From Desulforhabdus amnigena (GTDB lineage: Bacteria; Desulfobacterota; Syntrophobacteria; Syntrophobacterales; Syntrophobacteraceae), in NCBI RefSeq assembly GCF_027925305.1, contig NZ_BSDR01000001.1, positions 2,445,001-2,509,000 of the forward strand: DNA of 64,000 bases, given 5' to 3'. Below, in pieces: positions 1 to 64,000 of this stretch. The translations under genes and the position numbers were made by a program. Position 1 is the first letter of the stretch. Each line of letters starts with the position of its first letter. The notes under the pieces were generated by a model. The model worked only from the letters and a program-made list of their open reading frames with translations, was not told where the DNA came from and did no database searches.

Positions 1-58
1 CGAACACGTGAACCTTGCATTAAAGAACACCTTACCTCTCGTTCCCACAGCGAGCGCT

Positions 59-193
59 GGCAGTCTGTCGGAGAGCTGCTTTTTTGTTATTTCGAACGAA
101 GCGTAGCGAAGAGAGAAATCTAATGAATGAGCCACGTTGGACCAACTAGATTTCTCGCCTTCGGCTCGAAATCACGGCTCTCTGACAGGCTGC
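59..193. repeat. REP-like inverted repeat element
   Basis: Imperfect terminal arms are visible: GCAGTCTGTCGGAGAGCTGC near 59-79 pairs with the complement of GGCTCTCTGACAGGCTGC at 176-193. A second, inner pair is GAGAAATCT (about 113-121) against AGATTTCTC (149-157). No reading frame fits the segment. It looks like a small non-coding intergenic repeat of the REP/MITE type; other copies would have to be sought elsewhere in the genome. Confidence 0.5.
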
Positions 194-224
194 TAGCGAA
201 AAGATGAGGACTTGCGGGTCATTT

Positions 225-1037
225 TCAAGTGATCTCTTCAGGTTCAGGAATCGAAGAAGATTTTGAAGTATCCGGTGGCTTCTCTTCTTGAACAGGGGAT
301 TCCTCCGGTGATGTTTTGAGCGCCTCGATCTTTGCCGCCCGGGTCCTGGCAGCCGTAGTTTTGGTGGCTGCAGTCTTTGCCACGGTCTTGGTGGCCGCAG
401 TCACGACCTCGGCTTTTTGCACTTCAACTTCGGGAGATCCGGGTTTGGGCAGAAGAGCGCTCGCAACATCCTTGACCCCTGTGACCGTGGCGACAAGAAT
501 ATTCCGTGTGGTGCTCACCGCGGTGTCACCAATCGAAGCGCCCACATCGATCGCTCCAATCACAACGACCTTGGCGGCATCTTCAATATTCAGACAAACG
601 TCCTTGCTCGTCTTGAGGGTAAAATTCAGAGCATTTCCGGTCATTCCCCCGACACCGGCTCCGACTTCCGCGACACACTTTATGGTTTCACGCACCGCCC
701 GATCGGTGACGGAGGCTACTTCAGCACCGACAGCAGCAACGCCTCCAATCAAACCTCTCGCCACGGCACTCAATACCCCTACGACCCCTCCGCCGACTTC
801 CTCCGCTGCGGAGAGAGTCCCTAAGATTACATCGCGGGTCACAATGACCGCGTCTGTCGTCACTGAACCTGCTGCGCGGATCGTGTCTCCCACGACACTT
901 TTTGCAAGTTCAAACACTTGATGCTCCACCTCGCCGACCCCCTTGACCGTGCCGATGATCCCTTCCTTGAAAATCGTTGCCGCAGCACCCAGGGTCCCTG
1001 CTAATTCCGGCCGACCCTGGCTTATCAGTTCTGACAT
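225..1037 (-). CDS. Hydrophobic repeat protein with Lys/Ala-rich tail, unknown function
   Basis: Not recognised as a named family. The protein is about 270 residues. Residues ~15-195 are a run of degenerate units of about 33-37 residues rich in Val, Ala, Gly and Thr. Each has a charged edge (for example TRDVILGTLSAAEEVGGG, TSKDVCLNIEDAAKVV, TTRNILVATVTGVKDV) followed by a small-residue hydrophobic face, suggesting repeated amphipathic or membrane-lying helices. Residues ~200-270 form a Lys/Ala/Thr tail ending in acidic Pro/Glu/Ser sequence, probably disordered. The start at 1037 is chosen because GGAGG lies six bases upstream; a GTG one codon earlier is too close. The next gene upstream, same strand, is a DUF5132 protein. 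A surface, granule- or membrane-associated structural role is only an inference. Confidence 0.7.
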   Translation of the reverse strand: MSELISQGRPELAGTLGAAATIFKEGIIGTVKGVGEVEHQVFELAKSVVGDTIRAAGSVTTDAVIVTRDVILGTLSAAEEVGGGVVGVLSAVARGLIGGVAAVGAEVASVTDRAVRETIKCVAEVGAGVGGMTGNALNFTLKTSKDVCLNIEDAAKVVVIGAIDVGASIGDTAVSTTRNILVATVTGVKDVASALLPKPGSPEVEVQKAEVVTAATKTVAKTAATKTTAARTRAAKIEALKTSPEESPVQEEKPPDTSKSSSIPEPEEIT

Positions 1038-1110
1038 CACACACCTCCTCCGTACCTTCCCGGAGTTCAGTCAACACCATTGAATGAATAAAAAAGCACC
1101 CCCCTCTTCC

Positions 1111-1380
1111 CTACTCGCCAGAAGGAGTCGATGCTTCCGCCGTTTGTTCCTTGATCAACTCTGCTTTTGCTTCAGCGGCAATGTCTTCGAGCACTTCGGC
1201 CGTCTCCGCAATAGCTTCTCTGCCCTTTTCAAAAAGAATGATGCCGCCCTTGATGGTGGCCTTGAGCAGAGGTTTTACAACACTGCCCACAACAGGCAGT
1301 ACCACCGGAGCCAGAATAAGCGCCCCGATTCCCACCGCAATGCCGGTTCCCATCTTCAATCCATTATCAAAAAGTGCCAT
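1111..1380 (-). CDS. DUF5132 family small membrane protein
   Basis: An 89-residue protein with an N-terminal hydrophobic segment (about residues 9-42, GIAVGIGALILAPVVLPVVG) followed by KPLLKATIKGGIILFEKGRE and an acidic, helical C-terminal half. This pattern matches DUF5132 proteins as I know them; no biochemical function is established. AAGGAGA sits about seven bases before the ATG. The gene precedes the hydrophobic repeat protein on the same strand with a gap of about 70 bases, so the two may be co-transcribed. A perfect 8-bp palindrome lies about 45 bases upstream. In other genomes I recall such proteins beside HMA2 proteins and metal ATPases; here HMA2 genes lie at 2.1 and 23.1 kb. Confidence 0.75.
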   Translation of the reverse strand: MALFDNGLKMGTGIAVGIGALILAPVVLPVVGSVVKPLLKATIKGGIILFEKGREAIAETAEVLEDIAAEAKAELIKEQTAEASTPSGE

Positions 1381-1425
1381 ATGCAGGTCTCCTTCCTTAT
1401 CATTGAGCGATCTTTATCGGAAACA

Positions 1426-1447
1426 GCCTGATCTCGCGTGATCAGGC
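1426..1447. promoter_or_regulatory. Palindrome upstream of the DUF5132 gene
   Basis: GCCTGATC and GATCAGGC form perfect 8-bp arms around a 6-base centre. The site lies 46 bases upstream of the minus-strand start at 1380, in the 5' leader or promoter zone. It could be an operator or a short hairpin; nothing in the sequence identifies the binding protein. Confidence 0.4.
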
Positions 1448-2108
1448 ATAAGTCAAGGTCGGCAGCAGGCTGGTGCGGTGAAAATCGGCTGAATCGATCC
1501 GCAGATTGCACAGACTGAATAAATCCCATCACTAATATAAAGGGTTTTTTTAATCTGCGAAAATCTGGGTAATCTGCAGATAAAAACGGGATGAAGATGA
1601 AAAAGTCTTACTGCCATCCTCCGATTTTCATCATCCCAGTAGCAGGTTCATTTGCAGGTTTCGAAATTGTCCTTTATGGTAATGTTTATCGGACGATTTG
1701 TCACGTTTTTCTTTCATTATTTACCTACACATACAACAGATTCATCACCTCCCTGCGAAATGAAAATTTCGACAACGGTTTGATTCATACCGGCTTAAAA
1801 AGACACATCCCCATCGATCCAAATTGCTTTCCGAATCATTGTGTTTTCCTTTGAAATGGAAGTAGGCAAACAATGATTCAGGGTTATTTACTTCACATGC
1901 AGCTCGTGTTAGGTGAAACCCTGTGGAAAAAAGAAGAATGCCTCTTATAGGCTCCCGTCATTTTGTCGGATGACCTTCAAGGGATAGTCGTCACTTGGAT
2001 GGATCTTATGGTGATATCGGCTCAACTCGGCTGCGGCCCCAAGGGCTTTTCAGCGGTTCTTGTTTGACAGCATAGGCGGAAGCATTGATGTTCAAGGAGA
2101 GAAAAAGC
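1448..2108. other. Intergenic, no convincing gene
   Basis: This stretch separates divergent genes. It contains short near-repeats of the form ATCTGCGAAAATCTG / ATCTGCAGAT around 1505-1580, and one open frame of 87 codons (1591-1854, plus strand) with no ribosome site and no family resemblance. I see no RNA gene. Promoters for both flanking genes must lie here, but none is clear enough to mark. Confidence 0.5.
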
Positions 2109-2432
2109 ATGGGAAGTTCAACTTCTACGATCATAGACGATTTGATGTGTTTGGCGCCCCATACGGAAATCGCACACCACATTCCGGGAAGGGTAAGAAT
2201 AAAAGTCCTCCCGTCGGGCTATGAAATGGCTTTGGATATGGACACTGACGAGTTGATCCGCTGCATTCCGGGAATCACCCGCATCAAAGTCAATCCAGCC
2301 TCTCGATCGCTCGTGATTGAATATGACCAGGAACGCCTGCCCTATGAACTATGGGAAAAACTGAGATACCTGAAAGGAAAACCGGAACTCGAAATGGAAA
2401 TCAGAAGCAGGCTGCAGAATGTATGCGCTTGA
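2109..2432 (+). CDS. HMA2-type small metal-associated-fold protein
   Basis: A 107-residue protein. Residues ~20-85 have the ferredoxin-like HMA signature in its cysteine-less form: HIPGRVRIKV, then an acidic helix (DTDELIRCIPGITRIKVNP) and SRSLVIEYDQERL. This is the HMA2 domain pattern, which lacks the CxxC copper motif and is often found alone or at the N-terminus of P1B-type ATPases. Role unknown. The start is placed at 2109 because AAGGAG lies nine bases upstream; an upstream ATG at 2088 has no ribosome site. The gene stands alone on the plus strand; a second HMA2 gene is at 23129-23500. Confidence 0.72.
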   Translation: MGSSTSTIIDDLMCLAPHTEIAHHIPGRVRIKVLPSGYEMALDMDTDELIRCIPGITRIKVNPASRSLVIEYDQERLPYELWEKLRYLKGKPELEMEIRSRLQNVCA

Positions 2433-2552
2433 AGGCGTTAAAAGATTAGATATAAACCCACCCGATTCGGAAAGTATCCACAGGCGTCGTTTCAACGGGG
2501 GAAGAGGAAACCATTAAAAACTCGATGGGGAAAATGGCCCCATGAGGTTTCC

Positions 2553-2789
2553 TTACGAAGCCAGACGCCCCCCGGAGCGCTTCCAGGCCACCCAGTCTCC
2601 ACACGCAAATCCCAGTTCGTATTCCTGAAATTGGGGGTGATCCTCGGGATTCGGGTAAGACCAGTAATCGTAATTTTCTTCCTCAACTTCTTCATAAGCC
2701 GCCACTACGGCTTTTTCCGGAGGCAATTCATAGACCCTCACCCTGTCGTCAAAAATGTTGACCACCGTTGTCGTCTCTTTCCGCTCCAT
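2553..2789 (-). CDS. Small acidic hypothetical protein
   Basis: Seventy-eight residues, preceded by a GGGGGAAG ribosome site directly before the ATG. The sequence begins with charged residues and a short strand-like segment (TTVVNIFDDRVRVYELPPEK). A Tyr/Trp/Pro-rich middle (NYDYWSYPNPEDHP) and a short tail with GFACGDWVAWKR follow. Similar short proteins with a Tyr-x-x-Trp centre and a CGDW-like end seem to occur widely, but I cannot name a family. It is convergent with the HMA2 gene. Function unknown. Confidence 0.55.
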   Translation of the reverse strand: MERKETTTVVNIFDDRVRVYELPPEKAVVAAYEEVEEENYDYWSYPNPEDHPQFQEYELGFACGDWVAWKRSGGRLAS

Positions 2790-3814
2790 CTTCCCCCACT
2801 CCTTTGAAGATCAAAAGAAAAAAACAATTAATACAAATAATTAAAAAAACATTACCACAAAATATTCCTGCAATCTTTGTTTCGAAACCCTGCCCATTAC
2901 GTTCGTTTCCAGCAGCCTGCATCAAATCTCAAGCCATTCAAACCCGTACAAAAAACGAAAAATATCCGTTTAGGACTTGAATCAACCCGCCTGTCAATGG
3001 ATGCACTCCCGGCGGATTGTTATCCTTGTAAGTCCAATTTGTGACATTTTGATGACAAAAGCCTGATTTTCAAAATCTTCCATCAAAACAGGCACCGGAT
3101 GACGACAAGATATCGAGTATTCTTCATTGTTATTACAAAGCGGGTGTTCACCCTTCTTCATTCCCGCCATCGCGCAAGAGACCCTGCAGTCCCGGCTTTT
3201 TCACCGTCATTCCCCCGAAATCATAAAAACCAAAACAGCAGGTAAAGTGAACCATCTATTCTCCTATGAAGGATAAGGCAATTTGCACAGATTGTCCAAT
3301 GGTAACCCGTTCACTCCCATTTGCATATCCGCAAATAGGTGCAATCCAAAGTGATTGGAAGAAGCGACCTACGTGCTAAGGGGCAATACGGTTCAGTGCG
3401 TAGGTTGCGTTGAATGAAATGAAACGCAACACACAATAATGACATGTCGCGTTTCGAAACTCAACGCGACCTACGTGCTGGGATGCATATTGGGACTCCC
3501 AATTCCAACATGCAGCTTGAATCCAATAACTTTGGATTGCATCCTCCGCAAATTATGCAGATGTCGCAGACAGAGGAAAAGAGCCGTTTTTTGAATTTTC
3601 CTTATTCTCTGCGCTCTCTTTATGCTCTGCGGTGAACGGTTACGTCCCTTGCACTTCGGCTATTTTGTTATTGATGCAAATCCAGGCATCCCCCGCTGAG
3701 GATCCTTGCAGATCATCGCTCCACTGCGTCCTTCGCCGGTGCAACATGGAACAGGAAGCAACAGTAGGCTTTTAATGAAACTCTTTCTTGACCCCTGATA
3801 TTCCTTTTTTAATA
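2790..3814. other. Long intergenic region with repeats
   Basis: About 1 kb with no credible gene. The first part (2810-2870) is A-rich. A repeat element occupies 3363-3479 and is listed separately. Around 3540-3640 there is a sequence of the CTCTGCGCTCTC..CTCTGCGGTGAA type that recurs in many bacterial intergenic regions. No tRNA-like or riboswitch-like fold was recognised. Confidence 0.5.
3363..3479. repeat. Palindromic intergenic repeat with direct-repeat flanks
   Basis: The 14-mer GCGACCTACGTGCT occurs at 3363-3376 and again at 3466-3479 in direct orientation. Between them, GTAGGTTGCGTT (from about 3400) is inverted relative to AACGCGACCTAC (3463-3474), and the AT-rich centre carries GAAACGCAAC and GTTTCG-type sub-repeats. 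This is a typical non-coding palindromic repeat. It may be a MITE-like unit; mobility is not shown by the sequence. Confidence 0.5.
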
Positions 3815-5185
3815 ATGATCAGGTTTATGGATTTGTTTGAGTTTTCGCTCACACGCACCGGAGATGCCGCCGGAGAAAGAAACTTACTCTTGGTGCAATC
3901 CTCTTCCAACGAGAATGCGACTAAAGGGGTCTTTTGTTTTTTATCGGACATCCTCGGCAAAAAGGTCTATGGGCAAGACTATGCGGTCATCGGTAAAGTC
4001 ATCGATCTCACCGCCAGATCCGGCGACGGACACCCTGAAATAGATGCGTTGGTGCTTACTCGCAACGGCACCATACTCTACTTTCCCTCGCAGGAGATCG
4101 ACCTTTTGGGCCTTGCGCGCTCCAGGAAATTCATCATCGCAGAGGATCATTCCACACCCGCCTCTCCCCCGGGGCGGCATTTTCTTGTTCGGGAAACCCT
4201 TCTTGACAAGCAAATCGTGGATATCAACGGCGCCAAGGTGGAAGGGGTGAACGACGTTCGAATCCTCTTTTGCGCAAAAGGAGCTCCCTTCATCGATTCC
4301 GTGGATGTCGGATTCACCGGTCTGCTCTGGCGCATGGGTTGGGAAGTCAGGCTGCGGAGGCTGGTCAGAATCCTCATGGTGGGCAAACAACTCAAAGACG
4401 AACTCATTGCCTGGAAATATGTGCAACCCCTGCCAGAGAGGGTAGCGGGGCCCATTCACATCAACCTTCGCCACGAGCAAATCAAAGCGCTTCATGCCGG
4501 AGAACTTGCGGACATCATCGAAGATCTGGACCGGGATGAACGCATCAGCCTCGTTCAATCCATCAGTGCAGAGCACGCAGCGGAGGCGTTGAAGGAAGCC
4601 GATATAGACGTTCAGGCGTCCATTTTGCGAGATCTCGATTCCGGATTGGCCGCCGACATTCTGGAAGAAATGGAACCGGCATCGGCAGTGGATGTCATCG
4701 ACAAACTCCCCGTCGACACCCAACAAACCATTATGGCAGCCATGGAAGAGGAGGATCGGGCACGGCTGGAACCCCTTGTCCGGGCCGAGGAGAATACCGC
4801 AGCCTCCCTCATGACCGTGGATTTTCTGTCGTGCCCTGCGACTTTTACCGTAACTCGGACATTGGAATACATTCGTCGGAACGCTGACGAAGTGGAATCC
4901 ATCAATTATGTGTATTGCATGGATGAAGAGGATCGTCTGGCGGGGGTGGCTTCTCTCAGAGACCTGCTGCTTTCCGGCTCCGATGCGGTGCTGCTGGATA
5001 TAATGAATCGAAGACTGGCTGTGCTGAGATCCTGCGACGATTGGGAATCCGTTGCCAACCAGTTTCTCAAATACTGTTTCAAGGCCCTGCCGGTCATTGG
5101 GGACGATGGGAGCTTGCAGGGCATCGTCACCTTCAAACATTCCTTTGACGAACTTCTCAACTATTACCACAGGCTGGCGAGTTGA
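3815..5185 (+). CDS. PRC-barrel / MgtE_N / CBS domain protein next to an Nramp gene
   Basis: A soluble protein of about 456 residues. Near residue 40 a PRC-barrel-like strand set begins (LSDILGKKVYGQDYAVIGKV). From about residue 215 to 330 there is an MgtE_N superhelical repeat (GELADIIEDLDRDE, ADIDVQASILRDLDSG, AADILEEMEPASAVDVI), followed by a CBS pair from about 345 to 450 (SLMTVDFLSCPATFTV, then FKALPVIGDDGSLQGIV). In MgtE these domains sense divalent cations and gate the channel; here the membrane part is absent. The gene stops three bases before an Nramp-family reading frame, and this PRC/MgtE_N/CBS plus Nramp pairing suggests a cation-sensing partner for that transporter. The start is uncertain: ATGs at 3815 and 3827 and a TTG at 3788 are in frame, and none has a good ribosome site. 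Confidence 0.75.
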   Translation: MIRFMDLFEFSLTRTGDAAGERNLLLVQSSSNENATKGVFCFLSDILGKKVYGQDYAVIGKVIDLTARSGDGHPEIDALVLTRNGTILYFPSQEIDLLGLARSRKFIIAEDHSTPASPPGRHFLVRETLLDKQIVDINGAKVEGVNDVRILFCAKGAPFIDSVDVGFTGLLWRMGWEVRLRRLVRILMVGKQLKDELIAWKYVQPLPERVAGPIHINLRHEQIKALHAGELADIIEDLDRDERISLVQSISAEHAAEALKEADIDVQASILRDLDSGLAADILEEMEPASAVDVIDKLPVDTQQTIMAAMEEEDRARLEPLVRAEENTAASLMTVDFLSCPATFTVTRTLEYIRRNADEVESINYVYCMDEEDRLAGVASLRDLLLSGSDAVLLDIMNRRLAVLRSCDDWESVANQFLKYCFKALPVIGDDGSLQGIVTFKHSFDELLNYYHRLAS

Positions 5186-5188
5186 TTC

Positions 5189-6357
5189 ATGGCAGCGACG
5201 GAAAAGACCGGTCCAAAGAATCCTTCCCGATCCCTCTGGACACGTGTATCCATTTTTCTGGCGGTTGTGGGACCTGGAATCATCACCGCCAATGTGGACA
5301 ACGATGCCGGGGGGCTCACAACCTACAGCCAGGCGGGAGCGCACTTCGGTTTCATGATCTTGTGGGTCGTCATTCCCACGGCGATTCTTCTCATGATGAT
5401 TCAGGAAATGGTCAATCGAATGGGAGTGGTCACGGGCCAGGGCCTGTCGGACATGATCCATGAGCGATTTGGAGTGAAACCGACATCTTATATCATGCTG
5501 CTCGTCCTGGGCACCAACTTCGGCAACGTCATGGCCGAAGTTGCAGGGATTGCTTCGGCGGGGGAACTCTTTGGGCTACCCCCATCCTGACGGTTCCCGG
5601 ATGCGCCGTTCTGGTCTGGCTCCTGGTGGTCAAAGGGAGCTATAAATCGGTGGAAAAAGTCTTTCTTTTCGCATGTCTTTTCTACCTGGCGTACCCCATA
5701 ACGTTTTTTCTTCTCAAGCTGGACCTCAAAAGCATCGGCCGGGCCATGATCGAGCCGCGGCTGGATTTTTCCGGACCCTATCTGGCCATGGTCATCGGGC
5801 TTGTCGGCACCACTATCGCTCCCTGGATGCAGTTCTATCAACAGGCATCGGTGGCAGAAAAGAATATCTCCATGCAAGATTACAAATATTCACATCTGGA
5901 CACCATCGCGGGCTGCATCATGGTCAACATAGTGGCCGTCTGTATCATCGTGGTTTGCGCCCTCACGCTGCACAGGACCGGCATCCGCATTGAGTTCGCC
6001 ACCGACGCGGCACGCGTATTGAAACCCCTGGCAGGTGCCGGCAGCGGATATCTTTTCGGCTTCGGTCTCTGGAATGCCTCCCTCTTCGCAGCCAGTATTC
6101 TGCCCCTATCCACTGCCTACACCATTTGTGAGGCTCTGGGATGCCCCCTGTGTCAGAATAGTTGTTGTGTCAGGGGGGTACTCAGAAGCGCCGGATCGCC
6201 TTCCATATTCCGATCCCCCCTGGCCGCTCCGCTCCTCGAAAGGGCTTGCGCAGGCCCGTTGCCCGATGACAACCACCCGATGCTGCCGGTTGCGCCTTCA
6301 CTTCCTTCGCGCCGCATATCGACCAAAGGCCGTAAGACTCACCTTATAAAATTATAA
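5189..6357 (+). pseudogene. Nramp (MntH-like) metal transporter, frameshifted and 3'-truncated
   Basis: The first 133 codons encode a typical Nramp start (GPGIITANVDNDAGGLTTYS, the DPGN-type helix 1 region, then helices 2-3). The frame stops at 5588 after FGLPPS. The +1-shifted frame continues without a gap as PILTVPGCAVLVWLLVV..., then Nramp helices to SASILPLSTAYTICEALG-like sequence near 6145. One extra C in the C5 tract at 5579-5583 would restore a single frame. After about 6145 the similarity ends; the remaining ~70 codons are Cys/Pro/Arg-rich and unrelated, so the last helices are missing. It is translated, if at all, with the MgtE_N/CBS protein three bases upstream. The frameshift could be a homopolymer sequencing error, but the lost C-terminus could not. 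Confidence 0.75.
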
Positions 6358-6481
6358 GTTAAATTATTTTAAATACTTGACCCGGCTTGTGCGCCAGGCG
6401 CAAGTCCGTCCGTTCCTATTTCCTGTTGCTCTCACAAAGCCCAATCCCACATTGCGGGGATCGATCACGGCCGGTTCTTTC

Positions 6482-6928
6482 CTACTCCCGCTCTCCTCCT
6501 CCCTTGATTTTCTCCTGAAGCTCTTTTTCTTCTCGGTATGGAGATCCTCCGGACCAGCAACTGCATTTTTCACAATCCCCGCTCCCACAGCAGGAACAAC
6601 TTTCGGGGAGGATAAGAACCGGCCGTCCCGAACCCTGCGCTTCAGCCAGGACCTGGGTGAGCTTCTTGCGCAGGGTTTCGAGCCTTTTCGATTTGAAGGC
6701 CTTTCTGGTTTCCTCGAGGGTATCGATGGCCTCAAGGACGGATTCTCTCAGCCGGTTTTCGCTGGATGCGGACATCGATACGCCCTGGAGCATGCCAGGA
6801 AAGGGCTCGTTGACATTCCGGCCGAGCAGCATGCCGATCAGGGAGCGACACTGACCGACTTCACGCTGTAAAACGGCCATGTTCCTGCTGAGAGTCTCCA
6901 ACAACTCCTGTTTTTCTTCATCTGACAT
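6482..6928 (-). CDS. Small coiled-coil protein with Cys-rich C-terminus
   Basis: About 148 residues, family not recognised. Residues 1-25 and ~70-105 are helical and charged, probably coiled coil (EEKQELLETLSRNMAVLQRE; DTLEETRKAFKSKRLETLRK). Near the C-terminus a compact cysteine cluster, SCSCCGSGDCEKCSC, could bind a metal or Fe-S cluster, and an acidic/basic tail follows. GAGGAG lies eight bases before the ATG at 6928; a longer in-frame version up to 7099 lacks a ribosome site. It is one of a row of minus-strand genes (7065, 7922, 9022, 9378) that may form a sensing module. Confidence 0.6.
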   Translation of the reverse strand: MSDEEKQELLETLSRNMAVLQREVGQCRSLIGMLLGRNVNEPFPGMLQGVSMSASSENRLRESVLEAIDTLEETRKAFKSKRLETLRKKLTQVLAEAQGSGRPVLILPESCSCCGSGDCEKCSCWSGGSPYREEKELQEKIKGGGERE

Positions 6929-7064
6929 ATACCATGCTCCTCTTTTCGTCTGCGCCATCCAGCAGCCGCGACCGCCCGCAACGGTATGGAACGCATTTTT
7001 TGAAGACCGTTCGTTGTCCTCGTCGGTTGGAAACACGAGGAGGGGTAAGCAGAAAAAAGGGTCC

Positions 7065-7343
7065 TCATGAGAGAGCGGTTCCTGCCAGGTCCCTTTCATT
7101 CACAACCGTAATGGACATCCGGTTCGCCTGGTGAATGATCATCGCTTCCCTGAAATCGGCCGAATTCAGCACCGACTCCTCGCAAACGACCATGTTCGTG
7201 AAACGTACGAGGGTAATGAAAGGGACTCGGGCGCCCTTGGATGCATCTGTGTTGTAGAAATAGACGTGTGATACATCCATTCCATCAAGCCTTTCGAGAA
7301 TCGACGGGAACTTCCCCTTGGAACAAACCACCATGACACACAT
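7065..7343 (-). CDS. Small protein of unknown function
   Basis: Ninety-two residues starting MCVMVVCSKGKFPSIL. It is a mixed alpha/beta sequence with an acidic/Tyr-rich centre (DGMDVSHVYFYNTDASKG) and a C-terminal segment REAMIIHQANRMSITVV. No family recognised. GGAGG is seven bases upstream of the ATG at 7343. The first ~25 bases around the start resemble those of the TPR gene at 9342 (GGAGGTT..., then ATGTGTG..CATGG), suggesting a shared leader or start-region duplication. Same strand as its neighbours. Confidence 0.55.
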   Translation of the reverse strand: MCVMVVCSKGKFPSILERLDGMDVSHVYFYNTDASKGARVPFITLVRFTNMVVCEESVLNSADFREAMIIHQANRMSITVVNERDLAGTALS

Positions 7344-7512
7344 ACACAAACCTCCGGATGAATATCCATTTTGTTCGCCGTACCTGGCAAAAATGCAGCG
7401 AGGAGACTCGACCTGAGGGATCGAATGGCAAACTTTCATGCGTCGCCGTTCATGGTGAGGTATCGCACCACGAACGGCGGAATGCATCGAAATCCCGCTT
7501 GAAATGGTCTCT

Positions 7513-7631
7513 AATACTACTGTGTCACAAAGCGTACAAAATACCGGTACTGGCGGTTTGCCGGGATCGCCTTCCTTAAGGAAAACTGAGGCTCAAGGAC
7601 AGTTCCCGTCCTTTGTGACATAGTAGTACTA
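7513..7631. mobile_element. MITE-like element with near-perfect terminal inverted repeats
   Basis: The left end, TACTACTGTGTCACAAAG (about 7515-7532), is the reverse complement of CTTTGTGACATAGTAGTA (about 7612-7629) with one mismatch in 18. The element is about 115-120 bp and carries no coding capacity. The flanking bases are A/T-rich and a target duplication is not clear. Size and ends fit a non-autonomous miniature transposon; the autonomous partner is not in the window. Confidence 0.6.
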
Positions 7632-7790
7632 AGTACCGAAGATCGTAAATATGCGGCCATTTCTTTGCAGGAACGGCTTCCAGCCGTGACAGGAACCGGC
7701 AACCGCATAACCTTGTCGCGGCAAGATGCCGCTCCTACGAAAACAATGGATAAACGGTTGCGTAATTACGAAGACCAGTACTAAGAGGTT

Positions 7791-7923
7791 GTCTTAAAAT
7801 TCCCCCCTTGGGGGGGGGCCTGGGGGGTGTCAAGATTTGGCGAACAGGCCCCCCCAAGCCCCCCCCTCAAGGGGGGACGAAGCAGGTTCGGCTCCCAGGC
7901 AGAGGAATTTTCAGACAGTCTCT
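7791..7923. repeat. Dispersed GC-rich intergenic repeat, copy 1
   Basis: Runs of C and G form hairpins (CCCCCCTTGGGGGG near 7803 and CCCCCCCTCAAGGGGGG near 7861). A tail follows with GGCTCCCAGGCAGAGGAA and TTTTCAGACAG. The tail matches the copy at 35524-35583, and the general layout matches the copies at 37927 and 57443. It abuts the stop codon of the histidine kinase gene and could act as its 3' hairpin. Confidence 0.65.
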
Positions 7924-8839
7924 AACTGGTTTCAGAAGATCGATGGACAGGCAGAAAGACCTCGAAGCGCGTCCCCTCTTCGATTTGGCTCTCAACATCG
8001 ATCCATCCACCTCGACGCCGGACAAGGGTGTAAACAATGGCCAGTCCCCAGCCCCGCTTTTGCGCGTCTTGTGAAGAGGATTTTGTAGTGAAGAGGGGAT
8101 CGAAAATTCTCGGCAGGATTTCCGGGGATATTCCCACCCCTTCGTCTTCCACGGAAAGACTGGCAAAGTGCCCCGGATGAGCGTTCCCGTGATTCCGACA
8201 ATATTCGGCGTCGACATGACGCCCCCCAATCCGTACCTGAATCCTGCCTCCATGCGGCATGGCGTCCCGGGCGTTGAGGAGCAGGTTGCTCAGTATTCGC
8301 CACACATCCCCTTTGCAGAGCATCACATTGAGAGGCTCCGGGCTCGATTCGTACTGAAGGTGCATCCCTGCGCCGAGTGAGGAGCGCATGATTCGGATCA
8401 CCCTGGCAGATTCCCGGGAGAAGTCCTGCGGTACGGACTCTTCTTCGGAATACTCATCTTGTCCGAGGGACTGGAGGCGGCCGATCATCCCTTCAAGGTT
8501 CTTGAGTATGCAGAGTATATCTTCGATCCTCCCTTGGGCTTCCTCGTTTGGCAAAACCCGCTGCAGCTGGAACAGCTTTCCGGCAAGCGCCATCAAGCCG
8601 TTGCGCAGATCGTGCCCCAACTCCCTGGCCAGGTATCCCACCGACTCCATCTTTTGAATCTGGATGTACTCGGCAATGACATGGTCCGTAGACTCCAGAA
8701 CGGCTCTCACCTCTCCGAGGGAATTTCGGATGTCATTCAGGGTGGGAAGCGAAACCGTCGCGTGTGGAGACCCGTACTTGAAGCGATGAGAAGACTCTCC
8801 GGTCTGCTTTGAGATGCTCGATGCGGCACCTGACATCAT
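7922..8839 (-). CDS. Soluble sensor histidine kinase
   Basis: About 305 residues with no membrane segment and no recognisable PAS or HAMP domain, so it is a cytoplasmic kinase. A helical N-terminal part leads to the H-box ELGHDLRNGLMALAG (phospho-accepting His near residue 90). The ATPase domain has an N-box (LSNLLLNARDAMPHGG), G1 box (VEDEGVGISPEI), F box (RIFDPLFTTK) and G2 box (RGWGLAIVYTLV). GGAGG lies seven bases before the ATG at 8839. No response regulator gene is adjacent, so the partner is elsewhere or the output is indirect. Neighbours on the same strand are a TPR protein and a DUF2325 protein upstream and two small unknown proteins downstream. Confidence 0.85.
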   Translation of the reverse strand: MMSGAASSISKQTGESSHRFKYGSPHATVSLPTLNDIRNSLGEVRAVLESTDHVIAEYIQIQKMESVGYLARELGHDLRNGLMALAGKLFQLQRVLPNEEAQGRIEDILCILKNLEGMIGRLQSLGQDEYSEEESVPQDFSRESARVIRIMRSSLGAGMHLQYESSPEPLNVMLCKGDVWRILSNLLLNARDAMPHGGRIQVRIGGRHVDAEYCRNHGNAHPGHFASLSVEDEGVGISPEILPRIFDPLFTTKSSSQDAQKRGWGLAIVYTLVRRRGGWIDVESQIEEGTRFEVFLPVHRSSETS

Positions 8840-9021
8840 GATGCTTCCTCCTATAAAATCGTAGAGATCAGAAATCCACATTTGTCGACCTTGTGCCGGC
8901 GAAAGCCACGCGCAGGCCCTGGCAGAGCCCTCTTCACGCCGCAGACGACTTGAGTAAAGCGGTCCTACGATAGATAAACGGGTTTTCGCTGAATTTCACC
9001 CGAGGATGAGAAAACAGACCG

Positions 9022-9342
9022 TCAACCGGCGGTGGAACCGGCTGACGCAGCCCTTGTCAGACTCCGGGTGAGCCGCTCATGCAGGGGATGGTTTCCGGGC
9101 ACTTTTTCCTTCAGAAGATCAAGAGCATTTCCATAGTGATATGCAGCTTTTTCATGCCGTCCCTGAAGCTCGCAGACAATGCCCAGGTTGTTGTGGATTT
9201 TTATGGAGGTGCAGCCTCCCCCCCTGGTTTGAGCCAATTCCAGCGCAGCAAGCAGGTTCAGTTCAGCTTCATCGAACTGTCCTCTCCGGCAAGCTTCCAT
9301 GCCGATCCTGTTCAATCTTCCAACAAATCCCATGGCACACAT
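9022..9342 (-). CDS. Short TPR-repeat protein
   Basis: About 106 residues. Two tetratricopeptide-like helical pairs are visible: RIGMEACRRGQFDEAELNLL with ALELAQ, and HNNLGIVCELQGRHEKAAYH followed by YGNALDLL. The Gly/Ala/Tyr/Ala positions are as in TPR consensus. Such small proteins act as protein-protein adaptors. The start at 9342 has GGGAGG about eight bases upstream. It lies 36 bases downstream of the DUF2325 gene and 182 bases before the kinase gene, so it may be a partner in that module. The specific partner is unknown. Confidence 0.7.
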   Translation of the reverse strand: MCAMGFVGRLNRIGMEACRRGQFDEAELNLLAALELAQTRGGGCTSIKIHNNLGIVCELQGRHEKAAYHYGNALDLLKEKVPGNHPLHERLTRSLTRAASAGSTAG

Positions 9343-9377
9343 GTATACAACCTCCCTGAAATATGCCGCGATACAGC

Positions 9378-10520
9378 CTATGCGGCACAATTCCTCAAAA
9401 TTTTCTCCAGTGACTCGGACCCGGTTTCCTTCAGGGCCATGAACTTCTTCCCGGTCTTCTTGCAGACCGCTCTCACCACGCTGAGAGCGCCGTGGCTGTT
9501 CACCGAGGTGATGAAGACGACGATATCCGCCCCGCAGACCAAGCTTTTCAGCTTGTAGCTGCCGTTTCGCACTTCACCGTCATGAAAGAGGGGCTCGGCT
9601 CCAAGCTGCCTGACGATCTCACGGTACTCGGGCTGCATCCTGCTGAGCCCTCCGACAACGGCAACGCGCAAACCGTCCAGGGGACAGTCCCTGCAGCAGT
9701 CCGATTTTTTACCGGCGCAAAGCTCTTTATCCGCGGGCACAATACGGGGCCTTTGGAAAATGCAGATTCCCTTCCTTTCGCCGGCAGCTTCGAGAGAAGC
9801 TGCCGGGGCGACCTTTTCCGGCAAAAGGGTACCCGAATCGGCGAGGATTCTTTCCAGCTCCTTTATTCTCTGGCGGTGACCTTCCAAATCATGCCGCAGC
9901 TTTCGAACCTCCCTGGTCAGCCTCCCTTTGCCGGACTCCTCCGGCCTGCCCGACTCGCGCCGGCACTCCCTCACTATAAGTTGGTTCTTCAAACGTTCAT
10001 TCTCGGCGCACTTTTCCCGCAATTCCCGTTTCAGATCGGCCACCTCCCTTTTCCAGGCTGCGGCCTGTGCCTCGAGGGATCTGACAGCCTCGCTCAGATC
10101 CCTCTCTTTTCCCTTGCCCTCCCTGGCGCCGCGAAGAGCATCCAAGAGCAGTCCATGCACAAGATGACGTCCATGAGACCGCACCTCGGCGCGGCAGTCC
10201 CTCAGGACCGCCCACAGCAGAGGCAGAGGCAAGCTCATCTCCAGCTCTTTTATGTCCTTTAGATGCATCGAGCGAACTCGAGCCACGGTGGACCTGAATC
10301 GATCGTCCAGGTCCCTGGCAATGGCCTTCACGAGATCCATGTCTTGATGGCACGCCTCGTGGAGCCTCACGAATACTTCGACTGTATCCGCCTCGGTCCC
10401 TTCTTCCAGAAGACCGAATTGCCGTGCAAGCTTGCGCAGGTTCTTCGTCCCCTGCGACATGGCGAGAATCGAGACCACGCTGAGACAATCCGCATACCAG
10501 GGATGGTTCCATTGCCTCAT
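9378..10520 (-). CDS. DUF2325 domain protein with coiled-coil centre
   Basis: A 380-residue protein. The N-terminal ~120 residues are helical (VRLHEACHQDMDLVKAIA) and contain His/Cys residues of unknown use. Residues ~135-235 are strongly charged and predicted coiled coil (EAQAAAWKREVADLKRELRE). A Cys-rich stretch follows (ELCAGKKSDCCRDCPLDG), then the C-terminal DUF2325 domain (RVAVVGGLSRMQPEYREIV ... ADIVVFITSVNSHGALSVV), a Rossmann-like fold of unknown function. GGGAGG precedes the ATG by about eight bases. The Cys cluster just before the DUF2325 part could hold a metal. It appears to be the first gene of the minus-strand group 10520-6482. Confidence 0.75.
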   Translation of the reverse strand: MRQWNHPWYADCLSVVSILAMSQGTKNLRKLARQFGLLEEGTEADTVEVFVRLHEACHQDMDLVKAIARDLDDRFRSTVARVRSMHLKDIKELEMSLPLPLLWAVLRDCRAEVRSHGRHLVHGLLLDALRGAREGKGKERDLSEAVRSLEAQAAAWKREVADLKRELREKCAENERLKNQLIVRECRRESGRPEESGKGRLTREVRKLRHDLEGHRQRIKELERILADSGTLLPEKVAPAASLEAAGERKGICIFQRPRIVPADKELCAGKKSDCCRDCPLDGLRVAVVGGLSRMQPEYREIVRQLGAEPLFHDGEVRNGSYKLKSLVCGADIVVFITSVNSHGALSVVRAVCKKTGKKFMALKETGSESLEKILRNCAA

Positions 10521-10614
10521 ACCGATTCCTCCCGTTCCATCAAGTCGATCTCATATACATCAACACTTTGATAGCACTATTTAAAGCAGATATAAGCCTC
10601 ACTTTGCCGTTCTC

Positions 10615-12840
10615 CTACACGCCGATTCCAAGCAACTGCCCGCCCTGGTAGACTAGGACCGCCACGATAAAGGCCACTGAAGTGCCAAACACCGCCGAAA
10701 AGAGGCCCCACTTCCAGCTTCCCGCTTCCCTGGCGAGGCAGACGACGCTCACCACGCAGGGCACGTAGAGCATGGTGAAAAGGATCAGAGAGAGGGCTAC
10801 AAGGGGGTTCCATGCGGAGTCTTTCGCAAGGAGCTCCCGAAGCGATGCATCCTCCTCCGGGTCGACTTCACCCATGGAGTACGCGGTGCCCAGGACCGAT
10901 ACGACCATCTCCTTGGCTGCGAAGCCCCCCACCAGAGCCACGTTGGTGCGCCAATCAAATCCGCAGAAGCGGGTAACGTACTCGAGGGCGGTTCCCATGC
11001 GCCCCGCGACCGAGCCCTTCAAAGCGGCCTGGGCTTGAGCCTGATCCACGGCCAGGAGCTTTCCACGGACCTCCGTCATTTCCTCCGGCAGATTCTCCCC
11101 GGGAAGCTCTCCTTCCAGGGCAACCGCACGAAGATCCTCGGGAAGATGAGCCACAATGGCTTCCCGCTTCGCATCAAAAGCCGCCTTCTCCGATTCCGGA
11201 AGCTCCGGGAAGTTCATGAGCGCCCAGAAAAGAATGGAAACAGCCAGAAGAATGGTTCCCGCCTTCCTTATATAAAGCCAGGCGCGCTCCCAGGTATGAA
11301 TGAGAATGCCGCGCAGGGTGGGCAGCCGATAGGGAGGAAGCTCGAGGAGAAAAGGAGTACTGGGGCCCTTGAGGATCGTCGAGCGGAGAAGTTTTGCGGC
11401 CAGGAACGCCATCGACCAGGAGATGAGAGTCAGCAAAAGCATCATGCGGGCTTCGTTTTCGGAGAAAAAGGCACCGACCAGAAGGGCATAGACGGGAAGC
11501 TTGGCCCCGCAGTTCATGAAAGGAACGGTAAGGATCGTCGCAAGCCGCTCCCTGGAACTGCGGAGCGTTCGTGTCGCCATGACCGCGGGAACGGCGCATC
11601 CGCCGGCAATTCCGCCTCCCACGATGTAAGCCATGAAGGAATTGCCATGAAGCCCGAAAAGCCGGAAGACGCGATCCAGCATGAAGGCTGCCCTTGCCAG
11701 GTAGCCCGAGTCCTCAAGGAGCGCGATTCCCAGGAACATGAAAACGATGAGCGGTACGAAGCCGAGGACCCCACCCACTCCGTCGATGATGCCCTTCGTG
11801 ACGAGCGAGCGGAGATGGCCCGGGGGAAGCCAGGATTCCATGAGACCGCTCAAGGCCGCAAAACCATCTTCCAGCCAGCCGATCGGGATTTCGCTGTAGG
11901 TAAACGTGAAGTAGTAGAGTGCGTACAGGACGAATCCCATAATGACAGGGCCAAGAAAGCGATGGGTGAGAACACGGTCGATCCTGTCCGACAGGTAGAT
12001 GCGGTCGGCGCCGTGTTTTCGCTTTACCACTCCGGATTTCAGCAGTGCGGCGACGAACCCGTAGCGGTGGTCCGCTATGATCGCTTCGGGGTATGCGCTG
12101 AAAGTCTTTTGGAGATGGGCCGCAACTCCATCGGCCATTTTCTCGAGCCCGGAGGAAAGGTCTGGATTTGCTTCCTTTCCTTTCTTAATGACGTCTTCAT
12201 CGGATTCGAGGTACTTCAGGGCCGTCCAACGCGCGGGATGAAGACCGGTAAGGAATCTTTCCGCAAGGATCTTCCGCTCCATTTCATCGAGAACGGGATC
12301 GATATCCGGACCATATGAAATGCGCAGGGGAGTCCAGGCAGCATTTTTGTCGGCAAGCTCGACGGCCGCGGCCAAAAGGGCATCCTTGCCGTTTCCGCTC
12401 CGGGCCACCGTTTCAACCACGGGAGCCCCCAGTTTGCGGGAAAGCTCCGCTGCGTCGATCTCGATACCCCTGCCGTTTGCCACATCCACCATGTTCAGGG
12501 CGATCACGACCGGGATTCCCAATTCGAAGAGCTGAACCGTGAGGTAAAGATTGCGCTCGAGGTTGGAGGCATCGACTATATTGACCACGACACGCGGGTT
12601 TTCCGTCAAGAGAACATTGCGGGCCACAAGTTCCTCGAGGGAATAAGCGGTCAGGGAATAGGTCCCTGGCAGGTCCACCAGGCGGACTTCGCGACCGTTT
12701 GCTTTGCAGCTGCCTTCCTTTCGCTCCACCGTCACCCCGGGATAGTTGGCAACCCTCTGGCGGGCGCCCGTAAGAGCGTTGAAAAGCGTCGTTTTACCGG
12801 AGTTGGGATTGCCGGCGATGGCTATGAGATGCTCATTCAT
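10615..12840 (-). CDS. feoB: Ferrous iron transporter FeoB
   Basis: A 741-residue inner-membrane Fe(II) transporter. The cytosolic G domain is at the N-terminus: G1 GNPNSGKTTLFNALTG, a VANYPGVTVE switch, G3 DLPGTYSL and G4 NMVD. A helical GDI-like segment follows to about residue 270, then membrane helices with the typical gate sequences (PVIMGFVLYALYYFTFTYSE, GGGIAGGCAVPAVMATRTL, NCGAKLPVYALL). Length is close to the family norm. It overlaps feoA by eight bases, so the two are translationally coupled. Together they import Fe(II), the available iron form under anoxia. The promoter upstream of feoA has a DtxR-type palindrome, pointing to iron-dependent repression. Confidence 0.96.
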   Translation of the reverse strand: MNEHLIAIAGNPNSGKTTLFNALTGARQRVANYPGVTVERKEGSCKANGREVRLVDLPGTYSLTAYSLEELVARNVLLTENPRVVVNIVDASNLERNLYLTVQLFELGIPVVIALNMVDVANGRGIEIDAAELSRKLGAPVVETVARSGNGKDALLAAAVELADKNAAWTPLRISYGPDIDPVLDEMERKILAERFLTGLHPARWTALKYLESDEDVIKKGKEANPDLSSGLEKMADGVAAHLQKTFSAYPEAIIADHRYGFVAALLKSGVVKRKHGADRIYLSDRIDRVLTHRFLGPVIMGFVLYALYYFTFTYSEIPIGWLEDGFAALSGLMESWLPPGHLRSLVTKGIIDGVGGVLGFVPLIVFMFLGIALLEDSGYLARAAFMLDRVFRLFGLHGNSFMAYIVGGGIAGGCAVPAVMATRTLRSSRERLATILTVPFMNCGAKLPVYALLVGAFFSENEARMMLLLTLISWSMAFLAAKLLRSTILKGPSTPFLLELPPYRLPTLRGILIHTWERAWLYIRKAGTILLAVSILFWALMNFPELPESEKAAFDAKREAIVAHLPEDLRAVALEGELPGENLPEEMTEVRGKLLAVDQAQAQAALKGSVAGRMGTALEYVTRFCGFDWRTNVALVGGFAAKEMVVSVLGTAYSMGEVDPEEDASLRELLAKDSAWNPLVALSLILFTMLYVPCVVSVVCLAREAGSWKWGLFSAVFGTSVAFIVAVLVYQGGQLLGIGV

Positions 12841-13081
12841 TCCACTTATCCTCCAGCTGGATCAGGATTTGATCGGCCTCGTTGTTGCGAAGAGTCAAGG
12901 TACAGTCGCGGATCCTGACCGCCACTGGATCTTTGAGCGGAGCACGCCCCTGCACCTCCACGGTTGTACCCGGCACCAGGCCCATGTCCCGAATGCGCCG
13001 GCCAAGCTCCCCCTGGGCATCGACCCTCACGATAACCCCCTTTTGCCGCGAAGCCATCTTGCGCAAAGGGATGTCCGTCAT
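12833..13081 (-). CDS. feoA: Ferrous iron transport accessory protein FeoA
   Basis: An SH3-like beta-barrel of about 82 residues, showing GELGRRIRDMGLVPGTTVEV and ADQILIQLED-type strands of the FeoA family. It supports FeoB activity, by a mechanism not settled in the field. The start at 13081 is chosen because GGAGG is five bases upstream and the length is canonical. The frame stays open to 13345, and an ATG at 13198 also has an AAGGAG six bases upstream, so a Lys/Arg-rich N-terminal extension of about 39 residues is possible. The last eight bases overlap feoB. Confidence 0.9.
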   Translation of the reverse strand: MTDIPLRKMASRQKGVIVRVDAQGELGRRIRDMGLVPGTTVEVQGRAPLKDPVAVRIRDCTLTLRNNEADQILIQLEDKWNE

Positions 13082-13394
13082 GGCACCCTCCACCCCTCTT
13101 TTTGCCATACCGCCCGGTTGGTTCTTCGACTCTACAGGAAGCGCCGCCTCCGCGCGCTGCGCCTTCTTCCCTTCCGTTCTGTTCCTGGCCCCTTGCATCC
13201 GCTTCTCCTTTTCTCGGTCAAACACGCCCGACGGCAGCTCGTGGCGGGCCGCCCGGCAGGCTTGATTCAGCCCATGGTTGACCTTCCGGAATCTCTCCCT
13301 GGACATGGAAGACTGGGCACAATCTGACAGGCCTGCAGCCCCCATTCATCTTGCCATCAAAGTACGGATCAACACATACAATCTGGTGCGCCGT

Positions 13395-13422
13395 AATATA
13401 TTAGGTGAACCTAACTTGTCAA
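13395..13422 (-). promoter_or_regulatory. feoAB promoter with DtxR-type palindrome in the spacer
   Basis: Read on the minus strand, TTGACA (13422-13417) and TATATT (13400-13395) are separated by 16 bases, giving a near-ideal sigma-70 promoter. The spacer contains TTAGGT-TC-ACCTAA (13414-13401), a perfect 6+6 palindrome resembling DtxR/IdeR-family iron boxes. A repressor bound there would block polymerase. Initiation near 13388 would leave about 300 bases of leader before the feoA start chosen here, or about 190 before the alternative ATG at 13198. Confidence 0.7.
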
Positions 13423-13632
13423 GCGTTTTTTCGCTCACGAAAAAACGCTGAAGGTGAAGGTCATCAGGCCAGGGAAATCATGCCGGAACTCACTTTTTGA
13501 AGCCTGCGGGAATTGTTATTTTTCAACTGACTTTCCTGAAAAAATCGCTTAGATTGTTCATCCGTAAACTCCCTCCCGCCATAGATCAAAACTTGAACAT
13601 CGAGTATCACTCCAAGCAAGGAGAATGATCCC

Positions 13633-16128
13633 ATGGGTGGTCAAGAAAATCCGGAATCCGAAATCAATCCCGCTGATGAACATCGCCTGGAAGGCATCAG
13701 CCTGGAACAGGCGCGGAAAATGCCGCTGCCCGAACTTCTGGCCAGATTTGATTCCACTGAAGCCGGGCTTTCCGCCGGGGAGGCGAAAACCCGGCTCGAT
13801 GAGTACGGTTTCAATGAAATCAGCGAAAAGAAGATACATCCCATCCTGGAGTTCCTTGGCTTCTTCTGGGGTCCGATTCCATGGATGATCGAGGCGGCGG
13901 CGCTCCTGGCGGGATTCATCCACCACTGGGAGGATTTTTACATTATCCTCACCATGTTGCTGCTCAATGCGGGGGTAGGATTCTGGCAGAGGCAAAAGGC
14001 CGAAAACGCCATTGCTCTGCTCAAGGACAAGCTGGCTCTCAACGCGAGGGTCCAACGCGACCGCCGGTGGATGGAAGTCCCCGCGCGGGAACTGGTTCCC
14101 GGAGATGTGGTCCGCATCCGCCTGGGGGACATTATCCCCGCGGATATCAAGCTCATGGACGGCGACTATTTGATGATCGACGAATCCGCCCTCACCGGGG
14201 AATCTCTACCGGTGGAAAGACCTGTGGGGGATACGGCCTACGCGGGTTCCATCATCCGCCAGGGAGAAATGAATGCTCTGGTGGTGGCGACGGGGATGGA
14301 AACGTTCCTTGGCAAGACAGCCAGACTGGTCACAGAAGCCAGAACGCAAAGCCATTTCCAAAAGGCCCTGGTCAAGATCGGCGACTACCTCATCGCCATC
14401 GGGCTCGGCCTGGTGGCCATCGTTTTCCTCGTCGCCCTGTTCCGTCACGAAAGCCTGATGGAAACGCTTCAGTATGCCCTTGTGCTCACCGTGGCAGCCG
14501 TTCCAGCTACGCTCCCGGCCGTGCTTTCGGTCACTTTGGCCGTAGGAGCGGCCGTACTGGCGGATCGTGGTGCTATTGCGAGCAAAATGGCGGCCATCGA
14601 CGAACTGGCCGGCATGGACATCCTATGCTCGGACAAAACCGGCACCATCACTCAAAATGCCCTCACGGTGGGGGACATTGCACCGTTAGGCCGATTCCTT
14701 CCCGAGGAGGTTCTGGTACACGCCGCTCTCGCTTCCCGCGAGGAGGACCGGGACGCTATCGACGATGCTGTTCTGGCCAGGGTTAAGGAACTGCCCGATG
14801 GCACCGCTACCTCAAGCGGCTACAAAATCCTGGAGTTCAAACCTTTCGACCCCATCTCCAAGCGCACCGAGGCTTTCATTGAAGCCCCGGACGGCAACCG
14901 GTTCCGGGTCGCGAAGGGGGCCCCTCAGGTGATCGCTTCGTTGAGCCGCGAACCGGAGGCAACGGATGCTCTTGTGGAGGAGCAGGTCAACGCCTTTGCG
15001 GCGCAGGGCTATCGCGCCCTCGCTGTAGCCCGCACAGACCAGGCGGGGAATTGGAACCTCATGGGATTGATCTCTCTTTACGACCCACCGCGACCCGAAT
15101 CGGCTCAGACCATCCAGTTGGCCCAGTCCCTGGGGATCCAGGTCAAAATGGTTACGGGCGATCATAAGGCCATCGCTCAAAATATCGCCCGCCAGGTGAA
15201 CCTGGGAACCCATTTCCAGCTCGCTTCCGACCTGCTCGATCTACCCGACCGCAAGGCCAGGCACCTGGTGAAGACGGCGGACGGCTTTGCTCAGGTCTTC
15301 CCCGAACATAAGTATCACATCATCGAACTGCTGCAGGAAGGGGGACACATCGTGGGGATGACCGGTGACGGCGTGAACGATGCTCCGGCCCTCAGGAAAG
15401 CGGACGTGGGGATTGCCGTGGCGGGGGCTACGGACGCAGCCAAATCGGCAGCCCATATTGTGCTCACTCACCCCGGCCTCGGTGTGATTGTGGATGCCAT
15501 TCAGGAGAGCCGCAAGATCTTTCAGCGCATGAAAAGCTACGCCATTTACCGCATTGGAGGCATCATCCGGGTCCTGCTGTTCGTCACACTCTCCATCCTT
15601 ATCTTCAACTTCTATCCCGTGACTGCCGTCATGATCGTTTTGATGACACTCCTGAACGATCTGCCCATCCTCTCCATCGCCTACGACAACGTGAGCTACT
15701 CGAGGCAACCGGAGAAGTGGAACATGCGGGAAATCCTGAGCATCGCCACCTACCTTGGACTGATGGGAGTATTTTTTTCCTTCAGCATTTTCCTGGTGGC
15801 GCTGAAAATGCTCCACCTCAATCACCAGCAGATCCAGACGCTCATCTTTCTCAAGCTCAGCATAGCCGGATACCTGGACATCTTCATGGGGAGGACCCGC
15901 AGCTTTTTCTGGTCCAGCAGACCGGGAGCCATGCTGCTCTGGTCCGGGATCGCTACGCGAATCCTGGCAACGGCCATCGCCTTGTTCGGCTGGTATATGA
16001 CTTCCATCTCCTGGCAACTGGTGCTGATCGTTTGGGGATGGGCCGCGGTAGAACTCCTGGTCACCGACCCTATCAAAGTCTGGGTTTACAGGGTGCTTGA
16101 CCACAACGGGATCATCTTTCGTCGGTAA
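13633..16128 (+). CDS. P3A-type plasma-membrane proton-efflux ATPase
   Basis: An 831-residue P-type ATPase. Visible motifs are the actuator LTGESLPVE, the phosphorylation site CSDKTGTITQ (Asp at about residue 334) and the hinge MTGDGVNDAPALRKADVGIA. Membrane segment 4 reads TVAAVPATLPAVLSVTLAVG. There is no metal-binding CPx motif and no N-terminal HMA domain. The short N-terminus and the VAAVPATLPAV signature fit plant/fungal-like H+-ATPases (type IIIA), which also occur in anaerobic bacteria. It would pump protons outward at the expense of ATP, supporting acid tolerance or membrane energisation. AAGGAG lies nine bases before the ATG. It is divergent from feoAB; ion specificity is inferred from family. 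Confidence 0.9.
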   Translation: MGGQENPESEINPADEHRLEGISLEQARKMPLPELLARFDSTEAGLSAGEAKTRLDEYGFNEISEKKIHPILEFLGFFWGPIPWMIEAAALLAGFIHHWEDFYIILTMLLLNAGVGFWQRQKAENAIALLKDKLALNARVQRDRRWMEVPARELVPGDVVRIRLGDIIPADIKLMDGDYLMIDESALTGESLPVERPVGDTAYAGSIIRQGEMNALVVATGMETFLGKTARLVTEARTQSHFQKALVKIGDYLIAIGLGLVAIVFLVALFRHESLMETLQYALVLTVAAVPATLPAVLSVTLAVGAAVLADRGAIASKMAAIDELAGMDILCSDKTGTITQNALTVGDIAPLGRFLPEEVLVHAALASREEDRDAIDDAVLARVKELPDGTATSSGYKILEFKPFDPISKRTEAFIEAPDGNRFRVAKGAPQVIASLSREPEATDALVEEQVNAFAAQGYRALAVARTDQAGNWNLMGLISLYDPPRPESAQTIQLAQSLGIQVKMVTGDHKAIAQNIARQVNLGTHFQLASDLLDLPDRKARHLVKTADGFAQVFPEHKYHIIELLQEGGHIVGMTGDGVNDAPALRKADVGIAVAGATDAAKSAAHIVLTHPGLGVIVDAIQESRKIFQRMKSYAIYRIGGIIRVLLFVTLSILIFNFYPVTAVMIVLMTLLNDLPILSIAYDNVSYSRQPEKWNMREILSIATYLGLMGVFFSFSIFLVALKMLHLNHQQIQTLIFLKLSIAGYLDIFMGRTRSFFWSSRPGAMLLWSGIATRILATAIALFGWYMTSISWQLVLIVWGWAAVELLVTDPIKVWVYRVLDHNGIIFRR

Positions 16129-16288
16129 GAGCAGCCGTTCCTCCCCACCGGCAGCCGACGCATTGGATTTTAAGGCGGACCGTCCGGCAAGGTGCCCTTT
16201 TTTAAGGCGGAGGACCGGGGATCTCTGAGCAACCAGGATTCCCGCTTTTGCCGGAGCGACCGATACAGAGGATAAGGCCGGCGCATTC

Positions 16289-18847
16289 ATGAGAAAAAAA
16301 CCTTTATCATATCTTGGCCCCCTGATAGGGGTCGTCCTTTTCGGTACAGCCCTTTGGGTGCTGCACCGGGAGTTGTACCAGTACCACTATCATGAAATTA
16401 TCGCCAGCCTGAGCCGGATTCCCGGAATCCGCCTTTTCGCCGCTATTGCCGTCACTTTTCTGAACTATCTTGTACTCACCGGCTACGATTTACTTTCCTT
16501 TCGCTACATCGGCCGTACTCTTGCCTATCCGAAAATTGCCCTGGCCTCCTTCATCGGCTACGCCTTCAGCAACAATGCGGGTTTGGCCATGCTTACGGGA
16601 AGCTCAGTGCGCTACCGGCTTTATTCGGCATGGGGAATTACGGCTTTTGAGATCACCAAAGTCGTAGCATTCTATACCATCACTCTCTGGCTCGGTCTTT
16701 TTGCCGTTGCCGGAGGTGCATTTCTCATAAACCCCATAGATCTTCCCCGCTGGCTCCATCTTCCCTTCTCATCGGTTCGTCCCATCGGATTCCTGCTCCT
16801 GCTGCTCCTCTGTGCTTACCTGACTGCAGCCTTCCTCAAAAAAGAGCCTGTCTCCATTCGAGGCTGGGAGGTCCCCATGCCGCCCCCGGGGCTCTCCATC
16901 CTGCAAATCGCCGTCTCCGGACTGGACTGGACCCTTGCTGCCAGCGTTCTCTACATTCTTCTGGAACCGACCCCATCCCTCTCTTTTCCAGCTTTCCTGA
17001 CCGTATTCCTTCTTGGGCAACTATCGGGATTGGTGAGTCAGGTACCGGGAGGACTGGGTGTTTTTGAATCAGTGATGGTAATAGGACTTGCCCCGGCACT
17101 GCCGGCTTATTCGGTCCTCGCTTCCCTGCTGGCTTACCGGATGATCTATTACCTGATCCCGCTCGCCGTGGCCGTTGTGCTTCTGGGACTGCATGAGTTG
17201 TTCGCTCTAAGAACCGGTTTTGCAAAGGCCGCCAGGATTTTTGGTGAATGGATCCCTGGTTTGGCACCACCCGTATTTGCTTTCCTGGCCTTTATTTCCG
17301 GCGCTGTTCTTCTCGTTTCCGGAGCCACGCCCGGAGCAGGCTGGCGGATGGAATTGCTGCGCCATAGCGTTCCCCTGGCGGTTGTGGAATTTTCCCACTT
17401 TTTGGGGAGCATTATCGGCGTCGTTCTTCTCCTCCTTGCCAGAGGATTGCAGCTGAAACTCGATGCCGCCTATTTCCTCACCCTTCTTCTTCTGGGAGCC
17501 GGGATGGTGACATCTCTTTTGAAAGGCCTGGATTTCGAGGAGGCAGGGGTGCTCGGAATGGTATTGTTCATGCTCCTGCCCGCTCGGAGATATTTCTACC
17601 GAAAGGCCTCGCTTTTTGCGGAGCCGTTCAGTTCAGGGTGGATCGCAAGCGTGGGGATTGTGCTTCTCGCTTCCCTGTGGCTCTGTTTTTTTTCCTTCAA
17701 GCACGTTGAATACCGGGGCGATCTGTGGTGGACTTTCACCTTCTCGGGGAATGCTCCGCGCTCGCTTCGAGCCATGGTCGGAGCTGTGATGACGTGCTTT
17801 TTCATTGCGGCGGTGCGCCTTCTCCGCCCTGCGCCGCCGCGGTCCAGGCCCGTCTTCAACGCTGCGGAAGAGGAGAAGGTGCAGTCCATTGTCCGGCTTT
17901 CGCAAAGTACCTCGGCAAATCTGGCCCTCCTTGGGGACAAGCTGTTCCTTTTCAGCGGGAGCGGGCGGAGCTTCATCATGTATGGAATAGAAGGACGCAG
18001 TTGGGTTGCCATGGGAGATCCCGTGGGGGAACAAGACGAATGGAGGGAACTCGTCTGGCAGTTCCACGAGATGTGCGACCGCTACGGAGGTTGGACCGTC
18101 TTCTACGAGGTGGGAAAGGAGAACCTTCCCCTTTACCTGGATCTTGGGCTGGTACCTTTCAAAATCGGTGAAGAGGCACGCGTTCCCCTGGGGAATTTCT
18201 CGCTGGAGGGGAAATCTAGAAAGGGCTTTCGACGGGTTTGCAACGGGTTTGAGAAGGAGGGCTTTTGCTTTGAAATCGTCGCGGTGGAACAAGTCCCCTC
18301 CATGATCCCGATGCTGAAGACAATTTCCGATGCGTGGCTGACGGAGAAAAACACTCGCGAGAAGCGTTTTTCCCTGGGGTACTTCAACCCCGCATATATC
18401 CGGCATTTTCCTTTGGGCATCGTACGAAAAGAGGCAACGGTTTTCGCCTTTTGCAACATATTGGAAGGGGCGGAAAAGGAGGAGCTCTCCGTCGACCTCA
18501 TGCGCTATCTTCCGAGTGCTCCGCGTGATACCATGGAATACCTTTTTCTTCAACTCATGCTCTGGGGGAAGGCACAGGGATATCAATGGTTCAACCTCGG
18601 CATGGCTCCCCTCTCCGGCCTGGACGGCCGCACCCTCGCCCCGGCCTGGAACCGGCTCGGCTCCCTCATCTACCAGCACGGGGAACAATTCTACAACTTT
18701 CAGGGGCTGAGACAGTACAAAGAGAAATTCGATCCCCAGTGGGAGCCCCGTTATCTCACCTGTCCCCCCGGCTTTGTGCTGCCGCGCATCCTCGCCAATA
18801 TCGCTTCTCTTGTCTCGGGAGGCATGAAAGGAGTGATCTCCAAATGA
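16289..18847 (+). CDS. mprF: MprF-type lysylphosphatidylglycerol synthase/flippase
   Basis: An 852-residue bifunctional membrane protein. The N-terminal ~510 residues contain about a dozen hydrophobic segments of the LPG synthase/flippase family, with the conserved SGLVSQVPGGLGVFESVMV loop near residue 250. The C-terminal ~330 residues are the cytosolic aminoacyl-PG synthase (DUF2156) domain: MYGIEGRSWVAMGDPVG, KGFRRVCNGFEKEGFCFE and WFNLGMAPLSGLDGR. It transfers an amino acid, usually lysine, from tRNA to phosphatidylglycerol and flips the product, lowering membrane negative charge. The stop overlaps the next gene (ATGA), giving a coupled pair with an AcvB/VirJ hydrolase. The residue transferred cannot be read from sequence. 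Confidence 0.92.
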   Translation: MRKKPLSYLGPLIGVVLFGTALWVLHRELYQYHYHEIIASLSRIPGIRLFAAIAVTFLNYLVLTGYDLLSFRYIGRTLAYPKIALASFIGYAFSNNAGLAMLTGSSVRYRLYSAWGITAFEITKVVAFYTITLWLGLFAVAGGAFLINPIDLPRWLHLPFSSVRPIGFLLLLLLCAYLTAAFLKKEPVSIRGWEVPMPPPGLSILQIAVSGLDWTLAASVLYILLEPTPSLSFPAFLTVFLLGQLSGLVSQVPGGLGVFESVMVIGLAPALPAYSVLASLLAYRMIYYLIPLAVAVVLLGLHELFALRTGFAKAARIFGEWIPGLAPPVFAFLAFISGAVLLVSGATPGAGWRMELLRHSVPLAVVEFSHFLGSIIGVVLLLLARGLQLKLDAAYFLTLLLLGAGMVTSLLKGLDFEEAGVLGMVLFMLLPARRYFYRKASLFAEPFSSGWIASVGIVLLASLWLCFFSFKHVEYRGDLWWTFTFSGNAPRSLRAMVGAVMTCFFIAAVRLLRPAPPRSRPVFNAAEEEKVQSIVRLSQSTSANLALLGDKLFLFSGSGRSFIMYGIEGRSWVAMGDPVGEQDEWRELVWQFHEMCDRYGGWTVFYEVGKENLPLYLDLGLVPFKIGEEARVPLGNFSLEGKSRKGFRRVCNGFEKEGFCFEIVAVEQVPSMIPMLKTISDAWLTEKNTREKRFSLGYFNPAYIRHFPLGIVRKEATVFAFCNILEGAEKEELSVDLMRYLPSAPRDTMEYLFLQLMLWGKAQGYQWFNLGMAPLSGLDGRTLAPAWNRLGSLIYQHGEQFYNFQGLRQYKEKFDPQWEPRYLTCPPGFVLPRILANIASLVSGGMKGVISK

Positions 18848-20259
18848 AACGCGCACTCTTGGGAATATTCTTCGTGCTGCTTTTCCTTGCGCCGGGAAAG
18901 GTGGAGGCACAGGAACTGCCGGCACTGGTCGTGCGGCCTTTCGGAACCGTCAGACTCTACAAGGCCCAGGAGCATCCTTCCCGAGTGGTGATCCTCGTAT
19001 CGGGGGAAGAGGGATGGAGCGGGGCGGAGACAGAACTGGCGGTGCGGATGGCCTCTCTGGACTGCCTGGTGATGGGGATCGATGCTACGGAATACCTCCG
19101 CCCCATCCTTGGGGAAAAATCGTGTACCTACCCTGCCTCAGACTTTGAAAACCTCAGCCGGTTCATACAGCAAAAGCTGGTGCTTCCTCAATATACCCCA
19201 CCCATACTGGCGGGTTGCTCCGCCGGCGCCGCGCTGGTTTATGCGACCCTGGTGCAGGCCCCTGTGAGCATTTTCACCGGAGGCATCAGCATCGATTTTT
19301 GTCCTGTCACCCCTCTCACCAGAGGCGTGTGCCGGGGCCTGGGTTTGGGCTGGGATCAGCAAGACCACCTGCTTCCTGTACCCGAACTACGGACACCCTG
19401 GGTGGTGCTGTCCCAGTCCGGAGTCAAGGAGTGTTCGTCCATGGAGGATGCCTTTTTGAAACAGGTAAAGAACGTACAGATCCTGACACCCCAGCAGAAA
19501 GAAGAACCTGGAACTCACATTCTCAGTACGAACGACCCACTGCTTGAAGCCATCACGCTCCTTTCCGGCAAAGCGCAGAAGCCCACTGCCCCCACGGCCC
19601 GTGATACGGGAAACCTGAAAGGACTTCCCCTTGTCGAAGTTCCTGCTGGAGGTTCGAGCACGGGTTCTTTGCCGGATCTCATGGCCGTATTCCTTTCGGG
19701 GGATGGAGGCTGGGCAGGGCTGGATCGAGAGGTAGGCGAAGCCATCGCAAACCATGGCATCCCCGTCGTGGGACTGAACAGCCTCCGGTACTTCTGGACC
19801 CCCAGGACGCCTGAAGAGACAGCGCAGGACATCGCTGCCACTGTCAGGCATTACCTCAAAACCTGGAAGAAGGAGAAGGTCATCCTCATCGGCTATTCCT
19901 TCGGAGCGGACGTTCTGCCCTTTGTGGTGAACCGCCTTCCAGAGGACCTGAAGGTACGGATTGACCGGGTGGCCCTCATCGGCCCCAGCCGGAGCGCCCA
20001 ATTCCAGTTCCACTTGACGGATTGGTTCCAAGGCGCATCGGACAATTCTTTTCCTACCCAGCCCGAGGTTCAGCGCATGAAAGGTCAAAAGATTCTGTGC
20101 CTTTTCGGCAAAGAAGAAGACCAAAGCCTTTGCCCCGACCTCACCCCCTCCTTGGCGGAACAAATTCCCCTGCCGGGAGGCCACCACTTCGATGGAAACT
20201 ATCCGGCCATCGCCGCGAAGATCCTCTCCGAGGAAGGGGCTCCTCCCGCCGATCGCTGA
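18844..20259 (+). CDS. acvB: AcvB/VirJ family periplasmic protein
   Basis: About 471 residues with a signal peptide at 1-22 (LLGIFFVLLFLAPGKVEA). It is a tandem alpha/beta-hydrolase protein. The N-terminal VirJ half has VVILVSGEEGWSG and AGCSAGAALV. The C-terminal half has LMAVFLSGDGGWAGLDREVG, the nucleophile-elbow motif LIGYSFGADVLP (Ser) and GGHHFDGNY near the end (His). In Agrobacterium AcvB, encoded beside the LPG synthase gene lpiA, hydrolyses lysyl-phosphatidylglycerol. The four-base overlap with mprF here supports the same make-and-break pairing. The start was fixed by the ATGA overlap. Confidence 0.88.
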   Translation: MKRALLGIFFVLLFLAPGKVEAQELPALVVRPFGTVRLYKAQEHPSRVVILVSGEEGWSGAETELAVRMASLDCLVMGIDATEYLRPILGEKSCTYPASDFENLSRFIQQKLVLPQYTPPILAGCSAGAALVYATLVQAPVSIFTGGISIDFCPVTPLTRGVCRGLGLGWDQQDHLLPVPELRTPWVVLSQSGVKECSSMEDAFLKQVKNVQILTPQQKEEPGTHILSTNDPLLEAITLLSGKAQKPTAPTARDTGNLKGLPLVEVPAGGSSTGSLPDLMAVFLSGDGGWAGLDREVGEAIANHGIPVVGLNSLRYFWTPRTPEETAQDIAATVRHYLKTWKKEKVILIGYSFGADVLPFVVNRLPEDLKVRIDRVALIGPSRSAQFQFHLTDWFQGASDNSFPTQPEVQRMKGQKILCLFGKEEDQSLCPDLTPSLAEQIPLPGGHHFDGNYPAIAAKILSEEGAPPADR

Positions 20260-20491
20260 AGCATGATGCGGCTGTGCACGGTTCTATCTGGAAGCGATGA
20301 AAAAAGGACTATGGCATAAGAGGACCTTTCCTCTCTGAGCCATAATCTGTAGAAAACCCACCTGTAAAATCCTCTCGAGACCCTCCATATTCTGAGTTTC
20401 ATATACCATGGAAAGCCGGTCGGTATTGTCACGGAATGATGAACTTTTTGTGCATTCTTTCGGCGCAGTCCATTTAAACTATCCGGTTGAA

Positions 20492-21067
20492 CTATTGGGC
20501 GGGAACGGGCTGGGGAGTTGAAAGGGGAGATGCGGAAAGCTCCAGTTTGGCGCCGGAATAAAACCGAATGGCTGATTCCCCGATGAGTTTGGAGACTCCC
20601 GAAGCGGTGAGGCCCGCTGCGGGCAATGAATAAAGAGGATTGACATCCAGCACCTGAGTGAGCAAGGGAACGCCGGCAGCCAGGCCGGTGGCGGCAACGA
20701 CGGCGGCCATTTCGGGAACGCGGGCGGCATCATCGATATCTTTTCCATGGAGCAGAGCGATCTCCAGGACAAGATAGAGGTGCATTCGCGTGATCACAGA
20801 AGCTCCCCCCACCAATCCCAGAAATTGCAGCGCCTGGCCAACTCCCGGAATAAGCGCCGGCAAATGCATGAGTGTCCCTCCGAGAAACGAGAGGGGGATT
20901 TGCGCTTCAATGAGGCGACGCGCTTTCTGCTGCGGGGTTTCGTCAGGGAAAGCCTCATTGACGGCATCCACGACCTTGCGAACACGATTTTTTCTCAGGC
21001 GAAAAAAAAAGTAGAAAAACTGATCCGTCAAAATGCTCTGTTGGGAAACTTCTGTTTTATCGGCCAT
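20492..21067 (-). CDS. Small membrane protein, possibly EcsC/DUF697-like
   Basis: About 191 residues, with GGGAGG seven bases before the ATG at 21067. A basic helical N-terminus (RLRKNRVRKVVDAVNEAF) is followed by hydrophobic, Gly-rich segments (LGGTLMHLPALIPGVGQALQ, LGLVGGASVITRMHLYLVLE). A final LYSLPAAGLTASGVSKLIGE stretch with AIRFYSGAKL resembles the end of DUF697/EcsC-type domains. The family assignment is tentative. The gene stands alone, convergent with acvB. A membrane-associated role is likely; function is unknown. Confidence 0.6.
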   Translation of the reverse strand: MADKTEVSQQSILTDQFFYFFFRLRKNRVRKVVDAVNEAFPDETPQQKARRLIEAQIPLSFLGGTLMHLPALIPGVGQALQFLGLVGGASVITRMHLYLVLEIALLHGKDIDDAARVPEMAAVVAATGLAAGVPLLTQVLDVNPLYSLPAAGLTASGVSKLIGESAIRFYSGAKLELSASPLSTPQPVPAQ

Positions 21068-21300
21068 GCCAGTCCTCCCAAAGATGGCTAACTGGTTTAA
21101 ACAACTTGCAAAGCGATATGGAGATTGATACCGCGGCAAATCAGGCGGGCAGAGATATTACTGCCACGAACGTTATCACATGTCAAGAAGCGCCATATTC
21201 TGTGCACTGAGGCATCCAGACAGAAGTGACGCAGCGATCATTCTACCGTGTTCCGGTTTGAAAGGCATGGGGGTGAACGGAAGGCCACTGTTGGCATGAG

Positions 21301-22569
21301 TCAGCTTCCCTGCCATGCTGACAGCCGGTCATAAGCAGGTGGCTTTCGACCATCGAAGAAATCGCAAGCGAGATAATATCGAAGATCCTCCATCCAGATT
21401 TTGAAGTAGGAACCCCGGTTTGCGATGTTTTTGAGCAGGCCGAACGGATTGCGCCTTGCATGCAGAATGGGGCCGAACATCTCGGAAGGATCGCGGAAAC
21501 ACTCCCAGTCACAGTGATGGCAGAAGGGTTCACGGTTCAGCTTTTCCCGGTCCAGCTCGCAGAAATCACCGAGATTTTCCTTCCCGCGGAAACCGCATGG
21601 ATAGGCATTTCCATCTTTGGAGTCAATAAAGAAGCAGTCGATGCCGCCTCGGCAGGGATAATCGCTCATCGTGCCCTGTGCATACTGCCTGTAGAGGCTG
21701 TCAAGGGAGCATCTCGGAGAGAAGATTCTCGATTTCGAACGGAACTCAGGCACCGTTTCCATCAATGCCCTGAAAAGCATCGCCTTTTCTCCGGAGCTGT
21801 AGTGCACTATATAATCCGTCGAATTTGCAGCGTAGATGGGTTTTAGGGATGCGTTTCCATTGAGACCATGGATACTCATGGGGTAACAGGTGTTGATGAT
21901 GGTAAAGCCCATATTGATGGCGAAGCGGTAGAAACTCCGGAAAGCGGCCTTCATATCTTTCATGAATAACGGGAGATAATCCTCATCTGCAGGGCGACAT
22001 CCGTCGGAGACCGACCCAGCTCCACCGATATTTCTGTTGATCCCGAGATTGGCCGACGGATAAATGCCATGCCCATGAAATATGGGGACCGCCTCTTCTA
22101 TTCCCGCAATGACACCGGGAAATCCTCTCATCTTCTCATGAACAGACGGTATTGCAGAATCGATACTGATCCAGAGGTTCCTGAGAGGGGTGTCGGCCAG
22201 CATTTCCGCAATGCGATTCACCCGCGAACGGAAACCGGGCCGCTCCGGCTGGGTGAACAAAAAGCCGTTGGTACCCGTGCGTATGTATTCAATGCCCGCA
22301 CTGCCCGCATATTTTATGAGAACAACCAGCTCGTCCAGAAAAAGCAGCGGTTCCCCTCCGGTAAATGAAACAATCTTGATCCCTGTTTCCGAAGCCCTGT
22401 CCAGAATCCGCTTTATTCTGTCCACTGAAAGTTTTGTACGGGGAAAAGCTTCGGTCACCCTCATACCGCATTGGGGACAGCGCGCATTGCAATGATCCGT
22501 GAACTGAATCACGAGCTGTCCGGGGATTCTCTTTTGCATGAGCGATAACAAATCGTGGGAGACACCCAT
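21301..22569 (-). CDS. Radical SAM protein with C-terminal cysteine cluster
   Basis: A 422-residue radical SAM enzyme. CNARCPQC (Cys27, Cys31, Cys34) binds the SAM-cleaving [4Fe-4S] cluster, and FTGGEPLLF is the SAM-binding GGE motif. The middle part holds a conserved-looking INTCYPMSIHGLNGN. The C-terminal third has eight cysteines in a SPASM-like distribution (SPRCSL, DYPCRGGIDC, AYPCGF, HHCDWECF), suggesting at least one auxiliary Fe-S cluster. SPASM proteins often modify peptides, but no precursor peptide is apparent beside it, and other substrates are possible. The ATG at 22569 is preferred to the GTG four codons upstream; the ribosome site (AAGGTGG) is moderate. It stands alone. Confidence 0.85.
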   Translation of the reverse strand: MGVSHDLLSLMQKRIPGQLVIQFTDHCNARCPQCGMRVTEAFPRTKLSVDRIKRILDRASETGIKIVSFTGGEPLLFLDELVVLIKYAGSAGIEYIRTGTNGFLFTQPERPGFRSRVNRIAEMLADTPLRNLWISIDSAIPSVHEKMRGFPGVIAGIEEAVPIFHGHGIYPSANLGINRNIGGAGSVSDGCRPADEDYLPLFMKDMKAAFRSFYRFAINMGFTIINTCYPMSIHGLNGNASLKPIYAANSTDYIVHYSSGEKAMLFRALMETVPEFRSKSRIFSPRCSLDSLYRQYAQGTMSDYPCRGGIDCFFIDSKDGNAYPCGFRGKENLGDFCELDREKLNREPFCHHCDWECFRDPSEMFGPILHARRNPFGLLKNIANRGSYFKIWMEDLRYYLACDFFDGRKPPAYDRLSAWQGS

Positions 22570-23128
22570 TTTGACGACCACCTTCTTGTAAAATCAAGAA
22601 TTTTGACCTGTCCGATGAAAAGGTTCCGGTTCGCTGAAGTCATTTAGCCGGCCCTGAATCTTCACGCAACATCACCCGGATGTTCCATGAATTCGACTCT
22701 TTATTTATGAAGATTTCGTGTCGGACATTTTAATTTTTTGTTAAGGATCGAAGCTGAGAAGAGACCTCACTTCTTTTCAAAACCGGCAGGAACCGAGATT
22801 TCTTCACAATCGCGCCCCTTGCAGGCCGATGTTATGGAAGGTCTCCCCGTCGTTCGATCTTGAACAAAACCTATGATTTTCATAGGAAGAATTGAAGGTG
22901 GATACACCAAAGAGCAAATACTAGAGCCGATGCAAATACGGGGGAACAAAAAAGCGTTGAAAAATTTTCAACACGGAAAATGAATTCCCTCATCAAACAG
23001 CAAGGCTATTCGATTCAACAACGCGGGAAGTTTAAGATTACGTATTTATAACATTATACGGCCGGCACCCGCACTTTTGGCGTGCATTTCATGCACTCCC
23101 GGACAACCCTTTAAAAAGGTTTCGACCC
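22570..23128. other. Intergenic, nothing recognised
   Basis: Roughly 550 bases between two minus-strand genes. It is more A/T-rich than its surroundings. A 60-codon open frame at 22767-22949 has no ribosome site or family likeness. I see no tRNA, terminator with U-run, or repeat. Confidence 0.5.
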
Positions 23129-23500
23129 TTAAAGTATTGCCGTCAGCACGGACAGGGGAGTACCTCCGAAAGCCGCATCCATGAGCAATCCCAAGACGGC
23201 CTTACTCACCAGCTTCCCACTTTTTGAGACCGTATCTTCTATAAGCTGGTCGTTGGTAACCGCCTTGGAAGGATCAAAATGGCCTCTCTTTGTGAGAATA
23301 TCCAGGATCGCTTCCTTGTTCAACACATCCGAATCATAATTGATCACCACACTGCCCGTGGTCTTATTGGATACAACCGACAAGACGCCTTCTTTCTTGC
23401 TGAGGAGCTCTTCAATTTGCAGGGCCCTTGCCGGGTTGCCCTTTATGGCAGGGGTCTTGACACGTAGCCTTCCCGGGACATCGTGAACGTAGTAGCTCAT
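23129..23500 (-). CDS. HMA2-type protein with hydrophobic C-terminus
   Basis: About 123 residues. The N-terminal ~75 residues form a cysteine-less HMA-like fold (VHDVPGRLRVKTPAIKG, then a helix LQIEELLSKKEGVLSVVSN, then GSVVINYDSDVLNKEAI). The C-terminal ~45 residues have a charged helix and a hydrophobic end (LVSKAVLGLLMDAAFGGTPL) that may sit at a membrane. AAGGAG is six bases before the ATG at 23500. Its start overlaps the upstream zinc-ribbon gene by four bases (ATGA), so they are one transcript. It is a second HMA2 protein in the window, with no P1B ATPase adjacent. Function unknown. Confidence 0.75.
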   Translation of the reverse strand: MSYYVHDVPGRLRVKTPAIKGNPARALQIEELLSKKEGVLSVVSNKTTGSVVINYDSDVLNKEAILDILTKRGHFDPSKAVTNDQLIEDTVSKSGKLVSKAVLGLLMDAAFGGTPLSVLTAIL

Positions 23501-23769
23501 TTCGTCTCCTTTTCCAATATCTTCTTGAAACATTTACATTCTGGATAGTTTGAGCACCTGAACCGCGTCGCTCCATTTTCTCTTTTGTAAACGTGCATTG
23601 GCTTCCCACAGGCGGGGCAAACAGGCCTTTCAGCCGGCTCGACCCTCCGCGAACCTGGAGTAAACTGGAGCCCACAGGCAAGGCACAGGTACCTCTGCTT
23701 TCCCTGTTTGGTCTTCCCATACCGGTATACGGTTTCGGCTCCGCATCTTGGGCACTTCACTCCCGCCAT
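23497..23769 (-). CDS. Double zinc-ribbon protein
   Basis: About 90 residues with two CxxC...CxxC-type ribbons. The first, MAGVKCPRCGAETVYRYG followed by YLCLACGLQF, resembles the N-terminal ribbon of IS1-type transposase subunits. The second, VCPACGKPMHVYK followed by FRCSNYPEC, resembles topoisomerase-type C-terminal zinc fingers. No catalytic domain follows, so it is not a transposase. It may bind nucleic acid or act as a metal-binding adaptor. Translationally coupled to the HMA2 protein. The start is at 23769; the ribosome site is weak. Confidence 0.65.
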   Translation of the reverse strand: MAGVKCPRCGAETVYRYGKTKQGKQRYLCLACGLQFTPGSRRVEPAERPVCPACGKPMHVYKRENGATRFRCSNYPECKCFKKILEKETK

Positions 23770-23962
23770 CAAACCCCAGATCCTTTCACGATCTGAATAT
23801 AAGCGGCGGTTATTCCATTTCCATGAAGAGAACGTTACATTCTGGTGACACAAAAGGTTTGACGATTCGAGGCCGTTATGCGAGTTGTTAAACGAATGCA
23901 ATACAGGCAGAAGGAGAAGAAAACAGTATTCACGCTTTCACACAATCTTCCAATGAAGCACC

Positions 23963-24430
23963 TTGGTTACCACCATGAGACCCCCACGGTACGAAGAGAG
24001 GAGATCCTTCAAGGATCGACGGAGCAAGCCGACCTCGCCTTTCACCCTGGCGAGCCTTCGGGGCCGGCGCAGACAGGTCCGCCGGGAAGAGGATGCTTCA
24101 GTTCACCGCTATGTGGATCTTTACGACTGGGATATCGTTTCCCTGATCCTGCTGATCCTCCTGCTTTCCCTGTCGGATGCCTTCCTGACCCTCCTGCTCA
24201 TTGAAATGGGAAGTTCGGAAATCAACCCCGTCATGGCGTTTTTTCTGGAATTCGGCCCCCTCCATTTTGTTCTCTCAAAATATGCCCTGACGGCCTTGGG
24301 CTCGATCTGGTTGCTCATTCACAAGAATTTTCAATTTTTCAACCGGACTCTCACAGTCAGGTCTGTCCTGGTCTATATCCTCTTCCTGTATAGTTGCCTC
24401 ATTGTCTACGAACTCTCTCTAATCTTCTGA
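23963..24430 (+). CDS. DUF5658 small membrane protein
   Basis: About 155 residues (an in-frame ATG at 23975 would give 151). The first ~45 residues are highly basic (RRSFKDRRSKP, RGRRRQVRREED). Four hydrophobic segments follow. The first carries the DUF5658 signature SDAFLTLLLIEMGSSEINPV, with the family's Asp and Glu-x-Asn-Pro. Function of the family is unknown; it is a compact inner-membrane domain. It is divergent from the zinc-ribbon/HMA2 pair and stands alone before the intergenic region leading to soxB. Confidence 0.75.
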   Translation: MVTTMRPPRYEERRSFKDRRSKPTSPFTLASLRGRRRQVRREEDASVHRYVDLYDWDIVSLILLILLLSLSDAFLTLLLIEMGSSEINPVMAFFLEFGPLHFVLSKYALTALGSIWLLIHKNFQFFNRTLTVRSVLVYILFLYSCLIVYELSLIF

Positions 24431-24715
24431 CGGCCAGGCCACTCCCCCCTCTTGCCCTTGAGATACCCCAACGCGCATCACCAAAACTTCAGCCGCGTCC
24501 CCCGCTTTCGAAAACAAACTTCTTGCCATAGATTCACAGTTTTGAAACCATTTCGTATCCATTGAATCCTGTTAATTCCCGATAAGAGACATAATTGTTC
24601 TTTTTTCTGCATTGAATGCTCATGCGTGAACCCCCTTGTTTATTTCAAAATATTCAAAAAAAATTCATTTAATTACATTTATTTCAATACACAGCCGCTT
24701 CGATTCCGAGAATCC

Positions 24716-24731
24716 TGGTATGAGGTTTGCT
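24716..24731 (+). promoter_or_regulatory. Sigma-54-type promoter upstream of soxB
   Basis: TGGTATGAGGTTTGCT has the invariant GG (24717-24718) and GC (24729-24730) separated by exactly ten bases, with TTGC at -12 as in the sigma-54 consensus TGGCACN5TTGC. The -24 half deviates at two positions. It lies about 220 bases before soxB in a long A/T-rich region (24431-24949) that would leave room for activator sites. The activator is not in the window. Confidence 0.5.
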
Positions 24732-24949
24732 CATAAGTCCTTGCAAAACTTGTAAAATGAAAAATCAACCGAAGTAGGACAAATGAAACTCGTAAATGTC
24801 ACTCTATTCAGTTCTTTCGAGGAAAGGAAGGCTTTTCAATGAAGTTCATTTAATGAACAAAAGGTTTCTGACAATTCAATAAATTTGAATCAAGAGAATT
24901 GTTTTGAGTCTCATGAGAAATATTTACCCAGACAACCTAAGGAGACCCC

Positions 24950-26170
24950 ATGTTCAAAAGATGCAAGCGACTGTGGAACACGTATCCGCTCAAATCTCAT
25001 TACGATGCAGTGATCATCGGGGGGGGATTGCACGGGCTGGCGACGGCCTATTTCCTGGCCAGCCGCCACGGGATGACCCGTGTGGCGGTTCTCGAGAAAC
25101 GCTACATCGGCTTCGGAGGTTCGGGGCGCAACACGGCCATCGTGCGGGCCAATCAGCGCACCCAGGAAAATCTTCCCCTTTACAAGGAAGCCCTGGACCT
25201 CTGGCCGGTCTTGACCAAAGAACTGGATTTCAACCTCATGTTCTACAACTGCGGCAACCTCAACCTGGCTCACAGTGAGGCGGCCCTCAAGGCCATGCGC
25301 ATGCAGGTGGCTTCGGCCCAGTTCAATGGCGTCAAAATCGAACTGGTGGATCGCAGGGAATGCAAGGAGCTGATTCCCATCCTGGATATTTCCGATCGGC
25401 CCCGATATCCCATTTTTGGAGGAATGTTTCACCCTCCCGGAGGCATCGTGCGCCACGATGCCGTCGTGTGGGGACTGGCAAGAGGGGCATCCAAGTACGG
25501 AGTCCATATCCACCAGGGAACGGAAGTGCAGGGGATCGGAGTCCGGAACGGAAAGATCCAACATGTGGATACCGACAAAGGAAGGATTCACACCCCCAGG
25601 GTCCTGACGGCTGCGGGGGGCTATTCGGCCGATATTTCCTACCGGATGCTCGGCATCAAGCTCCCCATCAGCCCTTTGACGATTCAGGCCATGGTGACGC
25701 AGCCCTTGAAGCCGATCCTGCACCACGTGGTCTCCTCGGGCATGTACCACTGCTACGCCAATCAGACCCTCAAGGGAGAGATTGCCACGGGAGCCCACAT
25801 GGACCCCTGGCCCAACTACACCACTCGGACGAGCGCCCACTACATCAAGCACCAGGCCGAAGCCCTGGGTGAGATGATCCCGTGCCTGAGAGGCGTGAAA
25901 TTCATGCGCACCTGGGCGGGGCTGGCCGACATGACCCCCGATATGGCTCCCATCATGGATGGGAACGACCACATTCAGGGCTACTATATGGATTGCGGAT
26001 GGGGGTATTTCGGGTTCAAGTCGTGTGCCGTCACCGGCAAGTACATGGCCGAATTCATGGCAAAGGGCGAATGCCCGGAAATCTTGAAGCCTTTCACTCT
26101 ACGGCGCTTTCAAAACCACAACCTCATGGGGGAAACGGCCGCCCTCGTGGAATATACATCCGACAACTAA
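24950..26170 (+). CDS. soxB: SoxB-type beta subunit of sarcosine oxidase / N-methylglutamate dehydrogenase family
   Basis: A 406-residue FAD-dependent amine oxidoreductase. The dinucleotide-binding motif is YDAVIIGGGLHGLATAYFLA (residues ~19-38), and a GFGGSGRNTAIVRANQRTQ segment follows, typical of SoxB where flavin is held. It ends with AGLADMTPDMAPIMDG and a CGWGYFGFKSC-type segment. It oxidises the N-methyl group of sarcosine or N-methylglutamate; electrons pass to the SoxA flavin. AAGGAG precedes the ATG. It is the first gene of a tight soxB-D-A-G operon behind a likely sigma-54 promoter. SoxB and MgdA are homologues, so substrate cannot be read directly; the neighbouring mgs/gmaS-type genes favour N-methylglutamate. 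Confidence 0.88.
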   Translation: MFKRCKRLWNTYPLKSHYDAVIIGGGLHGLATAYFLASRHGMTRVAVLEKRYIGFGGSGRNTAIVRANQRTQENLPLYKEALDLWPVLTKELDFNLMFYNCGNLNLAHSEAALKAMRMQVASAQFNGVKIELVDRRECKELIPILDISDRPRYPIFGGMFHPPGGIVRHDAVVWGLARGASKYGVHIHQGTEVQGIGVRNGKIQHVDTDKGRIHTPRVLTAAGGYSADISYRMLGIKLPISPLTIQAMVTQPLKPILHHVVSSGMYHCYANQTLKGEIATGAHMDPWPNYTTRTSAHYIKHQAEALGEMIPCLRGVKFMRTWAGLADMTPDMAPIMDGNDHIQGYYMDCGWGYFGFKSCAVTGKYMAEFMAKGECPEILKPFTLRRFQNHNLMGETAALVEYTSDN

Positions 26171-26183
26171 AAGGAGGCTTCTC

Positions 26184-26462
26184 ATGTCATTGCAGATCAC
26201 CTGTCCCATCTGCGGAAAACGCAGTGGGTATGAATTCCGTTACGGAGGGGAAGAAAAGGGTCCCAGGCCCGAAACGTCCGATCTCACACCGGAAGCTTGG
26301 TGTGAATATGTCCACATGAACAAATCGACGGCAGGCATTCAGGAAGAATGGTGGTGCCATCGAAGCGGCTGCGGGAGTTGGTTTCGCATCCATCGTGATA
26401 CGCGTACCAACCTCCAGGTGCCGTCACCTGAAGCTGCCGAGGGATCGGAGGCGGAAAAATGA
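26184..26462 (+). CDS. soxD: SoxD-type delta subunit (zinc protein)
   Basis: Ninety-two residues. The N-terminal SLQITCPICGKRSGYEFRYG contains the CxxC zinc site of SoxD, and the second ligand pair comes from HRSGCGSWFRIHRDT. It continues with the usual aromatic/basic C-terminus. SoxD is a structural zinc subunit of the heterotetramer. AAAGGAGG lies about seven bases upstream. It sits 13 bases after soxB and overlaps soxA by four bases (ATGA). The order B-D-A-G is the same as in known sarcosine oxidase and N-methylglutamate dehydrogenase operons. Confidence 0.88.
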   Translation: MSLQITCPICGKRSGYEFRYGGEEKGPRPETSDLTPEAWCEYVHMNKSTAGIQEEWWCHRSGCGSWFRIHRDTRTNLQVPSPEAAEGSEAEK

Positions 26463-29380
26463 ACAGATTGAACCAAATGCCAACGCTTCGAGTGCACCCG
26501 GAAAAGAAAGTCACCTTTCGCTACGGAAAGAAAACCATCCGGGGGATGGAAGGGGATACGATCGCCACGGCCCTCTATGCCGCAGGAGTGCGCATTTTCT
26601 CTCGCAGTCTCAAGTATCACCGTCCGCGCGGCCTCTACAGCCTGGATGGCGAATGCAGCAACACCATGATGAAGGTAGACGGTATGCCCAATGTCTCGGC
26701 AGAAAAGACCTTCATTCGAAACGGCATGGTGGTGGAACCCCAGAATTGCCTCGGCAGCCCGGAATGGGATTTCATGAGTTTCATGGACAAAATGAGCTGG
26801 GCTATGCCGGCTGGATTCTATTACCGCGTTTTTCACAGGCCCGCCAGGCTATGGCCTCATGTGATCAAGCTCATTCGAAACGCTGCAGGCCAGGGAGCGC
26901 TTTCGCCCGATTTTGAAATGAAGGGCCGGTTCGACGAGATTTTTCCCCGGGCGGATGTCTGTGTCATCGGTGGCGGTGCCGCGGGAATGTCGGCTGCGCT
27001 GGCTGCTGCGGAACAGGGACTTCGCGTGATTCTTCTGGAAGCGAGACCCTGGCTGGGAGGCTGCTGGGAATACCGCGCCCTTCCTTACGACGGGGATGTT
27101 CCCCTTTATGAAAAGGCCCGGGAACTGGCCCGGCGCGTTGAAGAACACGACGGAATCCGGGTCTTGAAACATACGGCGGTGGTGGGGACCTACCCTGGGA
27201 ATGTCGTCACGGGCTTTCAAAAAGGCGGCTCATCCGATTCCTTCGACGAACGCTACATTGAAATCCGGGCGGAAAGCGTCGTGGTCGCCACGGGATGCAT
27301 CGAACGCCCCCTGCTCTTTGACAACAATGAACGGCCGGGAGTCATGCAGGCGGGATGCGCCCAGCGTCTGGCAAGAACCTGGGGGCTGCTGCCGGGAAAA
27401 AAGGCCGTTTTCAGCGTGGGGCACGACCTGGGGCTTGAAACAGCGCTGGACCTCTTCGACCTCGGAGTGGAGATCGCCTGCATCGCAGACCACCGGATGG
27501 ACGGACAGTCCCCTGCCCTCCTTTCCAAACTGGCCGGCCGCAAGATCCCTCTTCTCAAGGGATGGGTCGCCGCCAGGGCCCACGGACGAAAAGGTGTCAC
27601 GGGAGTCACCCTGACCACCCACAATGGAATTCGCCGGCGTGAGTATCCGTGCGATCTGTTGGTGGCGTCCGCGGGACTCACTCCTGTTTCGGGTCCCCTC
27701 AGCCTGGCGGGAGCCAAACTTGCCTACGACGGTGCGACCGGCTTCTTCCTGCCCGTGAGCTTCCCGGAAAAAATGCACGCAGCAGGACGTTTGCTGGGAC
27801 TCTCTGAAGGAAAATCCCTGGAGATGTCCGGAAGGATCGCCGGCCTTCGCGCCGCCATGGACTGCGGGAAAAACACGGCTTCCGAGCTGGAAGACGTTCA
27901 AAAAAAGCAGGCCGCGACCACCGCTCCTTCCCACGGTTGCAAACATGTCATGGCGCCGGTGAAAGGCCGCAAGACCTTCATTTGTTTCGATGAAGACACA
28001 ACGGTGAAAAACGTGGATCAGGCCATGAAGACGGGCTTCGATGTGCCGGAACTCATCAAGCGCTGGACAGCAGCGGGAACCGGCCCCGGCCAGGGAGGCA
28101 TTCCCGGGCACAATCTTCCTCTTTATGTCGCTCAAACGGGAGACTCACCCGACCGGGACCCGAGACCCACCACCGTGCGTCCGCCGCTGGTCCCCACCCT
28201 CATTGCCACCTATGCCGGCTCCAACCATGACATGAGCAAACGGACCCCGATGCACGATGCGCAGGTGGCCGCAGGCGGCCGCATGGAACGCATCGGAGTA
28301 TGGAATCGCGCCCGCCGCTTCAGCGACGACCTGACGGTCCGGGACGAAATCCTCAATGTACGCAACAACGTCGGCATGCTCGATTCTTCGACCTTGGGCA
28401 AATTCAGGCTCTTCGGGCCCGACGCCCTGAAGGCTCTCCAGCGCGTCTACGTGGGAGATATGTCCAAGACCGTCGAGGGCAGGGTCAAATATTCCGCCAT
28501 GTGCAATGAAGACGGCTGTGTCATCGACGACGGCGTCGTCATCAAGCGAGGGGAAAACGAATACTACCTGACCAGTTCCACGGTTAGAGCCGGCGCCACC
28601 GCCGAGTGGTTCCACTACCATACCCGCTACGAAAAATGGGACTACCACATCGTGAACCTCACGGACGCCTTTGGAGTCATCAACCTGGCAGGTCCCAACA
28701 GCCGGAAAGTCCTGGAAAAAGTGACCGATGCGGATGTTTCCAACGAGGGTTTTCCCTTCATGGGCTACAGGGAATTTTTCATCGAGGGAGAAATCCCCGT
28801 CCGGGCCATGCGGCTGGGTTTTGTCGGGGAGCTCTCGTATGAATTCCACGTCCCATCCTCTTACATGCAGGCTCTCTGGGACGTTCTGGAAGAAGCGGGG
28901 CAGCCTTTCGGCATAAAAAACTTCGGGTTGGAAGCCCAGAACGTACTGCGGCTGGAAAAGGCTCATGTCATTCTGGGAGCGGAATCCGAACAGCGGACAA
29001 CCCTGCATGACATCGGGCTCGGCTTTCTCTGGGCGCGCAAAAAACCGGAATGTCAAACGGTAGGTGTTGCAGCCCTGCGGCATACGGAACATCAGAAGGG
29101 ACGTTTGAAACTGGTGGGATTCCAAATGGCCGACGGGTCTGCCCGTCCACCCAAAGACGGGTCCATCATTGTGGACAGCAGGATTCGCGGATATGTCTGC
29201 ACCGCCAGGTACTGCCCGGCGCAGGAAAAGACCGTCGGGCTGGCATTGGTGGAGGATTCCCTCACGGAAATGGGCACTCGCCTGGGAATCTACGAAGATG
29301 GCTGTGAAGGGAAGCTGCTCCATGGAGAAGTGATTCCAACCCCCTTCTACGATCCCGAAGGCACGCGGATGAAGATGTAG
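26459..29380 (+). CDS. soxA: SoxA-type alpha subunit
   Basis: A 973-residue multidomain subunit. Residues ~15-110 are a ferredoxin-like Fer2_4 domain (FRYGKKTIRGMEGDTIATAL). Residues ~160-490 hold the pyridine-nucleotide/FAD module (VCVIGGGAAGMSAALAAAEQ). Residues ~500-560 are a SoxA_A3-type insert (ICFDEDTTVKNVDQAMKTGF). From about 590 to 965 the C-terminal GcvT folate-binding and barrel domains run (FRLFGPDALKALQRVYVGDM and a GELSYEFHVPSSY segment). The folate domain can receive the released methylene group as 5,10-methylene-tetrahydrofolate, avoiding free formaldehyde. Length is within the family norm. Confidence 0.9.
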   Translation: MNRLNQMPTLRVHPEKKVTFRYGKKTIRGMEGDTIATALYAAGVRIFSRSLKYHRPRGLYSLDGECSNTMMKVDGMPNVSAEKTFIRNGMVVEPQNCLGSPEWDFMSFMDKMSWAMPAGFYYRVFHRPARLWPHVIKLIRNAAGQGALSPDFEMKGRFDEIFPRADVCVIGGGAAGMSAALAAAEQGLRVILLEARPWLGGCWEYRALPYDGDVPLYEKARELARRVEEHDGIRVLKHTAVVGTYPGNVVTGFQKGGSSDSFDERYIEIRAESVVVATGCIERPLLFDNNERPGVMQAGCAQRLARTWGLLPGKKAVFSVGHDLGLETALDLFDLGVEIACIADHRMDGQSPALLSKLAGRKIPLLKGWVAARAHGRKGVTGVTLTTHNGIRRREYPCDLLVASAGLTPVSGPLSLAGAKLAYDGATGFFLPVSFPEKMHAAGRLLGLSEGKSLEMSGRIAGLRAAMDCGKNTASELEDVQKKQAATTAPSHGCKHVMAPVKGRKTFICFDEDTTVKNVDQAMKTGFDVPELIKRWTAAGTGPGQGGIPGHNLPLYVAQTGDSPDRDPRPTTVRPPLVPTLIATYAGSNHDMSKRTPMHDAQVAAGGRMERIGVWNRARRFSDDLTVRDEILNVRNNVGMLDSSTLGKFRLFGPDALKALQRVYVGDMSKTVEGRVKYSAMCNEDGCVIDDGVVIKRGENEYYLTSSTVRAGATAEWFHYHTRYEKWDYHIVNLTDAFGVINLAGPNSRKVLEKVTDADVSNEGFPFMGYREFFIEGEIPVRAMRLGFVGELSYEFHVPSSYMQALWDVLEEAGQPFGIKNFGLEAQNVLRLEKAHVILGAESEQRTTLHDIGLGFLWARKKPECQTVGVAALRHTEHQKGRLKLVGFQMADGSARPPKDGSIIVDSRIRGYVCTARYCPAQEKTVGLALVEDSLTEMGTRLGIYEDGCEGKLLHGEVIPTPFYDPEGTRMKM

Positions 29381-29503
29381 TGGAAGCAGAAGGCTCGCCG
29401 GAATCCTGTGTTTTTAGTAACTTACAAAATTTCTTTGCCCCTGATTTTCACCGGGGTGACGACTTTTTCGAATGCATCACGTGCAATACCGGGAGGAATA
29501 TAC

Positions 29504-30133
29504 ATGAAAACCATAAGGAGAATTTCGCCGGTAGTTTTTCCCGCCCGGCCCCTTGAAACCGAAATTCGAGGGGCGTGGCAGGTGGTTCTTCAATATGAGA
29601 AGGAACATGAAGAAGCGCCTTTTGTGACCGATCTGAGCCACCGTCTCAAATGGATTTTGCAGGACGCCCAAATCGGCGCGTTCACCCCCTTTGGAATTCG
29701 GATACCCGAGGTGCCGGGGGAAAGCGTTCTCCAGGGCGGATTTGTCGTCAGCCGCACCGGGCGCACCGGCGCATCCATCTATCAGCTCTGGGGAGAAGCG
29801 GCGGCTTCCCCCCAGGAAGCCGCTTTCACGGAGGTCACTGAGGGATACATGATGACCGCAGTGGTGGGACGTGGTGTCTTTGGCATCGCGGAAAAACTCA
29901 CCTCCATGGATCTCGGCGATCCCCAAAAGGAGGCGCCTTTCCTGGTGCAGGGACCGTTTTCGCATGTCCCTTCCCAGGTTGTGGTTCTGAAAAGAAACGG
30001 CCTTGACGGAGCCTTCCTCGTGGCATGCTCACGTGGATATGCGAAAGACATGGTTCACGCCATCATGGATACAGGGGAGGAATTCGGGCTGCGCCCAGCC
30101 GGAACCAAGCGATTCGAAAGCGCTCTGGCGTAA
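29504..30133 (+). CDS. soxG: SoxG-type gamma subunit
   Basis: About 209 residues, resembling SoxG/GcvT-like small subunits. A short basic start (MKTIRRISPVVFPARPLE) is followed by an alternating sheet/helix core. The last third contains PFSHVPSQVVVLKRNGLDGA and an ACSRGYAKDMVHAIMDTGEE segment. It completes the heterotetramer and packs on the folate side. GGGAGG is about eight bases before the ATG; a longer frame from 29408 lacks a ribosome site. It is 123 bases after soxA. The family is divergent, so the call rests on operon position as much as on sequence. Confidence 0.78.
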   Translation: MKTIRRISPVVFPARPLETEIRGAWQVVLQYEKEHEEAPFVTDLSHRLKWILQDAQIGAFTPFGIRIPEVPGESVLQGGFVVSRTGRTGASIYQLWGEAAASPQEAAFTEVTEGYMMTAVVGRGVFGIAEKLTSMDLGDPQKEAPFLVQGPFSHVPSQVVVLKRNGLDGAFLVACSRGYAKDMVHAIMDTGEEFGLRPAGTKRFESALA

Positions 30134-30293
30134 AACGGGTGAAACAGGATGATTTGACGGAAAGAAACCAGGAGCGATACGACCTTGTTGACGGGAACCC
30201 ATCGAAGCTGTTACCCTTTTTTAGGATTCAGATGAGGGGGTTTCCATTCCGCAAGGTTTCGAGAGGGAAACCGATCTGTCGACAACTCAGGCC

Positions 30294-30923
30294 ATGCAAG
30301 AGAAAATGAAGACTCCGCATTCAGAAAGTAGCGAACAGAGTGGCCAGAACAACAAATTGGAACTGGCTATAGGGCGTGAAATACGCAGCTTCCGAAAAAA
30401 GATGGATCTCACCATCGCTGAACTGGCCAAGCTGGCCGGCCTTTCCGCCGGCATGCTTTCCAAAATCGAAAACGGAAACGCTTCCCCTTCTCTTGCAACG
30501 CTTCAATCCCTCTCTCAGGCTCTGAACATTCCGGTCACGGCATTCTTCCGAAAGTTCGAAGAAGAGCGTGACGCCAGTTATGTTCGAGCCGGTCAGGGGC
30601 TCGTCATCGAGCGGCGGGGAACACGGGCGGGCCATCAGTACAGGCTTCTCGGGCACAGCGTGGGCAAGAGCATCAATGTCGAACCTTACCTCATCGAACT
30701 GTCCGAAAAGTCGGAGGTCTTTCCTCTTTTCCAACATCCCGGCATGGAATTCATCTATATGCTGGAAGGGAAGATGCTCTACATGCACGGCAACCGGTCG
30801 TACCCTCTCCTGCCGGGAGATTCCCTCTTCTTCGACGCCGACGCTCCCCACGGGCCGGAGGAGCTCAACGAACTGCCCATAAAGTTTCTCTCCATCATCG
30901 TCTCCCCAAGGTTTTCAGAGTAA
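30294..30923 (+). CDS. XRE-cupin transcriptional regulator
   Basis: A 209-residue regulator. The N-terminal HTH (residues ~23-78) reads IGREIRSFRKKMDLTIAELA, then LAGLSAGMLSKIENG and ASPSLATLQSLSQALNIPV. The C-terminal cupin (~130-207) has the metal or ligand-binding barrel (HPGMEFIYMLEGKMLYMHG, then SYPLLPGDSLFFDADAPHGP). Proteins of this design often control polyamine, amine or amino acid catabolism and bind the substrate in the cupin. It lies between soxG and the mgs-type genes on the same strand, making it the best local candidate for sensing the pathway substrate. It is not a sigma-54 activator. Start uncertain between 30294 and 30306. Confidence 0.85.
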   Translation: MQEKMKTPHSESSEQSGQNNKLELAIGREIRSFRKKMDLTIAELAKLAGLSAGMLSKIENGNASPSLATLQSLSQALNIPVTAFFRKFEEERDASYVRAGQGLVIERRGTRAGHQYRLLGHSVGKSINVEPYLIELSEKSEVFPLFQHPGMEFIYMLEGKMLYMHGNRSYPLLPGDSLFFDADAPHGPEELNELPIKFLSIIVSPRFSE

Positions 30924-31316
30924 CACCAGGTAAACCGGCCAGGAAATGCGCCGCGATACCCCGTACGGCTCCGCGCAAATAAATGATCAAAATCCCATTT
31001 ATGCGGGCATGTACTAGCCGGTATACGGTGGCGAAAGCTCTCTCGCCCCACTGAACGATTCAATCCCTCGAGAAGGGGCAGGGGGATAAAGCTCGAACAA
31101 CATCCCCCTTCAAAGGGGGAGTTCATATCGGCATCTGCCCCGGGGGCTTTTTTGCCTGGAAAATATTTCATTAAATGAAAAAAAAGTGAATGAAATTTGC
31201 ATAGTTCTTCCCTGAATGTGAAACGTTCAAAAACCATCCCCACATTGTGACAAGGGAAGGTTCGAAAAAGGGAGAGCTGAGTTTTTATCTTGGGAGTTTT
31301 ACTTCGGGAGGTACTC
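30924..31316. other. Intergenic region with GC hairpins before mgsA-like gene
   Basis: About 390 bases. Between 31060 and 31150 there are C/G runs (CCCCCTTCAAAGGGGG, and CCCCGGGGGC followed by a T run) that could form a terminator after the regulator gene. An A/T-rich part from 31165 includes a TGAATGAAATTTGCAT segment that matches only the -12 half of a sigma-54 promoter. No gene was seen. Confidence 0.45.
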
Positions 31317-32237
31317 ATGTGCGCCATAGCAGGGATTCTTCGTAAAAACGGCAAAAGCAAAAAACTGAAAAAAACAACGGGAGAAGCGCTCACAGAAATG
31401 CTGGACGCCACCTTACACCGCGGTCCCGATTCCGCCGGATGGGCTCTCTACAAAGAACCCGTGGGAGAAGAACTCCGGCTGCGCTTTTTCGTTTCTCAAG
31501 GTGAAGGGATGGACAAAGACCGGGAACGCATAGGCAAAAGGCTGGCCGATTTGAACGCCACGGTGACCGATGCGGAAGTGACGGGCTGCACCTATGGCAT
31601 CCGCATTCGATATAGTGGAGATATCCTTTCGCTGACCCACGGCCTGGAACGGGATTTCAAACTGGTCTCCATGGGAACGAGCCTCGACATCATCAAGGAC
31701 GTGGGGCAGCCGCGGGAAATTTCCGACCGCTACGGAATCGGAGCTTTCGACGGCACACACGGCATCGCCCACATCCGCCTTGCCACCGAATCGGGAGTCC
31801 ATCCCCAGACTTCTCATCCATTCTGGGCCTCCGGCTTCGCGGATGTGGCCACAGTACACAACGGACAGCTCACCAACTACTGGATCATGCGCCGCCGGCT
31901 GGAGCGGCAGGGAATGATCTTTCAGACGGAAAACGATACGGAACTCATCGCCGTCTACCTGGCGTACCAGATGAGCCAGGGAGCATCCCTTGAAGACGCT
32001 CTCAAGGAATCCCTGGACGACCTGGACGGCACATTTTCGTACCTTGTCGCGACAAAAGATTCCATCGGGTACGCCAAAGACAAACTGGCCGCCAAGCCTC
32101 TGGTCATCTGTGAAAATGACGACCTGATAGCCGTTTCATCCGAGGAAGTCGGGCTGAACCGGCTTTTTCCGGGAGAGGCCCTCGAGACCGTGGAACCGGC
32201 TCCCTTTACCTGCGGGCTCTGGTCGCGAACCGTCTGA
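31317..32237 (+). CDS. mgsA: Class II glutamine amidotransferase, MgsA/GlxB type
   Basis: About 306 residues. Translation from 31317 (GGGAGG six bases upstream) exposes Cys2 (MCAIAGILRK) as the N-terminal nucleophile. Other glutaminase features are DATLHRGPDSAGWALY, GIAHIRLATESGVHPQTSHP, VATVHNGQLTNYWIM and QTENDTELIAVYL. This is a stand-alone glutaminase domain as found in split glutamate synthases. In N-methylglutamate synthase it would release methylamine from gamma-glutamylmethylamide, or ammonia from glutamine. It is 76 bases upstream of the fused synthase subunit. Confidence 0.85.
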   Translation: MCAIAGILRKNGKSKKLKKTTGEALTEMLDATLHRGPDSAGWALYKEPVGEELRLRFFVSQGEGMDKDRERIGKRLADLNATVTDAEVTGCTYGIRIRYSGDILSLTHGLERDFKLVSMGTSLDIIKDVGQPREISDRYGIGAFDGTHGIAHIRLATESGVHPQTSHPFWASGFADVATVHNGQLTNYWIMRRRLERQGMIFQTENDTELIAVYLAYQMSQGASLEDALKESLDDLDGTFSYLVATKDSIGYAKDKLAAKPLVICENDDLIAVSSEEVGLNRLFPGEALETVEPAPFTCGLWSRTV

Positions 32238-32313
32238 GAAGGTCCTCGAAAGCACACTATTGTTACTTTTTCATCTATTCAGCCTCTTATGACGGCAGAA
32301 AGGGTGTAAACAG

Positions 32314-35300
32314 ATGGCAACAATCGATCTATCCAGCATGTCTATACGTACCGTCAATGAGGTGATCAAGGGGTACGGGGCAAACCATCAGGATGTGGAA
32401 CTCATCAACCCGGACGCAAGGCACTATATCGCCGTGGGTTTGACCAATCCCATCAAAATAAAAATCCGCGGTTCCGCGGGGTATTTTTGTGGGGGGCTCA
32501 CCGACGGTCCCACCATAGAGGTCGAGAAAAACGTGAGCTGGGGAGTGGGCGACAATATGCTCGCCGGCTCCATCGTCGTGGGCGGCAATGCCGGAGCGAT
32601 CGCCGGCGAAGCCCTGCGCGGCGGTGAAATCGTCATCAAAGGCAACATGGGGTCCCGCGCAGGACAGGTCATGAAGAAGGGAACGCTCTGCTGCGTGGGC
32701 AATTCCAGCTTCATGGCCGGTTACATGATGTACGGAGGACGCCTCATCATTCTGGGAAATTCAGGCCTCAAGGTAGGCGAAGACATGGCGGGGGGCGCAA
32801 TCTTCGTGGGCGGAGCCCTGGAATCCCTGGGCAATGACGCCATGGTCTGCGAGCCGACCCGGGAAGACATCGACGGCATCATGGAATTCCTGGACCGCTA
32901 TGGAATAACCTTTCAGGGTTCTTTCAAAAAGATCGTCTGTGCAGGAAAGGGATTGCGCTATTCCAAGCCCGAAGTTCAAAAGCGCTATATCCCCTTCAAG
33001 GAGTTTTCCGGGGGAAATGCCGCTTACTGGAACGAAAAGGTTCAGGAAGACATTCGCATCAAGGGAGAGATCGGCCGGTACCGCATCCGGGGCTACGGCG
33101 CCGCACGGCATATTCCCCACTTTCAGGACATTGCCTTCAAAGCGGATCTTTCCAAAGCCGGGAAAGATGCGGATGGACTCTCGCGGGTGAATCTCAGGAC
33201 CTTTGTCGGCGGCAAGCACGGGGGAAGAGCATTGGATCTCAGCATGCCCGTCATGATCGCTCCCATGAGCTACGGCGCGGTGAGCGGCAAAATGAAGGCC
33301 GCTCTCGGTGCCGCTTCGCGCCTTTCCGGCATTTCCGAAAATACCGGCGAAGGCGGTATGTATTCCGTAGAACGGGCCGAAGCCCGGCAACTCATCGCTC
33401 AATGCCTCTCGGGACGACTCGGGTGGAACATCCACGACATGAAAAGGGCGGACGCCCTGGAGCTTTATATCTCCCAGGGAGCCAAACCGGGCCTGGGCGG
33501 ACAGCTCATGGCCTCCAAACTCACCCGGGAAATTGCCGAGATGCGAGGGATTCCCGCAGGAATGGATCTGCGCTCCCCGTCAAGGCATCCCGACGTTCTG
33601 GGAGGCGACGACCTCATCATGAAAATCCAGGAATTTCGGGAAGCCGTGGGAGGAAGGCTGCCCGTAGGGCTCAAGCTCGGGGCCGGCCGCACGCGCGACG
33701 ACATCAAGATCGCACTCAAAGACGACCTGGATTTCGTCGAACTGGACGGACTCCAGGGAGGCACGGGTGCCGCCGCCTGTGAAGTCCTGGAATATGTGGG
33801 AATCCCCACCATCGCCGCCATTATGGAAGCCCGGGATGGATTGGCGGAAATCGACGCGGAAGGGGAACTCCCCATTGTCCTCATGGGGGGCATCCGCAAC
33901 GGAGTGGACGCAGCCAAGGCCATCGCTCTCGGGGCAACGGCCGTTGGACTCGGCACTTCCATGCTCATCGCCGCGGGATGCACGGGATGCATGCAGTGCA
34001 GCACGGGGAATTGCCCTGTGGGCATCGCCACTCAAAACGAAAAGTACACGGAGCGTTTCGACGTCGAATCCAAGGCACTGAGGATGCACAAGTACCTGGA
34101 ATCCATCCGCTGGCAGCTCGCTTCCATCGTGCAGGCTCTTGGGTACACGGACGTTCGGCAGCTCTCCCGCAACGATCTCGTGGCCCTGACTCCCGAGGCC
34201 GCAGAAATGACCCGGCTCCCCTACGATCCCGGCTATCGGAATAAATTCACAGGGCTGCGGGAGGAATCCGAACGGTTCGAAAGAGGAAAGAGCGAAACGG
34301 GGTCCGCTGGTTTTTCCCGGCGCGACCGGATCGCCATTCAGGCCATGTCGAAAGCTGATGCAAGGAACACTGAAAAACAGAGGGAAATCCTCATGCAACT
34401 CCTGCGCCCCGGAGAAAATCCCTTTCCCGAAAACCGTCCGGCTCACCTGGATGACCTGGTTTTCCTTTCCGCAGCCCTGACCCGCCTGGTCATCGACCCG
34501 TACAGGGAGGAGTGCAGCACCCGCACCCGCATCAGCAGGTCGGCAGGGCTGGGAAGAGTTCCCGCGGGCGCGCCATGGGTCGATTTGGCACAGCCCTTCC
34601 TTTTCACTGGTTTTGACGCTGCACCCCTGGACGTAAAGGCGGCCCTTGCCAAAAGCCTTGCAGAAACGCAATGCGCCTATGTGGGCAGAATGCCTCTCAT
34701 GGAAGGGATTCCCGGAAACGAAGAGGAAGCATGGAAAAAGGTTTTCTGGTTTCAAATTCTATGCAATGGGGATTGCCCCCATCCTGAAGCTGCAGCCCTC
34801 GTTCATGCCCCCGGCAATACGTTCAAACCCATGGAGATGGAGCGGCAGAGTTCCAGCCAGCTTCTCGGCATGGTTGCCACGGCGAAAACTCTTCGGGAGG
34901 CACTACCGCATGCCCTTGAAAAGCAAATGGACTTTCTTCTGCTGGATTCTTCTCTGGGCATGGAACACCCATGGGCCGAACTCAAGGGGCAGCCGGACCT
35001 CACCCTCATGAGAGATGCAATCCATCTTCTGCGCGATATGAACCGGGAAGAAGAGATCGCCCTCATCAATTTTGGCGGCATGCGGTCGGGCACGGACGTG
35101 GCAAAAGTCCTCGCCCTCAACTGCAAGGCATCCGTCTTTGGAGTCGCTGCCGGGATCGCACTGGGAGGAAGGGTTGAGGGGAAGAGCGTTCACTTCGATA
35201 CCCCCATGACCATGGAAGAGAGATCCACAGCCATGACCCAGTGGATCAAGGGAACCGCCCAGGAAACGGCCATCATCGCCCGGTGTACGGGAAAAACCGA

Positions 35301-35406
35301 CATCCACAACCTGGAACCGGAGGACATGCGCAGCATCACCCTGGCAACATCCAAAGCTCTCGACATTCCTCTGGCGTCGGGCCGAAAAAAACGGGAAGGC
35401 TTTTAG
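32314..35406 (+). CDS. Fused glutamate synthase-like protein: GXGXG + FMN domain + extra FMN-like domain
   Basis: A 1030-residue protein. Residues ~1-220 are the GXGXG beta-helix (GGNAGAIAGEALRGGEIVIK, GDNMLAGSIVVGG), equal to a MgsB/GlxC subunit. Residues ~300-690 are the FMN-binding glutamate synthase barrel (SMPVMIAPMSYGAVSGKMKA, GENTG-like NTGEGGMYS, MGGIRNGVDAAKAIALGA), with the Fe-S cysteines at CTGCMQCSTGNCPVG (~residue 555), equal to MgsC/GlxD. Residues ~705-1030 look like a second, decayed FMN domain: LVFLSAALTRLVIDPYREEC resembles the family start, and FGGMRSGTDVAKVLALNC resembles the phosphate-binding loop. No cluster cysteines are seen there. The subunits are normally separate and the third domain is unusual. 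It likely makes glutamate or N-methylglutamate from 2-oxoglutarate. Confidence 0.82.
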   Translation: MATIDLSSMSIRTVNEVIKGYGANHQDVELINPDARHYIAVGLTNPIKIKIRGSAGYFCGGLTDGPTIEVEKNVSWGVGDNMLAGSIVVGGNAGAIAGEALRGGEIVIKGNMGSRAGQVMKKGTLCCVGNSSFMAGYMMYGGRLIILGNSGLKVGEDMAGGAIFVGGALESLGNDAMVCEPTREDIDGIMEFLDRYGITFQGSFKKIVCAGKGLRYSKPEVQKRYIPFKEFSGGNAAYWNEKVQEDIRIKGEIGRYRIRGYGAARHIPHFQDIAFKADLSKAGKDADGLSRVNLRTFVGGKHGGRALDLSMPVMIAPMSYGAVSGKMKAALGAASRLSGISENTGEGGMYSVERAEARQLIAQCLSGRLGWNIHDMKRADALELYISQGAKPGLGGQLMASKLTREIAEMRGIPAGMDLRSPSRHPDVLGGDDLIMKIQEFREAVGGRLPVGLKLGAGRTRDDIKIALKDDLDFVELDGLQGGTGAAACEVLEYVGIPTIAAIMEARDGLAEIDAEGELPIVLMGGIRNGVDAAKAIALGATAVGLGTSMLIAAGCTGCMQCSTGNCPVGIATQNEKYTERFDVESKALRMHKYLESIRWQLASIVQALGYTDVRQLSRNDLVALTPEAAEMTRLPYDPGYRNKFTGLREESERFERGKSETGSAGFSRRDRIAIQAMSKADARNTEKQREILMQLLRPGENPFPENRPAHLDDLVFLSAALTRLVIDPYREECSTRTRISRSAGLGRVPAGAPWVDLAQPFLFTGFDAAPLDVKAALAKSLAETQCAYVGRMPLMEGIPGNEEEAWKKVFWFQILCNGDCPHPEAAALVHAPGNTFKPMEMERQSSSQLLGMVATAKTLREALPHALEKQMDFLLLDSSLGMEHPWAELKGQPDLTLMRDAIHLLRDMNREEEIALINFGGMRSGTDVAKVLALNCKASVFGVAAGIALGGRVEGKSVHFDTPMTMEERSTAMTQWIKGTAQETAIIARCTGKTDIHNLEPEDMRSITLATSKALDIPLASGRKKREGF

Positions 35407-35423
35407 TGCGACATTGCCACATT

Positions 35424-35499
35424 AACCACAAAGACACGGAGAGAACACAAAGATTTCATTTGATAGTCTTTCTCTGTGCCCTCTGTGTCTCCGTGGTTC
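35424..35499. repeat. Palindromic intergenic repeat (CACAAAGACACGGAG type)
   Basis: The left arm, AACCACAAAGACACGGAGAG, is inverted relative to the right arm, CTCTGTGTCTCCGTGGTT, with a few mismatches. An AT-rich centre of about 35 bases lies between. This sequence type recurs between genes in many unrelated bacteria. It lies 18 bases after the fused synthase gene and could serve as a 3' hairpin. Confidence 0.6.
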
Positions 35500-35523
35500 A
35501 AATAAAATCTGACAATGTCAAGT

Positions 35524-35583
35524 GAGGGACCAGGAGAAATCGAAGCGGATTAGGCTCCCAAGCAGAGGGATTTTCAGACAGCC
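35524..35583. repeat. Dispersed GC-rich repeat, copy 2 (partial)
   Basis: Contains GGCTCCCAAGCAGAGGGA and TTTTCAGACAG, the same tail as the copy ending at 7923 (two or three differences), but without the C/G hairpin. It appears to be a truncated copy. The rest of the gap to 35898 shows only a short GCCG..CGGC hairpin followed by a T run near 35780-35806 and no gene. Confidence 0.55.
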
Positions 35584-35898
35584 TATCCAAGACAAAACAA
35601 ATGAAGCGAAGGGCGAAATGCCCGATAGCCGGGAGAGCCCTTTCCACGTAAAGAGACAATGTTCTTTTCCGGTCTAGTGCTTCTTGATTCAGGGAGGATA
35701 AGTCGCTAATATAGCCACGGGTTCGGAAGGAATCGTTTTTTTCCTCCAGGTTTCGGATAGTCGGGCTGCTGCCCACGATCGCCGTTGTGGACAGCGGCCT
35801 TTTTGTTTGGGCTTGCCGGTCCCGACGGGAAATCAAATCTTCCGATAGGGTGGAACTTTCGCCTCCGTGTTCTATAGAGAAGGAGAACCAGTCATCTC

Positions 35899-37929
35899 AT
35901 GCAAATACCGCTTCTGAGCGACATTGTGATCATCTTTGGGCTGGCCATCGGTGTGCTCTATATATGCCACCAGTTGCGCATCCCGGCCATTGTCGGGTTC
36001 CTTTTGACAGGCGTATTGGCGGGACCTCACGGGTTCGGTCTGATCGGCGCCGTTCACGAGGTGGAAGTCCTGGCTGAAATAGGGGTGGTGCTGCTCCTTT
36101 TCACCATCGGCCTCGAATTTTCCATGAAAAGCCTCTGGCAGCTCAAAAGGTCGGTTCTTATCGGCGGTTCCTTCCAGGTATTTGCGACCCTCCTCATTAC
36201 ATTTCTCATAGCCAGAATGCTCGGCCAGGACGTTGGAAAATCCATATTCCTCGGCTTCCTGGTATCCCTGAGCAGCACGGCCATAGTCCTCAAGCTTTTG
36301 CAGGAAAGAGCCGAGGTAGATAGCCCTCAGGGCAGGATCGACCTTGCTATCCTGATCTTTCAAGATGTGGTTGCCGTTCCCATGATGCTTCTCATCCCCC
36401 TCATGAAGGGAGGCGAGGGAAATGTTTCTGGGACTTTCACGATGCTCTTCCTCAAAGGAATAGCAATCGTGGTCCTGGCTATATTCAGCGCCAGATGGGT
36501 TGTTCCTCATGTTCTCTTTCAGATTGCAAAGACAAGAAGCAGAGAGCTCTTTCTCCTCACCGTCGTCGTCATGTGCCTCTCGGTTGCCTGGCTTACATCA
36601 AGCATCGGGCTCTCACTCGCTCTGGGAGCATTTCTCGCCGGTCTCATTATCTCGGAATCGGAATATAGCTACCAGGCCCTGAGTAACCTCCTCCCCTTTC
36701 GCGATCTTTTCACGAGCATCTTTTTCATCTCTATAGGCATGCTGGTCGATTCCCGCGTGATGCTCGAGCATCCAGTAATGGTCGTTTTGATCATTTTGGG
36801 CATCCTGGTCCTAAAAACAATCCTGGCAGGCGGCGCGGCCGCTCTTTTGGGATACCCTTTCCGCACGATGGTCCTATCGGGGCTGGCACTCAGCCAGATC
36901 GGCGAGTTTTCCTTCATCCTCTCCAAGGCAGGGGTCAAGCACGGTCTTCTTTCCGGAAATGCATATCAGGTTTTTCTTGCAGTATCCGTTCTCAGCATGG
37001 CGGCAACCCCTTTCATCATTGCACAGGGAGTTCCCATTGCCGCCCTGCTCATGCGTTTTCCTATGCCGGTGAGGCTGCAAACCGGCCTGAAACGTGCGCC
37101 CAAGGAGCCCGTAAACAACGGTCAAGAAATTCCAAAGGACCATCTCCTCATCATAGGCTACGGGCTAAACGGCAGGAATGTGGCGCGTGCCGCCAGGAGT
37201 GCCGGCATCCCCTACATGATCGTTGAGATGAATCCAGTGACGGTAAAAAAAGAGAAAGCGAAGGGAGAACCCATCTATTTTGGGGATGCGAGCCAGGAGG
37301 CCGTCCTTGAACATGTGGGCGTGCACAATGCAAGGATCATGGTCGTTGCCATCCCCGACCCTGTCGCTACCCGAATGGTGGTAGCGTCAGCCCGCAGTCT
37401 CAACCCAAGGCTGCACATCATCACCAGGACCCGCTATTTGCCGGAGATGAAGCCGCTTTACGAGCTTGGCGCAAACGAAGTCATTCCGGAAGAATTTGAA
37501 ACTTCGGTTGAAATCTTCAGCCGGGTTCTCGCCAAATATCTCATCCCAAGGGATGAGATCGAGCGATTAGTAGCCGGGGTTAGAAACGACGGTTACGGAA
37601 TGCTGAGAAGCCTTTCAGAGGAGGCCACAACCTTTTGTTCCCCGTCTTTTTGTGACTACAGGCTCTACCTTCCCGACGTCCAAATCTGTTCATTAAGGGT
37701 GAAAGAGGGAGCCCCTATAGCAGGAAAAACGCTTGCTCAAGTGGGTTTGAGAAAGAGATACGGGGTTACGCTCCTCTCGATCCGTCGAAACTCGGAGATG
37801 GTCTCCAATCCAGGAGCCGACACCATATTCCTTGCCGGGGATATTTCCATCCTGGTCGGAACCCCGGAAAAGATTGCACAGATACAGCACTTATTTGAAT
37901 CCGGCAGCGAGGAGATTGCACCTTCTTAG
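35899..37929 (+). CDS. CPA2 cation/proton antiporter with TrkA-N and TrkA-C domains
   Basis: A 676-residue KefB/YbaL-type transporter. About twelve hydrophobic segments span residues 5-385, with the CPA2 motif RIDLAILIFQDVVAVPMMLL (acidic ion site) and FTIGLEFSMKSLW. A TrkA-N Rossmann domain follows (DHLLIIGYGLNGRNVARAAR, residues ~415-530). A TrkA-C domain (~590-670, VKEGAPIAGKTLAQVGLRKR) completes it. Such proteins exchange K+, Na+ or NH4+ for H+ under nucleotide control. It lies between the glutamate synthase-like gene and the glutamine synthetase-like gene, followed by a second CPA2 gene. The ion is unknown; ammonium or methylammonium efflux is possible given the context. Confidence 0.87.
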   Translation: MQIPLLSDIVIIFGLAIGVLYICHQLRIPAIVGFLLTGVLAGPHGFGLIGAVHEVEVLAEIGVVLLLFTIGLEFSMKSLWQLKRSVLIGGSFQVFATLLITFLIARMLGQDVGKSIFLGFLVSLSSTAIVLKLLQERAEVDSPQGRIDLAILIFQDVVAVPMMLLIPLMKGGEGNVSGTFTMLFLKGIAIVVLAIFSARWVVPHVLFQIAKTRSRELFLLTVVVMCLSVAWLTSSIGLSLALGAFLAGLIISESEYSYQALSNLLPFRDLFTSIFFISIGMLVDSRVMLEHPVMVVLIILGILVLKTILAGGAAALLGYPFRTMVLSGLALSQIGEFSFILSKAGVKHGLLSGNAYQVFLAVSVLSMAATPFIIAQGVPIAALLMRFPMPVRLQTGLKRAPKEPVNNGQEIPKDHLLIIGYGLNGRNVARAARSAGIPYMIVEMNPVTVKKEKAKGEPIYFGDASQEAVLEHVGVHNARIMVVAIPDPVATRMVVASARSLNPRLHIITRTRYLPEMKPLYELGANEVIPEEFETSVEIFSRVLAKYLIPRDEIERLVAGVRNDGYGMLRSLSEEATTFCSPSFCDYRLYLPDVQICSLRVKEGAPIAGKTLAQVGLRKRYGVTLLSIRRNSEMVSNPGADTIFLAGDISILVGTPEKIAQIQHLFESGSEEIAPS

Positions 37930-38068
37930 AACCTATCCGGAAACCACCTGTGGACTTTGCGACACCCCCCTTGGTCCCCCCTCGAGGGGGGAATTAAAGG
38001 GGGGTGTCCACTGCCGGGGAAGGTTTTCGGATAGGTCTTAAAGCCTATCTGAAAACCTTCCCCGGCAA
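37927..38068. repeat. Dispersed GC-rich repeat, copy 3, with a large inverted half
   Basis: From 37930, AACCTATCCGGAAACC, TGGACTTTG and CACCCCCC, with CCCCCCTCGAGGGGGG and a closing GGTTTTCGGATAGGT, align with the copy at 57443-57558. The end forms a further inverted repeat: 22-base arms from CCGGGGAAGG.. (about 38017) and ..CCTTCCCCGG (to about 38067) differ at one position. It separates the two antiporter genes. Confidence 0.65.
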
Positions 38069-38084
38069 ATGCGAATTGGTTTTC

Positions 38085-38119
38085 CCCCTGGCAGACGAAC
38101 CTTCTGCCGGGGTTTTCTT
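38085..38119 (+). terminator. Rho-independent terminator between the antiporter genes
   Basis: CCCC-T-GGCAG pairs with CTGCC-GGGG around a nine-base loop, with one bulged T, and is followed directly by TTTTCTT. It lies downstream of the first antiporter gene and its repeat, 62 bases before the second antiporter start, so the second gene probably has its own promoter. Confidence 0.65.
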
Positions 38120-38181
38120 ATGCCCGAATCGAGTTGCCGGGGATTTCCCATTTCCCGTTGTTAGAGAGAGGTAATTTGCAT

Positions 38182-39918
38182 ATGCACGAAATTGATCTTC
38201 TATCGAACATTGGACTTTCTATTGTTGCTGCAACGTTTTTCGCGCTTCTTGCCAGGGCTTTGAAGCAGCCGTTGATTCTGGCTTACCTTGCGGCAGGAAT
38301 CGTGGTCGGGCCGAAAATAGGCTTTGGGCTGATCCAGGACGAGGCGAGCATCACGCTCATCTCAGAAATAGGGCTTATTCTTCTCCTTTTCATCATCGGC
38401 CTCGAAATCGATCTGAGAAAGCTTCTCTCGGCCGGACGGACCCTCATCGTCTCGGGTCTTTCCCAGTTTCTCATCTGCGCAGCGCTGGGAATCGGTTTTT
38501 TTTCCCTCATAGGCTTCGACTTGCGAGGCGGCCGATTCGATGCGCTTTATCTTGCCGTAGCGATGGCATTGAGCAGCACGATGATCGTTGTAAAGATCCT
38601 CTATGACAAGTTTGAACTCTCTACACTGCCAGGACAAATCACTCTCGGAATCCTCGTCTTTCAGGATATCTGGGCTATTCTCTTTTTATCCCTACAGCCG
38701 AATCTCATGAGCCCGGGAGCGTCGATCATTCTGCTCTCGTTTGTGAAGGGAGCCGGCCTTGTGCTTTTTAGCCTTGCCGTAAGCAAGTACCTTCTCTCGC
38801 ACGTCTTTTCCTTCATCGCAAAGATCCCTGAACTGCTTCTCGTAACCGCCATCGCCTGGTGCTTTCTCATAAGCGGTATCGCAGGTGAAGTAGGGCTTTC
38901 CAAGGAAATGGGAGCCCTTGTGGCGGGAGTGAGTCTCTCCACATTTCCCTACAATATCGACGTCATTTCCAAGGTGACCAACATAAGGGATTTTTTCGTG
39001 ACACTTTTCTTCGTCGGCCTCGGGCTTCAGATCCCTGTTCCAACAGCCTCGCTCCTTGCCTACGCCGCTTTAGCCTCCCTCTTCCTCGTCGCGACGAGAT
39101 TTCTCTCCGTCTTTCCCATTCTCTACTCCATGAAGGAAGGGTTGCGCTCGAGTCTTATCCCGTCCATCAACCTGTCGCAGATGAGCGAATTTTCCCTCGT
39201 CATTGCATCCCTGGGGCTCGGCTTCAACCACATCGATTCCCAGGTGGTGGGGATTTTGACTTTCGTCTTTGCCATCACATCGGTCGCATCAACCTACATG
39301 ATCCAATACAACCACGAAATCCAACTGAGGATCGCTCCTGTTCTGGAAAAATTCGGTTTGAAGGATATCGACAGGCAATCCTCTACCGGAGAGGCAGTAG
39401 AACAACCAAAGGAGATTGTCTTTCTCGGGTTTTACAGGGAAACGAGCTCGGTCTTTTATGAAATCGAGTCCATGCTGGATGAAAATGGAGTTCCACTTGC
39501 AAAGAAGGTGCTGGTGATCGACTTCAACCCCGTGGTTCATTGTGAACTGAATAAACGCGACGTCAAGTGCATCTATGGGGATATTTCGAGTGTGGACACG
39601 CTGATGCATGCACACGTCAATCATACTAAGACGCTGGTGTGCACCATCCCGGATACCATCCTTCGCGGCACAACCAATGAAAAACTGCTGAGCCTCTCAA
39701 GACGCCTTTGCCCGCAGGCCCGGGTAATAGTAACCGCCAACACCTTGCAGGCGGCCCTGAACCTCTATCAGCAAGGAGCGGACTTTGTCTTCATCCCGAG
39801 AATACACTCGGCAGGATTAGTGGCCAGGGTCATCTCCGATTCTTTGCATGAGAACCTCGAGCACTATCGGGAGGAAGAAATGACACATCTCCTGGCCCGC
39901 AAGGAAGTCCTTGACTGA
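38182..39918 (+). CDS. CPA2 cation/proton antiporter with degenerate TrkA-N domain
   Basis: About 578 residues. Membrane domain ~5-385 with GPKIGFGLIQDEASITLISE, LLLFIIGLEIDLRKLL and QITLGILVFQDIWAILFLSL. Downstream, residues ~415-560 form a TrkA-N-like domain (PKEIVFLGFYRETSSVFYEI, KRDVKCIYGDISSVDTLMHA) in which the usual GxGxxG loop is replaced by GFYRETS, so nucleotide binding may be altered. No TrkA-C domain follows. AGAGAGG lies about ten bases before the ATG at 38182; a longer frame from 38134 has no ribosome site. It is paired with the larger CPA2 protein upstream. Confidence 0.85.
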   Translation: MHEIDLLSNIGLSIVAATFFALLARALKQPLILAYLAAGIVVGPKIGFGLIQDEASITLISEIGLILLLFIIGLEIDLRKLLSAGRTLIVSGLSQFLICAALGIGFFSLIGFDLRGGRFDALYLAVAMALSSTMIVVKILYDKFELSTLPGQITLGILVFQDIWAILFLSLQPNLMSPGASIILLSFVKGAGLVLFSLAVSKYLLSHVFSFIAKIPELLLVTAIAWCFLISGIAGEVGLSKEMGALVAGVSLSTFPYNIDVISKVTNIRDFFVTLFFVGLGLQIPVPTASLLAYAALASLFLVATRFLSVFPILYSMKEGLRSSLIPSINLSQMSEFSLVIASLGLGFNHIDSQVVGILTFVFAITSVASTYMIQYNHEIQLRIAPVLEKFGLKDIDRQSSTGEAVEQPKEIVFLGFYRETSSVFYEIESMLDENGVPLAKKVLVIDFNPVVHCELNKRDVKCIYGDISSVDTLMHAHVNHTKTLVCTIPDTILRGTTNEKLLSLSRRLCPQARVIVTANTLQAALNLYQQGADFVFIPRIHSAGLVARVISDSLHENLEHYREEEMTHLLARKEVLD

Positions 39919-40321
39919 TATAAGCCTGGAAACCGAGTAAATTGCATCGATTCCCAAAAAACGGCTAATATGTTCCAGACCGTCCCAAAAGCAAAATGAA
40001 ACATTTTTGTTATTTTTTTATTTACTCCAAAACCTCATTTCAGCCCGGTTCGCACCCGCCGGCTAAAGAGAAAATTGGATCAGCGGACTGTTATAATATG
40101 CATGGACAGTCCGCTGATTTCATTTTTTACAAATCTTTTCAATGAAATAATCATTGAATACAAAACAGGACCCTGCCCGGTTGAATTCCGAAAAAACATT
40201 CAAGTAATAGAACAAATTTGTATCGATCATTCCCGCAACGAATGGCTTAAGACAAGCATTTATATAAGAATATAATCAATTATATCATAAGTTTGAAAGC
40301 ATTACAGAAAATGCTGCAGGA

Positions 40322-40338
40322 TTGGCACAGGAACTGCT
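40322..40338 (+). promoter_or_regulatory. Sigma-54-type promoter upstream of the gmaS-like gene
   Basis: TTGGCACAGGAACTGCT keeps a full TGGCAC at -24 and CTGC at -12. GG (40324-40325) and GC (40336-40337) are exactly ten bases apart. It lies 63 bases before the start codon at 40401. The whole gap 39919-40400 is A/T-rich and also contains a TATAAT-like box and a palindromic pair AGCGGACTGT / ACAGTCCGCT near 40083-40115 that may be an operator or hairpin. Confidence 0.65.
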
Positions 40339-40400
40339 TAAAGATTCATGACAAGAAAAAAATAATCATAAAGGTAAAAACAAAAAAGAGAGGATCGGTC

Positions 40401-41816
40401 ATGACTCTGACGGCTGCTGTGCAAGACACCATGGACAATGGCAACAGTGATTTGAGGCAACAGGTCCGGCAAAGACTCCAGGAGCAGGGCATCGAATTCA
40501 TTCTGGCTCAGTTTGTGGACATTCACGGAGCTCCCAAGGTCAAGCAGGTACCGGTGAATTGCTTCGAAGGCCTGATCGACGAAGGAGCCGGGTTTGCCGG
40601 GGGAGCGGTGTGGGGGCTCGGACAGGGACCGGAAAGTCATGATCTCATGGCGAGGACGGACCTTGCCACCTATTGCCGGCTGCCCTGGAGACCGAACGTG
40701 GCCATCGCAAGCTGCGATCTTTACGTGGATGATGAACCGTGGCCCTATTGCGCTCGCAACAATCTCAAGCGCATGATGGGAATCTTTGCTGCGGAGGGCT
40801 ATGCCCTCAATGGGGGCTTCGAGCCGGAACATTTCCTCGTCATGCGCAGACCGGATGGTGGTCTGATGCCTTGGGACCCGCAGGGAATCGACAAACTGGC
40901 CAAGCCCTGCTACGACTTCAAAGGCATGTGCCAGGCTATGGATTACCTGCAGGACATCATCCGATATGGCAACCAGATGGGCTTTGATATCTACCAGAGC
41001 GACCACGAGGATGCCAATGGTCAATATGAGATCAATTTCGGCTGGTCCGATGCTCTGACTTCAGCAGATCGCCTGACCCTTTTCAGGATGATGGCGGGTC
41101 AGGTTGCAACCAAATACGGGGCCATCTGCACCTTCATGGCCAAACCCTTTCAGAACAGGACGGGATCGGGGGCGCATCTGCACTTCCATGTGGCGGATGT
41201 ACTGAACAGGAGAAATCTGTTTCCTCTCAAGAAGGGTGAAAAAGATCGCAAGGGATTGGGAATTTCCAAGACGGCAGTCCATTACGTGGGAGGACTCCTC
41301 AAACACATTCGCGCCATCACCGCCGTCGCTTCTCCCACAGTCAATTGTTACCGCCGCATTCAAAGCGGTGAATTCGTCTACTCCACCGCTTCGGGTTACA
41401 CGTGGACTCCTGCGTATGCATCCTACGGAGACAACAACCGGACCCAACTCTTCAGATGTCCCGATTCTAACCGTTTTGAAGACAGGTCTCCTTCGGGCAT
41501 GGTGAATCCCTACCTGCTTCTGGCAACTCACATGGCGGCGGGTCTGGACGGGATCAAAAATGAAATAGACCCCGGGGAAGCCATTCTGCGGGAAAATGTC
41601 TGGAACCTTTCCCATGAAGAACGAAGAAAACGTGGAATGATCCTGCTGCCCCAGAACCTGATGGAAGCCATCGAAGCCCTGGAGGAAGACGAAGTGGTAA
41701 AGTCGGGGCTGGGACCCATCGCGGATGAGTACATTCGCTTGAAAAAAGCGGAATGGAGCGAATTCATGCGCCAGGTCACACCATGGGAAGTGAGCCGCTA
41801 TCTGACCATGCTGTAG
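40401..41816 (+). CDS. gmaS: GlnT/GmaS-type glutamine synthetase family protein (probable gamma-glutamylmethylamide synthetase)
   Basis: About 471 residues of the glutamine synthetase fold. The N-terminal beta-grasp reads LAQFVDIHGAPKVKQVPV. Catalytic regions are GGFEPEHFLVMR (metal Glu), IYQSDHEDANGQYEINFG and TGSGAHLHFHV (His), and the ATP/phosphate loop is SGEFVYSTASGYTWTPAYAS. FAGGAVWGLGQGP and the ending EWSEFMRQVTPWEVSRYL are features I associate with GmaS/GlnT and not with GlnA. There is no adenylylation loop of GlnA type. It would ligate methylamine (or ammonia) to glutamate using ATP. GAGAGG precedes the ATG at 40401. A sigma-54 promoter lies just upstream. Methylamine specificity is inferred from the company of sox- and mgs-type genes. 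Confidence 0.78.
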   Translation: MTLTAAVQDTMDNGNSDLRQQVRQRLQEQGIEFILAQFVDIHGAPKVKQVPVNCFEGLIDEGAGFAGGAVWGLGQGPESHDLMARTDLATYCRLPWRPNVAIASCDLYVDDEPWPYCARNNLKRMMGIFAAEGYALNGGFEPEHFLVMRRPDGGLMPWDPQGIDKLAKPCYDFKGMCQAMDYLQDIIRYGNQMGFDIYQSDHEDANGQYEINFGWSDALTSADRLTLFRMMAGQVATKYGAICTFMAKPFQNRTGSGAHLHFHVADVLNRRNLFPLKKGEKDRKGLGISKTAVHYVGGLLKHIRAITAVASPTVNCYRRIQSGEFVYSTASGYTWTPAYASYGDNNRTQLFRCPDSNRFEDRSPSGMVNPYLLLATHMAAGLDGIKNEIDPGEAILRENVWNLSHEERRKRGMILLPQNLMEAIEALEEDEVVKSGLGPIADEYIRLKKAEWSEFMRQVTPWEVSRYLTML

Positions 41817-41902
41817 CTTCTCGACTCAAAACGGCATAACGTCAAATGGAACCGACAAAAGGGACATTCGATGCCCTTCCAGCAAACAGCCAGGTTATTT
41901 CG

Positions 41903-42409
41903 ATGATGGTTTATGAACGCATCATCGCACTCTTGGAACAAAGCGGATTTGATTACACGATCCACTCCCACCAGCCCATTTGTACCATCCAGGAAGCACG
42001 GGAAAAGGTGGTCCATCTCACGAGAAACTTGTTGAAGACGGTGGTCTTTAAAATCAAGCATGATCATTGGATTTTAGCCGCCGTCCTCGGCCCTGACCGT
42101 ATCGACTATAAAAAACTGGCGCAAGCGTTTGAAGTGAAACGCACGGACCTGCGTTCCGTCTCCCCAGAAGAGGTTCGAGCGGATCTCGGCTTCCAGGTGG
42201 GAGGCGTGGGGCCCTTTCCCATAAGGGAAGACGTCCACGTGGTGTTCGACGAACATTTGATGGGGCTGGACACCGTCTTTTGCGGCATGGGAATCAATAC
42301 CCGAACGGTGGAGATGAAATTCGACCATCTGGTCCAGGTGGCCCAGGCGCGAATCCACCCCATCACACGATCGACATCCGTTTATATTTCCGCGCGGATG
42401 AGATCCTGA
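41903..42409 (+). CDS. YbaK/ProX-type aminoacyl-tRNA editing domain protein
   Basis: About 168 residues from ATG 41903. The fold is that of trans-editing deacylases: YTIHSHQPICTIQEA near the start, NLLKTVVFKIKHDHWILAAV with the conserved Lys, then DYKKLAQAFEVKRTDLRSVS and GFQVGGVGPFPI for the substrate pocket. Such enzymes hydrolyse mischarged Ala- or Cys-tRNAs. It lies 86 bases after the synthetase and may simply be a passenger. The start is uncertain, since the in-frame ATG at 41846 also lacks a strong ribosome site. It is convergent with the formate dehydrogenase gene. Confidence 0.8.
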   Translation: MMVYERIIALLEQSGFDYTIHSHQPICTIQEAREKVVHLTRNLLKTVVFKIKHDHWILAAVLGPDRIDYKKLAQAFEVKRTDLRSVSPEEVRADLGFQVGGVGPFPIREDVHVVFDEHLMGLDTVFCGMGINTRTVEMKFDHLVQVAQARIHPITRSTSVYISARMRS

Positions 42410-42542
42410 CTTCTTGATGACCCTGTGGGAGCGGCTCCAGATGCAGTTCTCTTGGGAACTGGCTATTTCTATCGCAGCTGGAAGCCGCTCGAAGTCAAGT
42501 TTTCAACCGTCCATAAGTATAATTGAGGGATGCCTCAAAGGT

Positions 42543-45302
42543 TCACGATTCTTTTTCCACCCGTACCGCACAAACCTTGAACTCCGGAATCTTGGCCACC
42601 GGATCCAGCGCCGGCACTGTGAGAATGTTGGCGGCGGCCTCGGCATAGTGAAAAGGCATAAAGACGACGCCGGCTTTCACCCGTTCCGTAACCTGGACAT
42701 GCACGGTGATGCTCCCGCGCCTGGTGGTAAGCCGGGCGCGGTCACCGTGGACGAGTTGGAGCCTTGTCGCATCCGACGGATTGAGCTCCACTTCGGCCAG
42801 GGGAGCCAGAGCATTGACCCCTTCGCAGCGCCCCGTCATAGTGCGTGTATGATACTGGTAAAGCAGGCGCCCGGTGGTCAGAATCATGGGATAGGCATCG
42901 TCGGGAAGTTCGAAGGGATCTTGATGCTCCACAGGGAAGAAAACCCCTTTGCCCCGGGTGAACCGGTCTTTATGCAGAAAAAGAGTGCCGGGATGATCGG
43001 CGCTGGGGCAGGGCCACTGCAGCGATTCCCTTTCCAGGCGTTTATAGCTGATCCCGCCATAGCTGGGGGTTAAGGCCGCAATCTCCTCGAAAATGCTCTC
43101 AGGAGAATCATATCGCCAGCCAAGCCCCATGCGGTTGGCCAGATCCGTAAGAATCCTCCAGTCGGCCCGGGCTTGCCCCGGCGGCTCAACAGCCTTCCGC
43201 ACCCGCTGTACCCTGCGTTCCGTGTTGGTGAAAGTTCCGTCTTTTTCCGCGAAACAGGCGGCCGGCAAAACGACATCGGCCAGGCGCCCCGTTTCCGTCA
43301 GAAAGATGTCCTGCACCACCAGAAAACCCAGGTTTTTCAGGGCATCCGACACATGATGGGAATCGGGATCGGACACCACGGGGTTTTCACCCAAAATGAA
43401 AAGGCCCTTGATCCTGCCTTCAGCCGCGGCTGGAAGCATCTCGGTGAGAGCCAACCCCACTTCGGCATCCAGAGGGGCCTTCCAGAAAGCCTCGAACTTC
43501 GACCGGATTCCACCGTCTGTCACCACCTGGTAGCCTGGAAAGACATTGGGCAGAGCCCCCATGTCACAGGCCCCCTGAACGTTGTTCTGGCCTCGCAAGG
43601 GGTTGACGCCTGTTGAAAGCCGGCCGACGTTCCCCGTGAGCATAGCCAGGTTGCCGAGAGACTTGACGTTGTCCGTACCACAGCTATGCTGAGTGATCCC
43701 CATGGCGTACAGAATCATGGCTTTACCCGCCCTGCCGTAGATGCGGGCGGCGCGGATCAGGTCTTCGGCCGGAATACCGCTGAGGGCTTCCACCCTTTCG
43801 GGGGTATAGGAGGCCACCACCTTCTGCAGAGCATCATAATTTTCGCAACGCTCCGCAATGAACGGCTCATCGGCCAGGTTTTCCCTGATGATGACGTGCA
43901 TCAGACCATTGATGACGGCAATATCCGTTCCGGGGCGCTGACGCAGCCAGACGGCGGCATGAGCTACCAGGGGGATGCGGCGGGGATCGATCACCACCAG
44001 TTCCGCCCCGTTATGAATCACGGCCCTTTTGACGAAGGTGGAAAGGACGGGATGCGCCTCTGTGGTGTTGGACCCGATAACGATGAAAGCATCCGCGTCT
44101 TCCATCTCGGCGATGGAATTGGTCATGGCACCGGAACCAAAAGAGGCGGCCAGACCGGCTACCGTCGAGGCATGGCAGAGCCTGGCGCAGTGGTCGATGT
44201 TATTGCTTTTAAAGCCTGTGCGCACCAACTTCTGCATCAGGTAGTTTTCTTCGTTGGTCACACGTGCGGAAGAGAGGCCCGCCAGGCTCCGTGGGCCATG
44301 GGCGCGCAGGATCTGTGCGAAGCGCCCGGCGACATGGTCGAGGGCTTCATCCCAGGAAGCTTCGCGAAAAGTACCGTTTTCTTTGATGAGCGGCACGGTG
44401 AGGCGATCCGGGGAGTGAATGAAGTCGTAACCGAAGCGCCCTTTGACACAAAGCCGCCCCCGGTTGGGCACAGCATTCTCCACCCCCGTGACCTTGACGA
44501 CACGGCCGTCTTTTACATGCAGCCACATCTGGCACCCCACTCCGCAATAGGCACAGGTGGTGAGCACTTTGTTGGTTTCCCCGGCCCGGGCCAGCCCGAA
44601 AGCCCTTTTTTCAAAGAGGGCCCCCACGGGACAGGCCTGAACGCACTCGCCGCAGTGCACGCACTGGTCGTAATCCGCAAGCGGAAACCATCCCTGCGGC
44701 AGCGGCTTTTCTTCACGCCGGCCGTAAGGATAGGGAATGGCGAGATTCACCTGAACCTGGTTGCAGGCGGCCACGCAGCGGCCGCAAAGTATACAGCGGC
44801 TGAAGTCCCGCACCATGAGCGGGTGTTCGTCGTCCAGGGGAAATTCAAAGTCCTGAGGCACCAGGTCCGTGGTGTCGACCCCGTATTCCCTCACCAGTTC
44901 CTGAAGGCGGCAATCGCCGTCAGCCGGGCACATGATCTGGTGCCAGGGCCTGTTAGCGGCTCTTACATGAGCCCCGGTCCAGCCTTCCCGGGGGCGATCC
45001 CAGGCAAAACAGGTGTGCTGGCCGGTGGCCACCAGCATTTCGATGATGATCTTGCGAGCTTCACGCACCCGGGATGAATCTGTCTGGATTTCCATCCCTT
45101 TGACGGCCGGTGTGGCGCAGGCCGGCAGGAGCCGGTCACTCCCCTTGATTTCCACCACACAAATGCGACACACTTCTTTGTGATCCGCATCCTGCAGGTG
45201 ACAGAGTGTGGGAATGTGTACTCCATGGGCCTTCGCTACCTGCAAAATGGTCTGCCCCGGTTCAAATTCTATTTCCTGACCGTTCAACAACAATGTGGAC
45301 AT
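42543..45302 (-). CDS. fdhA: NAD-linked formate dehydrogenase catalytic subunit, Cys type
   Basis: A 919-residue Mo/W-bis-MGD enzyme with a NuoG-like N-terminus. A [2Fe-2S] domain comes first (HIPTLCHLQDADHKEVCRIC), then a His/Cys cluster motif (MCPADGDCRL) and two [4Fe-4S] sites (CILCGRCVAACNQ and CVHCGECVQACPVG). The MGD domain begins with TTCAYCGVGCQMWLHVKDG. The active-site segment NNIDHCARLCHASTV has Cys where some homologues have Sec. The C-terminus is the molydop-binding domain (ALAPLAEVELNPSDATRLQL). It oxidises formate and passes electrons along the clusters to its partner. GGAGG precedes the ATG; it is 24 bases downstream of the NuoF/GltD hybrid, forming a two-gene operon. Confidence 0.9.
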   Translation of the reverse strand: MSTLLLNGQEIEFEPGQTILQVAKAHGVHIPTLCHLQDADHKEVCRICVVEIKGSDRLLPACATPAVKGMEIQTDSSRVREARKIIIEMLVATGQHTCFAWDRPREGWTGAHVRAANRPWHQIMCPADGDCRLQELVREYGVDTTDLVPQDFEFPLDDEHPLMVRDFSRCILCGRCVAACNQVQVNLAIPYPYGRREEKPLPQGWFPLADYDQCVHCGECVQACPVGALFEKRAFGLARAGETNKVLTTCAYCGVGCQMWLHVKDGRVVKVTGVENAVPNRGRLCVKGRFGYDFIHSPDRLTVPLIKENGTFREASWDEALDHVAGRFAQILRAHGPRSLAGLSSARVTNEENYLMQKLVRTGFKSNNIDHCARLCHASTVAGLAASFGSGAMTNSIAEMEDADAFIVIGSNTTEAHPVLSTFVKRAVIHNGAELVVIDPRRIPLVAHAAVWLRQRPGTDIAVINGLMHVIIRENLADEPFIAERCENYDALQKVVASYTPERVEALSGIPAEDLIRAARIYGRAGKAMILYAMGITQHSCGTDNVKSLGNLAMLTGNVGRLSTGVNPLRGQNNVQGACDMGALPNVFPGYQVVTDGGIRSKFEAFWKAPLDAEVGLALTEMLPAAAEGRIKGLFILGENPVVSDPDSHHVSDALKNLGFLVVQDIFLTETGRLADVVLPAACFAEKDGTFTNTERRVQRVRKAVEPPGQARADWRILTDLANRMGLGWRYDSPESIFEEIAALTPSYGGISYKRLERESLQWPCPSADHPGTLFLHKDRFTRGKGVFFPVEHQDPFELPDDAYPMILTTGRLLYQYHTRTMTGRCEGVNALAPLAEVELNPSDATRLQLVHGDRARLTTRRGSITVHVQVTERVKAGVVFMPFHYAEAAANILTVPALDPVAKIPEFKVCAVRVEKES

Positions 45303-45326
45303 GTCAACCCCTCCAGTTCGGCGCTT

Positions 45327-47252
45327 CTAAACTGCGGCCATGGCAATACGAAAGCAACGCAGACAACGAGCCGCTTCCTTGACGGCCTGAGCCGGCTTCA
45401 CCCCGCCTTCGACCTCGGCAAAGCTCTTGATGCGCTCCTCCGGAGAAAGAACCGGGGGATGCATCTTCCTGGTCGTATCCTCGTAGGGCATTTTTTCCTT
45501 GTAAAAAAAGATCCCCAACTGCCCTATGAGTTTTTCTATCCAGTCGCTGTCGCCCGGTATGCATTTCCCCGAGGTCAGGTACTGATCAATAAAGCGGGCC
45601 GCATTCTTGCCCGCCGCCAGGGCGGCAATGAGGGTGGCGGGGCCGGTCACACAATCGCCTCCCGAAAAGACGTAAGGCTGCCTGGTCTGGCAGGTGATCT
45701 CGTCCACTACGAGAGTCTTCCAGCGCGAAATTTCCACTTCTTCGGGAGGCAGAACGCAGTCCACCACGCAGACCTGGCCTATGGCGGGCACGATGGCATC
45801 GCAGGGAATCACGATATTGGACCCTTCCACCGGCACGGGACGCCGCCTGCCGGATGCATCGGGTTCACCCAGCTCCATCTTCTGGCATTCGAGACCGGTC
45901 ACTTTGCCCTCCTCCGCGATGATTTTCACGGGGGCCACCAGGTAATGGAAGTGGACACCTTCTTCCCTGGCTTCCCTCACTTCCTGAGGATCTGCAGGCA
46001 TTTCCGCTTCCGTGCGGCGGTAGATCAGATTCACATCGTCAAACCCCAGACGTAGAGCCGAACGCACACAGTCCATAGCCACGTTGCCGCCGCCGATCAC
46101 CAGGAGCTTCTTCCCATCGATGGGACGCTCGCCCATGGCTACACGGCGCAGGAACTCCACGCCGGTCATGAAGCACCGGTACCCGGCATCCTCACCTTCA
46201 CACCTCATTTTGGCCGACTCGGGAGCCCCCACCCCCACAAAAACCGCCTCATAGCCTTCTCTGAGCAGGTCTTCCAGAGTAACGTCCACTCCCACATTGA
46301 CACCGTAGCGGATTTCAGCTCCCAGTTTTTCCACCTGAGCGGCTTCTCCCCGCAGAATATTTCGAGGCAGCCGATAGTCGGGAATCCCCACTGCGGCCAT
46401 CCCTCCCGGTTCATTCAGAGCTTCGAAGACCGTAGAACGATACCCCGCCAATCCTAGGTAGTAGGCACAGGACAAACCCGCCGGCCCCGCTCCAATGATG
46501 GCCACCTTTTTGCCTTTACCAGGCCCCGGGTGTAAAGGAGGCTCCACATGGTGCTCAAGCTCCGCATCAGCGGCATAGCGCTTGAGAGCCCGGATGGCGA
46601 TCCCGTCGTCCACGCGCTGGCGCCGGCAGTTGAATTCACAGGGGCGGACACAAACTCTGCCGATCACTCCCGGCAGAGAGCAATCCCGCCGTATGGTGGA
46701 GAGCGCTTCATCCCAGCGACCGATACGGATTTTTTCCACGTAATCGGGAATATTCAGATGTGAAGGACAGGCATTGGTGCAGGGAGCGGTCACTTTGGCA
46801 ATATAACTTCCCTTGGGGATAGGCTTTTTACTCTGTATAACATCGAGAAATTCTTGCCGGCGATGGCAAAGTAGATCCAGAAGCGGCCGTGGAGTCGTTT
46901 GCCCGATGTCGCAGCGGCCCGTTTCCATCATGGCTCGGGCCAGTACTTCCAGGCGATCCAAATCCTCCGGACGGCCCTCTCCTCCACAGATTCCTTCCAG
47001 GATGCCACAAATTTCTTCCGTGCCGAGACGACAGGTAAAACACTGGCCGCAGGATTCCTTTCGCGCCTCTTCCATATAAGCTCGCACCATGTCCACCAGG
47101 TTCACGGACCAGTCGTGGACGAAGAGTCCGTCCCAACCCATAAATGCTTTGAGGGGCCTCCCCGGGGCGAACTCCACAGGCAGTTTTTCCGGTTGAACGG
47201 GTTCCCGCCCGGGTACCCATCTCCCCCATGTCGAAAAGATCTGACTCGTCAT
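45327..47252 (-). CDS. NuoF C-terminal / GltD hybrid flavoprotein
   Basis: A 641-residue protein. Residues ~1-140 correspond to the end of NuoF: FMGWDGLFV-like text, then the [4Fe-4S] motif ESCGQCFTCRLGTEEICGIL. The NADH/FMN-binding part of NuoF is missing. Residues ~150-560 are a GltD-type module: Cys-rich entry (CTNACPSHLNIPDYVEKIRI, GRVCVRPCEFNCRRQ), FAD site (KKVAIIGAGPAGLSCAYYLG) and NAD(P) site (KLLVIGGGNVAMDCVRSALR). A final ARCLRCFR pair closes it. It would exchange electrons between the formate dehydrogenase clusters and NAD(P) or ferredoxin. Being GltD-like, it could also supply electrons to the split glutamate synthase nearby, which lacks a beta subunit; this is speculation. Confidence 0.85.
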   Translation of the reverse strand: MTSQIFSTWGRWVPGREPVQPEKLPVEFAPGRPLKAFMGWDGLFVHDWSVNLVDMVRAYMEEARKESCGQCFTCRLGTEEICGILEGICGGEGRPEDLDRLEVLARAMMETGRCDIGQTTPRPLLDLLCHRRQEFLDVIQSKKPIPKGSYIAKVTAPCTNACPSHLNIPDYVEKIRIGRWDEALSTIRRDCSLPGVIGRVCVRPCEFNCRRQRVDDGIAIRALKRYAADAELEHHVEPPLHPGPGKGKKVAIIGAGPAGLSCAYYLGLAGYRSTVFEALNEPGGMAAVGIPDYRLPRNILRGEAAQVEKLGAEIRYGVNVGVDVTLEDLLREGYEAVFVGVGAPESAKMRCEGEDAGYRCFMTGVEFLRRVAMGERPIDGKKLLVIGGGNVAMDCVRSALRLGFDDVNLIYRRTEAEMPADPQEVREAREEGVHFHYLVAPVKIIAEEGKVTGLECQKMELGEPDASGRRRPVPVEGSNIVIPCDAIVPAIGQVCVVDCVLPPEEVEISRWKTLVVDEITCQTRQPYVFSGGDCVTGPATLIAALAAGKNAARFIDQYLTSGKCIPGDSDWIEKLIGQLGIFFYKEKMPYEDTTRKMHPPVLSPEERIKSFAEVEGGVKPAQAVKEAARCLRCFRIAMAAV

Positions 47253-48036
47253 TTTATTCTCTCATCCGTTTTTTCTGCTGTTCAAAACGCGGGGTCCTCT
47301 TCCGAAAAGAAGCTATCAATGCATTCATATCAATGAAAACATGACTTATCGATAGAGAAAATAGACTCCGAGGAGAGGCTTTACGATCGAGCTTGCGCCT
47401 CCTTCGATCCTGAGCCGCTAAAGAGGCTCCGGCAGAGCGAAAGAGTCGGACTGAAAGAGATTTCAGGAGGATTGATGAGAGGAGAATGGAGAAAATGATG
47501 TGATGGGAAGAGTATCTTTCGGTCTGACCCCGAACCTACCGAACACGGGTAGCATTGAAGCGCCACCTCAGGTAAAACCGGTAAAAAGATACATCTACAG
47601 ACTCCTTTGGAGGGTTCTGAAAGCGGGAGCGACGATCGGATATTTTGAAATGCTAAAAAAAATTCTCGCTCGGGCACTCAGCTATAAAAGTACTGAAAGC
47701 TTGACGATATGTAAAATGGAAATTTTCTATTAATCCATAAATCGCTGCCCCGGCAAATCGATGAGAGGCTCTCTGCCATTCAATCATCAGGAACGGATTC
47801 CTCTTAAGGCTGATCAGAGATCCACCCCCATGACCGTAGCGGTCACAATGGAGTATGAATGAGGAGATTGCGTCCCATGCCGCCTTTAAGTTTTAGGGCC
47901 GAGTGTGTTATTAATCTCCGACTTTTCTCCCTTTTGGGGTTGATATGCATGCGCCTTGGGTTTAAATGTTCAGGATGATTTCGTTGTTTGCGGAATCCTT
48001 CCCTTTCCGGAGTTCGCCTTTGGCGAAACGACTCAA
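47253..48036. other. Intergenic between divergent operons
   Basis: About 780 bases between the formate dehydrogenase operon and ftsK. One frame of 77 codons (47500-47733, plus) has no ribosome site and no family likeness. No RNA gene or clear terminator is seen. An open extension of the ftsK frame back to 47956 is probably untranslated. Confidence 0.5.
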
Positions 48037-50307
48037 ATGAAAGATCGGTTGAGGTTTTATCAAGTGGAAAACAAAAAGCATGAAATTTGGGCGCTCTGCA
48101 TTTTGACCATTACGCTAATGGTTTTCTTCAGCCTGATTTCATTCCATTCTTCGGATCCGACTTTTTTCAATGCATCGAGCATGGGCCGCTCGCCCCGCAA
48201 CTGGATCGGATCTCTGGGAGCTCATATTTCGTGGTCGCTCTTCTTTTTTTTCGGACTCGCCGCCTACGGCTTCACTTTTTTAGGTTTCTGGTTCAGTCTG
48301 TGCCTTTTTCGAGGCGCCCCCCCTCTCCCCTACGGGCGTATCCAGTATGTGGGAATATTCCTTCTGTTCCTGAGCTTCATGAGTCTTGCAGCTCTCCACG
48401 AGCCCAAAATACACTTTTTTGGCCAGGAAATTCTGACCGGTGGTGAAATCGGTCTTCTTTTGGCGCAATTCCTTGCAGCAAGGTTGAACTTTGTGGGAAC
48501 CCATATTCTCCTGGTAGGAGTGTTTCTCATCGCCCTGCTGCTTTCAACTCCCTTGACGATCGAGTCTTCCCTGGATTGGATCTGTCGACAGATTTCCTTG
48601 TGCGGCAAGGGAGCTTTCAGCGGCGCCATTCAGTTCTTCCAGAAAATCCGCAATCTGCGTCCGGAACCTCCTGAACTTGTTCCTGTAGCGGCTTCACGTC
48701 CGCGCAGAGTCAAAAAACCTTCCTCCCCGATGGTGGAGGCCCTTCCCGCCCCTGAATCTGTACAGCAACCACCTGCGGTTCCCATCCCGGAGGCAAAAAA
48801 GATCACCAGGAATGCTGCGCCCATCAAGCCTCCTCCTGCGGCCTCCGGGCAATATGCGCTTCCTCCTCTGGATCTCCTGGACGCCTATGAAGCGACCAGC
48901 CGCAAACCGGACATGAAAAAACTGGAGGACAACGCCGCTATTTTGCAGGAAAAGCTGGCAGATTTCGGCGTGCAGGGAAAAGTAATGGAGATTTGCCCGG
49001 GTCCTGTGATCACCATGTACGAATATGCCCCTGCTCCAGGAATAAAAATCAGCAGAATCGTCGGGTTATCCGACGATCTCTCCATGGCTCTCAAGGCGGT
49101 CAGCATCCGTGTCGTAGCTCCCATTCCGGGCAAGGCTGCCATCGGAATAGAAATTCCCAATGAACACCGTGAACTGGTTTCCATTCGAACCGTCATTGAA
49201 TCCGAAGCCTTTTCAGGGTCCACGGCTCCACTTACGATCGCTCTCGGCAAAGACATCACGGGACAGCCCGTCGTGGCCAATCTTGCCAAGATGCCCCATC
49301 TGCTCATCGCCGGAGCCACGGGAACGGGGAAAAGCGTCTGTATCAACGCGGTTCTCAGCAGCCTTCTTTTTCGGAATACGCCTGATGACATGCGGCTTCT
49401 GCTCATCGACCCCAAACGCATCGAACTCAGCAGCTATGAAGGGATTCCACAACTTGTCCACCCGGTGGTGACGGAGCCCAAAATGGCGACTCGAGCTCTC
49501 CGGTGGGCGGTGCAGGAAATGGAATTGCGCTATAAGCTCCTTGCGGACAAAAATGTTCGAAACATTGAAGGATACAACCGTGCCCTGGCACGGGAAGAAA
49601 CGACAAGCACCAACACTGCCCCCACTCCTCTGGAGGAATCCGGGCTCCAACATCATCGCCTCCCCTATATCGTCATTATTATCGACGAACTGGCAGACCT
49701 CATGATGGTGGCTTCCCGAGAAGTGGAAGAATCCATCACTCGATTGGCTCAAATGGCACGCGCATGTGGAATCCATCTCATTTTGGCTACCCAACGGCCT
49801 TCCGTGGACGTACTCACGGGCATCATCAAAGCCAACATCCCCACACGTATTTCCTTTCAGGTATCCTCACGCATCGATTCCCGAACCATTATAGACGGTT
49901 CCGGTGCCGAAAGCCTTCTCGGAAGCGGCGACATGCTCTTTCTCCCTCCCGGAACGGCCAAACTCCAGCGCATCCATGGGGCTTTCATTTCCGATGCCGA
50001 GGTACAGCACCTGACGGAGTTCTGGAGAGTTCAACAGCTTGCGGATGATCCCTTGCGGGAGCGGGTCAATTTTCAGGAAATCTCTTCCTCGGAAGGAATC
50101 CAGGAGGAAGAATTGGATGAAAAATACGAAGAGGCGATCGAACTGGTTCTTGAAACCCGGCAAGCATCTATTTCCATGTTGCAAAGAAGGCTTCGTGTAG
50201 GATACAACCGTGCAGCCCGCATGATAGAAATGATGGAACAACAGGGCATTGTGGGAGCATCCGATGGGGTAAAACCCAGAGAGGTCCTCGGAAGAGGCGC
50301 TTCATGA
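48037..50307 (+). CDS. ftsK: DNA translocase FtsK/SpoIIIE
   Basis: About 756 residues. Four to five membrane helices lie in residues ~20-185. A Pro/Lys linker follows (~230-300), then the motor. Walker A is LIAGATGTGKSVCINAVLSS and Walker B is YIVIIIDELADLMMV; the HLILATQRPSVDVLTGIIKA loop also matches. The C-terminal gamma winged helix (~690-750, QASISMLQRRLRVGYNRAAR) recognises orienting sequences. The protein pumps chromosome ends during division. The start is placed at 48037 by typical family length, since the ribosome site is weak and the frame is open 27 codons further. Its stop overlaps lolA by four bases. Confidence 0.93.
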   Translation: MKDRLRFYQVENKKHEIWALCILTITLMVFFSLISFHSSDPTFFNASSMGRSPRNWIGSLGAHISWSLFFFFGLAAYGFTFLGFWFSLCLFRGAPPLPYGRIQYVGIFLLFLSFMSLAALHEPKIHFFGQEILTGGEIGLLLAQFLAARLNFVGTHILLVGVFLIALLLSTPLTIESSLDWICRQISLCGKGAFSGAIQFFQKIRNLRPEPPELVPVAASRPRRVKKPSSPMVEALPAPESVQQPPAVPIPEAKKITRNAAPIKPPPAASGQYALPPLDLLDAYEATSRKPDMKKLEDNAAILQEKLADFGVQGKVMEICPGPVITMYEYAPAPGIKISRIVGLSDDLSMALKAVSIRVVAPIPGKAAIGIEIPNEHRELVSIRTVIESEAFSGSTAPLTIALGKDITGQPVVANLAKMPHLLIAGATGTGKSVCINAVLSSLLFRNTPDDMRLLLIDPKRIELSSYEGIPQLVHPVVTEPKMATRALRWAVQEMELRYKLLADKNVRNIEGYNRALAREETTSTNTAPTPLEESGLQHHRLPYIVIIIDELADLMMVASREVEESITRLAQMARACGIHLILATQRPSVDVLTGIIKANIPTRISFQVSSRIDSRTIIDGSGAESLLGSGDMLFLPPGTAKLQRIHGAFISDAEVQHLTEFWRVQQLADDPLRERVNFQEISSSEGIQEEELDEKYEEAIELVLETRQASISMLQRRLRVGYNRAARMIEMMEQQGIVGASDGVKPREVLGRGAS

Positions 50308-51068
50308 CAGAGAAGAAATTGAGTGAGACGAAAATGAAAAGGAAAAGCCTGAAAAAGATGGTTTTGTGTGGTGTTTTTTGGGGAATAATGTTTTGTTCTT
50401 TTGCAGCCCATGCCGCAGCTCCACTGGTCTTGGGGGATATACTGAAAAAAACGGAGTCCTACTATCAGGAAATCAACGCCTTCACGGCACAGTTTCATCA
50501 AACGACAACATCCGCCGCAGCCAGCGCCATGAAGACAGAGGCTTCCGGGGTCCTGTACTACGAAAAACCCCGGCAGATGCGCTGGGAATACGAAAAACCG
50601 GAAGTTCAGATCTTTGTGGCGAATCACAAGCTGGCATGGCTCTATGTTCCTTCCGAGAAACAGTTTTCTTTGTTTGACGCCAACACTTTTTTTTCATCCC
50701 CTCTGGCGCAAACTTTTTTCGATGGAATGGTGGAAGTGAGAAAGAATTTTGAGGTCAATCTCGATTCCAAACAGACGACCCAGGAAGTCGCCGTCCTCAA
50801 GCTGATTCCACGGCAGGAGGACCCGAACATCCAGTCCCTGCTTCTCCGGGTGGATCTCAAGACCTACCGCATCTTGAGCATAGAAAGCCGTGATGCCTTG
50901 GGAAACACCAATCTTATTGTTTTGGACAGTCTGAGGCCAGAGCCCCGACTGGACGCGAAACTCTTCGACTTGGACATCCCACCGTCCGCGGTGGTTGTGG
51001 ATAGTGAAGGACGGCAACTGACCCCTTCAGAAATACAAAAGCTTAAAGCCAAGCTCCTTTCGAAATAG
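50304..51068 (+). CDS. lolA: Outer-membrane lipoprotein carrier LolA
   Basis: A 254-residue periplasmic chaperone. A basic start and signal peptide end at about residue 36 (MVLCGVFWGIMFCSFAAHAA). The mature part has the LolA pattern: ILKKTESYYQEINAFTAQFH, then SGVLYYEKPRQMRWEYEKPE and a FVANHKLAWLYVPSEKQFSL segment. It carries lipoproteins from LolCDE to the outer membrane, so the organism has a diderm envelope. It starts within the ftsK stop (ATGA) and has an AGAGG seven bases upstream; a second Met at residue 11 is less likely. Confidence 0.92.
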   Translation: MTEKKLSETKMKRKSLKKMVLCGVFWGIMFCSFAAHAAAPLVLGDILKKTESYYQEINAFTAQFHQTTTSAAASAMKTEASGVLYYEKPRQMRWEYEKPEVQIFVANHKLAWLYVPSEKQFSLFDANTFFSSPLAQTFFDGMVEVRKNFEVNLDSKQTTQEVAVLKLIPRQEDPNIQSLLLRVDLKTYRILSIESRDALGNTNLIVLDSLRPEPRLDAKLFDLDIPPSAVVVDSEGRQLTPSEIQKLKAKLLSK

Positions 51069-51076
51069 GAATGCAC

Positions 51077-51988
51077 ATGAATAAAGAAGAAATTGTAAAA
51101 AGAATCTTGCAACTCAAGCGGGAAAAAAATGCCATTATCCTGGCTCACAACTATCAGCCGCCTGTCATTCAGGACATCGCCGATATGACCGGGGATTCAC
51201 TGGAGCTCAGCCGCCAGGCGGCTTCAACAGCAGCAGAGGTTATCGTTTTCTGCGGGGTCGCCTTCATGGCGGAAACTGCAGCCATTCTGAATCCGGGCAA
51301 AACCGTGCTGCTTCCGCGTCTCGATGCGGGATGCCCCATGGCGGATATGATCACCCCCGAGGATGTTCGCACTGTACGGGCAAAATACCCCGGTATTCCC
51401 ATCGTGACCTATGTGAATTCCACGGCCGCCGTCAAGGCGGAAAGCACTGTCTGCTGCACTTCGGCCAATTCCATTCACGTAGTGGAATCCTTTAAAGATC
51501 ATGACACCGTGTACATGGCTCCCGACCAAAACCTCGCCAAATACACCGCTCGTCATACAAAAAAGCAGGTAATGCACTGGAACGGCTACTGCCCCATTCA
51601 TCATCATCTCAAGATGGATGCCGTAAAGAAGAAGAAACAGGAGCATCCCGAAGCGCTTTTCCTCGCCCATCCCGAATGTCCCCCCGAGATCCTCGATCTT
51701 GCCGATATGATTCAAAGCACATCGGGAATGTTGCGCTTCGTCCGTGAAAGTACCCACGAGGCCTTCATCATCGGCACTGAAGAAGGGATTCTTCATCCCA
51801 TGCGAAAACAGAATCCCGACAAGCGGTTCTACTCCGCTTCGGGCAGTTTGATCTGCCCCGATATGAAAAAGACCTCTCTGGAGGATGTCCTCCGTTCTCT
51901 TGAAACGTTGCAACCCCGAATCACAGTCCCTGAAGATATTCGCGTCAGGGCCCTGGGAGCCGTAGAGAGAATGTTGACCCTTGGCTAG
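51077..51988 (+). CDS. nadA: Quinolinate synthase NadA
   Basis: A 303-residue [4Fe-4S] enzyme that condenses iminoaspartate and dihydroxyacetone phosphate to quinolinate in NAD synthesis. Typical sequence is AIILAHNYQPPVIQDIADMT, VFCGVAFMAETAAILNPGK and CTSANSIHVV. The cluster cysteines are expected at CCTSAN, HPECPPEI and LICPDMKK. AGGA lies seven bases before the ATG at 51077, nine bases after lolA. No nadB or nadC is in the window. Length is normal for the compact type. Confidence 0.95.
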   Translation: MNKEEIVKRILQLKREKNAIILAHNYQPPVIQDIADMTGDSLELSRQAASTAAEVIVFCGVAFMAETAAILNPGKTVLLPRLDAGCPMADMITPEDVRTVRAKYPGIPIVTYVNSTAAVKAESTVCCTSANSIHVVESFKDHDTVYMAPDQNLAKYTARHTKKQVMHWNGYCPIHHHLKMDAVKKKKQEHPEALFLAHPECPPEILDLADMIQSTSGMLRFVRESTHEAFIIGTEEGILHPMRKQNPDKRFYSASGSLICPDMKKTSLEDVLRSLETLQPRITVPEDIRVRALGAVERMLTLG

Positions 51989-52025
51989 TTCCCATTTTGG
52001 AAATTCCTCTTATGAAAGGATGAAC

Positions 52026-52358
52026 ATGCACCGCAAAAAAAGATTGAGAAAGAAACTTCGCGTAGGTGAATATAAAGAACTGGGTTTTCTGGTTCGTTTT
52101 GAGTTCGCCGATGAACTGCCCACGGAAAAATGCAATGAACTTTTGGATAGCTTCCTTTCAACAGCCATAGAATCCAACGGCCTTCTCTTTGGCGGCGGCG
52201 GATACGGCAGCTCGTGGGAAGGCTTTGTGATATTGGACGCACCTCGCGGCTCGGTCACAGAGGAAGATCGAACGAAAGTCACGAATTGGTTCGAAACCCA
52301 ATCCGGAATCAAGAGCTTCGATATCGGACCGCTGGTTGACGCCTGGTATGGGAAATGA
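52026..52358 (+). CDS. YggL-type 50S ribosome-binding protein (DUF469)
   Basis: A 110-residue protein. It begins with a basic patch ([20 protein letters not shown]), followed by [20 protein letters not shown] and the aromatic/Gly-rich [17 protein letters not shown]. This is the pattern of YggL, which binds the large ribosomal subunit. AAAGGA lies about six bases before the ATG at 52026; an ATG two codons earlier is also in frame. It lies between nadA and pdxA with short gaps, so it is part of the same operon. Confidence 0.82.
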
Positions 52359-52395
52359 TCATCTCTCATTTCCAATGAAAATCAAGGAAGTGGAT

Positions 52396-53436
52396 ATGAC
52401 CGCTTCATCACGACCATTCATTCCCCGCATCGCCATCACCATGGGGGATCCATGCGGGGTAGGTCCTGAAATCATTGTCAAGGCTTTCGCTTCAAAAGAT
52501 ATGGAAGGCTGCTGTTGCCCACTGATCGTCGGGGAGCCACTAGCTTTTCAACGCGCCATTGACCTCCTGGACGCGGAGCTCACTATTCATCCCATTGAAA
52601 ATCCTTCAGAAATCGATGAAACGTTCCGCCCCGGAACTCTATTCATAAAATCCGCCGGCGAGCTGACATCTGCCGATATAGGCTACGGCCATCCCAGCCG
52701 CGCTGCGTGCGCGGCCGTTGTCGAAAGCATCCGCCAGGCTGTTTCCTGGGCGCTGGAAGGTCTGGTAAACGCCATCGTTACCTGTCCCATTCACAAGGCC
52801 AATCTGCATGCCAATGGATTTTCCTTTCCCGGCCACACGGAATTCCTTCAGGAACTGACACATACTCCCCATGTGGTGATGATGCTTGCCGGTCCCAGGC
52901 TTCGCGTTTCGCTTGCCACGATCCATCACGCTCTCGCCGATGTACCCCGACTCCTGACGCCGGAAATACTGCGCCAAACCATAGAAATTACAGCTCAGGC
53001 CATGCTTCGGGATTTCGGCGTTCCTTCTCCGCGCATCGCTGTGGCGGCACTGAACCCGCATGCCGGCGAAGCGGGTCGCTTCGGCAATGAAGAAATGGAA
53101 CTGATTCAACCGGTCATCGAATCCCTTCAATCGAACCTTTACCGGTTGAGCGGGCCATATTCTCCCGATACCCTTTTCCACAGGGCCTTTCAGGGAGAAT
53201 TCGACGCCGTGATCGCCATGTACCACGATCAGGGTCTCATACCCATAAAGCTTGTTCACTTCTATGATGCGGTGAATGTAACACTGGGGTTGCCCATTGT
53301 ACGAACCTCCGTCGACCACGGAACGGCCTACGAAATTGCGGGAACCGGAACGGCAAATCCGAACAGCCTGCTGGAGGCGGTCCAACTGGCTGCGACCATT
53401 GCCTCCAACCGCAGGAAATCATCCGTTCAGTCCTGA
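52396..53436 (+). CDS. pdxA: 4-hydroxythreonine-4-phosphate dehydrogenase PdxA
   Basis: A 346-residue NAD-dependent enzyme of vitamin B6 synthesis. Motifs are [40 protein letters not shown] (substrate and metal His) and [17 protein letters not shown]. The last region includes [13 protein letters not shown] and [24 protein letters not shown] precedes the ATG at 52396. A PdxA2-type role cannot be excluded without phylogeny. It is 37 bases after the yggL-like gene. Confidence 0.93.
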
Positions 53437-53495
53437 GGCTGCCGAAACCACCGGCAAATTGAAACATTCCAAACCTTCATTTTTTTCATCATCCC

Positions 53496-56099
53496 ATGGA
53501 CCAGTCGATCATCATCAGCGGAGCACGCCAGCACAATCTCAAAAACATTCACCTGGCTCTTCCGCGCAATAAACTCATCGTCATTACCGGTGTGAGCGGA
53601 TCGGGCAAATCTTCCCTCGCCTTCAACACCCTATTCGCCGAAGGACAGAGGCGCTACATCGAGGCTCTATCCACCTCCGCACGACACTTCCTGCATCAGC
53701 TCGATGCACCGGAAGTGGACGAGATCCGTGGACTCAGCCCAGCCATCGCCATCGAGCAAAAGGGTCTTCCACGGAATCCCCGCTCCACGGTCGGGACCCT
53801 GACCGAAATTCACGACCACCTGCGGCTGCTCTACACGCACCTGGGAACGGTGTTTTGCCCTCAATGCAACCTGCCGATTCGCGCCTATACTATCCTCCAA
53901 ATGTCCCATGAAATTCAGCAGGATTGGCCCGAAGGAAGCCGATTGCTGATAATGGCGCCTCTGGTGCCCATCGATGAAAAGAACCTGCCCAATCTTCTCA
54001 AAAGACTCAGGAAGGACGGCTTCGCCCGCATCCGTTCGAACGGCCGGATATACGAACTGGAACCTCTGCCGCACCTTCCCCGCAGCCCTTCTTATGACAT
54101 CGATATTGTCGTCGATCGCCTCATTCTCAAACATACACAGGAAAGCCGCCTCCTGGATTCCCTGGAACTCGCTTCAAAGATGGGGCATGGAACGGTCACC
54201 GTTGTCCGCATCGAAGGGGATGAAAAGGTTTTCAGTGAATCCCACCAGTGCCTTTCCTGCGGCTTCACTGCCCCTGAAATGTCACCCAGCCTCTTTTCTT
54301 TTCAACATCCCCTCGGATCATGCCCGGTGTGCAAGGGACTTGGATACGTCACCGAAAGAGCCCACGCCGGGCAAGCCGAAAAACCTTCGAGGCCGCGCAC
54401 CGAGGGGATAGACTGGGATTGCTGGATGGAAGAACCTTTCAACGACAGTGATGAAATGGAAGAGGGTCAAGTCCCCTGTCCGGGGTGCCGCGGAACCCGC
54501 CTGAATGACGCCTCCCGCTCCGTGCGTCTGAACGGGCTGGGTATCCATGAGGTCTCCCGCCTTTCCATCCCTGCCATTCGCCAGTGGATCTTGAAGCTTC
54601 CCCTCAGCCCTTCACAGGAACTCATCGCAGAGCGTCCCAGGCGGGAAATTCTCTTTCGCCTTTCCAGTTTGGAAGAGCTTGGACTTTCTTATCTTACGCT
54701 CGATCGCCCGGCCAATACGCTTTCGGGAGGTGAAGCACAGCGGATTCGATTGGCCCACCAGATCAGCGCACCCCTTTCCGGAGTGCTTTATGTTCTCGAT
54801 GAACCGAGCATCGGTTTACACCCCCGGGATCACGAACGGCTGATACAGGTCCTTTTCCGTTTGCGTGATTCCGGCAATACTGTCGTCGTGGTGGAACACG
54901 ACAGGGAGACCATCCTGCAGGCCGATTACGTTGTAGACATGGGTCCCGGTGCCGGAGTGCAAGGAGGAGAAGTACTTTTTGAAGGTCCTCCCGAGGCCTT
55001 GAAATCGCACACTTCCTCCCTCACCGGCCTGTATCTTTCCGGAAAGAAGTCCATTCCCATTCCGAATCGCCGGAAGCCATTCCAAAATGGCGCTCTGACT
55101 CTTACTGGAGCCCGGGGCCACAACCTGAAGGGGATCACCGTTCAATTTCCACTGGGATGTCTCATTTGCGTGACCGGTGTATCGGGATCAGGGAAAAGCA
55201 CGCTTGTCATGCACACCCTCTATCGTGCTCTGGCGCAAAAATTCTACAGAAGCAAGGCCAAACCGGAACCCTTTTCCGAGCTTCAAAACACCGAAAGCAT
55301 CGAAAAAGTCATCCTGATCGACCAGTCTCCTCTCGGGCGAACGCCCCGATCGACTCCTGCAACCTATTCGGGAGTATTCGATCAAATTCGGCAACTCTTC
55401 TCCCGAACCCCCGATGCACGCGCTGCAGGCTTCAGTCCCAGCCGATTTTCATTCAATGCAAAGGGAGGAAGATGTGAAAGCTGCAGAGGGGAAGGTTTTC
55501 AGCGCATTGACATGTATTTTCTTCCAGACATTTATGTCACCTGTTCTGTTTGCAATGGCAGCCGCTTCAATGCCGAGACACTGAAGATTCAGATCAAAGG
55601 AAAATCCATCGCTGAAGTTCTTGACATGAGCGTCATGGAGGCAATGGCTCTCTTTGAAAACTTTCCCGCCATCCATCACAAGCTTCAGACATTCCTTGAA
55701 GTGGGACTGGGTTATCTGCGCCTCGGACAACCTGCAACGACCCTCTCCGGAGGCGAAGCTCAACGCGTGAGACTCGCCACGGAACTGAGCAGAAAGACGG
55801 GAGGAAAAACGCTCTACATTCTCGATGAACCCACTACCGGTCTTCACTTTGAAGACATCCTGAGACTTTTGCAGATATTGCAGAGGCTGGTGGACAGGGG
55901 AAATACCGTGATTTTGATCGAGCATCATCCCGATGTCATCAAGACGGCAGACTATGTCATAGACTTGGGGCCGGAGGGGGGTGAAGAAGGTGGGTACATT
56001 GTAGCCACAGGGAGACCGGAAGAGATTGTTGAAGCCGGGGATTCCCAAACCGGCCTGTATCTGAGGAGGTTTTTTGTCTCTGGCGATGGAGATGTTTAG
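53496..56099 (+). CDS. uvrA: Excinuclease ABC subunit UvrA, compact form
   Basis: An 867-residue tandem ABC ATPase of nucleotide excision repair. NBD1 has Walker A VITGVSGSGKSSLAFNTLFA, the zinc module CLSCGFTAPEMSPSLFSFQH with GSCPVCKGLGY, then CPGCRGTRLND and signature NTLSGGEAQRIRLAHQI. NBD2 has Walker A CVTGVSGSGKSTLVMHTLY, zinc pairs CESCRGEGF and CSVCNGSRF, and signature TLSGGEAQRVRLATEL. It is about 70-75 residues shorter than E. coli UvrA. The missing part is between the first zinc module and the CPGCRGTRL motif. Preceded by pdxA, 59 bases upstream; convergent with rex. Confidence 0.93.
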   Translation: MDQSIIISGARQHNLKNIHLALPRNKLIVITGVSGSGKSSLAFNTLFAEGQRRYIEALSTSARHFLHQLDAPEVDEIRGLSPAIAIEQKGLPRNPRSTVGTLTEIHDHLRLLYTHLGTVFCPQCNLPIRAYTILQMSHEIQQDWPEGSRLLIMAPLVPIDEKNLPNLLKRLRKDGFARIRSNGRIYELEPLPHLPRSPSYDIDIVVDRLILKHTQESRLLDSLELASKMGHGTVTVVRIEGDEKVFSESHQCLSCGFTAPEMSPSLFSFQHPLGSCPVCKGLGYVTERAHAGQAEKPSRPRTEGIDWDCWMEEPFNDSDEMEEGQVPCPGCRGTRLNDASRSVRLNGLGIHEVSRLSIPAIRQWILKLPLSPSQELIAERPRREILFRLSSLEELGLSYLTLDRPANTLSGGEAQRIRLAHQISAPLSGVLYVLDEPSIGLHPRDHERLIQVLFRLRDSGNTVVVVEHDRETILQADYVVDMGPGAGVQGGEVLFEGPPEALKSHTSSLTGLYLSGKKSIPIPNRRKPFQNGALTLTGARGHNLKGITVQFPLGCLICVTGVSGSGKSTLVMHTLYRALAQKFYRSKAKPEPFSELQNTESIEKVILIDQSPLGRTPRSTPATYSGVFDQIRQLFSRTPDARAAGFSPSRFSFNAKGGRCESCRGEGFQRIDMYFLPDIYVTCSVCNGSRFNAETLKIQIKGKSIAEVLDMSVMEAMALFENFPAIHHKLQTFLEVGLGYLRLGQPATTLSGGEAQRVRLATELSRKTGGKTLYILDEPTTGLHFEDILRLLQILQRLVDRGNTVILIEHHPDVIKTADYVIDLGPEGGEEGGYIVATGRPEEIVEAGDSQTGLYLRRFFVSGDGDV

Positions 56100-56111
56100 A
56101 AATACATCCTT

Positions 56112-56744
56112 TTACAGTCCGCTCGACAAATGATAGGCGATGGAATCGAGCTTGATGGTAAAATCCACGTTTTCCACATGGCAGCAGTCGGGCACCTGAA
56201 TCTGTACGGGCGCAAAATTCAAGATTCCATTGATGCCTGCCAGAACAAGCTGGTTGGCGATGCTTTGAGCCTCACTTGCCGGTGTTGTAATGAGTCCGAT
56301 ATGCACCTCACGCTCTTTGATGAGTTCTTCAAGCTCATCCACATGGTTGATGATCAGACCGTTTGGCAACCTCTTACCCACTTTCTGAGGATCTACATCG
56401 AAAGCGGCCGTAAAAATGTATCCATGCTTGACGAAATTTGCATGTCGGATCAAGGCCGACCCGAGGTTTCCCAGTCCGATCATGGCCAGGTTCCATGGCC
56501 TTTGCAATCCAAGGATCTCTTTGATCTGGTTGACCAAATCGCTTACCCGATAACCAACGCCCCGAACACCGAACTCACCGAAGTAAGCCAGATCTTTCCG
56601 TATTTGAGCCGGATTCACCCCACATTGCTTGGCCAGTCGTTCAGAGGAAATCACGTCCACATCCTCTTCCAGGAGATCCTGAAGGGTGCGCATATATATG
56701 GAGAGCCGGTTAATGGTAGCCATTGGAATCTTGGCAAATTTCAT
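56112..56744 (-). CDS. rex: Redox-sensing transcriptional repressor Rex
   Basis: About 210 residues. An N-terminal winged helix (MKFAKIPMATINRLSIYMRT, RLAKQCGVNPAQIRKDLAYF, GEFGVRGVGYRV) is followed by a Rossmann domain with LAMIGLGNLGSALIRHANF and a C-terminal swapped helix (NVDFTIKLDSIAYHLSS). Rex binds DNA when NAD+ is high and leaves when NADH rises, so it links gene expression to redox state. The start at 56744 has GAGG seven bases upstream. A 50-bp palindrome with a Rex core lies 77-126 bases upstream, implying autoregulation. Confidence 0.95.
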   Translation of the reverse strand: MKFAKIPMATINRLSIYMRTLQDLLEEDVDVISSERLAKQCGVNPAQIRKDLAYFGEFGVRGVGYRVSDLVNQIKEILGLQRPWNLAMIGLGNLGSALIRHANFVKHGYIFTAAFDVDPQKVGKRLPNGLIINHVDELEELIKEREVHIGLITTPASEAQSIANQLVLAGINGILNFAPVQIQVPDCCHVENVDFTIKLDSIAYHLSSGL

Positions 56745-56820
56745 CCGTTGACCTCGATGCTTTTCCTGCAGAGTAAAATGGAGCAAGACAAACTTTTTAA
56801 TGCGCTCTTTTTAAGAATGC

Positions 56821-56870
56821 ATTTTTTGGTCCAGTAATGTGAGATAATTCACATTACTGGACCAAAAAAT
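56821..56870. promoter_or_regulatory. Perfect 50-bp palindrome with Rex operator core upstream of rex
   Basis: The 22-base arms, 56821-56842 and 56849-56870, are exact reverse complements around GATAAT. The core ATGTGA-N6-TCACAT has the spacing of the Rex box TTGTGA-N6-TCACAA. The flanks are T6 on the left and A6 on the right, the reverse of a normal terminator. The centre could overlap a -10 box. It lies between atpE and rex. Confidence 0.7.
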
Positions 56871-56903
56871 AGGCCTGGTCAAAGGTTTCCTATCATAAGC
56901 GAG

Positions 56904-56945
56904 GATGCAGGGGCAGGAAAACCTTCGCTCCCCTCCCCCTGCATC
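56904..56945 (-). terminator. Stem-loop after atpE
   Basis: GATGCAGGGG (56904-56913) and CCCCTGCATC (56936-56945) are perfect 10-bp arms with a 22-base loop. It is 34 bases beyond the atpE stop. There is no U run, so it may stabilise the mRNA end or attenuate and not terminate fully. Confidence 0.45.
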
Positions 56946-56978
56946 TATTGGAACTGAAAACTTACGAAGAAGCCCTTC

Positions 56979-57359
56979 TTAGTGCGCTACCAGACCTACA
57001 AAGCCTTGGATCAGTTTGGATACAGGGTTTGCGTAGATGAGGATCAGTGCAACAACAAGAGCATAAATGGAAAGAGATTCGATCATAGCAAGACCGATCA
57101 GCATGGTAACGGTAACTTTACCGGAAGAATCGGGATTGCGTGCAATACCTTCCACTGCGCCCTTAACTGCCATGCCCTGACCGATACCGCAACCGAAAGC
57201 CGCGATGGCGATGCCGAAACCGGCCGCTACTGCAGAATAAACAAAGAAACTAATGCCGGCTGCCTTTTCAGCTCCACCAGCAGGAGCCTCAGCAGCAAAA
57301 GCCATAGCGGTCAAACCCAGTACCAGCAACGTCGTCAACAGAGCAACTTTCTTGGACAT
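56979..57359 (-). CDS. atpE: F-type ATP synthase subunit c with cleavable N-terminus
   Basis: A 126-residue proteolipid. Residues 1-22 look like a signal peptide ([20 protein letters not shown]), an extension seen in some anaerobes. The two-helix hairpin follows, with loop [12 protein letters not shown]. The ion-binding Glu is Glu94 ([10 protein letters not shown]). Gln61, Ser95 and Tyr99 match the sodium-binding spacing of Ilyobacter tartaricus c (Gln32, Glu65, Ser66, Tyr70), while the position equal to Thr67 is Leu. It is separated from atpB by about 195 bases carrying a dispersed repeat. The remaining F1 genes are elsewhere. Confidence 0.93.
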
Positions 57360-57442
57360 GAAAAACCTCCTCTTTGGTTAAATGGATTTTGTGGATAAAG
57401 CTTTGATATAATACACACGGCCTTCCCGTAACCGCCAGATTT

Positions 57443-57558
57443 AGAACCCGTTTGAAACTTCCCATGGACTTTGGAACACCCCCCTCAATTCCCCCCCACC
57501 TCAAGGAGGGACCGGAGAGGTGTTCGCTGCCAAGGATGGGTTTTCAGACAGGTCGTTA
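57443..57558. repeat. Dispersed GC-rich repeat, copy 4, inside the atp operon
   Basis: The layout AACCCGTTTGAAAC, TGGACTTTGGAACACCCCCC, a C/G hairpin and GGTTTTCAGACAGGTCG matches the copy at 37927. Ends form an inverted repeat (about CCGTTTGAAA / TTTTCAGACAGG, imperfect). It lies between the atpB stop and the atpE start and may affect relative expression of the two subunits. Confidence 0.65.
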
Positions 57559-58275
57559 GTGTGCTTCTTCGAGAGCACCCGCAAAATACATCATGGAAAG
57601 CAGGCAGAAAATGAACGCCTGGATGAAACCGGTGAACAACCCCAGGAACATCATCGGCAGAGGAGCCAGATAGAGACCGGCAAGGAAGAACAGAATACCG
57701 AGCACGAGTTCCTCACCAAACACGTTGCCGAAAAGACGGATGGAGAGGCTGAGAACGCGCGCGATATGACCGATGATTTCAATGGGCATAATGAGAGGGG
57801 TCAACCACCAGACGGGCCCCATGAAATGCTTGATATACTTGGCACCGTGAAATTTGACGCCAATCACATGAGTGAAAACAACGACAATGAGGGCGCATGC
57901 TGCAGTGGTGTTGATATTGGCCGTAGGGGAGAAAAAGCCGGGAATCATTCCCAGGTAGTTACTGAGGAGAATAAAGAAGCCCAGAGTGGCTATCAGGGGA
58001 AAGACGAATCGCCCATGTTCGCCGGTAATGCCGATCATGAACTCTTCGATACCATTGATCACCACTTCAAAAAAATTCTGACCGCCCTCGGGCACCAGCT
58101 GGATCCTGCTGACCGCAAGCTTGGCAAGGAGCAAAAGCACTATCATCACCAACCATGTATATGTCACATGCGGTTGAAGCACTTGCTCCAAAAGGGTATG
58201 CGCCTCTTCTGCCCCGACCACGGGCAGACCCAACTTTTGAAACAGGATATTCAGGAAAAGAATTGGGTGTTCCAT
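57556..58275 (-). CDS. atpB: F-type ATP synthase subunit a
   Basis: A 239-residue membrane stator subunit. The start is MEHPILFLNILFQKLGLP. The family motif with the essential Arg is VLSLSIRLFGNVFGEELV, and a C-terminal helix contains GLFTGFIQAFIFCLLSMMYF. It forms the ion half-channels against the c ring. Three bases separate it from the upstream atpI stop. Subunit order in the transcript is atpZ-atpI-atpB-repeat-atpE. Confidence 0.95.
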   Translation of the reverse strand: MEHPILFLNILFQKLGLPVVGAEEAHTLLEQVLQPHVTYTWLVMIVLLLLAKLAVSRIQLVPEGGQNFFEVVINGIEEFMIGITGEHGRFVFPLIATLGFFILLSNYLGMIPGFFSPTANINTTAACALIVVVFTHVIGVKFHGAKYIKHFMGPVWWLTPLIMPIEIIGHIARVLSLSIRLFGNVFGEELVLGILFFLAGLYLAPLPMMFLGLFTGFIQAFIFCLLSMMYFAGALEEAH

Positions 58276-58278
58276 ACG

Positions 58279-58680
58279 TTAACTGTCCCCCCTTTTTGCT
58301 GACACGACCAAATACTCCACTCCTCCAACCAAAACGATGCTCAATATCACCACGGACAACCCCACCACAAACGCAATGGGATCGGCCCAACCGTAATACA
58401 TCACCACAAAGACGAGAAAGAGCGTACCCAAAAACCGCAGGTAATAACTGGCAAAAAGGCCACCTTTGCTGGGGATCTTTCCAGGCGTTCCGAACGCCCT
58501 TCCCAATTGCCACTTGAGCACCTGAAAACTGGCCGTAGCAATGGCCCCACCCAAAAACACCCCCACAGCCATTTGGATAGAAAACAACGCCCAAGCCCCA
58601 AGCGTCATAACCGCCAGCAGAAAACCATTCACCCATTCGATCCGCCGCAGAAGCTTTTCACTTGGCAGGACATCCCTCAC
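58279..58680 (-). CDS. atpI: ATP synthase assembly protein AtpI
   Basis: A 133-residue membrane protein with four hydrophobic segments (LLAVMTLGAWALFSIQMAVG; GGAIATASFQVLKWQLGRAF; ASYYLRFLGTLFLVFVVMYY; PIAFVVGLSVVILSIVLVGG). It fits the AtpI family, which helps c-ring assembly and may carry Mg2+ or Ca2+. The start overlaps the atpZ stop by four bases. Low sequence conservation is normal here, so position supports the call. Confidence 0.85.
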   Translation of the reverse strand: MRDVLPSEKLLRRIEWVNGFLLAVMTLGAWALFSIQMAVGVFLGGAIATASFQVLKWQLGRAFGTPGKIPSKGGLFASYYLRFLGTLFLVFVVMYYGWADPIAFVVGLSVVILSIVLVGGVEYLVVSAKRGDS

Positions 58681-58919
58681 TCTTTTTTTGAATCCTTTTC
58701 ATCTTCTTTTTGTTGCTTGACGGCGAATCGGTAGTAATTGAGGAATCCCGCAGCTATTCCAAAAACCATAAAGAGCAGGGCAAGCCATGGAAACGTTCCA
58801 AAGCGACTGTCCAGCCAGACGCCGATACCAAGGCCGATAAAGATGGAAAAAGCCACCTGGAAACCGATGGTGCTGGCTGCCGCGATCTGTCGAAGATACT
58901 TTTTATTTTCTTCTTTCAT
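58677..58919 (-). CDS. atpZ: AtpZ/AtpI-family small subunit
   Basis: About 80 residues, with two helices (IAAASTIGFQVAFSIFIGLG and LALLFMVFGIAAGFLNYYRF) joined by a VWLDSRFGTFPW loop, the standard AtpZ hairpin. A charged C-terminal tail follows (QQKEDEKDSKKE). The start is placed at 58919 (AAGTGGG just upstream); a longer frame to 58958 would run through the Rex-like site. It is the first gene of the operon. Confidence 0.85.
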   Translation of the reverse strand: MKEENKKYLRQIAAASTIGFQVAFSIFIGLGIGVWLDSRFGTFPWLALLFMVFGIAAGFLNYYRFAVKQQKEDEKDSKKE

Positions 58920-58927
58920 GGCCCACT

Positions 58928-58945
58928 TCGTGTAAATGTTCACAC
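58928..58945 (-). promoter_or_regulatory. Rex-like site just before atpZ
   Basis: TCGTGTAAATGTTCACAC matches TTGTGAAN4TTCACAA at 11 of 14 defined positions. It is centred about 17 bases upstream of the atpZ start. A TTGACT hexamer lies about 30 bases further upstream on the minus strand (58977-58972), so the site would overlap the transcription start. Rex control of atp genes is known in some sulfate reducers. Confidence 0.5.
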
Positions 58946-58994
58946 AGGTTCCTAGCATAGGTCCCTGGTTCAGTCAATGTTTTTTTCTGAAATT

Positions 58995-60299
58995 TCATCC
59001 CCGGGCCGAATGTTCCCTGACCCGTTCAAAGGCCTGGGCTGCAACCTCAACCGTACGATCCAAATCACTTTTTTCATGAGCCAGGCTTACAAAGAAAGCC
59101 TCAAACTGGGAAGGCGCCATGTAGATTCCCCCTTTCAACATTTCCTGAAAGAAAACGGCGTATGCCTGAGTATCGGCTTTGAGTGCGCTCTCAAAATCAC
59201 ATACCTCTTCAGCAGTAAAGAAACCACATCCCAGAGACCCGATCCGGTTCATCCGCACTGAAACACCTGCCGCTTTCGCCCCTTCGGCCAACCCGTGAAC
59301 CAGGTAATTCGCCTTTTCCTCCAACACTTCATAAATGCCGGCACTGCTCAAAATGTTGAGCGTAGCCAGACCTGCACTCATGGCCAGGGGATTTCCCGAT
59401 AGGGTCCCCGCCTGGTAGATATCCCCCACGGGGGCCATTTTCATCATGATTTCCCGTTTGCCTCCGTAGGCTCCCACGGGTAGGCCTCCTCCAATGATTT
59501 TCCCGAGACAGGTCAGATCCGGAAGAACGCCGAAAACCTCCTGGGCACCTCCAGCGGCCAGACGAAAACCCGAAATCACCTCATCGAAAATCAATACCGT
59601 TCCGAATGCGTCGCAAAGTTTTCTCAACCCCTGCAGAAATCCCGGCCTGGGAAGCACCACGCCCATATTGGCCGCCACAGGTTCAACAATGATGGCCGCA
59701 ACTTCCTTCCCCATACGCTCCATCACTTCCTCGACCTGCCCCAGATCATTGTAAGGGAGCGAAAGAGTGTGCATGACGATTTCCTCCGGTATTCCGGGAC
59801 TCCCGGGTATACCCAATGTGGCCAATCCGGATCCGGACTGCACCAGAAGGCAATCTCCATGGCCATGGTAACACCCATTGAATTTGATGATTTTTTTTCG
59901 TCCGGTATATCCACGGGCCAACCGTATGGCGCTCATGGTCGCCTCCGTTCCAGAACTCACCATGCGAACCATATCGATGGAAGGAACCATTTCGACCACT
60001 TTTTGCGCCATGGAAATTTCCAGTTGGGTGGGAATTCCATAAGAAGTTCCCTTCTCGGCCGCTCTCCGCACTGCTTCAACGATGTCGGGATGCGAATGTC
60101 CGACGATCAGGGGTCCCCAGGATCCAACATAGTCTATGTAGGTATTGCCATCCTCATCAACCAGGCGGCACCCTCTCGCCTCCTTTACAAAAATAGGGTT
60201 CATCCCCACAGCACGGGCAGAACGCACGGGGCTGTTCACTCCCCCGGGGATCCACTTGCATGCTTCCTCGTAAAGCCGTTTGGATTTTTCCCACTCCAT
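58995..60299 (-). CDS. hemL: Glutamate-1-semialdehyde 2,1-aminomutase HemL
   Basis: A 434-residue PLP enzyme of the C5 pathway to tetrapyrroles. Seen are ACKWIPGGVNSPVRSARAVG, VSSGTEATMSAIRLARGYTG, the PLP-binding region LIFDEVISGFRLAAGGAQEV and the Lys loop LTCLGKIIGGGLPVGAYGG. AAAGGA lies eight bases before the ATG at 60299; an upstream ATG at 60317 is less well placed. It is 75 bases upstream of the atp operon on the same strand; the Rex-like site lies between them. Confidence 0.96.
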   Translation of the reverse strand: MEWEKSKRLYEEACKWIPGGVNSPVRSARAVGMNPIFVKEARGCRLVDEDGNTYIDYVGSWGPLIVGHSHPDIVEAVRRAAEKGTSYGIPTQLEISMAQKVVEMVPSIDMVRMVSSGTEATMSAIRLARGYTGRKKIIKFNGCYHGHGDCLLVQSGSGLATLGIPGSPGIPEEIVMHTLSLPYNDLGQVEEVMERMGKEVAAIIVEPVAANMGVVLPRPGFLQGLRKLCDAFGTVLIFDEVISGFRLAAGGAQEVFGVLPDLTCLGKIIGGGLPVGAYGGKREIMMKMAPVGDIYQAGTLSGNPLAMSAGLATLNILSSAGIYEVLEEKANYLVHGLAEGAKAAGVSVRMNRIGSLGCGFFTAEEVCDFESALKADTQAYAVFFQEMLKGGIYMAPSQFEAFFVSLAHEKSDLDRTVEVAAQAFERVREHSARG

Positions 60300-60389
60300 G
60301 ATGTTTTTCCTTTGCAATCATTTATGAAAAAGGCTCATGGTTCATAACTCATGGCTCATGATAACATCGCTTTCCAAGTCAGATCATTT

Positions 60390-61967
60390 TCATCCCTCGC
60401 TCGATGGCTCCAGCACCGTGACATCATATTGATCCAGGTGATAAGTCGAATCCCCCTTGACCACGATACTGGCATGCAACCGCTCTTCCATCTTCTCCAA
60501 CGGCACTCGCTCTTCATCGTAAAAGCGGGCGGCCACTTCCGGATGGACCACCACAAGGATATTCCGGCCGAAAAGATCCCTGTGATCTCTTTGAAGCTCT
60601 CTCAGGATTTCATAACAAACCGTCTGCTTGGATTTGAGATAGCCCTCTCCATCGCAATAGAAGCAGGGCTCGCAAAGTATCTGCCCGATACTCTCCTTGG
60701 TGCGCTTGCGAGTCATTTCAATGAGCCCCAGCTCGGACATATTCAGTATATTGGTCTTACTCTTGTCCTTGCGCATGGCGTCTTTGAGGGCATTGCAAAC
60801 CTTCTCCCGATTGCTCTCCTTTTCCATGTCGATGAAATCAATGATGATGATGCCGCCGATATTGCGCAATCGCAGCTGGTAGGCAATTTCTTTGACCGCC
60901 TCCAGGTTGGTCTTGAGAATCGTCTCTTCCAGGTTGCGCTTCCCCACATATCTTCCCGTATTCACATCGATAGCCGTGAGAGCTTCCGTCCGTTCTATGA
61001 CGATGTATCCTCCGGATTTGAGCCAGATTTTACGGCTCAACGCCCGTTGCACTTCCATTTCTATGCCGTACGCATCGAAAATGGGTTCCTCTCCCTGGTA
61101 AAGTTCCACCGCATTCTTGAGAGACGGCATGAAGGTTTCGGTAAAGTTGAGGATTTTTCGATATTCGCTTTCGGAATCGATGATGAGGCGGTCGACTTCC
61201 TTGGTGAAGAGATCCCGGACCGCTCGAAGAGTGATATCCAGTTCCTGATAAACCATGGAAGGGACAGCAGCCTGTTCTGCCCGGCGCTGAATATTTTCCC
61301 AGAGCTTCATGAGGAAATCCACTTCAGCTTCCAGTTTTTCCGGCTCGGCCCCTTCGGCGACAGTGCGCACGATGAATCCGCAATGGGGAGGTTTGATGGT
61401 ACACATGAGGTCTCGCAGGCGCTTTCTCTCCTTTTCATTTTCTATGCGCCGGGAGACTCCGACATGATCCATCGTGGGCATGAGAACCAGATGACGCCCC
61501 GCCAACGTGATGTGCGTCGTAATTCTGGCTCCCTTGTTTCCAATAGGTTCCTTGGCCACCTGCACCAGAATATCCTGCCCCTCCTGAAGACGGTCTTCAA
61601 TGGGAATCTCGACATGATTCCGCTGCAGATAAAGGGCGTCACTCAGTTCCTCCTCGGCAGGTTCGGACGGCTCCTCGACGTTCGCTTCTTCTCCCCCCAC
61701 TTCGCATGCATTCAACAAGACCTCTTCGATTTCCCCCATGGGATGATGAATGTCGCTGACATAAAGAAATGCAGCCTTCTCCAGGTTGATGTCCACAAAG
61801 GCCGCCTGCATGCCTGGAAGCACTCTGACGACACGCCCCTTATAGATATTGCTGCCGATACCACGGTCGGAACTGCGTTCGATATAGAATTCTGCAACCT
61901 GCCCGTTTTCCACCAGGGCTACACGAGTTTCAAAAAAATCACCATTGATGATGAGCTCTGCCGACAT
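60390..61967 (-). CDS. rng: Ribonuclease G
   Basis: A 525-residue RNase E/G family endonuclease for 16S rRNA maturation and mRNA decay. Start MSAELIINGDFFETRVALVE. An S1 domain spans ~35-125 (SNIYKGRVVRVLPGMQAAFV), with an acidic insert (EEANVEEPSEPAEEELSD) near residue 95-115. DNase-like catalytic Asp motifs are EALTAIDVNTGRYVG and GIIIIDFIDMEKESNR; the zinc-link is CEPCFYCDGEGYL. There is no long C-terminal scaffold, so it is RNase G and not RNase E. GGAGG is nine bases before the ATG. The start overlaps the end of the next gene upstream by 29 bases. Confidence 0.94.
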   Translation of the reverse strand: MSAELIINGDFFETRVALVENGQVAEFYIERSSDRGIGSNIYKGRVVRVLPGMQAAFVDINLEKAAFLYVSDIHHPMGEIEEVLLNACEVGGEEANVEEPSEPAEEELSDALYLQRNHVEIPIEDRLQEGQDILVQVAKEPIGNKGARITTHITLAGRHLVLMPTMDHVGVSRRIENEKERKRLRDLMCTIKPPHCGFIVRTVAEGAEPEKLEAEVDFLMKLWENIQRRAEQAAVPSMVYQELDITLRAVRDLFTKEVDRLIIDSESEYRKILNFTETFMPSLKNAVELYQGEEPIFDAYGIEMEVQRALSRKIWLKSGGYIVIERTEALTAIDVNTGRYVGKRNLEETILKTNLEAVKEIAYQLRLRNIGGIIIIDFIDMEKESNREKVCNALKDAMRKDKSKTNILNMSELGLIEMTRKRTKESIGQILCEPCFYCDGEGYLKSKQTVCYEILRELQRDHRDLFGRNILVVVHPEVAARFYDEERVPLEKMEERLHASIVVKGDSTYHLDQYDVTVLEPSSEG

Positions 61968-64000
61968 CTTCTCTTTCCTCCACTCCCGCAAGGCGGGATA
62001 TAGCTGTCTTACAGATCCGGCATCCAGCGAAATGCTCCAATGGTTCCCCCAAAAGATGTTGTAGAATCGCCATAGGCCTGAAGAACATCTGCGTCCCTTC
62101 CAGTAGATCCATCTCCAGGGTGGTTGCATCCAGTTCCCGCACATCGAGAAGGACTTCCCTGAGTGTGGCTCTTTTTTCTCCCTTTTTGGTTTTCTTAACG
62201 AGCTGCTCCTCCAACCGATCCGACCAGCCGTCGAGGATGCTGCGCACCTCGAACGGGTTCAAACCGGACACGCGGTACGTGGCGCGCCGCTTGTCCGGCT
62301 GCATGGTCCGCGTGGTAGACCGACGCACGTCTTCTATGGCCAAACCTTCAGGCAGATGCTGATTGAGTCCGGATTTGACGACAAGGGGATCGAGGCGCTC
62401 CGTGAGAGTCAGCCGGGCCTCCGCCACGGTGCTCTCCATTCCGAGCGGCAGGGCATCGGCAAACGAAAGCTTCACATGCGGATGAAATCCCTTGGAATAG
62501 GCCGCAGGAAGTCCTGCCCTCCGCACGGCACGACTGAAAGCCTGTGCGACTTCAAGCTGCCCAAAGAAACGGGCTTTCCCCAGCTTGGAGTAGCGGAAGC
62601 GGTACGGAAACCCTTCGTCCGTCCCTGGACTTTGAGATTTCCCAGGTCCCGCTGTGAGAGGAATTTCGTCGCGGTGCAATCGAGGCTGAACCGTTTTATG
62701 ATCACAAACTCCGCACAGGCTGCACCGGTCCCACCGGCAATCGGGGGTGGCTTCTTCGGCCAGGGCCTTCTCATATTCCTTCCACAAGAACCCTTTTTCC
62801 ACACCTGAAGAGAGATGGTCCCACGGCAGGATTTCTTCCCGCGAGCGTTCGCGCTGGCTGTAAAAGGCAGGATCCATTCCCGTTTCCTCGAAAGCCCGGT
62901 CCCAGAGATCCCGGCGAAAAAGCTCCGTCCAACCGTCAAAGCGCACTCCCAGTTCCCACGCACGCTTCAGGGTTTTCCCCAGACGTCGGTCCCCACGAGC
63001 AAAAACGCCTTCCAAAATGCTGTGGTCCGGATGATGCCATTTCAAGCGCAATCCCGGTTTTTTCAGCCGCACCTTCAGCTCTCCAAGACGGCTTTCTACA
63101 GCCTCCTTAGGAATCTGCGGGGCCCATTGAAAAGGCGTTTGGGGTTTTGGGACAAAGGTCGAAACGGAAACATTGACGGAAGACTTGGAAGGTTTGGCGA
63201 GGGACCACACTTTCATACAAAGTTCTACGAGGGCATCCAGGTCCGCCTCGGTTTCCGTAGGCAGGCCCGTCATGAAATAAAGCTTTATGAGGCGCCATCC
63301 CAGCCCAAAGGCGCTCTCGGCTGCGGCCAATAGGTCCTCTTCAAGGATCCCCTTATTGATCACGCGGCGCAGCCGATCGCTTCCTGCCTCAGGGGCGAGA
63401 GTGAAGCCGGTCTTTCGCACCTTCCGAATCAATTCCATGAGTTCCGGCGTCAGGGTCCCGACGCGCATGGACGGAAAGGAGACCGCTACCTTTTCGTTCG
63501 CAAACCGCTCCATGAGAGCTGCAAGCAACGGCTGGATCCGGCAATAATCCCCCGTACTCAACGACAGGAGCGACAACTCTTCGAATCCACTGTTGGCAAG
63601 AGCTTTCTCGGCACAATCCAACAGGACCTGCGGGCTCCGTTCGCGGACCGGCCTGTAAATGAAGCTTGCCTGGCAAAAGCGACACCCCCGCGTACAACCG
63701 CGGGCAATCTCGAGCCCCAACCGATTGTGTACGATATCCAGCATGGGCACCAGAGGGCGTTCCGGTATAGGAGCGTCGTCATCCAAATCCAGAATCAAAC
63801 GTTTTCTGACAGAAGTATAATCGCTAAAGCGGGGTTCCACGGCAGCAATAACGCCATCGGAACGATACGATATATCAAAAAAGGAGGGCACATATATTCC
63901 CTCGATTCTTCGAATGTTTTCCAGAAATTCCTGTCGAGTCCCCTTCGATGCCTTCCATTTTTCGAAAGCATCTACCAGCTCCACCAGCACCTCTTCGGCT
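61939..64000 (-). CDS. TIGR03960-type radical SAM protein fused to DUF2344, partial
   Basis: Runs off the window edge: the frame is open at 64000 (the first visible residues read AEEVLVELVDAF), so the N-terminus is missing. The radical SAM site is CTRGCRFCQASF and the region EEDLLAAAESAFGLGWRLIK follows it. A Cys motif (CRWDRCSLCGVCDHK) may bind a second cluster. The last ~230 residues match DUF2344 (YRFRYSKLGKARFFGQLEVA, KGFHPHVKLSFADALPLG), joined here in one chain as in the TIGR03960 family. Function is unproven; the neighbouring rng gene is a conserved companion. The stop at 61939 overlaps rng. Confidence 0.85.
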   Translation of the reverse strand, partial: AEEVLVELVDAFEKWKASKGTRQEFLENIRRIEGIYVPSFFDISYRSDGVIAAVEPRFSDYTSVRKRLILDLDDDAPIPERPLVPMLDIVHNRLGLEIARGCTRGCRFCQASFIYRPVRERSPQVLLDCAEKALANSGFEELSLLSLSTGDYCRIQPLLAALMERFANEKVAVSFPSMRVGTLTPELMELIRKVRKTGFTLAPEAGSDRLRRVINKGILEEDLLAAAESAFGLGWRLIKLYFMTGLPTETEADLDALVELCMKVWSLAKPSKSSVNVSVSTFVPKPQTPFQWAPQIPKEAVESRLGELKVRLKKPGLRLKWHHPDHSILEGVFARGDRRLGKTLKRAWELGVRFDGWTELFRRDLWDRAFEETGMDPAFYSQRERSREEILPWDHLSSGVEKGFLWKEYEKALAEEATPDCRWDRCSLCGVCDHKTVQPRLHRDEIPLTAGPGKSQSPGTDEGFPYRFRYSKLGKARFFGQLEVAQAFSRAVRRAGLPAAYSKGFHPHVKLSFADALPLGMESTVAEARLTLTERLDPLVVKSGLNQHLPEGLAIEDVRRSTTRTMQPDKRRATYRVSGLNPFEVRSILDGWSDRLEEQLVKKTKKGEKRATLREVLLDVRELDATTLEMDLLEGTQMFFRPMAILQHLLGEPLEHFAGCRICKTAISRLAGVEEREDVGRAHHQW

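Follow-up and report, generated by a model that had tools for sequence, protein, structure and literature searches.

A candidate N-methylglutamate-type methylamine gene cluster in the Syntrophobacteraceae bacterium Desulforhabdus amnigena

Methylamine use in anoxic sediments is generally attributed to methanogens equipped with corrinoid methyltransferases. To our knowledge, the route in which glutamate carries the methylamine is so far known from oxygen-breathing and denitrifying bacteria. As laid out in the available parts of PMC5023228 and PMC3160333, the N-methylglutamate (NMG) pathway of methylotrophs and marine bacteria shares its three enzymes and its folate acceptor domain with a gene cluster of Desulforhabdus amnigena, which differs in its MgsB-MgsC fusion with an extra degenerate FMN-type domain, in the lack of a GltD-like module beside the synthase, in SoxBDAG subunits that form their own clade, and in a host that carries dsrA and CODH/ACS. 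Acinetobacter plasmids have the same kind of regulator beside glnT. Roseovarius pacificus IR27, which was isolated with methylamine and N2O, resembles what is proposed here: it oxidises methylamine anoxically and has sarcosine-oxidase-type genes that its authors tie to the NMG pathway, but according to the accessible part of the report it is a denitrifier with a glycine cleavage pathway rather than a sulfate reducer (PMC12798041). Heterotetrameric sarcosine oxidases (1vrq, 2gag) share the SoxBDAG architecture and several conserved residues, whereas the SoxBDAG described here falls into a separate clade and below the NCBIfam sox cut-offs. The corrinoid/pyrrolysine methyltransferases MttB and MtmB, covered for marine Deltaproteobacteria in the available part of PMC8318568, also act on methylated amines in an anaerobic setting, but are unrelated enzymes; neither MtmB nor MTTB has a match in the D. 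amnigena genome. In that same part, gmaS appears only in the reference list. In the one open-access library searched, nothing was found on N-methylglutamate in Desulfobacterota or with methylamine in sulfate reducers; among the matches listed for N-methylglutamate together with methylamine in anaerobic settings, none dealt with sulfate reducers as far as the title or the opening of the abstract shows, and nothing on topic by title was found for sarcosine oxidase in Desulfobacterota.

The window, meaning the whole 64-kb stretch that was analysed, covers positions 2,445,001-2,509,000 of contig NZ_BSDR01000001.1 (assembly GCF_027925305.1), and coordinates below are its own. The entire cluster, from soxB to a YbaK-like gene, lies on the plus strand at 24950-42409. 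A first-pass annotation had placed soxBDAG, a class II glutaminase, synthase domains and a synthetase on one strand of this region, which domain and family matches bear out; it had omitted the HTH-cupin regulator and the two Kef-type antiporters lying among them. The features are as follows.

24845..24857, no strand assigned: candidate operator TTCATTTAATGAA, a palindrome upstream of soxB
24950..26170, plus: SoxB/MgdA-like flavin subunit (406 aa; DAO E 1.2e-67, TIGR01373 E 3.2e-120)
26184..26462, plus: SoxD/MgdB-like subunit (92 aa; PF04267 E 4.1e-26; CxxC...H...C residues kept)
26459..29380, plus: SoxA/MgdC-like subunit (973 aa; dinucleotide-binding and folate domains, GCV_T E 7.6e-68; TIGR01372 E 4.5e-201)
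29408..30133, plus: SoxG/MgdD-like subunit (241 aa; assigned by a weak GCV_T match of 31.1 bits, position and relatives)
30294..30923, plus: HTH-cupin regulator, PuuR-like (domain matches; homologues in relatives' clusters)
31167..31179, no strand assigned: candidate operator TTCATTAAATGAA, upstream of the glutaminase gene
31317..32237, plus: class II glutamine amidotransferase, MgsA-like (GATase_7 E 2e-15; starts Met-Cys)
32314..35406, plus: MgsB-MgsC fusion with a degenerate FMN-type domain (1030 aa; GXGXG E 2.2e-17, Glu_synthase E 1.2e-92)
35899..37929, plus: Kef/CPA2-type antiporter with TrkA-N and TrkA-C (676 aa)
38134..39918, plus: second Kef/CPA2-type antiporter (594 aa)
40401..41816, plus: GmaS-type gamma-glutamylmethylamide synthetase (likely start 40401, the ORF opening at 40293; TIGR03105 510.9 bits, cut-off 469.6)
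41846..42409, plus: YbaK-type (tRNA_edit) protein
42543..45302, minus: formate dehydrogenase alpha, an opposite-strand neighbour (TIGR01591 875 bits, cut-off 666)
45327..47252, minus: NuoF/GltD-like flavoprotein adjoining formate dehydrogenase (32% to the relatives' GltD-like module)

No match to a tRNA or an Rfam family was found in the 64 kb, and a search of viral contigs found nothing. Much of the same gene set recurs together in other genomes, so the cluster is not a chance assembly. GmaS (E <= 1e-80) and the GXGXG-FMN fusion (E 0) occurred in the same 7 of 59 genomes, D. amnigena included (Fisher 2.9e-9, kinship ignored), and the window's SoxB type was found in six of these seven compared with 7 of the 52 others (2.4e-4); weak SoxB matches in three genomes (G018, G046 and G048; 27-29% identity) and a weak MgsBC-like set in G018 were left out of these tables. 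Of 18 genomes selected because they carry the fusion, six of them among the 59, 15 also have SoxB. SoxBDAG adjoins the Mgs genes in the window and in 7 of the 18 corresponding loci, and adjoins the regulator in two more loci; the YbaK-type gene likewise has a homologue in 7 of the 18. The complete linked set is present in Desulfatitalea alkaliphila M08but, and an annotated plasmid of Acinetobacter shows this set too, in the order purU-folD-soxBDAG-like-amt-regulator-glnT-glutaminase-glxC-FMN synthase. The Kef antiporters had no match in the first set of relatives' stretches and only one (30%, L087) in 80 further loci.

The synthetase does not look like an ammonia enzyme, judging from its residues and family placement. 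In an alignment it was identical to Rhodovulum GmaS (RhGmaS) at all 19 compared positions, which include residues of the amine pocket and of catalysis and most of which are named in the available part of PMC7948447. Eight of these positions (Lys30', Ala48', Tyr147, Tyr174, Gln175, Asp177, Asn188 and Trp300) separate GmaS from glutamine synthetase and differ in all three PDB glutamine synthetases as well as in the organism's own GlnA; Asp50' and Glu327 of glutamine synthetase are replaced by Ala and Trp. The best PDB match was a glutamate-methylamine ligase (414 bits); Rhodovulum GmaS scored 326 and the best glutamine synthetase 249. In the synthetase tree, the window protein falls in a 14-row clade of its own (100/100), next to the groups containing 9qur and 7cql, and the three PDB glutamine synthetases separate together with one long row at 97/88. 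Rows of the desulfobacterial type have a flap four residues longer.

All three parts of MgsABC were found, the GXGXG and FMN synthase domains of the first-pass annotation being one fused protein. In this protein, GXGXG (MgsB) spans aa 31-166, Glu_synthase (MgsC) aa 306-611 and a third, degenerate FMN-type barrel about aa 646-1030; it carries C-x5-C-x4-C, which we take to be the 3Fe-4S motif. Only ORFs above 1000 aa were counted as fusions, since the FMN domain on its own aligns with the degenerate domain at 27-30%, which makes apparent fusions in ORFs of 654-684 aa an artefact. In the FMN-domain tree, drawn without the GltS row of L025, MgsBC and MgsC formed separate sub-clades that stood with one further row apart from eight GltS rows, the organism's own GltS included (95/93). 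No GltD-like (NAD(P)H) module adjoins the synthase in the window, and none lies beside it in 12 of the 19 loci compared; the pathway is probably a variant marked by the MgsB-MgsC fusion and the lack of this neighbour. A published threshold for mgsC, 81% identity to Methylobacterium extorquens PA1 according to the available part of PMC5023228, would probably be missed by such sequences, since a relative (L029) shares only 39% identity with Acinetobacter MgsC.

SoxBDAG is the weakest link of the pathway reading. All four subunits are present, SoxG by weak match and position; the folate domain of SoxA that had been noted is there, but is not diagnostic since sarcosine oxidase also has one. Three NCBIfam sox models were matched below their curated cut-offs (401.7 versus 529.45, 79.3 versus 116.5 and 670.2 versus 1164 bits). 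SoxB keeps a His aligned with residue 173 of 2gag_B and an Arg and a Lys aligned with residues 70 and 358, which presumably bind FMN and the carboxylate. SoxD keeps CxxC, H and C, presumably zinc-type ligands, as in sarcosine oxidase, whereas Acinetobacter MgdB is without them. In unrooted SoxB and SoxA trees with Acinetobacter-type MgdABCD as the Mgd reference, the proteins grouped neither with those rows nor with the 1vrq/2gag sarcosine oxidases but in a third clade, with a mean identity to the sarcosine oxidase clade of 38% (SoxB) and 30% (SoxA). Among 39 SoxB columns that separate the Mgd from the sarcosine type, this clade follows Mgd in 15, sarcosine oxidase in 4 and neither in 20; the 28 corresponding SoxA columns gave 8, 3 and 17. 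We did not accept membership of this clade by itself as proof of N-methylglutamate dehydrogenase: how three clades group cannot be read from unrooted trees, and the clade also occurs without Mgs. The N-methylglutamate reading of the first-pass annotation is supported in part, by the synthetase and the FMN domain, and may extend to SoxBDAG. A [2Fe-2S] outlet through Fer2_4 of SoxA was also considered and rejected, as the domain matches but residues 10-125 hold only two Cys.

Homologues of the regulator occur in the clusters of relatives and, on plasmids of Acinetobacter and Pseudomonas, next to glnT. The sequence TTCATTNAATGAA has two exact matches in the 64 kb, upstream of soxB and of the glutaminase gene, against 0.01 expected from shuffles, a post hoc figure as the palindrome was first noticed by comparing upstream regions. 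A similar comparison on shuffles, also post hoc, gave any shared palindrome in 1 of 1000; these shuffles may understate chance since the real comparison yielded a second, terminator-like shared palindrome. No copy lies upstream of gmaS in the window, and at relatives' soxB genes 4 of 29 regions had a match with up to two mismatches, which is not significant (shuffled mean 1.1, maximum 4). The regulator probably controls soxBDAG and the mgs genes through this site.

Taken together, the cluster probably encodes an NMG-type methylamine route in a sulfate-reducing relative of the Syntrophobacteraceae; the basis is gene content, GmaS-type residues, family placement, co-occurrence and the shared palindrome, from which we infer substrates, electron carriers, direction, regulator-site pairing and induction. 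GmaS would join methylamine and glutamate with ATP to gamma-glutamylmethylamide, from which the glutaminase subunit would free methylamine within the complex. In a reaction like that of glutamate synthase with ammonia, the fused MgsBC would then condense the methylamine with 2-oxoglutarate and, on FMN, reduce the condensation product to N-methylglutamate. SoxBDAG would oxidise the N-methyl group to methylene-THF on tetrahydrofolate and regenerate glutamate, for a net output of ammonia and a C1 unit. As no GltD-like module adjoins the window synthase, its electrons probably come from ferredoxin or from a reductase not linked to it; one candidate is the GltD-like flavoprotein next to the formate dehydrogenase. 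The C1 unit would feed into the folate route of the organism, made up of FolD, formate-THF ligase, formate dehydrogenase and CODH/ACS. The genome holds dsrA, CODH/ACS, formate-THF ligase (FTHFS) and FolD, and dsrA with CODH/ACS supports the earlier view of an anaerobe, despite two COX1-family genes. Formate dehydrogenase is a possible last step of the C1 route, and we kept it as a neighbour but rejected it as a conserved cluster member, as it had no match in the 18 relatives' loci and only 26-27% matches in 4 of 62 others (L059, L060, L067 and L078).

A competing explanation, though an unlikely one, is that two modules neighbour each other, GmaS-Mgs serving methylamine and SoxBDAG acting as a sarcosine (or dimethylglycine) dehydrogenase; some other enzyme would then oxidise N-methylglutamate, if it is oxidised at all. 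The window's SoxB type is indeed not confined to GmaS/Mgs genomes, and its nearest relative (82%, G005) sits in a genome without them. Some contexts are betaine-like: in order-level relatives, a scan of L153 placed a ProV-type ABC gene and an MTTB gene close to SoxBDAG, and clustering recovered both families in L156 and that of ProV in L155. In Desulfobacteraceae SoxBDAG stands beside a dimethylglycine-dehydrogenase-like protein (L160) or DAO and ETF genes (L164), and in several of them the two modules lie apart. The SoxD residues agree with sarcosine oxidase, and NMG-linked rows do not form one clade, the NMG-context label requiring three changes on the SoxB tree and four on the SoxA tree. 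Against this stand the absence of an MTTB-type match from the D. amnigena genome, the column counts leaning to Mgd over sarcosine oxidase, the linkage of SoxBDAG and Mgs in eight loci, their co-occurrence and the identical palindrome; the last three speak for SoxBDAG being an N-methylglutamate dehydrogenase.

The same enzymes might instead serve methylamine as a nitrogen source only, with the C1 unit going to biosynthesis and yielding little or no energy, a variant of the NMG reading that does not exclude it and that we hold to be possible but doubtful. The synthase lies with Amt and a small protein, PII-like by eye, in five Desulfobacteraceae loci, and MtmB and MTTB are absent; C1 oxidation is nevertheless possible given SoxBDAG and the folate/CODH route. 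That the amine is another small alkylamine such as ethylamine is improbable: GmaS enzymes can use ethylamine, as stated in the available part of PMC7677707, and the longer flap would fit, but the full agreement with RhGmaS and the match between N-methyl oxidation to a folate C1 unit and SoxBDAG argue otherwise. An ordinary or auxiliary ammonia GS-GOGAT set is more improbable still. It has in its favour the NCBIfam name of the synthetase, type III glutamate--ammonia ligase, scored above cut-off; we rejected it because ammonia-site residues are replaced and because GlnA and a GltS-type set are encoded separately in the genome.

If the NMG reading holds, methylamine carbon and nitrogen would have a second fate under anaerobic conditions, namely a route in sulfate reducers that uses glutamate as carrier and needs no pyrrolysine, and surveys for gmaS at anoxic sites would give ambiguous results. 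More tentatively, Syntrophobacteraceae, Desulfatitalea and relatives might oxidise methylamine completely via N-methylglutamate, coupling a reversed folate/CODH route to sulfate reduction; in many of them the synthase would have lost its NAD(P)H module and be driven by ferredoxin. The route is testable in a named strain, since D. alkaliphila M08but has the whole linked set. Were complete oxidation true, methanogens would face sulfate reducers as competitors for a substrate that normally counts as non-competitive.

The genes considered here lie in the window, positions 2445001-2509000 of a 4.54 Mb genome on one contig, in the following layout (window coordinates):

24950-42409, plus strand: in order, soxB, soxD, soxA, soxG, an HTH-cupin regulator gene, a class II glutaminase gene, the gene for a 1030-aa fusion, two Kef-type antiporter genes, a type III glutamine-synthetase-like gene (gmaS below) and a YbaK-like gene
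32314-35406, plus strand: the fusion, MgsBC
35899-39918, within the cluster: two adjacent Kef/CPA2 antiporters
Beyond the YbaK-like gene, opposite strand: a formate dehydrogenase alpha gene and its NuoF/GltD-like partner

The soxB-D-A-G genes are spaced by gaps of 13 and 27 bases and one 4-base overlap, while 76 bases separate the glutaminase from the fusion and 29 separate gmaS from ybaK. These intergenic gap sizes suggest several transcription units, namely, soxB-D-A-G, the regulator by itself, glutaminase-fusion and gmaS-ybaK, with the antiporters in between. A Kef match was found in just 1 of 80 other loci (L087); the ion that these antiporters move may be K+, ammonium or methylammonium. 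Elsewhere in the window (16289-20259), an ORF with a VirJ-type domain is overlapped by a lysylphosphatidylglycerol-synthase-like gene.

The synthetase had been read in the first-pass annotation as a GlnT/GmaS-type enzyme, and the comparisons point to the second of these. Its top PDB match was 9qur, a "Glutamate--methylamine ligase" (414 bits), followed by the gamma-glutamylmethylamide synthetase (GmaS) of Rhodovulum (326 bits), with glutamine synthetases (GS) reaching at most 249 bits. PMC7948447 names the pocket, metal and catalytic residues of GmaS, in which Ala48′ replaces Asp50′ of GS and Trp300 replaces the GS flap Glu. The window synthetase matched the Rhodovulum enzyme at 19/19 compared positions; GS carries the same residue at 11 of these, and the other 8 differ both in all three GS from the PDB and in the type I GlnA of the organism itself, a protein distinct from the window synthetase. 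All 19 residues were present in 40 of 47 synthetase-like rows (window plus loci) and incomplete in seven. Furthermore, the 14 desulfobacterial-type rows, in which the flap is four residues longer, formed one clade (100/100) beside, not within, the groups holding 9qur and 7cql. By every residue compared, the window synthetase is predicted to work like GmaS, as a member of its own sub-group. In a divergent GS-like/glutaminase/GXGXG/FMN set at another locus (L038, G018:C46), several GmaS residues are missing, and this set perhaps serves another amine.

The fusion consists of GXGXG and FMN glutamate-synthase domains, followed from roughly residue 646 onward by a third domain. Its FMN domain grouped with those of the MgsC type, apart from eight GltS rows (95/93). 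In hhalign, an alignment of 15 third domains matched the FMN domain over its C-terminal half (probability 98.1, E 7.8e-14, 177 columns); the Cys cluster present in the genuine FMN domain was not seen in this alignment. In Foldseek, the predicted model of the third domain (mean pLDDT 73.8, pTM 0.69) matched barrels of the FMN and IMPDH types (E about 1e-7, probability 1.00), loosely so among the 50 matches listed (TM 0.33-0.53, rmsd at least 7 Å). In alpha- and gammaproteobacterial loci, the third domain is instead found at the C-terminal end of a protein of its own, behind a GltD-like N-terminal part. Across the window and loci L040-L057, some of them on short contigs, the domain was fused to MgsBC with no GltD-like match adjoining in 12 of 19 cases, and the GltD form was found in the remaining seven. 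The sole GltD-like match of the window is the formate dehydrogenase partner (32%); elsewhere in the genome, a separate GltS-type FMN protein has a GltD-like protein adjoining. The simplest reading is that the NAD(P)H module was lost and that ferredoxin or another reductase would supply the electrons. Apart from this, a GXGXG-FMN fusion accompanied by a separate GltD/degenerate-FMN protein is widespread among alpha- and gammaproteobacterial assemblies (loci L058-L119), often with a GmaS-type gene and in some cases with a flavin monooxygenase or formate-THF ligase. This arrangement may be another form of the synthase that has so far received little description; no fusion of the third domain to MgsBC longer than 1000 aa was seen in these loci.

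The substrate of SoxBDAG is the least secure point of the assignment. In trees, SoxB and SoxA of the window group formed a third clade, separate from the sarcosine-oxidase and Acinetobacter-type Mgd clades. Of 39 SoxB columns that consistently differ between the two types, the group resembled Mgd at 15, the sarcosine enzymes at 4 and neither type at the other 20; the respective numbers among 28 SoxA columns were 8, 3 and 17. SoxD of the group keeps the CxxC, His and Cys like most sarcosine-type rows, unlike Acinetobacter MgdB, which has lost them. Close SoxB relatives (up to 82%, in G005) also occur in genomes without GmaS or Mgs. Among SoxBDAG loci, for which domain scans covered representatives only, MTTB and ProV-type ABC genes lie downstream of SoxBDAG in L153 (scanned); clustering placed both families in L156 and the ABC family in L155, while L160 encodes a dimethylglycine-dehydrogenase-like protein and L164 DAO and ETF genes. 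The N-methylglutamate-context label required three changes on the SoxB tree and four on the SoxA tree. Given the tree placement, the SoxD residues and the relatives without GmaS or Mgs with their neighbours, SoxBDAG of this group may act on sarcosine, N-methylglutamate, or both by context. For the window enzyme, we favour N-methylglutamate, with dual use possible, because of the lack of MTTB in the genome, the linkage and the shared palindrome described below. As a separate observation, desulfobacterial SoxBDAG genes near ProV-type, MTTB, dimethylglycine-dehydrogenase-like or DAO and ETF genes (L153-L156, L160, L163 and L164) suggest an anaerobic betaine-to-glycine route with a folate-linked sarcosine enzyme as its last step.

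The same set of genes occurs on an annotated Acinetobacter plasmid (purU-folD-soxBDAG-like-amt-regulator-glnT-glutaminase-glxC-FMN synthase). In 7 of the 18 loci L040-L057, several on short contigs, SoxBDAG was found together with glutaminase and MgsBC (L040, L041, L043, L049, L051 from the named strain Desulfatitalea alkaliphila M08but, L053 and L054). In L158 and L159, the same regulator comes after SoxBDAG with no Mgs adjoining, and in Desulfospira joergensenii the set is split between two places. Among 59 genomes, which include that of the window organism as well as G010, G016, G020, G025 and G008 of its family, the seven with the GXGXG-FMN fusion (E 0) were exactly the seven with GmaS (E <= 1e-80). 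The SoxB type was present in six of these seven and in 7 of the 52 others, counts that leave out three matches of 27-29%. Fisher tests that ignore kinship gave 2.9e-9 for GmaS with the fusion and 2.4e-4 for the SoxB type with both. SoxB was also present in 15 of 18 genomes picked for having the fusion, six of which are among the 59. In loci L058-L119, the synthase unit recurs without nearby Sox genes, and mgd-type genes were found in 3 of 62 (L068, L081 and L093). By clustering, with names assigned by eye, 10 loci share a flavin monooxygenase, which we take to be trimethylamine monooxygenase, and six share a presumed formate-THF ligase; this fits with methylated amines.

The palindrome TTCATTNAATGAA has exactly two occurrences in 64 kb (expected, 0.01), at 24845-24857, where it ends 93 bases before soxB, and at 31167-31179, where 138 bases separate its end from the glutaminase start downstream; the motif was first found by looking, before this expectation was computed. 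When all short palindromes were compared in shuffles of seven upstream regions, 1 of 1000 shuffles had any shared one. The unshuffled regions also share another palindrome, terminator-like, with TCCCCC arms and a gap of 6, which lies upstream of both 31317 and 38134. Common control of the soxB and glutaminase units through the first palindrome, a candidate operator, is likely in the window genome. In relatives (at most two mismatches, the window's own two included), the motif was found upstream of soxB in 4 of 29 regions (shuffled mean 1.1, maximum 4), with one mismatch in L051, and of glutaminase in 10 of 76 (mean 2.05, maximum 7). Counts were 3/36 for the regulator, 2/43 for the synthetase and 1/8 for YbaK (shuffled means 0.84, 1.32 and 0.27). 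The motif is therefore weak among relatives, and common control may or may not extend to them as a rule.

The host genome encodes dsrA, above its cut-off, and CODH/ACS subunits, together with a formate-THF ligase gene adjoining FolD. GCV_T matches were limited to SoxA and SoxG, and neither MtmB nor MTTB had a match in this genome. Two COX1-family genes above cut-off (G000:C1:4237284-4238534 and 1823997-1825349) accompany dsrA and CODH/ACS, so that strict anaerobiosis of the host is inferred rather than demonstrated. The N-methylglutamate pathway is known in methylotrophs and inferred in SAR11 (PMC5023228, PMC3160333), and is linked to methylamine oxidation by a denitrifier grown with N2O (PMC12798041). 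Searches of one open-access library returned nothing on this pathway in sulfate reducers. Our overall confidence is slightly lowered because the palindrome at soxB was not significant among relatives. Taken together, these genes would encode a variant of a known pathway, with a predicted function, and an N-methylglutamate-type methylamine route in a sulfate reducer appears fairly probable.
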